A DNA stretch of 41,317 bases from Knoellia flava TL1. GTDB lineage: Bacteria; Actinomycetota; Actinomycetes; Actinomycetales; Dermatophilaceae. The stretch is from NCBI RefSeq assembly GCF_000768675.1, contig NZ_AVPI01000032.1, forward strand, positions 1-41,317, read 5' to 3'. Position numbers and translations under genes: made by a program. Under the pieces are notes generated by a model that saw nothing but the letters and a program-made list of their open reading frames with translations, was not told the DNA's origin and did no database searches. Shown in pieces: positions 1 to 41,317 of the stretch (its first letter is position 1; every line of letters starts with the position of its first letter).

Positions 1-198
1 CACGCCGTAGGGGTCCGGCGGCGGCCGGCGCCCGCCGTGGCGCCCTCCGGTCCCGGTGCCCTCTCCGGCCGGCTCGCTGGGGTCCTGCCCTGCGCGGTGC
101 TCGCGAGACTCGGGCGACGGGTTCCGGTCGACGGGTGGCATGGGCCGCGTCGGGTCGACCGGGCGCACCGGCTCGGTCGGCTCGTCGCGGCGGCTCAC
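1..198 (-). CDS. Partial Pro-rich hypothetical protein downstream of mutY
   Basis: A reading frame opens with GTG at 198, overlapping the mutY stop as GTGA, and stays open to the left edge, so the 3' part is missing. The visible 66 residues are hydrophilic and disordered-looking, rich in Pro, Arg, Gly and Glu, beginning (M)SRRDEPTEPVRPVDPTRP; an internal ATG lies at 141. The four-base overlap suggests translational coupling to mutY. I do not recognise the family. A Pro-rich cytoplasmic N-terminus ahead of a membrane domain is one possibility but cannot be seen here. The frame could also be chance, because stops are rare in DNA this GC-rich. Confidence 0.45.
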   Translation of the reverse strand, partial: MSRRDEPTEPVRPVDPTRPMPPVDRNPSPESREHRAGQDPSEPAGEGTGTGGRHGGRRPPPDPYGV

Positions 199-1109
199 CC
201 CGCGACCTCCTCGACGCCGGGCAGGCCGAAGTGCTCGTCGCCGACCGGCTCGACGAGCCCGTCCTCGACGAGCCCGGCCAGGCACCGGTCGACCTGCTGC
301 TCGTCCCGACCGGGAGCAAGCGCCTCGCGCAGCACTGGTCCCGGGCTCTCGCGCAGCGCCTGGACGATGACCCCGCGCACCTGCCGGTCGGTGCCGTGCC
401 ACTTCTGTCCTCGCCGCGGAGGGCCGTCGTATGCCGGCCGCCCACCGAGCACCCACGCGCACCTGCCGACGACCGGGCAGTCGTCGCACCGCGGGCTGCG
501 GGCGGTGCAGACGAGCGCGCCGAGCTCCATGACGGCGACGTTCCACGTGGCGGCGTCCTCATCGTCGACGGGCAGGAGGTCGGCGGCGAGCGCCACTTCG
601 GCCCGCGTCATCGACGGCGCCGCCTGGGCCACGCCGCTGACCGCCCGCGCCTGGACGCGGCGGACGTTGGTGTCGACGACGACAGACCGGTCCCCGAAGG
701 CGAAGGCGGCGACGGCCGCCGCGGTGTAGTCGCCGATGCCGGGCAGTGCCCTCAGATCGGCCTCGTGGCGCGGCACCTCCCCATCATGCCGCTCGGTGAT
801 GACGACCGCGGCCTCGTGCAGGCGCAGCGCGCGGCGGGGGTAGCCGAGCCGGCCCCAGGCCCGCACGACCTCGCCGGGCGACTCGGCGGCGAGTTGCGCC
901 GGGGTGGGCCAGCGCTCCATCCACTGGCGCCAGATCGGTTCGACCCGGCCCAGCGGCGTCTGCTGCGACATGACCTCGGAGAGAAGGACGCCCCACGGCG
1001 AGCACGACGGCTCGCGCCACGGCAGCGGCCGGGAGTTGACGGCATACCAGTCGAGGACCGCGCCGTGCAGGGCGGCGAGGTCGGTCGCGGAGGGACGCAC
1101 GGCGCTCAC
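195..1109 (-). CDS. mutY: A/G-specific adenine glycosylase MutY
   Basis: Base-excision repair glycosylase that removes adenine mispaired with 8-oxoguanine. The 304-aa product has the family hallmarks in order: catalytic Glu45 in LLSEVMSQQT, the helix-hairpin-helix LPGIGDYTA (about 122-130), catalytic Asp146 in VVVDTNVRRV, and the [4Fe-4S] ligands C201-x6-C208-x2-C211-x5-C217. About 85 residues follow the cluster; this is short for MutY and leaves little room for the C-terminal NUDIX-like 8-oxoG recognition domain of E. coli MutY. Start is GTG at 1109, 15 bases after the disA stop, so co-transcription with disA and radA is likely. The 3' end overlaps the next gene by four bases. Confidence 0.95.
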   Translation of the reverse strand: MSAVRPSATDLAALHGAVLDWYAVNSRPLPWREPSCSPWGVLLSEVMSQQTPLGRVEPIWRQWMERWPTPAQLAAESPGEVVRAWGRLGYPRRALRLHEAAVVITERHDGEVPRHEADLRALPGIGDYTAAAVAAFAFGDRSVVVDTNVRRVQARAVSGVAQAAPSMTRAEVALAADLLPVDDEDAATWNVAVMELGALVCTARSPRCDDCPVVGRCAWVLGGRPAYDGPPRRGQKWHGTDRQVRGVIVQALRESPGPVLREALAPGRDEQQVDRCLAGLVEDGLVEPVGDEHFGLPGVEEVAG

Positions 1110-1124
1110 GGTGCCCGGCCCGGG

Positions 1125-2207
1125 TCAGACGTAGCGCTCGAGGATGCTGCTCTCCGCGAGTCGCGACAGGCCCTCGCGGACGAGCCGCGCACGGCCCTCG
1201 CCGACGCCCTCGACACTCATGAGGTCGTCGACACCGGCGGCGAGGAGCTTCTGGAGGCTGCCGAAGTGCTCGACGAGGCGGTCGACGATCGCGCCCGGGA
1301 GGCGGGGGACCTTGCTGAGCATGCGGTAGCCGAGCGGGCTCACCGAGGAGTCGAGCGCGTCACCGGACACGATGAAGCCGAGCGCCTTGGCGCCGGCGGA
1401 CGGGTCGAGCAGCTCGGTGGCGTCGATGTCGGTGAGGTTGGCGGTCGCCTGCGCCAGGTCGTGCTCGCCGCGCGACTCGTGCAGGTAGTCGCGGATGACG
1501 AGGCCGAGGTCGTCGGAGAGACCGCCGGTGAGCTCCTCCAGCTGGAGGCTGAGCAGGCGGCCGTCGGTGCCGAGCTGGAGGACGTAGTCGCCGATCTCGT
1601 CCTTGATCCGGCGCACCATCTCGAGGCGCTGGAGGACGTTGGCGACGTCGCGGACGGTGACGAGGTCCTCGATCTCGAGCGCGGAGAGGGTGCCGGTGAC
1701 CTCGTCGAGGCGCTGCTTGTAGCGCTCGAGGGTCTGCAGCGCCTGGTTGGCGCGGGAGAGGATCGCGCTCGAGTCCTCGAGGACGAAGCGGGACTCGCCG
1801 ACATAGAGGGCGACGATCCGCATCGACTGGCTCACCGAGACGACGGGGAAGCCGGTCTGCTTCGCGACCCGCTCCGCGGTGCGGTGGCGGGTGCCGGACT
1901 CGCTCGTCTCGATGGTGGCGTCAGGCACGAGCTGGGTCGCGGCGCGCAGGATCTTGGTGACGTCGCGGTCGCAGACGATGGCGCCATCCATCTTGGCCAG
2001 CTCGCGCAGGCGGGTGGCCGAGAACTCGACGTCGAGCGGGAAGCCGCCGGTCGCGATGGCGTCGACCGTGCGGTCCGTGCCGAGGACGATGAGGGCTCCG
2101 GTGCGTCCGCGAAGGATGCGTTCGAGGCCGTCACGCAGCTCGGTGCCGGGTGCGACGGCAGCGAGCGTCGTGCGCATCAACTCGTCCTCGTGCAGCGGCG
2201 TGGCCAC
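1125..2207 (-). CDS. disA: Diadenylate cyclase / DNA-integrity scanning protein DisA
   Basis: Octameric enzyme that condenses two ATP into c-di-AMP and is inhibited by branched DNA. The 360 aa match the usual length. The N-terminal DAC domain shows D74-G75-A76 (MDGAIVCDRD) and the GTRHRT motif at 105-110, both active-site signatures. A helical linker follows, and the C-terminal helix-hairpin-helix region ends with SVEGVGEGRARLVREGL, the DNA-binding part. GTG start at 2207, with a purine-rich GGAGGGAAG ribosome-binding site just upstream. It lies downstream of radA in the same orientation, the classical radA-disA pairing, but separated by a 181-base gap holding palindromic repeats, so it may have its own promoter or a processing signal. 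Confidence 0.97.
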   Translation of the reverse strand: MATPLHEDELMRTTLAAVAPGTELRDGLERILRGRTGALIVLGTDRTVDAIATGGFPLDVEFSATRLRELAKMDGAIVCDRDVTKILRAATQLVPDATIETSESGTRHRTAERVAKQTGFPVVSVSQSMRIVALYVGESRFVLEDSSAILSRANQALQTLERYKQRLDEVTGTLSALEIEDLVTVRDVANVLQRLEMVRRIKDEIGDYVLQLGTDGRLLSLQLEELTGGLSDDLGLVIRDYLHESRGEHDLAQATANLTDIDATELLDPSAGAKALGFIVSGDALDSSVSPLGYRMLSKVPRLPGAIVDRLVEHFGSLQKLLAAGVDDLMSVEGVGEGRARLVREGLSRLAESSILERYV

Positions 2208-2290
2208 GTGCTTCCCTCCAGTCGTCGCAGGTCAGGTCTCCCTGACCCGATGGCGAGTCTAACGGCGTCGGGCCGAGCTCCCCACGATCC

Positions 2291-2388
2291 GGTTCGCGAA
2301 CCCCCTTGTCGCTCGCGAGCCGGTCCGAACAGGCGCGGGAGCAACGGTGCGGTTCGCGAACCTCGTCGGGCGCCTCCGGCCGGGTTCG
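2291..2388. repeat. Phased palindromes in the radA-disA gap
   Basis: The 12-base perfect palindrome GGTTCGCGAACC occurs at 2291-2302 and again at 2351-2362. Between them lies a degenerate copy beginning GGTCCGAAC at 2322, and a half copy GGTTCG lies at 2383-2388 beside the radA stop. The four starts are 29-32 bases apart, about three helical turns. The rest of the 181-base gap shows no gene. It precedes disA on the minus strand, so multi-site operator or leader structure are the natural readings; neither is proven. Confidence 0.5.
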
Positions 2389-3774
2389 TCAGCCGACGGG
2401 CGTCACGGAGAGCTGGACCGCCTCGAGGACGCTGCCCACCTCGATGACGCGCAGCCCGTCGGGAACCGGGCCTCCCCCGACGACGCCCGGGGGCACGATC
2501 GCCGTGGTGAAGCCCAGCCGCGAGGCTTCGGCGAGCCGGCGGTGGGCGCCGGTCACCGGGCGCAGCTCACCGGCGAGCCCGACCTCCCCGAACGCGACGG
2601 TGCCCGGCGGGAGGGGCTGGTCGTTGATCGCGCTGGCGAGGGCGAGCGTGACGGCGAGGTCAGAGGCCGGCTCGGTGATGCGCACCCCGCCCACGGTCGA
2701 CGCGAACACGTCCTTGCGCCCGATGGGCGCACGGGCGCGGGTGCCGAGCACCGCGAGGATCATGCCGACCCGCGCGGAGTCCAGGCCGCTCGTCGCCCGC
2801 CGCGGGTTGGGCACCTCGCTCTGGTCGACGAGCGCCTGCACCTCGGTGACGAGCGGGCGGCGGCCCTCGAGCGTCACCGTGACGCACGTGCCGGGAACGG
2901 CTGCGGTGCGGTTGGAGAGGAAGAGCCCGCTCGGGTCGGTGAGGCCGGTGATGCCGACGTCGGACAGGTCGAAGCAACCGACCTCGTCGGTGGGGCCGTA
3001 GCGGTTCTTCACCGCCCGGACGAGCCGCAGGCGACTGTGCCGGTCGCCCTCGAACTGGACGACGACATCGACGAGGTGCTCGAGGACCCGCGGGCCGGCG
3101 ATCGAGCCGTCCTTGGTGACGTGGCCGACGAGCAGGGTCGCGATGCCCCGGGACTTGGCGGTGGCGATGATGCTCGCCGCGACCTCGCGAACCTGCGAGA
3201 CGTTGCCCGCGGAGCCGTCGACCTCGGCGCTGCTGATCGTCTGCACCGAGTCGACGACGAGGAGGTCGGGCGCGACCTGGTCGATCTGGCCGAGGACGGT
3301 GGCGAGGTCGGTCTCGGACGCGAGGTAGAGGGTGCGTGCCATCGCCTCGATGCGCTCGGCCCGGCTGCGCACCTGCGCTGCCGACTCCTCGCCGCTGACG
3401 TAGAGGACGCGTCGCTCGGCACCCGGCTCGCCACCACGCGCAGCGCGGCCGGCGACGTCGAGGAGCAGGGTCGACTTGCCGATGCCGGGCTCGCCGGCGA
3501 CGAGGACCACGGCCCCGGGCACGAGCCCGCCACCGAGGACGCGGTCGAACTCGGGCACACCGGTGCCGCGAGCCTCGGCCCGGCTGGAGTCGACTTCACC
3601 GATGGGCACCGCCGGGCGCTCGACGCTCTTGACGGCGGTCGTGCGCGCGCTCACCGCACCGACCTCGGTCACCGATCCCCACGCCTGGCACTCGCCGCAG
3701 CGGCCCACCCACTTGACGGTCGTCCACCCGCACTCCGTGCACCGGTATGCCGGTCGCGCGCCCTTCGCTGCCAT
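2389..3774 (-). CDS. radA: DNA repair protein RadA (Sms)
   Basis: RecA-like ATPase/helicase that drives branch migration during recombination. The 461-aa product begins with the diagnostic zinc finger C12-x2-C15 ... C26-x2-C29 (RCTECGW, GRCGECQ). Walker A GEPGIGKST is at about 94-102. The RadA-specific KNRxG motif is present as KNRYG, followed by the Lon-protease-like C-terminal domain (VGMILAVLGTRARAPIGRKD region). I chose ATG 3774; a TTG three codons upstream (3783) is in frame but would fall almost on the end of the preceding MFS gene. It is followed by disA, mutY and the edge gene, all in one direction. The word GTATGCCG lies in codons for Pro-Ala-Tyr near residue 9 and imposes a GCA Ala codon. 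Confidence 0.96.
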   Translation of the reverse strand: MAAKGARPAYRCTECGWTTVKWVGRCGECQAWGSVTEVGAVSARTTAVKSVERPAVPIGEVDSSRAEARGTGVPEFDRVLGGGLVPGAVVLVAGEPGIGKSTLLLDVAGRAARGGEPGAERRVLYVSGEESAAQVRSRAERIEAMARTLYLASETDLATVLGQIDQVAPDLLVVDSVQTISSAEVDGSAGNVSQVREVAASIIATAKSRGIATLLVGHVTKDGSIAGPRVLEHLVDVVVQFEGDRHSRLRLVRAVKNRYGPTDEVGCFDLSDVGITGLTDPSGLFLSNRTAAVPGTCVTVTLEGRRPLVTEVQALVDQSEVPNPRRATSGLDSARVGMILAVLGTRARAPIGRKDVFASTVGGVRITEPASDLAVTLALASAINDQPLPPGTVAFGEVGLAGELRPVTGAHRRLAEASRLGFTTAIVPPGVVGGGPVPDGLRVIEVGSVLEAVQLSVTPVG

Positions 3775-3789
3775 GGCCGCCAACCTAGG

Positions 3790-4944
3790 TCAGGGCACCG
3801 ACACCGGCTCGGCGACGCCCCGGGCGGCGTGGCCGGCGGCGAGGGCGAGCGAGAGCCCGGCGGCCGCCAGCCAGAGGACGGCCGGCCCACGGTCGAGCAG
3901 CGGGGCCGACACGAGTGGGGCGACGACGGTGGCCACGCCCCACGAGAGCCCGAAGATCGTCATGACCGCGGCGCCGAGGCCCGGGCCACCCATGCGGGCG
4001 GCCGTCGCCTGGTAGGTGCCGAGCAGGAACGCCCCGCTCGCGCCCTCGAGGACGGCACCGGCGACGAGCCCGGTGACCGAGCCCGTCGCCCACAACCCGA
4101 GGCCCGCGGCGAGGACGAGGTGACCGACCACGAGGGCTGTGACGGCCGGCATACGGGTCTCGACGCGGGCGAGGAGCCGCTGCGCGCCGATCGCCGAGGC
4201 GGCCGCGGCGGCGAGCAGCCAGCCGGTCATCGACGTCGGGTGGCCGGCGCGGTCGACGGCCAGCGGAAGCATGAAGACGATGACCATGACGAGGGTCGCG
4301 TGGACCGTGCCCACCCCGGTCCACGCGAGCAGCCGCGGGGTGAGGGCCGAGCGCCACGGCGACGGGTGCCGCTCCGCGTGCGCCGACGGGAGCAGGACGA
4401 GGGCGGCGACCGCCGCGAGCGCGCTCGAGACGGCGTCGCACACGAAGATCGCCGAGACGCCCCAGCGCCCGAGCAGCGCCGCGAGCAGGCCGGAGACGAC
4501 ACCGGCGACGGCGAGGGTCGACCACAGCAGCGCGAAGGCCGACGCCTGCCGTGACGGCTCGATGGTCTCGGCGATGACGGCCTGCGTCGCGGGCTCGACG
4601 ATCTCGTAGGCGAGCCCGAGCGCGAGGACCGCCGCGACGACGACGGGGACGGAGTCGCCGAGCGCGATCGCGAGCAGCGCGACGGCACCGGCGAGGAGCC
4701 CGCCGGCGATCGTCCAGCGCGCTCCGACCCGGGTGGCGAAGACGCCGCCGAGGATCCGGCTCGGGACGGTGCAGGCACCGAAGACGGCGAGGACGACCCC
4801 GACGGCTGACAGCGACATCCCGAGGTCACGGGCGAGCCGCAGCCCGAGGAAGCTCATCCCGAACCCGCCGAGTCGGTTGACGACCCGCACGGCGACGACG
4901 GCGTGCAGGACGGAGCTCGGCTGGGTCAGGGGCACGGCCGACAC
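3790..4944 (-). CDS. Major facilitator superfamily transporter
   Basis: Integral membrane protein of about 384 aa with some twelve hydrophobic segments, consistent with a single MFS domain. The loop between helices 2 and 3 (VPSRILGGVFATRVGARW) resembles the MFS motif A region (GxLaDrxGrR). Substrate cannot be told from sequence; drug or metabolite efflux is the usual default for such small MFS proteins. The start is uncertain: in-frame candidates are TTG 4965, GTG 4944 and GTG 4935. I take 4944 because 4965 lies directly against the upstream terminator hairpin. The stop is 15 bases before radA, so the two may be co-transcribed. It is isolated from the ribosomal operon by the terminator at 4970-5004. 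Confidence 0.85.
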   Translation of the reverse strand: MSAVPLTQPSSVLHAVVAVRVVNRLGGFGMSFLGLRLARDLGMSLSAVGVVLAVFGACTVPSRILGGVFATRVGARWTIAGGLLAGAVALLAIALGDSVPVVVAAVLALGLAYEIVEPATQAVIAETIEPSRQASAFALLWSTLAVAGVVSGLLAALLGRWGVSAIFVCDAVSSALAAVAALVLLPSAHAERHPSPWRSALTPRLLAWTGVGTVHATLVMVIVFMLPLAVDRAGHPTSMTGWLLAAAAASAIGAQRLLARVETRMPAVTALVVGHLVLAAGLGLWATGSVTGLVAGAVLEGASGAFLLGTYQATAARMGGPGLGAAVMTIFGLSWGVATVVAPLVSAPLLDRGPAVLWLAAAGLSLALAAGHAARGVAEPVSVP

Positions 4945-4969
4945 CGTATGCCGTCGGCCGGACAACGCG

Positions 4970-5004
4970 GCAGCGCCCGCTCCCCGTGCGGGGGCGGGCG
5001 CTGC
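4970..5004 (-). terminator. Terminator hairpin of the rpsF-rplI operon
   Basis: Perfect stem GCAGCGCCCGC (4970-4980) with GCGGGCGCTGC (4994-5004), continued inward by CCCC/GGGG around a GTGC loop. It lies 24 bases past the rplI stop on the minus strand. There is no clear U-tract, which is common for actinobacterial hairpin terminators. Confidence 0.8.
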
Positions 5005-5028
5005 GGTGGTGCGTCGTGGGTGGCTGGA

Positions 5029-5475
5029 TCAGCCGGCGACGACGTTGAGCGCGACCTTGGCCTGGACCTCGGGGTGCAGGCGGACGAGGGCCTCGTGGGC
5101 GCCCGTGGTCTTGATCGGGGTGGGGACCTCGATCTTGCGCTTGTCGATCTCGGTGCCGATGGCGTCCTTGACGGCCGCGGCGATGTCGGCGGTGGAGACG
5201 GCGCCGAAGAGGCGACCCTCCTTGCCGGCGTGCGCCGGGACGTTGACGGCCTTCGACTCGAGGTTGCCCTTGATCGACTGGGCCTCCTCGAGCGACTTCA
5301 CCGCGCGGACCTCACGGCCCTTGGCGATGGAGTCGACCTGCTTCTGGGCGCCCTTGGTCCACGCCGTCGCGAGACCGCGGCGGAAGAGGAAGTTGCGGGC
5401 GTAGCCGTCCTTGACGTCGACGACGTCACCGGCGGTCCCGAGGTTGGAGACCTCGTGCGTGAGAATGACCTTCAT
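5029..5475 (-). CDS. rplI: 50S ribosomal protein L9
   Basis: 148 aa, the normal L9 length. The N-terminal rRNA-binding domain opens [20 protein letters not shown] and contains the conserved [13 protein letters not shown] stretch. A long connecting helix follows (about 40-80), then the C-terminal domain with [15 protein letters not shown]9 binds 23S rRNA near the L1 stalk base. It is the last gene of the rpsF-ssb-rpsR-rplI operon, 26 bases after rpsR, with an AGGAGAGA-type ribosome-binding site before ATG 5475, and is followed by a strong hairpin. Confidence 0.98.
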
Positions 5476-5501
5476 GTTCTCTCTCCTTCGGTGGTCGCGC
5501 G

Positions 5502-5738
5502 TCAGCGGGACGAGCTGGAGTAGGGAAGGAGCGCCATCTCACGGGCGTTCTTGACCGCGTTGGCGATCAGACGCTGCTCCTGGACGGACACGCCGGTCAC
5601 CCGACGGGCGCGGATCTTGCCGCGGTCGGAGATGAACTTGCGCAGCAGCGCAGTGTCCTTGTAGTCGATGTTCTCAACCTTCGCCGCCTTGAGCGGGTTG
5701 GCCTTCTTCTTGGGCTTGCGCACAACTGGCTTGGCCAT
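5502..5738 (-). CDS. rpsR: 30S ribosomal protein S18 (cysteine-free form)
   Basis: 78 aa. S18 pairs with S6 on the 30S platform. Core motifs [18 protein letters not shown] and RRVTG are intact. The N-terminus reads [19 protein letters not shown], where zinc-binding actinobacterial S18 carries a CxxC pair (as in M. tuberculosis RpsR1, CVFC), and [10 protein letters not shown] replaces the cysteine-containing VTGNCVQHQR. No cysteine remains, so this is a zinc-independent form at the canonical locus, which I believe is usual in Micrococcales. It lies between ssb (83-base gap) and rplI (26-base gap) in one operon. Confidence 0.97.
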
Positions 5739-5821
5739 CGTGGTGCTCTCCTTCTGCCGAGTGCCTCGGCGGATGAGCCCTGGTCACCCAGGGATGGTGT
5801 GAATCTGTGGTGGTTGTCGAA

Positions 5822-6412
5822 TCAGAAGGGGGGCTCGTCGTAGGCGGGGGCGTTGCCCCAGCCTCCCTGGCCACCCTGCTGTCCCTGCGAACCCTGCTGC
5901 GGCGCCTGCTGGCCACCGCCCTGGTTCCAGCCGCCGCCCTGGCCGCCCTGCTGCCCGCCACCCTGGGGTGCGGAGCCGCCGGTGGCCCACGGGTCGTGCT
6001 GGCCGGAGCCACCCTGGTCGCCGCCGAAGCCGCCACCGCCGCCACCGCGGGAGGTCTTGTTGACCTTCGCCGTCGCGTACTTCATCGAGGGGCCGACCTC
6101 GTCGACGTCCATCTCGATGACGGTGCGCTTCTCACCCTCCTTGGTCTCGTAGGAACGAGACTTCAGGCGGCCGGTGACGATGACGCGGGTGCCCCGCTGG
6201 AGGGACTCGGCGACGTTCTCCGCCGCGTCACGCCAGACCGAGCAGCGCATGAACAGCGTCTCGCCGTCCTTCCACTCGTTGCTCTGCCGGTCGAACGTGC
6301 GCGGCGTGGAGGCCACGGTGAAGTTCGCGACGGCAGCGCCCGACGGGGTGAAGCGCAGCTCGGGGTCACCGGTGAGGTTCCCGACGATCGTGATGACGGT
6401 CTCGCCTGCCAT
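5822..6412 (-). CDS. ssb: Single-stranded DNA-binding protein
   Basis: 196 aa. The N-terminal OB-fold (about 1-115) contains [20 protein letters not shown] and the [13 protein letters not shown] strand. From about 120 the chain is a Gly/Gln-rich disordered linker with many GGQ repeats. It ends in the acidic tip DEPPF, the SSB peptide that recruits repair and replication partners. It acts as a tetramer at forks and repair sites. Position between rpsF and rpsR is the conserved bacterial arrangement. The Gly/Gln linker is low-complexity at DNA level and produces long artefact frames on the opposite strand. Confidence 0.97.
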
Positions 6413-6519
6413 GGATCAGATCCCCTTTGGTCTGGTGCAAAACGACGATGGGTATGCGGTGCTGGTGCGGGTGGCTCAGGTGGTGCAGGGTCCAGCGGGT
6501 GTCGCTGGGGTGGAGACGA

Positions 6520-6807
6520 TCAGGCGGAGGGACGAAGGAGCTTCGTCCGCATGATCGACTCGTTGAGGCCGAGCTGGCGGTCCAGCTCCTTGGCCGTGGC
6601 CGGCTCCGAGGTGAAGTTGACGACGGCGTAGATGCCCTCGGCCTTCTTCTTGATCTCGTAGGCCAGGCGACGACGGCCCCAGATGTCGACGTTGTCGACG
6701 GTGCCACCGTCCTTGGTGATCACCGTGAGGAACTTGTCGAGCGACGGCTGCACCGTGCGGTCGTCAAGCTCCGGGTCGAGGATGACCATGAGTTCGTACT
6801 GACGCAT
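6520..6807 (-). CDS. rpsF: 30S ribosomal protein S6
   Basis: 95 aa, the standard S6 length without a glutamate tail. It starts [16 protein letters not shown] and contains [20 protein letters not shown], the conserved S18/rRNA-contacting part. It is the first gene of the rpsF-ssb-rpsR-rplI operon. ATG 6807 has a GGAGG Shine-Dalgarno at 6823-6819 that can pair with an upstream CCTCC, see the leader element. The 107 bases between rpsF and ssb contain no gene that I can see. Confidence 0.98.
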
Positions 6808-6818
6808 GCGTTAACCCG

Positions 6819-6861
6819 CCTCCTTCGGTCTGAACGGTCACGGTCTCTCCGTGACAGGAGG
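6819..6861 (-). promoter_or_regulatory. Putative S6:S18-binding leader of rpsF
   Basis: On the minus strand the leader folds as CCTCC (6861-6857), inner stem GTCACGG (6855-6849) with CCGTGAC (6843-6837) closed by AGAGA, then a bulge ending ACCGAA, then GGAGG (6823-6819). The outer pairing hides the rpsF Shine-Dalgarno. A hairpin next to a CCG-containing bulge ahead of rpsF is the known architecture of the S6:S18 autoregulatory motif. Fold and sequence are seen; protein binding is inferred. Confidence 0.5.
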
Positions 6862-6945
6862 GTATGCATCGCTGCCGACACCGCCGTGGAGCTGTCCACA
6901 GGGCACAAGGCAACCGTGCAAGGGTACCGGCTGCACGGCATACGG

Positions 6946-8160
6946 CTAAATCCGGCGCGGGTCCTCGGAAGTGGCGGACTGCCACGCGCGCACGGCGAGC
7001 CAGGCGACGGCGGCGACCCGCCCGAGGAGGGCGACGGCATACCAGCCCGCGGGGAGTGAGCGGTCGGGATCGGAGAGCCCGCCGAGGTAGAGCCAGACGG
7101 CGACGAAGTGCACCGCCTCCGCGAGCGCCCAGACGAGGTGGTCGCGCCACCGCAGCCCGGCGAGCGCGACGAGCGGCACGAGCCAGAGCGAGGCCTGCAC
7201 CGGGAAGCTCTTGCCGGTGACGAGGACGACGGCGACGACGACGAGGGCGGCGGCGCCGATGCGGGGCACGCTCGGCGAGCCGAGGACGAGCAGCGCACCG
7301 AGGCCCACGGCGACGACGACGCCGAGGACGGCCACCGCCGTGAGGACCCCTGCGGACCACGGGCTGCCGGAGAGGGTCGGGACGTACCAGACCGAGCCGA
7401 GCCCGGCGAGGCTGTCGGCCCACAGGCCCCACGAACGGGTGAGGAGCACCGGCCGGACCAGGAGCAGCGGCACGGCGACGACCGCGACGGCCGTCAGCGC
7501 GCCGGCAGCGACCCGGACGAGCTCGCGCTCGCGCCCCGTGCGCCACGCGAGGACCGCGACGACGACGAGCAGCAGACCGGGGTAGGTGCGGGCGAGGAAC
7601 CCGGCCCCGAGGAGGGCGCCGGCCAGCGCCGGATGTCGGCGCGACCAGGCCCACAGCCCACCCGTCGCCAGCGTGACGCCGAGGAGGTCCGGCGAGAGGA
7701 GCAGCGTGAGCGCAGCGACGGGCGCGAGGACGACGTGGTGCGCCCCGAGTGCGCCGCGCGGCCCCGCGTCGCGCACCCACCAGCCGATGAGGACGAGCGC
7801 GACCAGCGACAGCAGCGCCCAGACGCCGAGGACCCAGCGCTGGGTCGCGAGCGGGTCGCCGCCGGGGCCAAGGCCCGCGACCGTCGAGACGAGGGCCGAC
7901 GTGAGCGGCGGGTGGTCGAGCGGGACGTCACCGCGCAGCCAGGCCGCGAGCCCGCCGGAGGCTCCGGTCGTCTGCGTCGAGACGGCGAGGTCGGAGTAGC
8001 AGAACCGCCAGAACGGCTCCTGGCCTCCCCAGCCGCGGTCGAGGCACGGCGCCTGCTTCCACAACGACGCGAGCACCGGCAGCGCTGCGAGCAGCGCCAC
8101 CGGTGCGAACGCGGCGGTGGGTCCCCCGGGACCCGCCCGGTCGGGGACGGGCGAGGTCAC
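6946..8160 (-). CDS. Polytopic GT-C glycosyltransferase, GT87/DUF2029 type
   Basis: 404-aa membrane protein with roughly ten hydrophobic helices. An early luminal loop (KQAPCLDRGWGGQEPFWRFC, about 35-55) carries acidic residues and two cysteines where GT-C polyprenyl-phosphate sugar transferases hold their catalytic Asp. The downstream loop PLDHPPLTSA and the cytoplasmic ARTYPG segment are typical of this family. It probably transfers a sugar from a polyprenyl-phosphate donor to an envelope acceptor; donor and acceptor are unknown. GTG start at 8160 lies two bases after the ponA-like stop, so the two genes are co-expressed. The same neighbour pair occurs in mycobacteria (ponA1-Rv0051). A 138-base gap separates it from rpsF. 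Confidence 0.85.
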   Translation of the reverse strand: MTSPVPDRAGPGGPTAAFAPVALLAALPVLASLWKQAPCLDRGWGGQEPFWRFCYSDLAVSTQTTGASGGLAAWLRGDVPLDHPPLTSALVSTVAGLGPGGDPLATQRWVLGVWALLSLVALVLIGWWVRDAGPRGALGAHHVVLAPVAALTLLLSPDLLGVTLATGGLWAWSRRHPALAGALLGAGFLARTYPGLLLVVVAVLAWRTGRERELVRVAAGALTAVAVVAVPLLLVRPVLLTRSWGLWADSLAGLGSVWYVPTLSGSPWSAGVLTAVAVLGVVVAVGLGALLVLGSPSVPRIGAAALVVVAVVLVTGKSFPVQASLWLVPLVALAGLRWRDHLVWALAEAVHFVAVWLYLGGLSDPDRSLPAGWYAVALLGRVAAVAWLAVRAWQSATSEDPRRI

Positions 8161-8162
8161 GC

Positions 8163-10373
8163 TCAGCCGCCGCCCCCTGCCCCCGTCGTGGGCGTCGGGT
8201 CGGGGAAGGGCAGCGTGATCGACGGCTTCGGACCCTTGGTCTTGGTCGGCTTCGGCGTCTCCGTGGGAGTCGGCTCCGCGGACGGCGTCGTGGGCGTCGG
8301 CTCCGGCGTCGGCTCCGGCGTCCGCTCGGGCTCACGCGTGCGCGTCGGCTCCTGCGTCCGGGTGGGCTGCTGGGTGCGCTTCGGTGCGGCGTTCTTGTTG
8401 ATGTATGCCGGCTCCGGGAACTTCAGCTTCTCCATCCCGTCGGTCGCCGCGCGCATGTAGTCGGTCCAGATGCGCACCGGGATCGTGCCACCGGTGATCG
8501 ACCCCCAGCCGGGGACGTCGTCCATCTGGTTCTCCTCCTTGATGGACCCGTCACCCTTGTAGAGGCCGACGGCCGTGGCGAGCTGCGGGGTGAACCCGTC
8601 GAACCAGGCCGAGTAGTTGTCGCTCGACGTGCCGGTCTTGCCGGCGGCCTCGCGGTTGAGCCGCTCGCCGGCGTACTCGCCGCTGCCCTTCTCGATGACC
8701 TGCTGCATCGAGTAGACGACGTCCGAGACGAGGTCCTGGTCGAAGACGCGGGTTGTCCTGGGCTGGGCCTTGTAGTCGAAGGCGCCACTGGTGGACGTCA
8801 CCGACTTGACGTAGTAGGGGGTGGCGCGCACCCCCTTGGCGGCGAGGGTGGCGTAGGCGTTGGCCATGTCGATGACCTTGACGCTGTCGCTGCCGAGCAC
8901 GTTGGCGTAGTTGGGGTTGAGCTTGGTCGTGATGCCGGCCTGCTTCGCCGCGGCCGCCGTCTTCTGCGGCGTCGCGAGGATGTTGAGCTGGGCGAAGACG
9001 GTGTTGACCGAGTCCGCCGTCGCCTCGGGCACGGTGACCCGGCCGTAGTCGCGGTCGTTGAAGTTGCGCACCCCGCCGCGACGGTTGAAGTCGGTCGCCC
9101 CGGCCGGGTTCTCGAACTCGTCGAAGTACTGCGGGCTGTTGCCGTCGAAGGACTGGCGGATGCTGAGGTCTCCGCTCTGCAGGGCGGCGATGAGGGTGAA
9201 GATCTTGAAGACGGAGCCGGCCTGCATCGTCGCGTCGGTGGCGGTGTTGAACTGGTTCTTGGCGTAGTCGCTGCCGCCGTAGAGCGCCTCGACGGCGCCG
9301 TCGCCCGGCTTGACCGAGGCGAGGCCGACGTTGATGCCCTTGATCCCCTTCATCCGGTCGGCGATCGACTTCACCGCGGCGGCCTGCTTCTTCTTGTCGA
9401 TCGTCGTGACGATCCGCAGGCCACCGGTGGAGATGTCCCCTTCGTCGACCTTGACCTTCTTGAGGAGCTCGTCCTTGACGAGCTGGACGAGGTAGCCGTT
9501 GGTGCCGCCCACGGACGGGGGCCGGTAGGGCGCGAACTGCTTGTCCGTCGGGAAGGTGGCGGCAGCGCGCTGCTCCGGGCTGAGCCAGCCCTGTTCCTCC
9601 ATCGCGTCGAGGATGTAGGCGGAGCGGGTCTGGGCGTTCTGCTTCTGCTTCTCGCCGAGGCGGGGGTCGTAGAAGGACGGGCCGCGGATGGCGGAGGCGA
9701 GGAAGGCACCCTCGGCCGGGGTGAGCTTGGAGACGTCCTTGTTGAAGTAGGCCTTGGACGCCGTCTGGATGCCGTAGGCGCCGCGTCCGTAGTAGATCGT
9801 GTTGAGGTAGTTCTCGAGGATCTCCTCCTTGGACTGCTGGCCGTCGATCTTGACCGAGATGAGGATCTCCCGGGCCTTGCGCGACAGCGTGCGGTCCTGG
9901 CTGAGGAAGTAGTTCTTGACGTACTGCTGGGTGATCGTCGAACCACCCTGGGTGGCCTCACCACCCTTGATCGCGACCCACACGGCGCGCGCGATGCCGG
10001 TCGGGGAGATGCCGTTGTTCTCGTAGAAGTTGCGGTCCTCGGCTGCGAGCAACGCCCGCTGCACGTGCACGGGCACCTGCTCCAGCTTGACCGACTCGCG
10101 GTTGTACTCGGACACGCGCCCGATCTCGGACTTGCCGTCGGCGTAGTAGATAACCGAGGTCTGCGCCGTCGCCACCTCGTTGGGCTCGGGCACGTCCGTC
10201 ATGGCGTATGCGATCCCCACCCCGGCGACGCCGAGGACGAAGAGCCCCAGCATCGTGTAGAGGAGGCGGCGCGGCCAGCGGCGCTGGGGTCCGCCACGGG
10301 AGCGGCCGGCGCGGCCGGTGCGTCCGTCGGTGCGGCGACGTGCCTCTGCGCGCGAACGGGGTGCGGTGCTCAT
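8163..10373 (-). CDS. Class A penicillin-binding protein (PonA-type)
   Basis: Bifunctional peptidoglycan glycosyltransferase/transpeptidase, 736 aa from ATG 10373 (an in-frame ATG two codons upstream is possible; the GAAAG spacing favours 10373). A basic cytoplasmic tail is followed by one TM (about 37-58). The GT51 domain has catalytic Glu112 in AEDRNFY and the GGSTITQQYVKN motif. The transpeptidase domain has S387-V-F-K390, S455-V-N457 and K579-T-G. The last 90 residues are a disordered extracellular tail of Thr/Pro/Arg/Glu repeats (TRTQEPTRTREPERTPEP). It is the first gene before the GT87 protein and is divergent from padR, with several palindromes in the shared 5' region. Confidence 0.95.
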   Translation of the reverse strand: MSTAPRSRAEARRRTDGRTGRAGRSRGGPQRRWPRRLLYTMLGLFVLGVAGVGIAYAMTDVPEPNEVATAQTSVIYYADGKSEIGRVSEYNRESVKLEQVPVHVQRALLAAEDRNFYENNGISPTGIARAVWVAIKGGEATQGGSTITQQYVKNYFLSQDRTLSRKAREILISVKIDGQQSKEEILENYLNTIYYGRGAYGIQTASKAYFNKDVSKLTPAEGAFLASAIRGPSFYDPRLGEKQKQNAQTRSAYILDAMEEQGWLSPEQRAAATFPTDKQFAPYRPPSVGGTNGYLVQLVKDELLKKVKVDEGDISTGGLRIVTTIDKKKQAAAVKSIADRMKGIKGINVGLASVKPGDGAVEALYGGSDYAKNQFNTATDATMQAGSVFKIFTLIAALQSGDLSIRQSFDGNSPQYFDEFENPAGATDFNRRGGVRNFNDRDYGRVTVPEATADSVNTVFAQLNILATPQKTAAAAKQAGITTKLNPNYANVLGSDSVKVIDMANAYATLAAKGVRATPYYVKSVTSTSGAFDYKAQPRTTRVFDQDLVSDVVYSMQQVIEKGSGEYAGERLNREAAGKTGTSSDNYSAWFDGFTPQLATAVGLYKGDGSIKEENQMDDVPGWGSITGGTIPVRIWTDYMRAATDGMEKLKFPEPAYINKNAAPKRTQQPTRTQEPTRTREPERTPEPTPEPTPTTPSAEPTPTETPKPTKTKGPKPSITLPFPDPTPTTGAGGGG

Positions 10374-10507
10374 GAACATCTTTCGGGGGAAGGCAGCGGT
10401 GCGGACGTGGGCGCGATCCGCTCGAGGGCAGACCGCGCCATCTCCAGTATGACGCCCCCAACCTGAGTGCGACGTTCAGGAAAGCCGCCGTCGCCCACCC
10501 CGACACC

Positions 10508-10584
10508 CCGACTTCTTGCCACTTTCAGCGTCCGAACGCCCGGTGCGCCGCTCCCGGAAGCCGCTGCAAGTGGCAACAAGTCGG
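10508..10584. repeat. Imperfect 23-bp inverted repeat (REP/MITE-like hairpin)
   Basis: Arms 10508-10530 (CCGACTTCTTGCCACTT plus TCAGCG) and 10562-10584 pair at 21 of 23 positions around a 31-base loop. It lies between divergent genes (PBP leftward, padR rightward), so it is not a terminator. Its core GACTT[CG]TTGCC is the same as that of the repeats flanking the AbiEi-like gene at 33.6-35.3 kb, which suggests one dispersed repeat family. Confidence 0.6.
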
Positions 10585-10591
10585 CTCGATG

Positions 10592-10604
10592 TATCGCGCC
10601 GATA
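10592..10604. promoter_or_regulatory. Palindrome TATCG-N3-CGATA, candidate PadR operator
   Basis: Perfect 5-base arms, within GATGTATCGCGCCGATATAGC. TATCG/CGATA palindromes are reported for several actinobacterial PadR-like repressors, and this one lies 80-90 bases before padR and also upstream of the divergent PBP gene. Autoregulation is an inference. Confidence 0.4.
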
Positions 10605-10625
10605 TAGCCGTGAGGTACAGTCGCG

Positions 10626-10648
10626 CTGACAAGGTCCGAGTTTGTCAG
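10626..10648. promoter_or_regulatory. Palindrome CTGACAA-N9-TTGTCAG before padR
   Basis: Perfect 7-base inverted repeat with a 9-base spacer, ending 36 bases before the padR ATG. Size and position suit a dimeric repressor site; the binding protein is unknown and could be PadR itself. Confidence 0.45.
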
Positions 10649-10684
10649 TCGGCGACCTGCACACGACGAAGCGAGGAGGTGCGG

Positions 10685-11293
10685 ATGAGCAAGCGGTCGG
10701 AGCTGCTCGACTTCGCGCTCCTCGGGCTCCTCCACGAGGGTCCGGCGCACGGCTACGAGCTGCGCCGTCGCCTCAACGAGGCGCTGGGAGCGTTCCGGGC
10801 GCTGTCCTACGGCACGCTCTACCCCGCCCTCTCCGGGCTGGTCGACCGCGGGCTCATCGCCCAGTCCTCGGCGCCCGCACCGCCGGCGTCCCGCGGGACG
10901 TCCCGGTCGGCCCCCAGTGCGTCCGCGAGGGCGGGCGGCCGCAACCGGATCGTCTACGAGATCACGGCGGCCGGCAAGGAAGCCTTCGACGAGGCCGCGC
11001 GGCGCATCGACGCCGCGGCCTACGAGGAGGATGGGTTCGGAGTGCGACTCGCGTTCTTCGCGCGGACCGAGGCCGACGTCCGCCTGCGGATCCTCGAGGG
11101 CCGGCGCTCCCGCGTCGAGGAGCAGCTCGAGACGGTGCGCTCCAACGCGACCCGCAACCGCGAGCGCATGGACTCCTGGACCTCGGCCCTGCAGCGCCAC
11201 GGCGAGGAGAGCACCGAGCGCGAGGTCCGCTGGCTCACCGAGCTCATCGACGCCGAGCGCCGCCACCCCACCGACCCCGGCCCCCAGCCATGA
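10685..11293 (+). CDS. PadR-family transcriptional regulator
   Basis: 202 aa from ATG 10685, which has a strong GAGGAGG site at 10672-10679. The N-terminal winged helix ([42 protein letters not shown]) is classical PadR. A wing carrying an Ala/Ser/Pro-rich insertion (about 62-80) precedes [15 protein letters not shown]. The C-terminal helices (about 120-195) are dimerisation coiled coils. It lies directly upstream of ino1 on the same strand, as does Rv0047c beside Rv0046c (ino1) in M. tuberculosis, so control of inositol-phosphate synthesis and of itself is the likely role. The effector is unknown. The 92-base gap to ino1 holds a small hairpin, GCCGGT-CGAC-ACCGGC at 11346-11361, and one GTATGCCG word. 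Confidence 0.9.
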
Positions 11294-11385
11294 CCCGGCC
11301 ACAGACCACCTCCCGCCCACAGAACGACCGGGCAGGCCGGCATACGCCGGTCGACACCGGCACACCACCGAAGGGAAACACCACC

Positions 11386-12477
11386 ATGGGTTCGATCCGC
11401 GTCGCCATCGTCGGCGTCGGCAACTGCGCGAGCTCGCTCGTGCAGGGAGTCGAGTACTACAAGGACGCCGACGCGAGCGCGTCGGTGCCCGGCCTCATGC
11501 ACGTCCAGTTCGGCGACTACCACGTCAAGGACGTCGAGTTCGTCGCGGCGTTCGACGTCGACGACAAGAAGGTCGGCAAGGACCTCTCCGAGGCCATCAA
11601 CGCCTCCGAGAACAACACCATCAAGATCGCCGACGTCCCCACGACGGGCGTCGAGGTCCAGCGCGGCCACACCCTCGACGGCATCGGCAAGTACTACGCC
11701 ATGACGATCGACGAGTCCCCGGCCGAGCCGGTCGACGTCGTCGCCGCGCTCAAGGCCGCCGAGGTCGACGTGCTCGTGTCCTACCTCCCCGTGGGCTCGG
11801 AGCAGGCCGACAAGTTCTATGCCCAGTGCGCCATCGACGCGGGCGTCGCCTTCGTCAACGCCCTCCCCGTCTTCATCGCCTCCGACCCCGAGTGGGCGGC
11901 GAAGTTCGAGGCGGCCGGCGTCCCGATCATCGGCGATGACATCAAGAGCCAGGTCGGCGCGACGATCACCCACCGCGTCATGGCCAAGCTCTTCGAGGAC
12001 CGCGGCGTCACGCTGGACCGCACCTACCAGCTCAACGTCGGCGGCAACATGGACTTCAAGAACATGCTCGAGCGCGAGCGCCTCGAGTCCAAGAAGGTCT
12101 CCAAGACGCAGGCCGTCACCTCGAACCTCACCGGCTCGCTCGCCGGCGTCGTCGACAGCAAGAACGTCCACATCGGCCCGTCCGACTACGTCGCGTGGCT
12201 CGACGACCGCAAGTGGGCCTACGTCCGCCTCGAGGGTCGCGCCTTCGGCGACGTGCCGCTCAACCTGGAGTACAAGCTCGAGGTGTGGGACTCCCCCAAC
12301 TCGGCCGGCATCATCATCGACGCCATCCGTGCGGCGAAGATCGCCAAGGACCGCGGCGTCGGCGGCGCCCTGCTGTCCGCGTCGAGCTACCTCATGAAGT
12401 CCCCGCCGGAGCAGCGTCCCGACGACCTCGGCCGCGCGAAGCTCGAGGCCTTCATCGCCGGCACCGAGGAGCGCTGA
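11386..12477 (+). CDS. ino1: Inositol-3-phosphate synthase
   Basis: NAD-dependent cyclisation of glucose-6-phosphate to L-myo-inositol-1-phosphate, the first step towards phosphatidylinositol and, in many actinobacteria, mycothiol. 363 aa, the length of the actinobacterial enzyme. The Rossmann motif is [16 protein letters not shown] (6-21); later conserved stretches include [29 protein letters not shown] and the catalytic-domain [13 protein letters not shown] and [18 protein letters not shown] 11386 follows an AAGGGA site. It is downstream of padR and is ended by a strong U-tailed terminator. Confidence 0.97.
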
Positions 12478-12518
12478 GCGCAGCCCCTCGCCTCTCCGTT
12501 GGTCGAGAGGAGACAGGA

Positions 12519-12549
12519 CCCCGCTTCCGTATGCCGGAGGCGGGGTTTT
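12519..12549 (+). terminator. Rho-independent terminator of ino1
   Basis: Stem CCCCGCTTCC (12519-12528) with GGAGGCGGGG (12536-12545), then TTTT. The 7-base loop is exactly GTATGCC, the over-represented word of this window. Confidence 0.9.
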
Positions 12550-12580
12550 GCCTTCTTTCGACGGCTTTCGTGGCCGGGCG

Positions 12581-13441
12581 TCAGGGGCCGAGGAAGACGA
12601 CGGCGTTGCCGTCGGCGCTGTGGCAGCGCATCGGCGGCGTCGCCTCGGTCGCGAGGCAGGTGACGTCGTACCACTTCTTCGTCACGGTGCTGTAGGTGCG
12701 GAACGGCTCGGAGCCGTCCGGCGCGCCCGCCTTGCGGTAGGCGGCACGGACTGCGTCGCTGAAGGCACACGACGTGTCGCGGTTGCCCGACCACGCCGTC
12801 GCGACCTCGTCACTCCCGCTCGTCGAGCAGCGCTTCGGGGCGTCGGCCAGTCGCGGCTCGGGCGCGGCGTCGGCGGGGGCGCTGCCGCTCCGGGAGCCGG
12901 ACGGCGATGGCGGCGACGACACGGTCGCGCCGGCCGTCGCCGCACCCGTGGGGTCAGGCGCGCCGTCCGGCGTCGACCCGAAGAGCTGGGACAGCGTCCA
13001 GGTGCCGAGGACGGTGAGCGCGACGAACGTCGCGACCATCGCGGCGACCCGTCCGGGCGTGAAGGTGGGAGCCGGTCCGTCGTGCTCGGCGGGTGCGTGG
13101 TCGTCGTGGCTCGACCGCGACGCGTCGTGGCGGGACATCGGACCGACGTGCAGGACGTCCGTAGGCTCGTGGTCGGCGCTCGGCTCGGCATCGGGCGCCG
13201 GTTGGACGGCCTCGGGCGCCTGCGTTCGATGGGCCGGCGGGACGGCCTCCGAGGCCCCTGGCACGGATCCCCCGGCACCCGAACGGGCCCGCGCCTCGGC
13301 CCGGGCGCGCTCGGCCTGCGCGAGCAGCTCGTCACGCGTGGGCTGCGACGCCACAGCCGCGCCGCACCGGGGACAGAAGCGGGCGCCCGGCGTGAGCTCC
13401 CTGTCGCACGCGGTGCAGCGCGCGGGCTCGGTGGGCGTCAT
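12581..13441 (-). CDS. Zinc-ribbon, single-TM protein with Cys-rich exported domain (paralogue A)
   Basis: 286 aa. The N-terminal zinc ribbon C9-x2-C12 ... C23-x2-C26 (CTACDRELTPGARFCPRC) should be cytoplasmic. A long disordered Ala/Pro/Asp linker leads to one TM (about 131-152). After a Ser/Pro stalk comes an extracytoplasmic domain (about 205-286) with four cysteines: RCSTSGSDEVATAW, TSCAF, VRAAYRKAG, TVTKKWYDVTC, RCHS. It resembles no enzyme that I know. The C-terminal domain is shared with the next gene upstream, so the pair is a duplication. ATG 13441 overlaps the upstream stop (ATGA), which indicates coupling. Cytoplasmic zinc ribbon plus exported domain suggests sensing or envelope assembly; this is a guess. 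Confidence 0.8.
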   Translation of the reverse strand: MTPTEPARCTACDRELTPGARFCPRCGAAVASQPTRDELLAQAERARAEARARSGAGGSVPGASEAVPPAHRTQAPEAVQPAPDAEPSADHEPTDVLHVGPMSRHDASRSSHDDHAPAEHDGPAPTFTPGRVAAMVATFVALTVLGTWTLSQLFGSTPDGAPDPTGAATAGATVSSPPSPSGSRSGSAPADAAPEPRLADAPKRCSTSGSDEVATAWSGNRDTSCAFSDAVRAAYRKAGAPDGSEPFRTYSTVTKKWYDVTCLATEATPPMRCHSADGNAVVFLGP

Positions 13442-14181
13442 GGCGCGAGGTAGACGATCGCGTTCGTGGTGGTCGTGCATCGGACGGGTTCGCCGCCGTC
13501 GCAGGAGAGCGAGTACCACTTCTTCGTCACCGGGCTGTAGGCCCGCAGGCTCGTGGCGTCACCCGGGGAACCCGCCTGGCGGTAGGCGTCGCGCACCGAT
13601 GCCGCGAACTCGCAGGACGTGCGCTCGGTCCCTGCGTATGCCGTCGCGACGGCGTCACTTCCGCTCGTCGAGCAGCGACGGGCCTCGGCCGGGAGCGACG
13701 AGGACGCGGAGGGCGACACCTCGGGTGAGCTCGTCGTCGTGGGGACGCTCGTGGTCGGGGCGGGCTGGGCGTCACCGGTCTCCTCGGCCGCCTGGCTCGA
13801 CGACGAGGCGGTGGCCGGGGTCGTCGGCTGCGGGTCGTCGGAGCCGACGAGCCGGGTGAGCGCGAAGGTCCCGATGAGCGTCAGCACCGCGAAGGTCGCG
13901 ACCATCGCGAGGAGGCTGCTGCGTGAGGGGCCGGGGCGCGGGTCGTCGCCGTCGTCCGGCTCCGCTCCCGCAGGGATCGGTGTCGCCCGCGGCACGACAG
14001 GTGCGGCCTCCTCGTGGGAGGCGGAGCGATGCCACGCCGCCTGAGGGGGCGTCGGCCGCTGAGTTCCGGCCGGGAGGTCGGTGCCGACACCGAGGACCGA
14101 CCCGAGCTCGACCCGGGCGCCGCACTGCGAGCAGAACGCGGCGTCGACCGGCAGGTCGGCAGCGCAGGTCCGGCAGTGCAT
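13438..14181 (-). CDS. Zinc-ribbon, single-TM protein with Cys-rich exported domain (paralogue B)
   Basis: 247 aa with the same plan as its downstream neighbour: zinc ribbon C3-x2-C6 ... C17-x2-C20 (CRTCAADLPVDAAFCSQC), disordered linker, TM about 88-110, Ser/Thr/Pro stalk, and the four-Cys domain RCSTSGSDAVATAY, TSCEF, VRDAYRQAG, PVTKKWYSLSC, RCTT. The two C-terminal domains align without gaps over most of their length, whereas linkers and TMs differ in sequence. ATG 14181 lies 154 bases downstream of the M23 peptidase stop, with an intervening hairpin that probably ends that transcript. Function unknown. Confidence 0.8.
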   Translation of the reverse strand: MHCRTCAADLPVDAAFCSQCGARVELGSVLGVGTDLPAGTQRPTPPQAAWHRSASHEEAAPVVPRATPIPAGAEPDDGDDPRPGPSRSSLLAMVATFAVLTLIGTFALTRLVGSDDPQPTTPATASSSSQAAEETGDAQPAPTTSVPTTTSSPEVSPSASSSLPAEARRCSTSGSDAVATAYAGTERTSCEFAASVRDAYRQAGSPGDATSLRAYSPVTKKWYSLSCDGGEPVRCTTTTNAIVYLAP

Positions 14182-14270
14182 GGGACGTCCTCACGTGGGG
14201 CTGGGATCAGCCAGCCACGGTAACGGCAGGACCCCCTCCTGCACGAACCGCGGGACGGTCCCCGAGACGG

Positions 14271-14313
14271 GGGCGGACGGCATACGGAGGTCGTTCCCGT
14301 ATGCCGTCCGCCC
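14271..14313 (-). terminator. Perfect 17-bp inverted repeat after the M23 gene
   Basis: Arms GGGCGGACGGCATACGG (14271-14287) and CCGTATGCCGTCCGCCC (14297-14313) around a 9-base loop, 22 bases past the M23 stop. Both arms contain GTATGCCGTCCGC, so the terminator is built from a pair of the over-represented word. The remainder of 14182-14335 shows nothing else. Confidence 0.75.
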
Positions 14314-14335
14314 ACTTCACGCGCGAACGCCGAGG

Positions 14336-14908
14336 TCAGCAGGCGTTCGTGCTCGTGATGTAGTGCACGTCGTTGGGGTCGAAGCGCACGCCCTGGACCA
14401 CGGCGTCGACGACGTTGCCGTCGGCGATCTGCTCGTAGTGGAGGTGCGAGGAGGGCTGACCACCGGACTGGCCGACCTTGCCGATGACCTTGCCCTGGTT
14501 GATCGACTGGCCGGCCGAGACCTCGAGCGAGCCGACGAGCAGGTGCGCGTAGCGGGTCTTCCAGCCGTTGCCGTGGCGGATGAGCACCATCTTGCCGTAG
14601 CCACCGGGGCCGTCGCCGGCGAACTCGACGGTGCCGCCGGCCGAGGCGCGCACGAGCTTGCCCTTGTCGTCGTTGCCGCTCCCCCAGTTCCAGTCGACCG
14701 ACTTGAGCGGGCTGTGCTGGTGGCCGTCCGACCAGGTCCAGGCGCTGCCGCGCCACTGGGTGCCGCACTGGAAGGGGGCCTTGAACGCCGGCCGCGTGCC
14801 GGCGAGCTCGGCGGTGGGGGCAGCGCTCGCGACGCCGCCGCTCAGGGTGGCCACGGCGACCGCGAGTCCAAGGGTGATCCTGCTCGCTCGTCCGCTGAGG
14901 ATGCTCAT
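14336..14908 (-). CDS. Secreted M23-family metallopeptidase
   Basis: 190 aa. A Sec signal peptide (about 1-30, ending VASAA) is followed by an LytM/M23 domain, predicted to be zinc-dependent and to cut peptidoglycan cross-bridges. Zinc ligands are visible as H65-x6-D72 (HSPLKSVDW) and H157 of the HLH motif (155-157); H122 in RYAHL is the catalytic partner. The biotinyl-lipoyl-like β-barrel motif GGTVEFAGDGPGGYGKMVLIRHGNGW is typical. Cys48 and the C-terminal Cys190 may form a disulfide. It is shorter than most M23 proteins, with no LysM or coiled coil. It is divergent from the carrier-protein gene across a repeat-bearing intergenic region. I looked for a c-di-AMP (ydaO) riboswitch in its leader and did not find one. 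Confidence 0.9.
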   Translation of the reverse strand: MSILSGRASRITLGLAVAVATLSGGVASAAPTAELAGTRPAFKAPFQCGTQWRGSAWTWSDGHQHSPLKSVDWNWGSGNDDKGKLVRASAGGTVEFAGDGPGGYGKMVLIRHGNGWKTRYAHLLVGSLEVSAGQSINQGKVIGKVGQSGGQPSSHLHYEQIADGNVVDAVVQGVRFDPNDVHYITSTNAC

Positions 14909-14971
14909 GTCGTGCTCCTTCGTGTCGATGTCCGCCGGGCCCGCTGCCCGACGACCTCGACCCTGCGGGCC

Positions 14972-15028
14972 GGTCCTGCGAAACCGCTTCGGACGGGTCG
15001 GGTCCGCTGCGAATCCGCTGCGGACGGG
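14972..15028. repeat. Two spaced direct repeats in a divergent promoter region
   Basis: A unit of 26-28 bases starting GGTCC and ending CGGACGGG occurs at 14972-14997 and 15001-15028, 29 bases apart, differing by two substitutions and a 2-base indel. It is followed at 15038-15055 by the perfect hairpin CGCCGCT-GCAT-AGCGGCG. The region lies between the divergent M23 and carrier-protein genes and could hold operator sites. Confidence 0.45.
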
Positions 15029-15096
15029 ATTCGACGTCGCCGCTGCATAGCGGCGCGAAGCGGGGTTACCGGTGCGTAGTGGATACGGTTCGGGAC

Positions 15097-15312
15097 ATGT
15101 CGCACCACGTCGTCTCCGACCTCGTCGCCAACGTCCTCTCGATCGCCGTCACCGTCGGCGACACGGTCGAGGCGGGCACCGAGATCGCCCTCCTCGAGTC
15201 GATGAAGATGGAGATCCCGGTGCTCACCGAGCAGGCCGGCACCGTGAGCGAGGTCAAGGTCGAGGTCGGCGACGTCGTCCAGGAGGGCGACATCCTCGCC
15301 GTCATCGACTGA
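15097..15312 (+). CDS. Biotin/lipoyl-binding carrier protein
   Basis: 71 aa from ATG 15097 (a GTG at 15079 in frame would add six residues). The whole chain is a biotinyl domain, with the modification site ESMKMEIPV (Lys37) and the flanking hairpin AGTVSEVKVEVGDVVQEGD. Stand-alone carriers of this size are widespread in actinobacteria, and may serve acyl-CoA carboxylases or an unidentified carboxyl carrier function; no carboxylase gene is in the window. No clear Shine-Dalgarno is visible. It converges with the giant surface-protein gene, 36 bases away, without a convincing terminator between them. Confidence 0.9.
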   Translation: MSHHVVSDLVANVLSIAVTVGDTVEAGTEIALLESMKMEIPVLTEQAGTVSEVKVEVGDVVQEGDILAVID

Positions 15313-15348
15313 CGCGCAGCTCGCTCCTCAGCGCGGGAGGACCGCCCG

Positions 15349-18300
15349 TCACCAGGGCACCCAGTTCGACCGGACGACCTCACCGCCCCTGCTGAGCACG
15401 ATGCGCGCGTCCCCGGCGAGCGCCTTGTCGAAGACGCAGTAGCCACCCCACGTGTAGCCGTTGCCGCCGGGTCCGACGTTCGCCGGCGACGAGCTCGTGA
15501 AGTCGCTGGCCGCGGTCGACGAATGCTGGCAGGTCACCGTCCAGGAGGTGTTGCCGGGGAAGTCGCGGATGTCGAAGTCCATCTTCGGGCAGCCGCCGGC
15601 GCAGCTGCCGGTGCCGGTGCCCGTGCCGTTGGACCTGACGTTGTAGATCTCGGGGTTCCTGGGCTCCGGGACCGTGGTCGCCCTCTCGCCCGCCGTGGGG
15701 TCGCTCCACCCGGCCTCGCTGTGGGCACGGACCCGCAGACCATGTGTCTCGGAGTAGCCGAAGGTCTGGGCGTGCCGCTCGCGTGCGTCCGGTGCGCGCC
15801 AGCTGCCTCCGTCGACGCTGATCTGGACCTGGTCGATCGGCCGGCCGTTGGTCCGCAGGTTCCACGTCCAGGTGATCGTGCGGCCGCTGACGGAGGAGGC
15901 GAGCCCGCCGGGTGTGAGCGTCGGGCCGTAGGGGGTGACCTGGTTGCTCGTGGCCTCGGCGGACCTCGTGCCTCCGGTGTTGACGGTCCGGACCTTGACC
16001 GTGAGCGGGTCGATGCCCATGTTGGGCAGGGTGATGCGCACGGTCGAGCCGGGCGCGCAACCGCAGGCGTGCGTGCCGGACCGGCCACCGCCTCGCCACT
16101 CGATCGAGGAGAACCCACCGGCGCGCGGGGACCCGACCTGCACGTCGATGACGACGGACTTGTCGGGGTTGGGCGTGCGCGCGGTGACCGATGGGTTGCT
16201 CGGCACGCCGACCGAGGTGTAGGTCCACGGGTTGCCCTTGGGCGACTCGAGGTCGGCGCCATTCGTCGCCGAGACGGTGTAGCCGTAGCGGCGGCCGTCG
16301 TAGGGGATGGTGTCGGCGAGCGTGCGGGTCTGGGCGCCGACCTGTCCGATCTGCGTCCAGCCACCGCCGTCGACGTTGCGGTAGACGGTGTAGTGCTTGA
16401 GCGGCGGACCGTTGGGGTTGGTCTGCTGGTTCCACGACACCGTGATCGACTCGGAGTCATAGCCGGCACCGGGCCCGCGCGTCGCCCCGGTGATGCCCGT
16501 GACCGCCGGCGGGGTGCCGGCCGACTGCATCTGGACCGCCGGACCGAACGGACCTGCTCCCGCGCCGTTCCAGGCCTGGACCGACACCGAGTAGGGCGAG
16601 TTGTTGTCGAGCCCACCGGCGCTCGCGCTCGTCGCGGCGCCCGCGGCGGTCACCGTGCGCACGCCCGCACCCGAGCTCGTCGGCACGAGACGGACGACGT
16701 ACTTGGTGATCTCCGAGCCCTTGTTGGGGGCCGGTGACCAGCCGACGTCGAGGGTGCCGTCGCCGCGGGAGATCATCCGGACCCCGGAGGTCGCCTCGGG
16801 CTTGGTGTCGGGGCGCACCGTGTTGCTCGCCGCGCTCGGCGGGCTGTCGCCCACGGCGTTGCGGGCGAGGACCGTGAACGTGTAGTCCCTGCCGTTGGTG
16901 AGCCCCGTGACGGTGCACGGCGACGAGGAGCACTCGAGCGTCCCGCTGCTGCCACCGGACCACCGCACGACGTAGGTCGAGATCGTCACGCCACCGTCGT
17001 AGCCGGGCGCCACCCACGACACGCGGGCCTGGCCGCCGGCGATGCGGTCGGCAACCGCGCTGACGCCCGTCGGCGCTGTCGGCTTGCCGCGCATCGTCAC
17101 CGTGACCCGCCCGGCGGCGGTGCGGTCGGGACCGTCGGAGACGAGCAGCGAGATCGTCGCCGTCGGGCTGGGCTGCGACGTCGCGCGCAGGGTGAGCGTG
17201 CACCCGCTGCGCGAGACCTCGATGCCGGAGCCGCTCTCGAGCGCGGCCGCCTCGATCGAGCAGGACGGCTTCTCGAGCGGGGAGTCGAGGTAGCGGCTCA
17301 CGTCGACCGTCGCGGACTCGCCCTCGTTGAGACCGTCGACGGCGATGGGGCGCATGCGTGGCGGTCCGAGGACGGCGGCCGGGTCCGCCCCATTGGCCCC
17401 CGCAGCGGCACCGGCGGCGAGACCGGCCGCGTCGCGGCCGAGGACCTGCACCGGGAACTTCACGGACGGCATACCGGGGGAGGTGACGGTGACCGATCCG
17501 GTGCCCGTGGGCGCACGCTCACCGGCACGGAGCGTGACGAGGCGTCCACCGGTCTCCGCCTGCTCGAGCTCGGCGCCGCGGGCCTGCGGCTCCCAGCGCG
17601 CCTCGAAGTCGACCTCGTCGAGGTTCATGCCGATGGGCAGCCAGGCGCGGCAGTAGGTCGGGATGTCGATCTCGCGCGGCCGGCCGCCGGCGGCGAGGAC
17701 GAGCGGTGCGTCCGGGCAGCGCAGGAGCGGCACCTTGGGACCGACCTGGACCGGGATCGAGACGTATGCCGTCCGCACGTCCTTGTCGTCCGGGCTCTCC
17801 CTGTCGCTCACCTCGAGCATGAGTGCGCCGGGTCCGACGTAGCCCCCGCGCGAGGTGAGCTCGACCGCGTCGCCGCCCTGCGCCGCGCCGTCCAACGACT
17901 GCGCCGGGGAGGTGGACACCGTGGCGGCGGCGGTGATGCTCACGCGCTTGCCGCGCGGGGACCTCACGTGGTCGGAGAGCCGGACCGTCTTGGTCGAGTC
18001 CTTGTCGATCTCGATGAGCGTGCCCTCGACGACGAACGGCAGGCCGTTGTCGCCGGCGGGCACGTGGATGATCGCGAGGGCGCGGGCCTCGTCCTCGTCC
18101 TCGATGACGTAGGGGACGGTCTGCGGGTGGTCGCGCAGGGTGACGCGGACCTTGCCGTTCTCGATCGTGCCCGCGGGTGACAGGACCTCGACGATCCTCA
18201 GCGTCTCGGGGTCCGAGTCGATGTCGGTGTCGTTGGCGAGGGCGTCGACGAGTGCCGTCGTCTCGCCAGGGGTGGCCTTGGCCACGTCGTCCTGAGCGAT

Positions 18301-21300
18301 CGGCGGGTTGATGTGGCCCTCGACGCCACGGACGAGAACGGTCGTGCGCGAGGGGTCGAAGATGCCGTTGTCGATGCCGTAGACGAACTGGTGCGTCGGC
18401 GCGCCGGGTGCGGGGGCGACGGTCGTGATGGTGTTGTCGTCCTCGTCGACCTGCCACTGGCGCTGCACCTCGCCGGGGTTGAGGTCCCTGAACTGCATCC
18501 GCACGGCGTCGCCCCGGGCGATGAGGTCGTTGCGCAGGACGTGGGCGGTGACGCGCTTGCCGGGGGCGGCGACGACCTCGTCCTCGACGGCGACGGGCGG
18601 CTGCGGGTCGCCGGGGCGCACGACGCCGACACGCACGAACGCCTGGCTCGTCGCACCGAAGCGGTCCTGCACCTCGTAGCGGATGAGCTCGGTGCCGGCG
18701 GCGTTGGGGTAGCCCTCGTAGCGGATCGTCGACGGGCCGATCGAGACGACGCGCCCGTGGGTGAGGTCGAGCGCCTCGGCGTCCTTGCCGACGATCCCGC
18801 GCATCGTCACGGTGTCACCGTCGGGGTCGACACCCGTCGAGGGGATCGTCAGGGTGACCGACTCGCCCGCGGTCACCGAACCGGAGAAGCTGCGGGCGAC
18901 GGGCGCCTGGTTGGGGGTGGCACGGGTCGGCAGGGGGTTGACGGTGACCGTGAGCCGGCCGGTCTTCGCGCGCTCGGGCGAGCCCTCGGCATACGCGGCG
19001 TACTCGATGACGACGTCCTTGGGCGCCGCGAGTGCGGTGAACTCCGGGACGTAGCGGATGAGGTTGCCCGAGGCGAACGCCCGAGGCTCGCTGCCGCCGA
19101 GGACCTTGACGCTCCCGGGGTCGAGGACGAGGGGTATGCCGTCCGCCATCGTGTCGTTGTCGAGCACCCCCACCGAGACGCTGTCGCCCTCGCGGACGGT
19201 CGCGCGGTCGTCCTCGACCGTCGGTGCCGCCCCGGCGACGGGCGGCCGCTGGACGACGTTGATGCGACCGGTCGCGCGCTTGGTGCCGTCGCTGATGGTG
19301 TACTCGACCGTGCCCTGACGGCTCCCCTCGCCGCTGATCGGCGACGGCTCGAGGGCCTCGATGCGAACCCACCGACCCTGGTAGATCGTCGGGCGGAGCC
19401 AGCCGTTGTCGGCGTCGACCTTGGCGCTCTGGGTGACGACGACATCGGCGCGTGGGCTGTAGTCGTTGGCGAGGACGTCGACCATCGTCGGCGACTGGTC
19501 GCGCAGCGTCGCGCCGTCGGGCACCGCGACCGGTGGCGCCTCGGGGTCGGCGGGCTCGACGACGTCGATGCGGATCCGGCCCGGGCTCACGGTGCCACCG
19601 GACTGGGCGGCATAGGCGAGCTCGGTCGTCCCGAGTCCGTTGGGCGTCACCGTGACGACGCCGGTCGTGAGGTTGGTGTCGACGTCGAGCGGTCCGGTCG
19701 GCGCGACCTCGCCGGCGAGGCGGAGCCGGGCGTCGGGGTCACCGGGGTCGGCGCCGGGGATGTCGTTGCCGAGCGGCTCGAGCTGGACCGGCTTGCCGAG
19801 GACGGCGCGCACGACGTCGGGCTGCGTCGTCGGAGGGACGGCGTTGGGCTGCGCGAGGTCGAGGACCGTGAGGTTGACCTCGCCCTTGCTGCTCTGGCGG
19901 CCGTCGTTGATGGCGTAGGGGACGGTGGCGGGACCCGGCTTGACCGGCGCGCTGATCCCGACCCTGTTCTGCCCGTCGATGACCGTGCTCGGGTCGGCGG
20001 CGTCGACGGTGAGCGGGTCGCTCTCGCCGTCGCGCCAGTCGCCGAGGACGGAGGCGGCGACTCGGCCACCGGAGACGACGGGGTAGGTCCGGCGGGCGAG
20101 CTCGGCGCGCCCCTCACGCAGCTTCGGCGGGGTGTTGACCTCGTCCCCGACGACGGTGAGGACGATCTTGGCCGACGCCTTCTCCTTGGCCTTGCCGTTG
20201 CTCACCTTGTAGGAGAACGTGATCGTCGACGACGACGGGTTCGCGGGCACGTTGACGTCGACCGTCTGACCGTCGCTCGACACGGTCGCGGTGACGTCCG
20301 GTGCGCTCGGCGCGGTGAGGTCCTTGGGGTCGATCGCGAGGATCGATGCCTTGGCGTCGGTGTCGTTGTCGAGCGGGTGGATCTTGCTCGTGCGACCCGG
20401 GCGGACGCGCAGGTTGTCGGGCATCGCCTTGGGCGGCTGGCTCACCTGGTTGTCGTCGACGACGTTCTCGTCCTTCTTGTCGTTGTCGTCGTCCTGCCTC
20501 GTGGGTGGGATGAGCGCGTCCCAGTTGTCGATCTTCTGCTTCGTCGAGTCGAGGTCCCAGACGTCGCCGGTGTCGAGCTGGTTGAGGACGACGTTGCCGC
20601 GGTTGACGCGGAAGGCGACGCCGTCGCGCACGACCGCCTCGCCGACTCCGCCCAGCGAGCCCGCGGCGACGGCGTCGCTGCGTCCGCAGTTGGCGCCGTA
20701 GAAGACATTGCCGGTCTCGGCCCACGCGGCGTGCAGGCAGCCGCGGAGCACGACCGGGCGGGTGACGAGCGGCGGCTCGGCCGCGCGGTTGGCCTGGTCG
20801 CGCACCTCGACGCCTCCGACGCCGTCGCCGCTGCCGTCGAGGCTCACGGGACGTGCCGCGACCGCGTTGGCGACGACGACCGTCGACGCCTCGGGTCCGG
20901 GCACCTGGAGGGCGGCGTATGCCGGCCCGTCACCGAGAGCGGCCCCGGCGCTCACCGGCTCCTCGCGCCCCTCGACGTGCAGCTCGTCGCGGTCGGGGTC
21001 GTAGAGAACCCAGGTATCGCCGACAGCGGTGACGTCGAGCAGAGGGGCGCGCACGTCGGTCGTCGTGGTCACCGGCTTGGCGAAGCCGTCGGCGGTGGGG
21101 GTGATCGTCACGACACGTCCGGTCGCGCCCGAGACGGCGATGACCGCGCCGCTGGCGTCGACCGCCAGCGAGGCCGCGGCACCGATGGTGGCGAGCGGCT
21201 TGGCCGTCGTCGTGATGTCCTGGAGGGACTCGATGCCCTCCTTGGGGTCGACCCGTTGGGCCCAGACCTTGCCGGTCTTGGGGTCGACGGTGGCGATCGT

Positions 21301-21729
21301 GCCGCCGCGCAGGTCAACGGTCGCGGGGACGAACTGTCCGGCGCGCGCCTGGAGGGGCGCAGGGGCAGCCGCGCCGGAGTCACCGGACGTGGCGGTGCGG
21401 ACGTCGATGGGCGAGAGGGTGTTGCCCGTCGCGATGCCGACGACGGCCGCGCCGTCCTGGAGGATGTCGACCTCGGACCCGTTCGCGAGCGCCGTCGCGA
21501 CACCGGCGTCCAGCTGGCGGGCCTGGGTGTTGAGGCGGCCGAACTTCGCCTGGGCCGACGAGGAGACCCAGACCGCCCCGTCGCCGACGTCGGCCTCGTG
21601 GACGGTCGAGCCCCGGCTCGTGACGGCTGCATACGTGAGCAGGGAGGCGGCGATCGCGACGACGCCGACGGAGGCGATCCCGCGGCGGCTGCGGGTCAAC
21701 CCCGCGACTCGGCGTGATGTGCGTGTCAT
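15349..21729 (-). CDS. Giant Ig-like/FN3 repeat surface protein (paralogue 1)
   Basis: 2126 aa, predicted envelope-anchored or exported. A basic start and one hydrophobic helix (about 17-38) precede a propeller-like region (about 45-400; STVHEADVGDGAVW, GGTIATVDPKTGKVWAQ). From about 430 to 1330 come tandem cadherin/Ig-type repeats with the Ca-site-like LDNDTD, LANDYSPRAD, LDNDTMADG and LANDTDIDSD. A Cys-containing region follows (about 1331-1545), then fibronectin III repeats (about 1545-2010; GLTNGRDYTFTVLARNAVG), and a Cys-rich C-terminal cap ending SNWVPW. No LPxTG motif. It lies downstream of paralogue 2 with a 112-base gap and has its own GAGGG site. Adhesion or a wall-scaffold role is inferred from architecture only. 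The word GTATGCCG occurs five times inside it. Confidence 0.85.
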   Translation of the reverse strand: MTRTSRRVAGLTRSRRGIASVGVVAIAASLLTYAAVTSRGSTVHEADVGDGAVWVSSSAQAKFGRLNTQARQLDAGVATALANGSEVDILQDGAAVVGIATGNTLSPIDVRTATSGDSGAAAPAPLQARAGQFVPATVDLRGGTIATVDPKTGKVWAQRVDPKEGIESLQDITTTAKPLATIGAAASLAVDASGAVIAVSGATGRVVTITPTADGFAKPVTTTTDVRAPLLDVTAVGDTWVLYDPDRDELHVEGREEPVSAGAALGDGPAYAALQVPGPEASTVVVANAVAARPVSLDGSGDGVGGVEVRDQANRAAEPPLVTRPVVLRGCLHAAWAETGNVFYGANCGRSDAVAAGSLGGVGEAVVRDGVAFRVNRGNVVLNQLDTGDVWDLDSTKQKIDNWDALIPPTRQDDDNDKKDENVVDDNQVSQPPKAMPDNLRVRPGRTSKIHPLDNDTDAKASILAIDPKDLTAPSAPDVTATVSSDGQTVDVNVPANPSSSTITFSYKVSNGKAKEKASAKIVLTVVGDEVNTPPKLREGRAELARRTYPVVSGGRVAASVLGDWRDGESDPLTVDAADPSTVIDGQNRVGISAPVKPGPATVPYAINDGRQSSKGEVNLTVLDLAQPNAVPPTTQPDVVRAVLGKPVQLEPLGNDIPGADPGDPDARLRLAGEVAPTGPLDVDTNLTTGVVTVTPNGLGTTELAYAAQSGGTVSPGRIRIDVVEPADPEAPPVAVPDGATLRDQSPTMVDVLANDYSPRADVVVTQSAKVDADNGWLRPTIYQGRWVRIEALEPSPISGEGSRQGTVEYTISDGTKRATGRINVVQRPPVAGAAPTVEDDRATVREGDSVSVGVLDNDTMADGIPLVLDPGSVKVLGGSEPRAFASGNLIRYVPEFTALAAPKDVVIEYAAYAEGSPERAKTGRLTVTVNPLPTRATPNQAPVARSFSGSVTAGESVTLTIPSTGVDPDGDTVTMRGIVGKDAEALDLTHGRVVSIGPSTIRYEGYPNAAGTELIRYEVQDRFGATSQAFVRVGVVRPGDPQPPVAVEDEVVAAPGKRVTAHVLRNDLIARGDAVRMQFRDLNPGEVQRQWQVDEDDNTITTVAPAPGAPTHQFVYGIDNGIFDPSRTTVLVRGVEGHINPPIAQDDVAKATPGETTALVDALANDTDIDSDPETLRIVEVLSPAGTIENGKVRVTLRDHPQTVPYVIEDEDEARALAIIHVPAGDNGLPFVVEGTLIEIDKDSTKTVRLSDHVRSPRGKRVSITAAATVSTSPAQSLDGAAQGGDAVELTSRGGYVGPGALMLEVSDRESPDDKDVRTAYVSIPVQVGPKVPLLRCPDAPLVLAAGGRPREIDIPTYCRAWLPIGMNLDEVDFEARWEPQARGAELEQAETGGRLVTLRAGERAPTGTGSVTVTSPGMPSVKFPVQVLGRDAAGLAAGAAAGANGADPAAVLGPPRMRPIAVDGLNEGESATVDVSRYLDSPLEKPSCSIEAAALESGSGIEVSRSGCTLTLRATSQPSPTATISLLVSDGPDRTAAGRVTVTMRGKPTAPTGVSAVADRIAGGQARVSWVAPGYDGGVTISTYVVRWSGGSSGTLECSSSPCTVTGLTNGRDYTFTVLARNAVGDSPPSAASNTVRPDTKPEATSGVRMISRGDGTLDVGWSPAPNKGSEITKYVVRLVPTSSGAGVRTVTAAGAATSASAGGLDNNSPYSVSVQAWNGAGAGPFGPAVQMQSAGTPPAVTGITGATRGPGAGYDSESITVSWNQQTNPNGPPLKHYTVYRNVDGGGWTQIGQVGAQTRTLADTIPYDGRRYGYTVSATNGADLESPKGNPWTYTSVGVPSNPSVTARTPNPDKSVVIDVQVGSPRAGGFSSIEWRGGGRSGTHACGCAPGSTVRITLPNMGIDPLTVKVRTVNTGGTRSAEATSNQVTPYGPTLTPGGLASSVSGRTITWTWNLRTNGRPIDQVQISVDGGSWRAPDARERHAQTFGYSETHGLRVRAHSEAGWSDPTAGERATTVPEPRNPEIYNVRSNGTGTGTGSCAGGCPKMDFDIRDFPGNTSWTVTCQHSSTAASDFTSSSPANVGPGGNGYTWGGYCVFDKALAGDARIVLSRGGEVVRSNWVPW

Positions 21730-21797
21730 GACGAACCCTCACCGCTCACCCCAGTGGGCGAGACTCCCCTTCCCTCGCTCGAACCATGCCACAGGTC

Positions 21798-21830
21798 CCC
21801 CGGGCAGGACATGGGGAGAACTGCCCGGGG
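21798..21830 (-). terminator. Hairpin between the two giant genes
   Basis: Perfect 10-base arms CCCCGGGCAG (21798-21807) and CTGCCCGGGG (21821-21830), 13-base loop, 11 bases after the stop of paralogue 2. No U-tract follows, so it may attenuate or stabilise rather than fully terminate before paralogue 1. Confidence 0.6.
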
Positions 21831-21841
21831 CCCTCGGTTGC

Positions 21842-24800
21842 TCAGTACGGCGCGTTCCACTGGACCCATCCCGAGTAGTAGTCCCGCCCGCCCAGGCTGA
21901 TCTGCACGCGGATGTTGCCGACGTTGCGACCGAAGATGGGACGGTAGGGGGTGGAGTACGAGGTCGGACCCGTGACGGTGATCGGCCGCCAGGTGCTGTA
22001 GTAGTCCGGGGTCCCGTTGCGGTCGGCGTCCTGCTGGGCGCGCCACTGGCCGCCTCCGGGAGTGAAGTCGCGGATGTCGAACATCACCTCGGGGCAGCCG
22101 GGAGACACTGCGCACGAGCCGACGCCGTTGCCGGACCTGTCCACGATGAGCCTGGAGCCCGGGTGGACGTTGTAGACGGTGGGGTCGGGCGGCGGGTCGG
22201 TGGTGCGGCTCATCTGTGTCCAGCCCGACCAGCCGGCGACGGAGTAGGCCCGCACCTGGATGACGAGGGGCTCGGAGTAGGCGCCGGTGGCCTGGATCGA
22301 CGTGATCGCCGAGCTGCCCGTGTAGCGGGCATCGCCCGTGACCTCGACCCTGGTGACGTTGCGGCCGTCCTCCGGCAGGCTCCAGTTGAAGGTCGCCGTC
22401 CGGCCCGACGCGGTGTGGTTGCCCGCGCGCGGCGCGGGTGTCGGCCCGTAGGGGGTCACCGGGTTGCTGGCCGAGGAGGGGTTCGACGTGCTCGTGCCGT
22501 TGTCGGTGCGCACGGTGAACGTCTTGCCGGTCGTGCTCAGCTCCTTGGTCGTGAAGGTGACGCTGCCCCCGCTCGGGCAGGCACCGCACGAGAAGGTGCC
22601 GCTCTCCCCGGTCGAGCTGCTCCACGCGACCGAGGCGAATCCGGAAGCCCTGGGCGAACCGAGGGTGACGGTGAGCCGGGCCCTGCGGTCGCTCGTCGGC
22701 GTCGCGGCGCTCACCGAGGGCGTGGACGGCATACCGATCGACGTGAAGGACTGGACCGCGCTGTCCGGTGAGGTGATGTCGGCACCGTTGGTCGCGGTGA
22801 CGACGTAGTCGTAGCGGCGGCCGTCGTAGACGACCTGGTCGCTCGTGCGCGTCGCGGAGGCCGGGACGGTCTTGAGGACCGACCACGCTCCGCCGTCGAC
22901 CCGGCGCTTGACCGTGTAGCTCTTGAGCGGCGGTCCGTTGGGGCTCGTCGTCTCCCACGTGAGGGTGATGGCGGCGAGGTCCTTGTTGGCTCCCGGTCCG
23001 TCCGCCTTCGCGGTGAAACCGGCCGGGGCGGGAGGCGTGCCCGCGGACTGCATCGTCGTGTCGGCGCCGAACGGGCCGGGCCCGGCCTCGTTGTAGGCCT
23101 GCGCGGCGACGGCGTACTCGCTCATGTTGTCGAGGCCGGTGACCGTGGCCGTCGTCGCGGGGGCCGCGACCTCCGCCGTGCGGGGCGTCCCCCCGCTCGT
23201 CGGCACGAGGCGCACGAGGTACTTCGTCACGGGAGAGCCCTTGTTCTCCGGCGGCGACCACGTCATGGTCAGCGAGCCGTCGCCGCGGCCGGCCATCGAC
23301 ACCGCGGTGACGGGTCCCGGCTTGGTGTCGGGACGCGCGGCGTTGCTCGGGCCGCCGGGCTCGCTCTCGCCCACCGCGTTGGTGGCGGTGACGGTGAAGA
23401 AGTAGTCCTTGCCGTTGGTGAGGCCCTCGATGGTGCAGGGCGAGGCCGAGCACTCCTGGCTGCCGGTCGAGCCTCCGGTCCACCGTGCGGTATAGCCACG
23501 GATCGGGGCGCCACCGTCGTAGGACGGCGCCGACCAGCTCACGCGGGCGCGGCCCCCGGCGTCACGGTCAGCCTGCGCGGCCACCGACGTCGGCGGGTCC
23601 GGGCGGCCGAGCATCGTCACGCTCACCGCGCCCGTGGCCGCCCGTCCGGGCACCTCGGGGGCATCGGAGACGCTGATCGAGACCCGGCCGGTGGGGCTGG
23701 GTCGCGGTCCGGCGGAGACGGTGATCGTGCACCCGCTGCGGGTGACGGTGAGGCCGGAGCCGCTCGTCACCGAGGCGGCCTCGACGGCGCACTTCGGCTC
23801 CTGCACGGGCGAGTCGAGGTAGGAGCCGATGTCGACCTGCTGGCTCTCGCCCTCCTCGAGCCCGTTGACGGCGATGGGGCGCAGCCGGGGTGGCGGCATG
23901 TTGGCGTAGGGGTCGCTGTCGCCACCGACGACGGTGACGCGCACCGTGGCACGCACGTCGGACCCGCGCGTGCCGACGGACAGGACACCGGCGCCCGAGG
24001 GCGCGCCGGTGTCGGCGGTGAGGGTGACGAGCCGCTCGCCGGTCCCGCTGCGCTCGAGCCGCACGTCCGCCGGCTCCTGCTCCCACTCGGAGGTGAACTC
24101 GACGTCGTCCACCGACATCCCAACGGGCAGCCAGGCACGGCACAGCGTCGGCAGGTCGAGGTCTCGCGGCAGACCGCCCGCGAGCACGGTGACCGCCGTG
24201 GCCGGGCAGCGCAGCAGCGGCACCTTGGGGCCGATCTGGACCGGGACCGAGACGTAGGCCGTGTGGACGTCCTGCTGTTCGTCGCTCATCTGGTCGGTCA
24301 CCTCGAACATCACCGAGGCCGGCCCGACGTAGCCACCGGAGGAGGTGAGGGTGAGGGTGCCGTCGCCGTCGGAGGCGAGGGCGAGGTTGCTGCCGGGGAC
24401 GGTCGAGATCGTGCTCGCCGAGGTGATGCCGAGGGTGCGCCCCTGCGGCGACTTCACGTAGTCGCCGAGCCGGACGGTCCGCGACGAGTCCTTCTCCATC
24501 TCGATGAGCGCGCCCTCGACGACGAACGGCGTGCCGCCGGCGCCGCGCGGCACGTGGACGACGGCCATGGCCCGCGCGCCGTCCTCGTCCTCGATGACGT
24601 AGGGGACGGTGTGGGGGTGGTCGAGGACGTCGACGCTCACCCGGTTGCCGACGACCCGGCCGTGCGCGGAGAGCACGTCGACGACCTCGAGCGTCGCCGG
24701 GTCCGAGTCGATGTCGGTGTCGTTGACGAGGACGTCGACGGTCGTGGCCGTCTCGCCGGCCTTGGGCCTGGCGACGTCGTCGTTGGCGGTGGGCGGGTTG

Positions 24801-27800
24801 ACCCAGTCCTTCTGCCCACGCACGAGCAGGCTCGCGCGCGACGGGTCGAAGACGCCGTTGGTGATGCCGTAGGTGAAGTCGTGGACGGGAGCGCCCTCGG
24901 CGGGCACCTTCGTCGACACGGTCTCCTCGTCGACGTCGACCTTCCACTGCGACGCCTCGGACGAGGGGTTGAGTCCCTCGTGCTGGAGCTCGACGGAGTC
25001 GCCACGCGCGATGAGGTCGTTGGCGGTGACCGGGACGGTGACCGTCTTGCCGGGCGCGGCCGTCACCGTGTCGTCGACGGCGACCGGCGGCTGCGGGTCG
25101 CCGGGGGCGACGACGCCGACGCGCACGAACGCGCGGCTCACCCCGCCGAAGCGGTCGACGACCTCGTAGCTGATGACCTCGGTGCCCGACGCGGTCGGGA
25201 ACGACTCGTAGCGGATCGTCGACGGTCCGGTGGAGACGACGCGGCCGTGCGTCAGCTCGACCGCTCCGCCGTTGGCTCCGACGACCCCGGTGACACCCAC
25301 GGTGTCGCCGTCGGGGTCGACCCCGGTCGTGGGGACGGTGATCGTCAGCGGGTCGCCGGCGGTGACCGACGACGAGAAGCTGCGGGCGACCGGCACCTGG
25401 TTGGGCCGCGCCTCGCTGGGCAGCGGCGTGACCCGGATGCTCACTCGACCGGTCTGGGCCCGCTCCGGCATGCCCTCGGGGTAGGCGGCGTACTCGACGG
25501 TGACGAGCTGCTCGGCCGTGAGCCGGGTCGCCCACGGGACGAACCGCACGACGTTGCCCGAGGCAAAGGCCGTCTGCTCGACGTCGCGGCCGAGGACCCT
25601 GACGCTCAGCGGGTCGATGCGCAGCGGGATGCCGTCGGCCATCGTGTCGTTGTCGAGCACCGGCACGGCGACGGCGTCGCCCTCGCGGACGATCGCGGTG
25701 TCGTCCTCGACCACGGGGTCGAGGTCGAGCGGCGCCTTTTGGGTGACCGTCACCTCGCCGGTCGCCTGCTTGGACCCGTCGCTCACGGTGTAGCGGATCG
25801 TCCCGCGGCGGGTGGCGTCGGCGGCCGCGCCGGCCGGCTCGAGCGCCACGACCCGGATCCACCGCCCCTGGTAGATCGACGCACGCAGCCACGAGTCCTC
25901 GCTCGTCGCGGCCGTCGCGGCCTGGGTGACGAGGACGTCGGCCCGCGGGCTGTAGTCGTTGGCGAGCGGGTCGACCAGGGTCGGCGACTGGTCGCGCAGC
26001 GTCGCGCTGTCGCCCACGGCGACCGGCGGCGCGTCCGGGTCCGCGGCCTCGATGACGTCGACCCGGATCCGGCCGGGAGCGACACCGCCGCCGACCTGGG
26101 CGGCATACGAGAGCTCGTAGGTGCCCGGCGCGGAGGGGGTGACGGTGACGACACCGGTGTCGAGGTTGCTGTCGACGGTGAGCGAGCCGCTGGCGCGGAC
26201 CTCTCCGGCGAGGTGCATGCGGTCGTCGGGATCGCTGGGGTCGGCGCCGGCGATGTCGTTGCCGAGCGGCTCGACCTGGAGCGACTTGCCGACGACCCCG
26301 CGGATGACGTCGGGCTGGGTGACCGGCGGCCTCGCCCTGGTCTCGGTGAGCGCGACGACCTCGACCGGGACGGCGCCCTTGGTCCGTCCGCCACGCCCGT
26401 CGTCGGCGACATAGTCGATGCTCTCCTTGCCCGGCTCCGGTGGCGCGAGGTAGGCGAGGCGCCCCTGCCCGTCGATGCTGAGCCGTTCGCCGTCGACCGT
26501 CGCGAGGACCGGGTCGGACTCGGGGTCGCGCCAGTCCGCGACGACCGGCACCGCGAGCCGCTTGCCGGCAAGGACCGGGTATGCCGTCTTCGCGAGCCTG
26601 GCCTGTCCCTCACGCAGGTAGGGCGCGTTGTTCGTCGTCTCGGGGGCGATGGCGACCTTGACCGCGGCCCGCGACTTGGCCTTCACCTTGCCGTTGCCGA
26701 CGAGGTAGGTGAACTGGAAGGGCTCGACGCTGCCGGCCGGCACCGTGACGTCGATGCTCTGGCCGTCGGCCGAGACCGAGGCGCGGACGTCGGGGTCCGA
26801 CACGGCGCTGACGTCGCGCGGGTCGATGGCGAGCACCGAGCCGGCGGCGTCGGTGTCGTTGTCGAGGACGTGCAGCTTGCTCGTGCGACCGGCCCGGACG
26901 GTGAGGTTGTCGGGCTTGGCCGTCGGCGGCTGCTGGGCGACGGCGTCGTCGACGACGTTCCTGTCCTTCTTCTTGCTGTCCTCGTCGCGCTCCGGCGGCG
27001 GGATGAGGGCGTCCCAGTTGTCGATCTTCTGCTTGTCGCGCTGGATGTCCCAGGCCGAGCCGTTGTCGAGGTCGTTGAGGACGACGACGCCGCGGTTGAC
27101 CCGGAAGGCGACGCCGTCGCGCAGCGGGGTCTCGCTGACGTTGTCGATGGTGCCCGTCGGCACCGGGTCCTCCCGGCCGCAGTTGGCGCCGTAGAAGACC
27201 TTGCCCGTCTCCGACCAGGCGCCGTGGACGCAGCCGCGCAGGACGACCGGGTGGGCCGGCAGCGGCACGGCGCCGCTGCGGTTGACCCGCTCGGCGACCT
27301 CGATGCCGCCGGACGGCGCACCGCCGTCGACGCGCACCATGCGCAGCGCGCTGCCACCGGCGATCGCGACCGCGTCGGCTGCCGGACCGGGGACCTGGAC
27401 GGCGGCGTAGGCGGGCTCGCCCTCGGACGGCGCGAACCCGGCGGCGACGCCTTCGGTGCGGCCCTCGCTGTGCAGGGCGTCGCGCTGCGGGTCGTAGACC
27501 ATCCACGCCCGTCCGAGTGCGGTGACCTGGAGCCGGTCGCCCTTGGCCCCGCTGTCAGTGGTGACGGGCTTGGCGAACGAGGAGCCGCCGGGACGGATCG
27601 TCGTCACCGTGCCCTTGGCGCCCGAGGCGACGTGCACCGCGCCGTCCTCGCCGACCGCGAGCACGGCGTCGCCGCCCACGGTCGCGAGCGGCTTGGTCGC
27701 CGCGCCGAGACCGCTGAGGTTCTCGATGCCGTCACGGGGGTCGACGCGCTGCGCCCAGACCTTGCCCGAGCGGGGGTCGACTGCGGCGATGGTGCCACCG

Positions 27801-28249
27801 CGCAGGTCGACCAGGGTCGGGACGATGCGCCCCGGCTGGGCCGTCGGGGATCCGGGCGCCGCTGCGGTCTCCTCGCGGAACTGGGCCGTGCGGACGTCGA
27901 TCGGCTGGAGCTGGGCGGTCGCCTTCGACCACGCGACGACCGCGCTGCCGTCCTGGAGGATGTCGATGCCGGACCCCGGTGCGGCGTCGGAGGCCACCCC
28001 GGCGTCGAGCTGGGAGACCGCCTTGTTGAGCCGGCCGAACTTGGCCTGGACGTCGGAGGTGATCCAGACTGCGCCGTCGCCGACGTCGGCCTCGTGGACG
28101 GTGGCCCCCTGCGACGTCACCGCGGCCCACCCGAGCGTGGAGGCGGCGAGGACGACGACGGTCGTGGAGGCGACCCGCCCACGGCCCTTGGCGTGACGCA
28201 GCGACCGGGTCGCCGGGGTGGAGCGGGTGCGCCGTCGGAGCGGGTTCAC
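21842..28249 (-). CDS. Giant Ig-like/FN3 repeat surface protein (paralogue 2)
   Basis: 2135 aa, alignable end to end with paralogue 1. TM at about 27-45, propeller-like region with TVHEADVGDGAVWI and GGTIAAVDPRSGKVWAQ, cadherin/Ig repeats from about 440 (LDNDTD, LANDYSPRAD, LDNDTMADG, LVNDTDIDSD), FN3 repeats from about 1546 (GLTNGKDYFFTVTATNAVG), and a C-terminal cap with DIRDF that differs from its sister and ends YYSGWVQWNAPY. GTG start at 28249 overlaps the stop of the transglutaminase-like gene (GTGA), so it is translated with the MoxR-DUF58-transglutaminase genes. No catalytic motif and no sortase signal are visible. Tandem retention of two such large copies suggests distinct partners or heteromeric assembly. 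Confidence 0.85.
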   Translation of the reverse strand: MNPLRRRTRSTPATRSLRHAKGRGRVASTTVVVLAASTLGWAAVTSQGATVHEADVGDGAVWITSDVQAKFGRLNKAVSQLDAGVASDAAPGSGIDILQDGSAVVAWSKATAQLQPIDVRTAQFREETAAAPGSPTAQPGRIVPTLVDLRGGTIAAVDPRSGKVWAQRVDPRDGIENLSGLGAATKPLATVGGDAVLAVGEDGAVHVASGAKGTVTTIRPGGSSFAKPVTTDSGAKGDRLQVTALGRAWMVYDPQRDALHSEGRTEGVAAGFAPSEGEPAYAAVQVPGPAADAVAIAGGSALRMVRVDGGAPSGGIEVAERVNRSGAVPLPAHPVVLRGCVHGAWSETGKVFYGANCGREDPVPTGTIDNVSETPLRDGVAFRVNRGVVVLNDLDNGSAWDIQRDKQKIDNWDALIPPPERDEDSKKKDRNVVDDAVAQQPPTAKPDNLTVRAGRTSKLHVLDNDTDAAGSVLAIDPRDVSAVSDPDVRASVSADGQSIDVTVPAGSVEPFQFTYLVGNGKVKAKSRAAVKVAIAPETTNNAPYLREGQARLAKTAYPVLAGKRLAVPVVADWRDPESDPVLATVDGERLSIDGQGRLAYLAPPEPGKESIDYVADDGRGGRTKGAVPVEVVALTETRARPPVTQPDVIRGVVGKSLQVEPLGNDIAGADPSDPDDRMHLAGEVRASGSLTVDSNLDTGVVTVTPSAPGTYELSYAAQVGGGVAPGRIRVDVIEAADPDAPPVAVGDSATLRDQSPTLVDPLANDYSPRADVLVTQAATAATSEDSWLRASIYQGRWIRVVALEPAGAAADATRRGTIRYTVSDGSKQATGEVTVTQKAPLDLDPVVEDDTAIVREGDAVAVPVLDNDTMADGIPLRIDPLSVRVLGRDVEQTAFASGNVVRFVPWATRLTAEQLVTVEYAAYPEGMPERAQTGRVSIRVTPLPSEARPNQVPVARSFSSSVTAGDPLTITVPTTGVDPDGDTVGVTGVVGANGGAVELTHGRVVSTGPSTIRYESFPTASGTEVISYEVVDRFGGVSRAFVRVGVVAPGDPQPPVAVDDTVTAAPGKTVTVPVTANDLIARGDSVELQHEGLNPSSEASQWKVDVDEETVSTKVPAEGAPVHDFTYGITNGVFDPSRASLLVRGQKDWVNPPTANDDVARPKAGETATTVDVLVNDTDIDSDPATLEVVDVLSAHGRVVGNRVSVDVLDHPHTVPYVIEDEDGARAMAVVHVPRGAGGTPFVVEGALIEMEKDSSRTVRLGDYVKSPQGRTLGITSASTISTVPGSNLALASDGDGTLTLTSSGGYVGPASVMFEVTDQMSDEQQDVHTAYVSVPVQIGPKVPLLRCPATAVTVLAGGLPRDLDLPTLCRAWLPVGMSVDDVEFTSEWEQEPADVRLERSGTGERLVTLTADTGAPSGAGVLSVGTRGSDVRATVRVTVVGGDSDPYANMPPPRLRPIAVNGLEEGESQQVDIGSYLDSPVQEPKCAVEAASVTSGSGLTVTRSGCTITVSAGPRPSPTGRVSISVSDAPEVPGRAATGAVSVTMLGRPDPPTSVAAQADRDAGGRARVSWSAPSYDGGAPIRGYTARWTGGSTGSQECSASPCTIEGLTNGKDYFFTVTATNAVGESEPGGPSNAARPDTKPGPVTAVSMAGRGDGSLTMTWSPPENKGSPVTKYLVRLVPTSGGTPRTAEVAAPATTATVTGLDNMSEYAVAAQAYNEAGPGPFGADTTMQSAGTPPAPAGFTAKADGPGANKDLAAITLTWETTSPNGPPLKSYTVKRRVDGGAWSVLKTVPASATRTSDQVVYDGRRYDYVVTATNGADITSPDSAVQSFTSIGMPSTPSVSAATPTSDRRARLTVTLGSPRASGFASVAWSSSTGESGTFSCGACPSGGSVTFTTKELSTTGKTFTVRTDNGTSTSNPSSASNPVTPYGPTPAPRAGNHTASGRTATFNWSLPEDGRNVTRVEVTGDARYTGSSAITSIQATGAYSEPLVIQVRAYSVAGWSGWTQMSRTTDPPPDPTVYNVHPGSRLIVDRSGNGVGSCAVSPGCPEVMFDIRDFTPGGGQWRAQQDADRNGTPDYYSTWRPITVTGPTSYSTPYRPIFGRNVGNIRVQISLGGRDYYSGWVQWNAPY

Positions 28250-30660
28250 GCCGATCCCTCGGCGCCGCGGGTGCGGCGCAGCGACGGCAGGGAGGGCAGG
28301 CTGCGGCGGGTGCGCGTGCGGCGGTCGCGCTCGAGCAGCGGCCGGACGTCGACGTCGGAGCGGATCCGGCGCCAGCGTGAGACGGTGCCGCGAAGCTCCC
28401 TGCGGACCCCGTCCGCGTCGGCGAGCAGGGCGGTCGCGACCTCGGCCTCGGGGTCGCCGGGGCCGAAGACGGCGGCATTGGCGCCGACCGCGATCGGCTC
28501 GGCGGAGGCTGACGCGGACGCGGGGAAGGCACGGGCCTGCTCGAGGCGGGTGGCGCCGCGCGGGACGGCCACGCCGAGGCTGCGGGCGTCGCTCACGAGG
28601 TCACGCCACACCCACGCCGGTCGCGAGGCGAGCGCACCCGTCGTCGCGTGGCGCCGACGCCGCCGCGTCTTGAGCCAGCGGATGAGCGCGTAGGCCCCGA
28701 GCAGCAGCAGGACCGGGACGACGAGCCCGAGGACGAGGATGCGCAGCCAGAGCGGCCACGACCCGATGTCGAGCGGGTTGCGCTTCTTCTTCTTGATGTC
28801 GGTGGCGTTCTGCGCCTGGTCCGGGCCCTGGAGGACCGAGGGTGGGTTGACGCCGGCCGGTGGCGGAACCTGGGCGCCGACCTTCTGCTCCTCGGACTTG
28901 AGCTGCTGCTCGTTGGGCTTCTTGTTGCGGTCGGGGAGGAAGGTCGAGGGCAGCAGCGCGTGCCACGTGCCGTCGTCGACCTGGACCTCGACCCAGGCGT
29001 GGACGTCCTTGCCCTTGATGGCGGTGCCGGACTCCGGGATGGCGCCCATGACGACCCGGGTCGGGATGCCCAGGCGGTTGCCGACGAGGGCGAGGGTGGC
29101 GGCGTACTGCTCGTCGTTGCCGGCCAGCTGGGTCGATCCGACGAACCGGCTGAGCCGGCTGAGCCCGTGACCGGGAAGGTAGACCTTCTCGTAGGAGTTC
29201 GCGGTGCCGCCGTCGGTGTAGGCGCCGTCGGACGTCATCGTCTTCGCGACGGCGACGAACTTCTCCCACGGGCTGCCGGCGCGGCCGCTCCAGGCATCGA
29301 GCTTGGCATCGAGGAAGCTCGTGTCCTCGGCGACCTGCGCCCCGCTCGCGACCTTGAGGTCCTTGGGCAGGGTCGTCGAGACCGCGTCGTCGAGGACGGT
29401 CTGGAAGGTGTAGGTGTCCCCAGGCCGGACGAGGGCGGGGACGACGGCGGTCTCGGTCGCGGTGTTGAGCCAGAGGGCATCGGCGAGGTCGTCGCCCCGC
29501 GGCCCGTCGAAACGGACGCCGGTCGTCGACCCGGCCAGCGGCAACCATGCCCCCTCGTAGCCACCCTCGGGGACGGTCACCTTCGCCGTCACGGGCGTGC
29601 CGGTGACACGAGGGGCGATGCGCGTGCCCACCTGCTGGAAGGGCGTGCCGTCGGTGGCGCGGTCGGCGGCACCCCAGACGAGGCCGTCGTAGCTGTCGAG
29701 GGTCGCGAACCGGATCGGCGTGCCGGCGGGAAGGCCCGTGACCCGGAGGATCTCGGTGTCGTAGAGCTCGGCCGAGTTGGGCTCGGTGTAGCGGCGGAAC
29801 CCCGAGAGCGGGCTCATGAACTGGGCGACGTCGTAGGGCGGGGTGAGCTGGTCGCGCACGACGGTGCGCGCCTCGCTCGACCCGGCGCCCGGGAGGACCT
29901 GTCCGAGGAAGGTGCCCGCGAGCGCGGCGACGGTGAGGAGCGCGACGCCGGTGACGGCCCGGGCTCGCTGGCCGGCGCCGTTCTGCAGGCTCGCGCGGGT
30001 GCGGGCGGCCCGGGCGACGAGCCAGAGGATGAGGACAAGAGCGAAGACGACGCCCTGGACGAGCCTCGCCGCCGGCTGTTGCGTGCCGAGCGCGATCGTC
30101 CCCACGAGGAGCACGAGCGGGGCGACGGCCGCGCCGCCGACGCTGCGGAACCGGCGGGCGACGCCGTAGGTCGCGGCGGCCCCGAGGAGGCCGGTGACCC
30201 ATGGCAGGGCGACGAGCGGGCCGCGGGCGTCGACCGGCGGCAGGAGCGTGAGCCACTCCTTCCACCCGGTGACCGGGGTGACGGCGAGGTCGGTGAGGGT
30301 CTGCAGGCTCGGGATGACGCCACCGATGAGGTCGCCGCGCACCGCGACGGGACCACCGAGGACGAAGTGGAGGGCGGCGAGGACGAGCACCGTCGCGAGG
30401 AGCGGCCACGAGCGCGTGACCGCGACGTGCGCGACCACGGTGCCGAGGACGACGCCCACTGCCGCGGCGAGGATCCACTCCCAGCCGATGAAGCCCGTGC
30501 GGAAGCCGACGAGGGCGATCGTCACGAGGACGAGGGAGAAGGCGAGGTCGACGAGGACGTCGCGGGACGGCATACCGGGGAGGATGAGGCGCGAGGACGA
30601 GGGGCGCGCGTTGCGCTCGTCGGCCCGGGCACGGCGGCTCGCGGTGGCGTCGATGCTCAT
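28246..30660 (-). CDS. Transglutaminase-like (TgpA-type) membrane protein with degenerate active site
   Basis: 804 aa from ATG 30660. About seven N-terminal TM helices (33-255), an exported region (260-620) with a transglutaminase core, another TM (about 635-655), and a cytoplasmic basic C-terminal domain. The core is recognisable (GNDEQYAATLALVGNRLGIPTRVV; KDVHAWVEVQVDDGTWHALLPST), but the catalytic Cys of the usual GxCxxFA is Asp516, and the Asp of W-x-x-x-DPT is Leu570; only His554 remains. Cross-linking or protease activity is therefore unlikely; a scaffold or chaperone role for the surface proteins is inferred. It lies 13 bases after DUF58 and overlaps giant paralogue 2. The longer upstream extension of the frame overlaps DUF58 and is discarded. 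Confidence 0.9.
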   Translation of the reverse strand: MSIDATASRRARADERNARPSSSRLILPGMPSRDVLVDLAFSLVLVTIALVGFRTGFIGWEWILAAAVGVVLGTVVAHVAVTRSWPLLATVLVLAALHFVLGGPVAVRGDLIGGVIPSLQTLTDLAVTPVTGWKEWLTLLPPVDARGPLVALPWVTGLLGAAATYGVARRFRSVGGAAVAPLVLLVGTIALGTQQPAARLVQGVVFALVLILWLVARAARTRASLQNGAGQRARAVTGVALLTVAALAGTFLGQVLPGAGSSEARTVVRDQLTPPYDVAQFMSPLSGFRRYTEPNSAELYDTEILRVTGLPAGTPIRFATLDSYDGLVWGAADRATDGTPFQQVGTRIAPRVTGTPVTAKVTVPEGGYEGAWLPLAGSTTGVRFDGPRGDDLADALWLNTATETAVVPALVRPGDTYTFQTVLDDAVSTTLPKDLKVASGAQVAEDTSFLDAKLDAWSGRAGSPWEKFVAVAKTMTSDGAYTDGGTANSYEKVYLPGHGLSRLSRFVGSTQLAGNDEQYAATLALVGNRLGIPTRVVMGAIPESGTAIKGKDVHAWVEVQVDDGTWHALLPSTFLPDRNKKPNEQQLKSEEQKVGAQVPPPAGVNPPSVLQGPDQAQNATDIKKKKRNPLDIGSWPLWLRILVLGLVVPVLLLLGAYALIRWLKTRRRRRHATTGALASRPAWVWRDLVSDARSLGVAVPRGATRLEQARAFPASASASAEPIAVGANAAVFGPGDPEAEVATALLADADGVRRELRGTVSRWRRIRSDVDVRPLLERDRRTRTRRSLPSLPSLRRTRGAEGSA

Positions 30661-30673
30661 GACGAGGTCCCGT

Positions 30674-32353
30674 TCATGCGAGTGCTCCGCTGAAGAGGAC
30701 GCGGCGGAGGTCGCCGAGCTCGCGGACGGTGAGGATGGTGAGCCCGCCTGCGTGCCGCACGCCGACCTGGGCGTCGGGGTCGATGACGAGCGCGACCTTG
30801 ATGACCTCGACCTCGAACTGGGCGAGCGCCCGCTGCACCTGGATGAACGGCCGGTGCGAGCCGGTGACGAGGATGGCGACGCTCGCGTCGGGAGCGAGCG
30901 CGGCGCCGTCGCTCGCCGAGCCGAAGACGTCGGTCGGCCCGACGGCGGCGCGGGCGAAGGTGTCGAGCGTGAGCGGCGCGGTCGCGCGCGAGATCTGCTG
31001 GTCGCCGACGACGACGGTGGTGTCCTGCTCGTCGAGGATCGAGCGCACGGCGAGGGAGGCGGCGCACGAGATGGCGAGCTCCACGGCCGCGTCCTCGCCG
31101 GTGTAGACCTCCGGCGTCGTGTCGACGACGACCGCGAGGTGGGACCGGCGGGTGTCGAGGAACTGGCGCACGAGGAGGCGGTCGTGCTTCGCGCTCGAGC
31201 GCCAGTGGATGTAGCGACGGTCGTCGCCGGGCTGGTACTCACGCAGGGCGTGGAAGGCGAGGTCCGACATCGACAGGTCCGGCGTCACCTGGCCCTCGAG
31301 GTCGCGCAGGAGGCCGGCGCCGAGTGGCTCGAGGCTCGTCGTCAGCGGGTGGACGAAGAGCTCGGTCCGCTCGGTCCACTCCATCGTGCGGCGGACGAGG
31401 CCGAGCGGGTCGCCGTGGACGGTCGTCGCCGGGCCGACCTGGATGACACCGCGGCGCTCGGTGGGCACGACGAAGAGCTCCTCGTGCGACTTGCCCGACC
31501 CGAGCGAGGGCAGGGTGAAGCGGGCGGCCGATCGACCGACGGGCAGCTCGACGAGGAGCGGCAGCATGCCGCGGCCCGAGAGGTTGCGGACCTCGATGCG
31601 ACCCGTGGCGGGTTCGCCGACGACGACGCGCGTCGGGTCGACGTCGGTGCGGATCTCGACCTTGGCGTGGCCGATCGCGAGCGCGACGCACGCGAGGAAG
31701 AGGACGAGGCAGGCGGCGGCGATCATCGCGAGCTCGGTCCAGCCGTAGCGCCCCGCGAACCACCACGAGACGAGCCCGAGGACGAGGACGGTCCAGCCGA
31801 GCGGCGAGACCCAGCCGAGGGCCCGGGCGACCGGGCGCCAGACCGGCGCGGACCGCTCCGCGAGCGGCTTGATCCGCTCGCCGGTGAGGTCGACGAGGCG
31901 GGCGCCGGTCTGGGTGATCGCGGCCGGGATCTGCACGCGCGGCAGCGTGATCGTCGGCAGCTCGGGGCGCAGCCGGGTGGACCGGCCGCCCGTCGACGGC
32001 GACGGCTGGCCGTCCTTGCGGAGGTCGTTGCGGCGGACCTCCTGCGTGTCGTCGCTCTGGCGCAGGCCGAGCAGCGAACGCCAGCGCGAGCCACCCGTGG
32101 CGGTCGCGCCCGAGGCGCGTCGGCGGCTCGGCTGGTCCTGCGCGGGGCGCACCTTGAGCGAGGAGCGCGAGACCGTCGCCTCCTCCTCGACGAGGGCGGG
32201 AGGGGCGGGCGACGCCGGGGTGGGCGATGCGGGGCTCGGCGCAGCCTGGGTCGGCGCAGCCTGGGTCGGCGCAGCCGGGGAGGCCGACGGGGGCGGTCCG
32301 CTCAGGTCGGACCGCCTCACCGTCGCCTCGTCGGGCTCCACCGGGTCGGACAT
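30674..32353 (-). CDS. DUF58 protein with Pro-rich, repeat-motif N-terminus
   Basis: 559 aa. ATG 32353 is one base past the MoxR stop. The first ~125 residues are disordered and cytoplasmic, containing EATVRRSDL (T11), EATVSRSSL (T60) and QEVRRNDL (E105), variants of one short motif. A 15-base DNA repeat (32236-32280, three units) encodes TQAAP repeats. Two TM helices (about 185-230) precede the DUF58/VWA-like region, with the signature REYQPGDDRRYIHW. DUF58 proteins work with MoxR ATPases in folding or assembling envelope complexes. The motif copies look like Ser/Thr kinase or FHA docking sites, and a kinase and two FHA proteins are encoded 5 kb upstream. Confidence 0.92.
   Translation of the reverse strand: MSDPVEPDEATVRRSDLSGPPPSASPAAPTQAAPTQAAPSPASPTPASPAPPALVEEEATVSRSSLKVRPAQDQPSRRRASGATATGGSRWRSLLGLRQSDDTQEVRRNDLRKDGQPSPSTGGRSTRLRPELPTITLPRVQIPAAITQTGARLVDLTGERIKPLAERSAPVWRPVARALGWVSPLGWTVLVLGLVSWWFAGRYGWTELAMIAAACLVLFLACVALAIGHAKVEIRTDVDPTRVVVGEPATGRIEVRNLSGRGMLPLLVELPVGRSAARFTLPSLGSGKSHEELFVVPTERRGVIQVGPATTVHGDPLGLVRRTMEWTERTELFVHPLTTSLEPLGAGLLRDLEGQVTPDLSMSDLAFHALREYQPGDDRRYIHWRSSAKHDRLLVRQFLDTRRSHLAVVVDTTPEVYTGEDAAVELAISCAASLAVRSILDEQDTTVVVGDQQISRATAPLTLDTFARAAVGPTDVFGSASDGAALAPDASVAILVTGSHRPFIQVQRALAQFEVEVIKVALVIDPDAQVGVRHAGGLTILTVRELGDLRRVLFSGALA
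32236..32280. repeat. 15-bp tandem repeat within the DUF58 gene
   Basis: Three consecutive units of TCGGCGCAGCCTGGG (last with one substitution) encode TQAAP-type repeats in the disordered N-terminus. Copy number may vary between strains. Confidence 0.85.
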
Positions 32354-32354
32354 C

Positions 32355-33323
32355 TCAGGCGACGCGCTCGGTCGGCGGTGCGACCTCGCCGAGGATCTGG
32401 TCGATGACCTGCTCGACGGTGATGCCGGCGAACTGCGCCTCGGCGGTGACGAGCAGGCGGTGGTTGAGGACCGGGTGGGCGAGCAGCTTGATGTCGTCGG
32501 GGATGACGTGGGTGCGGCCCTGGCCGATGGCCCACGTCTTCGCGCACCGGATGAACGCGAGGCAGCCACGCACCGACAGTCCGAGCCGCACGCTCACGTG
32601 GCGACGCGTCTCCTCGGCGATGCGCGAGACGTAGTCGAGGATCGCGTCGTCGACGTGGACCTCGTCGGCGAGCTCGGCCATGTCGAGGACGACCTGCGAG
32701 GTGACGACGGGCTCGAGCGCCTTGGTGCGGTCACGGGTCTTGGCGTCGCGGAGCACGCGCACCGTGGCGTCGTGGTCGGGGTAGCCGAGCGTCGTCTTCA
32801 TGAGGAAGCGGTCGAGCTGGGCCTCGGGCAGGCGGTAGGTGCCGGCCTGCTCGATGGGGTTCTGGGTCGCGATGACCATGAACGGCTCGCCGACCTCGTG
32901 GCGCACGCCGTCGACGGTGACGCGGGCCTCCTCCATGACCTCGAGGAGCGCGGACTGCGTCTTGGGCGAGGCGCGGTTGATCTCGTCGGCGAGGACGATC
33001 GTCGCGAAGATCGGGCCCTTGTGGAACTCGAACTTCTTGCTGTTGGGGTCGTAGATCGTCACGCCGGTGACGTCGCTCGGCAGGAGGTCGGGCGTGAACT
33101 GGATGCGGCTGTTGGTGCCGTGCACCGTGCTCGACAGCGCCCGCGCGAGCTGGGTCTTGCCCGTGCCGGGGAAGTCCTCGAGGAGCAGGTGGCCCTCGGA
33201 CAGCATGCACGTGAGGGCCAGGCGGATGACGTGCTCCTTGCCGAGCACGGCCTTGTCGACGTTGCTCACCATCGCCTCGAAGGTCTTGGTGAACCACGCG
33301 GCCTGGTCGTGGGTGACCGTCAT
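32355..33323 (-). CDS. MoxR-family AAA+ ATPase
   Basis: 322 aa. Walker A GTGKT (53-57), Walker B IVLADEIN (109-116) with the MoxR-specific NRASPKTQSALLEVMEE, sensor 1 in VIATQNPIEQAGTYRLPEAQLDRF. MoxR ATPases act as chaperones that activate or assemble partner complexes, normally with VWA or DUF58 proteins, the case here. ATG 33323 has a GAGAGGA site. It is the first gene of the MoxR - DUF58 - transglutaminase-like - giant set, and its 5' region (33324-33540) should carry the operon promoter. A small hairpin, CTACC-GGAA-GGTAG, with a GNRA-type loop is at 33527-33540. I could not assign -35/-10 boxes. Confidence 0.95.
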   Translation of the reverse strand: MTVTHDQAAWFTKTFEAMVSNVDKAVLGKEHVIRLALTCMLSEGHLLLEDFPGTGKTQLARALSSTVHGTNSRIQFTPDLLPSDVTGVTIYDPNSKKFEFHKGPIFATIVLADEINRASPKTQSALLEVMEEARVTVDGVRHEVGEPFMVIATQNPIEQAGTYRLPEAQLDRFLMKTTLGYPDHDATVRVLRDAKTRDRTKALEPVVTSQVVLDMAELADEVHVDDAILDYVSRIAEETRRHVSVRLGLSVRGCLAFIRCAKTWAIGQGRTHVIPDDIKLLAHPVLNHRLLVTAEAQFAGITVEQVIDQILGEVAPPTERVA

Positions 33324-33576
33324 GGGTCGGGGTCCTCTCGTCGCTGTGGCGGGGCGGACCGAGGTGCCGATCCCGTGCGCGTTGCTCGGCTCGGATGGCG
33401 CCACCCCCCGTGGGTGCTTCAGGCACCGCGACGATCCCCGGCGTGACAAGAATTTCCGCGTATGCCGTGACGCACCTTACCGGCTGCCGGCCCCCTTCCC
33501 CATGGGTGCCCATACCTACTCTTTGCCTACCGGAAGGTAGTTGAAACCGCACCTCTCGCGGTCCCCACCCCTCCTC

Positions 33577-33693
33577 CACTTCTTGCCCCGATGCGACATC
33601 TCGGCCCCGCGCTTCGCCGCGACTTGTTGCCCCGATGCGTCATTCCGGGCTCGCCCCTCGCCGCGACTCATTGCCCGAACGCGCCAGGCGTGG
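33577..33693. repeat. Degenerate 44-bp repeats on the left of the AbiEi-like gene
   Basis: Two consecutive 44-base units (33577-33620 and 33621-33664) match at 35 of 44 positions. Each begins [CG]ACTT[CG]TTGCCCCGATGCG. A third truncated unit (33665-33693) reads GACTCATTGCCC then GAACGCGCCAGGCG, and closely matches the reverse complement of the 33-bp array at 34.9-35.3 kb. The remaining bases between MoxR and the AbiEi-like gene show no gene. Confidence 0.65.
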
Positions 33694-33700
33694 TGGCCCG

Positions 33701-34750
33701 TCACCACATCCTCTGGGCGAGTTCTTTCGTGAGCATGCGACGCCATGTGGCCAGGTGCGCCTCCACCGCACAGTCCCCGAGGCTGCCGCCGCAACACGAG
33801 CAGAGGAGCTCGGCGTCGATCGTGGGACTGCACTGCGCGGCTGCCATGAACCGGGCATGGATGTCGGAACCGTCGACAGCCTCATGCGGAGTCCAGCGCA
33901 CGACCTCGAAACCCACGTCCGTGAGACCGGCCTGCCTCTGCTCCTCGGCCATGAGCCGCCGACGGACGGACTCCTCGGAGGTGCCGTCGAGGAGGTACTT
34001 GCCCAGTCCATCGGCCTCACCTGCGACGCCGTGGTCGGGCCAGAGGACGTCGGGTCTCGCGACGAACCTGCCCGCCCGGTCGAGGACGACCACTTGGGGA
34101 ACACCGACGGGCAGTCCCCACCGATGAGCGGCCCACGCCGAGGCCGACTCGAGCCAGTTCTCGCGCCGACCGTCCGCAAGGAACAGCACGGCGTTCGCGT
34201 TCGTCACCTTGGGCCATCGGCGCTGATGGCATCGCATCGCCCACAGGTCGGCGTGCGTCACCATGCCCGACCGCAGTGCCCCGTCGGCGATTGCGAGGGC
34301 ATCCCGCGGGTGCAGCTCCCTGGCGCAGTCAATGACGGTGCGCGCCGCGATGAAGCGCGGCGCGCCGTTCTGGATGACGATGTGCTCGTAGGGCGTGGCG
34401 CCGCGGTGGAGCCTGCGCCACGTGTCGCCGCGACTGGTGCGGACGTCGTCGAGGACGGTCATCGTCACGTGGTCCGGCGGATGCGTGGGATGAGGCAGCC
34501 CCAACAGTGCGGCAGCGCTGGCGTGGCTGACGATCGCGTCCTTGGTCAGCCGTACGGCCGCCTCAGCCATTGCCCGGTGGGCCTCCCAAGAGGTGAGGAG
34601 GGACCATGCGGGCTGCACGGCATACAGGTTCTTCGAGACGAGGCCGAGCTCGCCCGAGAGGACCGCACGGTTCATGGTGCGGAGCGAGAGGCCCGCCGCG
34701 ACGACATCCGGGCGCACGAAGGGCTGAGGAAGGACCGCGAATCTGCTCAT
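33701..34750 (-). CDS. AbiEi-antitoxin-like / DUF559-like protein
   Basis: 349 aa from ATG 34750. The N-terminus (about 1-120; MSRFAVLPQPFVRPDVVAAG, HASAAALLGLP) resembles the winged-helix AbiEi antitoxin domain. The C-terminus (about 215-310) resembles the DUF559/Vsr-like PD-(D/E)xK fold: WLESASAWAAHRWGLP, VARPDVLWPDHGVAGEADGLGKY, and the closing GFEVVRWT. No AbiEii nucleotidyltransferase toxin is adjacent, so it is an orphan; such solitary proteins are common in actinobacteria and of unknown role. It is bordered by related repeats in opposite orientation. The frame stays open upstream through the 33-bp array, but I set the start at MSRF because the conserved domain begins there. Confidence 0.75.
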   Translation of the reverse strand: MSRFAVLPQPFVRPDVVAAGLSLRTMNRAVLSGELGLVSKNLYAVQPAWSLLTSWEAHRAMAEAAVRLTKDAIVSHASAAALLGLPHPTHPPDHVTMTVLDDVRTSRGDTWRRLHRGATPYEHIVIQNGAPRFIAARTVIDCARELHPRDALAIADGALRSGMVTHADLWAMRCHQRRWPKVTNANAVLFLADGRRENWLESASAWAAHRWGLPVGVPQVVVLDRAGRFVARPDVLWPDHGVAGEADGLGKYLLDGTSEESVRRRLMAEEQRQAGLTDVGFEVVRWTPHEAVDGSDIHARFMAAAQCSPTIDAELLCSCCGGSLGDCAVEAHLATWRRMLTKELAQRMW

Positions 34751-34859
34751 CACGTCATGCTGTGGCCGACGGGCGCGCGGACAAGGGTGCCTCCTGTCCG
34801 CCTGTGGATGACCGGAAGCGGCTCGTGCGTCTGTGGAGGACGACTCCGGTGGCGCAATC

Positions 34860-35302
34860 GGGCAAGAAGTCACAGACGCGCGTGGCGCGTTGGGGCAAGA
34901 AGTCACAGACGCGCGTGGCGCGTTGGGGCAAGAAGTCGCAGACGCGCGTGGCGCGTTGGGGCAAGAAGTCGCAGACGCGCGTGGCGCGTTGGGGCAAGAA
35001 GTCGCAGACGCGCGTGGCGCGTTGGGGCAAGAAGTCGCAGACGCGCGTGGCGCGTTGGGGCAAGAAGTCGCAGACGCGCGTGGCGCGTTGGGGCAAGAAG
35101 TCGCAGACGCGCGTGGCGCGTTGGGGCAAGAAGTCGCAGACGCGCGTGGCGCGTTGGGGCAAGAAGTCGCAGACGCGCGTGGCGCGTTGGGGCAAGAAGT
35201 CGCAGACGCGCGTGGCGCGTTGGGGCAAGAAGTCGCAGACGCGCGTGGCGCGTTGGGGCAAGAAGTCGCAGACGCGCGTGGCGCGTTGGGGCAAGAAGTC
35301 GC
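34860..35302. repeat. 33-bp tandem array, 13 full copies plus a partial one
   Basis: Unit: GGGCAAGAAGTCGCAGACG followed by CGCGTGGCGCGTTG. Thirteen complete units run 34860-35288, and a fourteenth stops after 14 bases. The first two copies have A for G (GTCACAG), and the other eleven are identical, indicating recent expansion. A degenerate half unit precedes it (around 34847-34859). There are no spacers, so it is not CRISPR. Thirty-three is a multiple of three and the unit lacks stops, so several frames read open through it; I treat these as artefacts. It lies 110 bases upstream of the AbiEi-like start and past the M6 protease terminator. The rest of 34751-35399 shows no gene. Confidence 0.95.
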
Positions 35303-35320
35303 GGGGGCGGGGGGACGGCG

Positions 35321-35357
35321 GCGGGCCCGCACCCTCGGAACGAGGATGCGGGCCCGC
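35321..35357 (-). terminator. Terminator of the M6 protease gene
   Basis: Perfect arms GCGGGCCCGCA (35321-35331) and TGCGGGCCCGC (35347-35357), with an inner CCTCG-GAA-CGAGG extension. It lies 43 bases past the stop, on the minus strand, between the gene and the 33-bp array. Confidence 0.85.
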
Positions 35358-35399
35358 TGTGGCATCTGCTGCGTGCCTGAGGCGTGCAGCAGGTGCGGA

Positions 35400-38270
35400 C
35401 TACTCCGCGCTGGGCGGGGTGATCTTCAGCTGGGCCGACATGTTGCCCTGCGTCGTCGTGACGACGGAGACGCCGGTGCCGTAACCCACACCGTCGTCGG
35501 CGGGGTTGCCCGTGCCGAGCGGGGTGATGGCCCCCACATCGGCGCCGTAGTACTGCTTCAGCGGGTTGCCGTCCGCGTCGACGACACGCGTGCTGTACGG
35601 GGCGTTGCCGACCGAGGGCACCACCGTGGACGCGTCGGCATCTCGGTAGAAGATGGAGAGCTTGCCGTCGGCACCCTTGCGGATCTCGAACCCGGGGTAC
35701 CAGCCCTTGTCGTCGGTGAAGGACTTGACCGCGGCCTGCTTGCCGAAGGTGTTGCACACCTCACCGGTGAAGTCGGCCTTCGTCGTGCACTCGTTGAACG
35801 GGTAGGTCCCGAACAGGTTGAACGCGGCGTTGGACGACTGCGGACGCGACGGCAGGTTCTTCAGCGTCGACGTGTCGTTGAGAGCGTTCGCACCACTGCG
35901 GCGCAGCGGGTCGAAGTGGCTGTCGACGATGAGGAGACCACCCTTGGCGCCCTCGCTCGGGAGGGTCGTCAGGTTGTTGAGCACGTGGTTGGCGTTGCCG
36001 TACGACGTGTCGCGGTACCAGACGAGCGCACCCGGGGCGTTGTACTTGATCTTCTCGACCTTCCACGCGCCCTCGCCACCGAGCTTCTGGTAGGTGGTGT
36101 CGTAGGCGTACTGGAGGCCCTTGTCGAACCCGTCGAGGTTGCGCCATTCGACGAGGTAGTACTGGGCGTAGTCGTGCTTGCCCGGGTCGAGAACCCAGCC
36201 GGCGCCGGAGCTGTCGGTCCAGGTGCCGACCGTGGCGGTCCAGCCGTTGTTGGCCTCGGCGTCGTCGCTCCAGACGGTCGTGCTGCCGTTGGTGAGGGCG
36301 AGGTCGTCGAGGAACCAGCCCTTGTCCTCGAACGCGGCGTCGGTCGCGTAGAGGAAGCGGACCTTGACGGTCTTGCCGGCGAACGGGGTGAGGTTGGCGT
36401 AGTAGTGCTGCCAGCCCTCGATGGTGCCCGTGACGCCGTACTTCTTGTTGCCGAAGTCCTTCATCCGCCCGTTGGGGTCGGAGTAGCCGTCAGGAGTGGT
36501 GACCTCCTTGCCGGCGGCGTCGTAGAGCTTCTGCTCGGTCCACGTGGTGCCACCGTCGGTGGACACCTCGAAGAAGCCGTAGTCCCAGTCCTCCTCGATG
36601 GAGCCGGTGTTCCAGGACCAGAACCGGGCGTCGCTCGCACCCGCCGGGACGGCGACGTCACGGGTCAGGGTGTTCTTGGCCCACGACTGGTCGGCGCTGG
36701 AGAACCACATCGACGCGCCGCTGTGCGGCTCCGCGAGGGAGACCGTCTTGGGCGGCAGGTTGATCTTGACGCCGTCGGCCGAGCCCTTGGGGGTGCGGCT
36801 CGTCTGGCCGACCTTGATCTGCTGTGCGGCGTCACCGGGGTTGACGACCTTGGGGTCGGCCCAGCCGAGGACCCACTTGTCCCAGATGCCCATGTGGGTC
36901 GGCATCGACTGGAAGATCGGGCCCGAGTGCGAACCGGAGCTCATGAGGTCCCAGAAGTCGACGTCGGAGTCGCCGCCGCTGGCGGTGTCGTAGAGGTCCG
37001 GGAGACCGAGGTCGTGGCCGTACTCGTGCGCGAAGACGCCGACGCCGGAGTCCTCGGGCTGGACGATGTAGTTCGACAGCCGCAGGTCGGTGCCGGGCAC
37101 CGGGGCGCCACCGGCGACCGCGGAGGAGTGCGCCCAGATGGCGTAGGGCCCCTCGGCGCCGCCGCCACCGGACTTGTCCTCACCGGCGTGGACGAGGACG
37201 ACGTGGTCGATGATGCCGTCGGGCTCGAGGACGTTGCCGTCACCGTCGCGGTCGCCCTGGTCCTCGATGTCGTAGTCGGCCCACGGGAAGCTCGGCTGCG
37301 CCTTGGCGAGCGCCGCCACCGCGTCGATGGGCAGCTGGCCCGGGCCGAGCGGGTTGTCGGGGTGGCCCTGCATGTCCTGGATCGCGCCGTACTCCCACTC
37401 ACCGGTCTCCGGGTTCTTGTGGCAGGTGGTCGCGCCGTAGTAGGCCTCGGAGTGGGGGACGGTGATCCACGGGGTCGCGGCACCGCTCACGGTGTAGGCA
37501 CCCTTGGACATCTCCTCGTACATGTTCTTCATCGTGTAGCCGGAGATGTCGATGCCCGGCTTGCCGTCGGGCCCGGTGAGGTCGGGGCGGACCCGCTCAG
37601 TGATGCCCGTCTGGGTGTAGAGCATCTTGTTGAAGTGCTCGGACGAGAAGTCCGAGACCCACATCGAGTTGTTGTCCTTGAGCTCGCTCTCGGCGGGGTT
37701 CGGGATGTTGTTGTGCTTCGGGCCGTTCTGGATGTTGCCCGCCACACAGTTCTCCGCGCTGAAGCCGTCGGGGACCATAACGTCGGTGAAGTCGTCGTTC
37801 GCCTTGTCGTTGAACTCGACGAGGATCGTGAGGAGCTTGGCCTCCTGCGTCGACTTCGCCTGCTTGAAGCGCTTGGACTTGATCTCCTTCGGGCTCTTGC
37901 CCGTCCGGATCGACTCCGCCTCCAGCTTGGCGAGCTGCCGCGCGGCGCGCGGGTTGCCCTGGCTGTGCTTGCGGTCGACCTGCTTGGCCTTGGCCAACGC
38001 CTTCTGCTGCTGGTCGGCGGTGACCTTGGAGACGGTCTTCCCGTTGCGCTTGACGGCCTTGTCCGTCGAGCTGGTGGCCTCCATCCGCGGGGCGACGTAG
38101 TTGATGTAGCCCTCGGACGACGCGCTGTCTGCGCCGGCCGATGGCGAACCTGAGCTGGGCGCGGCGACGACGGAGCTCGACCCCATGGTCAAGCCGGTCG
38201 CGGCCAACGCCAGCGCGGGCACTGCGGCGAGGTAGCGCCGCCGTCCGCGCGGAGATGTGCGAGCAGTCAT
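35400..38270 (-). CDS. Secreted M6-family metalloprotease (immune inhibitor A-like)
   Basis: 956 aa from ATG 38270, preceded by GAGGAGAG. Signal peptide with a twin-basic start (MTARTSPRGRRRYLAAVPAL..., cleavage about 37). A propeptide region (to about 130) is Lys-rich and helical. The catalytic zinc site is HEYGHDLGLPD at about 413-423, matching HExxHxxGxxD. Ca-binding-like DRDGDGN and a mucin/MAM-like β-sandwich region (GWFLDDLALTNG) follow. InhA-like proteases degrade host or competitor proteins; here the target is unknown, and processing of the neighbouring giant surface proteins is only a speculation. It lies between the FHA/kinase genes and the array, with its own terminator. Confidence 0.93.
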   Translation of the reverse strand: MTARTSPRGRRRYLAAVPALALAATGLTMGSSSVVAAPSSGSPSAGADSASSEGYINYVAPRMEATSSTDKAVKRNGKTVSKVTADQQQKALAKAKQVDRKHSQGNPRAARQLAKLEAESIRTGKSPKEIKSKRFKQAKSTQEAKLLTILVEFNDKANDDFTDVMVPDGFSAENCVAGNIQNGPKHNNIPNPAESELKDNNSMWVSDFSSEHFNKMLYTQTGITERVRPDLTGPDGKPGIDISGYTMKNMYEEMSKGAYTVSGAATPWITVPHSEAYYGATTCHKNPETGEWEYGAIQDMQGHPDNPLGPGQLPIDAVAALAKAQPSFPWADYDIEDQGDRDGDGNVLEPDGIIDHVVLVHAGEDKSGGGGAEGPYAIWAHSSAVAGGAPVPGTDLRLSNYIVQPEDSGVGVFAHEYGHDLGLPDLYDTASGGDSDVDFWDLMSSGSHSGPIFQSMPTHMGIWDKWVLGWADPKVVNPGDAAQQIKVGQTSRTPKGSADGVKINLPPKTVSLAEPHSGASMWFSSADQSWAKNTLTRDVAVPAGASDARFWSWNTGSIEEDWDYGFFEVSTDGGTTWTEQKLYDAAGKEVTTPDGYSDPNGRMKDFGNKKYGVTGTIEGWQHYYANLTPFAGKTVKVRFLYATDAAFEDKGWFLDDLALTNGSTTVWSDDAEANNGWTATVGTWTDSSGAGWVLDPGKHDYAQYYLVEWRNLDGFDKGLQYAYDTTYQKLGGEGAWKVEKIKYNAPGALVWYRDTSYGNANHVLNNLTTLPSEGAKGGLLIVDSHFDPLRRSGANALNDTSTLKNLPSRPQSSNAAFNLFGTYPFNECTTKADFTGEVCNTFGKQAAVKSFTDDKGWYPGFEIRKGADGKLSIFYRDADASTVVPSVGNAPYSTRVVDADGNPLKQYYGADVGAITPLGTGNPADDGVGYGTGVSVVTTTQGNMSAQLKITPPSAE

Positions 38271-38518
38271 GTCTCTCCTCCAGGAACCGGGCAGGGGGCC
38301 CGGGCGTGCGTGCGTCTTTGCACGAACTTCTGTGCATCCTGCCGCGAGGCACCGACAGAGGGGAAGAACTTTGCGCCGAGTGGTCACGACGGGTCCCCGG
38401 GATGGCCCGGAAGAGACCCCCGTATGCCGTCCGCGCAGGTCAGGGCGTCCCGACGCGACCCACTCCCCCGCGCCTACGGCCCCACTCGTCCTGCGCTCGC
38501 TGGCTCCGGCGATCGTCG
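38271..38518. promoter_or_regulatory. Intergenic region upstream of the M6 protease
   Basis: No gene is visible on either strand. It contains an inverted repeat TGCAC-N8-GTGCA (38319-38323/38332-38336), about 50 bases before the protease start, and one GTATGCCGTCCGC word at 38422. It should carry the protease promoter; I see no convincing sigma-factor boxes. Confidence 0.35.
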
Positions 38519-39211
38519 TCAGTCGAGCAGGGCCAGGTCCGCCTCGGTCACCATGCGGGTCGAGAGCGCGTGCTCGACGAGCCGAGCCTTGCGGTTGCTC
38601 GCGAGCTTGCCGGGACCGCCGTGCAGCCCCCGCGTGCCGGCGTCGGCGAGCTTCTGGCAGACGTTGTCGAGCTTGCGGTTGAACTTCGTCGTCGTCCAAC
38701 CCAGCCGCTCCGCCGCCTGGGCGGAGGACGGGATCTGGCCCTGGCCGGCATACGAGGTCCGCAGGAAGCTCTCGCACAGCGCGACGACGAGGAGCTTCTG
38801 GTCGGGGGTCATCGAGACCCGGCCGACGGTCGTCTCGCCGGGCGAGTCCTCGGGCTCGGGCTCGGGGTCGTTCTCGATCGTCGTGAAGGTCGCGTCGTCG
38901 ACGGTGATGTCGAAGTCGTAGGTCGTGGGGCCCGCGGTGAACCACACCGTGAAGGCCTCGAGCGCGAGCGGGATCCGGGCACCCGGGTTGAGCCAGGCCT
39001 GGAAGAGGCCCTTGCGGTCGCCGACCGTGGCGGTGAGGGTCGAGCCGACGTTGGTGAGCCACCAGAGGTCGTGCTCGCGGTGGACCTGGAGGAAGACGCG
39101 GTGGAGGTAGGGGTTGTCGTCGATCTCGACGTCGGCGACGCGGCCGATCGTCAGCGGCGCGCCCTCCGGCGCGACGAACTCCTCACCGCAGAACTCCACG
39201 GTCACTGCCAT
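38519..39211 (-). CDS. FHA-domain protein with C-terminal winged-helix region
   Basis: 230 aa from ATG 39211, which has a strong AAGGAGGGTGA site overlapping the kinase stop. The N-terminal FHA fold (about 1-110) keeps the first motif (LTIGRVADVEI) but has LHRVF in place of SRxH and lacks the NG of STNGT, so phosphothreonine binding may be altered. An acidic linker (NDPEPEPEDSPGETTVGRVSM) contains a candidate phosphoacceptor, T128. The C-terminus (about 133-230; IPSSAQAAERLGWTTTKFNRKLDNVCQKL) looks like a winged-helix DNA- or protein-binding domain. It lies four bases after the kinase gene. A kinase-controlled regulator is the likely role. Its DNA target is unknown. Confidence 0.85.
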   Translation of the reverse strand: MAVTVEFCGEEFVAPEGAPLTIGRVADVEIDDNPYLHRVFLQVHREHDLWWLTNVGSTLTATVGDRKGLFQAWLNPGARIPLALEAFTVWFTAGPTTYDFDITVDDATFTTIENDPEPEPEDSPGETTVGRVSMTPDQKLLVVALCESFLRTSYAGQGQIPSSAQAAERLGWTTTKFNRKLDNVCQKLADAGTRGLHGGPGKLASNRKARLVEHALSTRMVTEADLALLD

Positions 39212-39215
39212 CGGG

Positions 39216-40706
39216 TCACCCTCCTTGGACGCACTTGATCGCCGAGTATGCCGATGTCGGGCCGGCCGCGCGGGCCACCGCCACCTGCGCACAGACGGAC
39301 TGGCCGGGCTTGGCCGTGACGCGGTGCGGCATCGCCTTGACCGTGGTCACCGTGGCGTCGGCCACCTGGGCCTCGCTGGGGGCGATGCGCATGCGGTAGT
39401 AGTCGCCCTTGCGGACGCCGGCGTACTGCCACGAGAAGACCGCGCCGCCGGCGATGCCCTGCCCGTCGATCGCCGGCTGCTCGGGGATGTCGACGACGGC
39501 ACCCCCACCTCCCTGGGTGACCGACGCCGTCGGGGCGTCGGTCGAGGCCTCGGTCGGCTCGTCGCCCCCGCGGAAGCCGATCGCCCAGACGAGGGCGCCG
39601 ACGAGGGCGACGAGCACGACCCCGACACCGGCGAGCAGGGCACCGCCGCTGATCGTCGTGGGCTGCGATCCGGCGTCGGCCTCCTCGTGGGCGGGACGGC
39701 TCGTCGAGGTCGTGGTCGGCGTGTAGGTCTGGGCCGAGGTGACCTTGGGCGCGCGGACGCTCGTGCGGTCGGGGTCGGTGTGCTCGGGCGCCGGCTGGCC
39801 GGTGCTGTCGGCGACCGTCGTGTGTCCCGACTCGTCGAGGACGACGATCGGAGTGCGGGCGAACCGCTGCTCCTGCTCGATGGCCTGGAGGCCACGGGCG
39901 AAGTCGATCGCCGTCTGGGGACGGGCGTCGGGCTTCTTGGCCATGGCGTGGCCGAGGAGCCGCTCGAGGCTCAGGGGGACGTCGGCGCGGCCGGTCTGCG
40001 GCACGGGGGTCGCGCGGATGCGGGGCATGAGCGCGTATGCCGAGTTGTCGCCTCCCGGTTGCTCGAACGGCGAGCGCCCCACGAGGAGGTGCCAGAGGGT
40101 CGCCGCGAGCGAGTAGACGTCGCTGCGGGCGTCGCCGTTGCTCTGGCCGTAGAGCACCTCGGGCGGGGACCACGGCACCGAGACGCCCACGTCCTCGTCG
40201 TGCTCGTCCTGCCCGACGGCGCGGCCGGCGATGCCGAAGTCGGTGAGCCCGGGGGCGCCGTACTGGCTGACGAGGACGTTGGCCGGCTTGATGTCACGGT
40301 GGACGATGCCGGCCCGGTGCGCGGTCTCGACGGCGCTGGCGAGCTGGATACCTGTGCGCAGCACCTCCTCGACGGTGAGCCGCTCCCGCTTGGCCCGGGT
40401 CGCGAGGTTGGGCGGCGGGTAGTACTTCATGACGAGGTAGGCGCCACCGTCGGCCAGCTGCTCGCTGCGGAAGACCTGGACGATGTAGGGGTGGTCCGCG
40501 AGCTGGGCCATGGTGTTGGCCTCCTCGACGAACTGCCGACGGATGGCCGGGGTCAGGCCGTCGCGCTTGAGGACCTTGACGGCGACGGGCATCCGCGGCA
40601 TCTGCTGTTCGTAGAGGAAGACGTCGGCATAGCCGCCCGAGCCGAGGGGCTGGCGGTAGACGAGGCCGGGGATCTCGGGCGCGGAGCCCGGGGCAGCTCG
40701 GGTCAC
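39216..40706 (-). CDS. Transmembrane Ser/Thr protein kinase (PknB-like)
   Basis: 496 aa. Hanks-type kinase domain (about 14-275): GSGGYADV loop, K44 in VAVKVL, HRDIKPAN (136-143), DFG (156-158), and SVPWSPPE in the activation segment where GTxxYxAPE is usual. A Thr/Pro-rich juxtamembrane stretch (about 290-350) contains HTTVADS and DRTSVRAP. One TM (about 356-377). The ~115-residue exported part (FSWQYAGVRKGDYYRMRIAP, SVCAQVAV) reads like a single FN3/Ig-type sandwich rather than PASTA repeats, so it probably does not sense muropeptides as PknB does. GTG start overlaps the stop of the upstream FHA gene (GTGA). No PP2C phosphatase is in the window. Confidence 0.95.
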   Translation of the reverse strand: MTRAAPGSAPEIPGLVYRQPLGSGGYADVFLYEQQMPRMPVAVKVLKRDGLTPAIRRQFVEEANTMAQLADHPYIVQVFRSEQLADGGAYLVMKYYPPPNLATRAKRERLTVEEVLRTGIQLASAVETAHRAGIVHRDIKPANVLVSQYGAPGLTDFGIAGRAVGQDEHDEDVGVSVPWSPPEVLYGQSNGDARSDVYSLAATLWHLLVGRSPFEQPGGDNSAYALMPRIRATPVPQTGRADVPLSLERLLGHAMAKKPDARPQTAIDFARGLQAIEQEQRFARTPIVVLDESGHTTVADSTGQPAPEHTDPDRTSVRAPKVTSAQTYTPTTTSTSRPAHEEADAGSQPTTISGGALLAGVGVVLVALVGALVWAIGFRGGDEPTEASTDAPTASVTQGGGGAVVDIPEQPAIDGQGIAGGAVFSWQYAGVRKGDYYRMRIAPSEAQVADATVTTVKAMPHRVTAKPGQSVCAQVAVARAAGPTSAYSAIKCVQGG

Positions 40707-41317
40707 TCGGAGACCTCGTAGGTGAGCGAGACCTCGTCGGCCAGCGTGAGGACGGCGCCGGGCTCGATGCCGAAGTCCTCGGTGGGGCGCAGGCGCACCG
40801 GCTCCTGGCCGGGCAGCGTCACCGTCGTGCCGTTGGTCGAGCCGAGGTCCCGCACGAGGACGTGCCAGCCCTCGAGGATGACCTCGGCGTGGTTGCGCGA
40901 GATGTCGTTGTCGCGCGAGGCGAGGCGGACGAGGTGCGGCCGGCTGCTCGGCGGCAGGTCGGCGTTGACCTTGGGAGAGCGCCCGAGGAGGACGCCGCGG
41001 TCGAGCGGGACGAGCCCGCCGGTGGAGACCCGCAGGACGCCGAGCTGTGGGCGCGGGGTCTGGAAGGGCTGCTGCGTCGGGATGTCGCGACCGCAGACAC
41101 GACAGCTGCTCGCGTGCGGCGACGAGTGGTGGCCGGCGGGGCAGATGACGGCGAGGACGATCGGGCTGTCGGCGGGACCGTCGACGGCCGGGCCGAGCGC
41201 GCTGCGGTCCATCGTGACGTCGGGAGCGGGCGGCGCGCTCGCAGCGGGCTGTCCGGGTGGCGGGACGGGCTCGGACGGCGGCTCGGGTCGGGGGTCCGAG
41301 GCGGGTGCGGCGGGCCC
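40703..41317 (-). CDS. Zinc-ribbon/FHA protein, 5' end beyond the window
   Basis: The frame is open to the right edge, so the N-terminus is missing; an internal ATG at 41212 could alternatively be the start (169 aa). Visible order: a Pro/Ala-rich segment, the motif DVTMDRSAL at the internal ATG, a zinc-binding knuckle (CPAGHHSSPHASSCRVCGRD), and a canonical FHA domain with GRSPKVNADL, SRDNDISRNHAEV and DLGSTNGT. The FHA domain is complete, unlike that of the other FHA protein in the cluster, and should bind phosphothreonine, probably on the kinase or its targets. Stop overlaps the kinase start. Its size and upstream partner cannot be known from this window. Confidence 0.85.
   Translation of the reverse strand, partial: GPAAPASDPRPEPPSEPVPPPGQPAASAPPAPDVTMDRSALGPAVDGPADSPIVLAVICPAGHHSSPHASSCRVCGRDIPTQQPFQTPRPQLGVLRVSTGGLVPLDRGVLLGRSPKVNADLPPSSRPHLVRLASRDNDISRNHAEVILEGWHVLVRDLGSTNGTTVTLPGQEPVRLRPTEDFGIEPGAVLTLADEVSLTYEVSE

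Follow-up and report, generated by a model that had tools for sequence, protein, structure and literature searches.

In this study we asked why one 8-bp word, GTATGCCG, recurs throughout a 41,317-nucleotide stretch of Knoellia flava TL1 DNA (hereafter the window). Self tags that mark a cell's own DNA during natural transformation are known from two families of Gram-negative bacteria. An earlier note on the window had counted 28 copies of the 7-mer GTATGCC in both orientations, each followed by G. Our recount also gave 28, all with the additional G, and placed 15 on the plus strand and 13 on the minus strand. Dinucleotide shuffles of the 41.3-kb window predicted 1.17 copies of the 7-mer and 0.46 copies of GTATGCCG, and 28 copies were reached in none of 100 shuffles. 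The hand estimate of about 4 for the 7-mer on both strands was therefore too high, and the excess is larger than the note had stated. Most TATG tetramers on the two strands of the window (28 of 42) fall within the word, although the claim that almost every one does was overstated. The extended form that had been described is present, but only as GTATGCCGTC in 13 of the 28 copies and as GTATGCCGTCCGC in five.

Table 1. Copies of the word and predicted hairpins in the window. Fractions give the number of aligned Knoellia genomes in which the window word is identical (eight Knoellia compared). Assignments to coding or intergenic DNA are approximate, having been made with a simple home-made gene caller.
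Feature	Position	Strand	Identical in aligned Knoellia, or fold
Word GTATGCCG in gene	429..436	+	6/8
Word in gene, GTATGCCGTC form	1040..1047	-	7/8
Word, intergenic	3745..3752	+	8/8
Word in gene	4147..4154	-	3/4
Word, intergenic, GTATGCCGTC form	4946..4953	+	1/1
Word, intergenic	6936..6943	-	4/8
Word in gene, GTATGCCGTC form	7035..7042	-	4/8
Word in gene (penicillin-binding protein)	8403..8410	+	2/8
Word, intergenic	11338..11345	-	5/8
Terminator-like hairpin, loop straddled by word of 12529, TTTT run after G+C-rich arm	12508..12560	+	-34.6 kcal/mol, z -6.27
Word, intergenic, inside hairpin	12529..12536	+	0/5
Word in gene, GTATGCCGTC form	13636..13643	+	1/6
Inverted word pair forming a long stem	14262..14322	both strands folded	-41.2 and -42.3 kcal/mol, z -6.41 and -6.10
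Word, intergenic, left half of inverted pair, GTATGCCGTCCGC form	14278..14285	-	1/1
Word, intergenic, right half of inverted pair, GTATGCCGTCCGC form	14299..14306	+	outside Knoellia alignment
Word in gene (giant Ig-like protein), GTATGCCGTC form	17467..17474	-	6/6
Word in gene, GTATGCCGTCCGC form	17764..17771	+	5/6
Word in gene	18987..18994	-	4/6
Word in gene, GTATGCCGTCCGC form	19134..19141	+	2/6
Word in gene	20917..20924	+	5/6
Word in gene, GTATGCCGTC form	22727..22734	-	2/6
Word in gene	26101..26108	-	6/6
Word in gene, GTATGCCGTC form	26579..26586	+	6/6
Word in gene, GTATGCCGTC form	30568..30575	-	5/5
Word, intergenic	33460..33467	+	3/4
Word in gene	34618..34625	-	2/2
Word, intergenic per gene caller, GTATGCCGTCCGC form	38422..38429	+	1/1
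Word in gene	38746..38753	-	2/3
Word in gene	39246..39253	+	0/3
Word in gene	40035..40042	+	2/3

The 3.56-Mb genome contains 2541 copies of GTATGCCG (1268 and 1273 on the two strands), or one per ~1.4 kb of chromosome, a density within the one per 1–2 kb that is typical of uptake sequences, compared to 94 copies (44 and 50) of the reversed word. A codon-phase-aware Markov model applied to 436 kb predicted 10.2 words where 310 were found, an enrichment of approximately 30-fold, so the 8-mer count that had been set as a check far exceeded its expectation. One-mismatch neighbours are not in excess (263 versus 292 expected, an expectation inflated by the word itself), unlike in Haemophilus influenzae, where such neighbours of the uptake word are over-abundant. 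In G000 the word is denser in intergenic than in genic DNA (1.35 versus 0.63 per kb); this excess is confined to that genome, and the corresponding densities in Knoellia G003 are 0.71 and 0.62 per kb.

Within genes, the word is kept by synonymous codon choice. In the K. flava genome, TAT takes 109 of 129 tyrosine codons in the context G-TAy-GCC-G, compared to 43 of 243 in other Tyr-Ala pairs and 66 of 1880 in other contexts, and GCA takes 82 of 127 alanine codons in CG-GCn-TAC versus 4.6% of the remaining alanines. The TAT shares in Knoellia G003 are 94/103 versus 71/196 and 428/1667, on a higher background, and seven pooled genomes that lack the word gave 1/26 and 0/46 in the same tests. There is next to no chance that the word reflects amino-acid bias or codon-pair bias, the latter named in the earlier note as a possible undoing of its proposal, because GTATGCCG is the top-enriched 8-mer, with enrichment in seven of seven contexts (six reading contexts and intergenic DNA), and the rare TAT and GCA codons are favoured in the word context only. 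The same negligible probability applies to a dispersed mobile repeat (REP/BIME-like), and the note had raised a single known repeat family against itself: the relative G023 does carry the word within a longer repeat unit, but flanking sequences differ among copies outside the core. G023 was dropped as a word-rich genome on account of that repeat unit.

Word pairs less than 60 bp apart are not above random frequency (24 versus 23.5), and 20 of the 24 are inverted (p = 0.0015). Inverted pairs fold into stable, terminator-like hairpins, in agreement with the arrangement that had been noticed in the window, and eight of the 20 sit in coding or edge positions. We found no replication polarity in samples from Knoellia G003, in which 115 words were leading and 115 lagging when summed over all samples except that of the origin. 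These observations bear on whether the word could act on AdnAB/RecBCD as a Chi-like recombination signal and be retained for its stimulation of repair. Chi sites are 5–8 bp long, over-represented, lineage-specific and directional. The strong enrichment of the word would suit such a role, but the even division between strands and the inverted pairs with their hairpins are not traits of Chi, and we regard this explanation as quite improbable. A word that marks DNA not for uptake but for conjugal transfer or export (TraB/clt-like) has a precedent in Streptomyces, where the FtsK-like TraB recognises 8-bp repeats and similar sites occur on the chromosome. TraB sites are few, clustered and directional, however, whereas the word occurs in thousands of unpolar copies, which makes a transfer mark very improbable.

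Uptake sequences are expected to be scarce in horizontally acquired DNA and to be spaced more evenly than random. The distribution along the chromosome has one conspicuous interruption. A 27-kb insert (contig C1, 30.3–57.7 kb) holds a single word, is mostly 63–67% G+C and carries a transposase; it is the sole such insert observed. Across 260 kb of the K. flava genome that include this desert, spacing is less even than random (CV of 1.230 versus 0.990). When the two largest gaps are removed, spacing is more even than in 2999 of 3000 random sets handled in the same way. In seven further stretches of the genome, equal evenness was reached in only 16 of 3000 sets. The window by itself shows no significant evenness (599 of 3000 random sets as even), and evenness is absent in Knoellia G003 (1518 of 3000).

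The note had also called for a comparison at orthologous sites in relatives, and this comparison indicated conservation. Word sites are identical in 93 of 142 aligned site-genome pairs from eight Knoellia, whereas control 8-mers with three A/T are identical at frequencies of 0.34–0.46, depending on the genome. The margin is slim under the strictest control, 8-mers containing TAC/GTA (0.42–0.60), with the word barely above it in G001 and G004. Within the family, the word is abundant in 84 of 159 genomes, a somewhat generous figure because it includes both genomes of g16 (G023 and G092) as well as three from g56 whose reversed-word counts are similarly raised. A Phycicoccus pool had no clear word in 89 kb, though comEA and comEC are kept. 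Some genera without GTATGCCG carry dialects that differ from it by one base (counts cover genera other than g50–g74), namely GGATGCCG in G033 (141 versus 13.1 expected) and GTACGNCG in G030 and G031. GTATGNCG is used by Flexivirga, Metallococcus (G012), G011 and G034. Among the dialects, positions 2, 4 and 6 vary and G1, A3, G5 and C7 are invariant; G8 is also constant, less strictly in G031.

Dispersed copies in the thousands could also be selected as a site that serves to segregate the chromosome or organise the nucleoid (KOPS, AIMS, matS or HIP1-like), or as a modification target. Cyanobacterial HIP1, an abundant palindromic word of unclear function, provides a precedent. Chi, KOPS, AIMS and HIP1 all resemble GTATGCCG in being short over-represented genomic words, but the first three are polar and HIP1 is palindromic, whereas the word here has neither polarity nor dyad. 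Both KOPS and AIMS show strand bias, and the density of AIMS rises towards the terminus; the word is unbiased by strand, and three Knoellia G003 samples close to the terminus contain 12, 12 and 4 words compared to 8–21 in the four samples closest to the origin. Genomes usually avoid restriction targets, which sits poorly with the abundance of this word, and the dialects and the scarcity in the insert would demand extra assumptions. We therefore consider a nucleoid or modification role unlikely. Contexts, flanks and the lack of polarity led us to reject explanations based on codon pairs, repeats, Chi, KOPS or AIMS.

The proposal of a conserved word serving an uptake, nucleoid or modification system is thus supported and withstood the attempts to refute it, and of these three functions DNA uptake appears to fit best. 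We think that GTATGCCG is probably a DNA uptake sequence (DUS), a candidate self tag that a putative surface receptor would prefer during the uptake of free DNA. According to PMC3630211 and PMC12616744, the DUS of Neisseriaceae, which is bound by the minor pilin ComP, is likewise a short word found on both strands in genic and intergenic DNA, with hairpin-forming inverted pairs and family-wide dialects that share a fixed inner core. The differences are that Knoellia is a monoderm, high-G+C member of the Actinomycetota, that the DUS is a 10-12-mer rather than an 8-bp core, and that Neisseriaceae use a type IVa pilus where Knoellia has Tad genes and probably no type IVa pilus. The note had described the stretch shared with the Neisseria DUS, ATGCCGTC, as perhaps a chance resemblance. 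The two bases after the core are T in 60% and C in 55% of copies in the K. flava genome versus 37% and 31% in Knoellia G003; because they are not preferred in the latter, we agree that the likeness is probably due to chance. The Pasteurellaceae USS is also a dispersed word with dialects (Hin-USS and Apl-USS) that are a few bases apart, as described in PMC12616744. It differs from the word here in phylum and pilus type, has no evident sequence relation to it, and is set apart by the one-mismatch relatives that are not in excess in Knoellia.

A closer relative provides a possible uptake device. In the actinobacterium Micrococcus luteus, transformation requires tad genes and comEC, and two tad clusters are present together with comEA/comEC (PMC4322843); Knoellia likewise encodes comEA/comEC along with a tad locus. 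The main text of the M. luteus paper (PMC4322843) nowhere uses the term "uptake sequence". The search for competence and pilus genes that had been suggested found ComEA, ComEC, DprA and Tad ATPases encoded in Knoellia, and the tad locus includes a DUF4244 pilin-like protein and a Tad-domain protein. The same genes are found in genera without the word. PilM (PF11104) is absent from all nine genomes of the genus, and a type IVa pilus is therefore probably lacking. The K. flava draft genome has two Tad ATPases above the cut-off and yielded no match to the second, M. luteus-like tad cluster of Knoellia G003. The highest-scoring Tad ATPase belongs to a locus (contig C41) that was set aside: the word-rich Knoellia G002 and G003 have no counterpart of equal score, so this locus is not required. 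ComEC is encoded in 57 of 58 surveyed genomes, and G010 and G018 have both types of Tad locus, yet no word was seen in either. Across surveys of ComEC, PilM, the T2SSE ATPase and TadE, together with locus comparisons of word-bearing and word-less genera, no com or tad gene among those compared tracks the word.

Based on these genomic data, we infer an uptake role for the word, Tad pili as the uptake device and a specific receptor. The word is perhaps read by a component of the Tad pilus. The receptor, either a minor pilin in a competence pilus of the Tad/Flp type or a different surface protein, would bind duplex DNA bearing the word. Pilus retraction would follow, after which one strand would be passed into the cell by ComEA and ComEC and recombined by DprA and RecA. 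Kin DNA with the word would enter and recombine more often, and the word would thereby spread and persist on both strands, in genic and intergenic DNA. Drift in receptor specificity would be followed by the genomic word, giving rise to dialects.

We lean towards the broader view that this is a third, independently evolved self-tagging uptake system, in a monoderm Gram-positive phylum, that is read by a Tad/Flp-type pilus component. It would span Intrasporangiaceae, Ornithinimicrobiaceae and Dermacoccaceae and comprise at least four dialects (GTATGCCG, GTATGNCG, GGATGCCG and GTACGNCG) in the frame G-N-A-N-G-N-C-G, and losses or switches would have occurred even among members of one genus. In the open-access literature that we searched, which excludes subscription papers and preprints, we saw no description of an actinobacterial uptake sequence and no report of competence in Knoellia.

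If the word is an uptake tag, then it represents a new case that is distant from the two Gram-negative families. A third family in another phylum, with no outer membrane and probably no type IVa pili, would mean that sequence-tagged sex arose independently. The dialects would constitute an independent set in which to search for the receptor by coevolution, and inclusion of the word in donor DNA could serve as a laboratory tool. Many environmental actinobacteria would then be selectively transformable.

The word GTATGCCG occurs 28 times in the 41,317-nucleotide window, with 15 copies on the + strand and 13 on the – strand. Only 0.46 copies are expected and none of 100 shuffles matched this count, which bears out the over-representation in both orientations described in the earlier note. 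Across the 3.56-Mb draft genome of Knoellia flava TL1, of which the window is contig C32, we counted 1268 + 1273 copies, compared to 44 + 50 for the reversed word. When 8-mers in a 436-kb sample were ranked against a codon-phase-aware second-order Markov model, as that note had proposed genome-wide, GTATGCCG came first with 310 copies observed versus 10.2 expected. The excess holds in all six coding contexts as well as in intergenic DNA. Eight bases form the strict core, and preference in the flanks decays fast; in this genome the next base is T in 60% of copies, and intergenic copies favour the extended form C-GTATGCCG-TCCGCCC.

Codon-pair bias was considered as a source of this excess. Of 129 Tyr codons in G-TAy-GCC-G contexts 109 are TAT, compared to 43 of 243 in other Tyr-Ala pairs and 66 of 1880 Tyr codons elsewhere, and on the other strand GCA fills 82 of 127 CG-GCn-TAC contexts versus 4.6% of other Ala codons. 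The complete Knoellia genome G003 uses TAT in 94/103 word contexts versus 71/196 and 428/1667, a higher background, and seven word-less genomes pooled gave 1/26 and 0/46 in the two contexts. TAT and GCA are thus favoured specifically within the word, contrary to codon-pair bias, and what is kept is the DNA word rather than a protein or codon pattern. We also aligned the window with eight other Knoellia genomes and found all eight bases identical in 93 of 142 site-genome pairs, which are not independent given the kinship of these genomes. In the same alignments, control 8-mers with three A/T were identical at frequencies of 0.34-0.46 by genome, and stricter controls containing TAC or GTA at 0.42-0.60. 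Relative to the strictest control, the word is clearly better conserved in some pairs, such as those with G003 (6/7 vs 0.51) and G006 (0.65 vs 0.42), and only slightly so in others, such as G001 (0.57 vs 0.52) and G004 (0.54 vs 0.51).

Pairs of the word less than 60 bp apart occur about as often as chance predicts (24 observed vs 23.5), but 20 of the 24 are inverted. Inverted pairs had been noted before, and the one at 14278/14299 folds into a hairpin.

Features of the window and of contig C1 from the same genome
Position	Feature	Observation
2283-2373	~80-90-bp stretch between two called genes; dispersed, probably palindromic repeat	Matches, on both strands, many other sites in the TL1 genome and in its Knoellia relatives
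3745	Intergenic word	Identical in 8/8 aligned Knoellia
12529	Word	Spans loop of a second hairpin
14278/14299	Inverted pair of words	Fold -41.2 kcal/mol, z -6.41
15349-28249	Two adjacent genes for giant proteins (about 2100 aa)	Big_9, cadherin-like and fn3 domains; adjoin TgpA/transglutaminase gene
35400-39062	Gene for immune-inhibitor-A-like M6 metallopeptidase	
G000:C1:30273-57739	Word-poor desert of 27 kb, mostly low-GC insert	1 word; 63-67% G+C between 30 and 55 kb; rve-domain transposase that we read as IS3-type; open frame of 1475 residues whose weak WD40-like matches fall short of the curated cut-offs

Polarity along the chromosome bears on whether the word is a Chi, KOPS or AIMS element. 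The origin of G003 lies at its start, where there are six DnaA boxes, and the skew changes near 2.0 Mb. Twenty 20-kb samples of this genome, summed without the origin sample, carried 115 words on the leading strand and 115 on the lagging strand, which argues against all three. Word density is 1.35/kb between genes versus 0.63/kb within them in the TL1 genome, and 0.71/kb versus 0.62/kb in G003. Over 260 kb of C1, which contains the single desert, the words are spaced less evenly than in random sets (CV 1.230 vs 0.990). With the desert removed, the CV falls to 0.774 versus 0.99 and 0/3000 random sets are as even; removing the two largest gaps from real and random sets alike leaves 1/3000. The corresponding figures are 16/3000 for seven further stretches of this genome, 599/3000 for the window alone, not a significant departure from random, and 1518/3000 for the G003 samples, where even spacing was not found. 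Because C1 outside the desert and the seven stretches are even and the G003 samples are not, even spacing is a feature of the TL1 genome and is not established for the genus.

Among 58 genomes, TL1 included, the word is abundant in all nine Knoellia genomes and in many other genera of the family, compared to 0/22 genomes from other families. A wider family sample of 159 genomes contained 84 that were high (no fewer than 200 words per Mb and double the reversed count), with 10 intermediate and 65 low; by genus, counts were high throughout in 24, low throughout in 20, intermediate in 1 and mixed in 8. When named genomes were scanned with a ComEC alignment, the closest were Knoellia species and 'Janibacter sp. 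HTCC2649'. In a ComEC tree, the TL1 protein lies within Knoellia, adjoining K. locipacati, and four Phycicoccus lack the word despite word-bearing neighbours. Genomes G097 (genus g25) and G150 (genus g56) carry 19 and 37 words while their congeners exceed 1000; these low counts would represent losses or dialect switches, useful for locating a receptor. In genome G023 (samples L093-L095) the word is embedded in a longer dispersed repeat unit, with 13/21 copies intergenic, a different phenomenon with the same core.

Some word-poor genera carry a word differing by one base. GGATGCCG is enriched in G033 (141 vs 13.1 in 140 kb, 7/7 contexts; 3949 vs 289 reversed genome-wide) and G024 (3816 vs 392). 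A GGATGCCG dialect in G009 (1336 vs 310, 5/7 contexts) is doubtful, because a ratio of this size also occurs where no relation is expected, as in G019 (827 vs 126). GTACGNCG is enriched in G030 (6107 vs 755, 5/7 contexts) and, with a looser last base, in G031 (3371 vs 897, 6/7 contexts); the latter stands on the context analysis, since outgroups G039 (2919 vs 823) and G057 (3021 vs 976) show similar ratios. The word of G011, G012 (Metallococcus), G034 and Flexivirga is GTATGNCG. At named loci, GTACGNCG has 45 copies in 22 kb of Allobranchiibius, where the reversed word has 4, and 24 versus 2 in Luteipulveratus. Both fall among Flexivirga and Metallococcus in the ComEC tree, so dialects switch within Dermacoccaceae. 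Samples of G014, G016, G017 and G035 (20-26 kb each), G010 (40 kb), G018, G022 and the Phycicoccus pool yielded no dialect. Genome G055, from another family of the order, has 774 + 774 copies of GGATGCCG versus 97 + 87 reversed, a ratio above other outgroups and possibly a dialect outside the family.

Transformation of Micrococcus luteus requires two tad clusters and comEC (PMC4322843). The TL1 genome encodes ComEA (SLBB + HHH), ComEC and DprA, and its tad locus encodes an ATPase, a protein that we label TadB-like, a DUF4244 pilin-like protein, a Tad-domain protein and a protein of 109 residues that has no Pfam match and that we read as TadE-like. Two Tad ATPases exceed the cut-off in the draft, and the second M. 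luteus-like tad cluster present in G003 was not found there. Competence and tad genes, which the earlier note had proposed to look for along with a receptor, are thus present, but PilM is absent from this genome and no gene in the comparison has a distribution that follows that of the word.

A role in uptake fits poorly with several observations: relatives without the word retain com and tad genes, one-mismatch neighbours show no excess (263 vs 292), depletion in foreign DNA was observed in one insert alone, and G003 lacks even spacing. Our search of the open-access literature found no report of an uptake sequence in Actinobacteria or Actinomycetota. Together, the strong enrichment, the equal use of both replication strands, the inverted pairs that form hairpins, the maintenance regardless of codon use and the dialects across the family nonetheless resemble the uptake sequences of Neisseriaceae and Pasteurellaceae (PMC3630211, PMC12616744). 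We know of no other class of genomic word that these traits resemble as closely, and we infer that the word acts in uptake.
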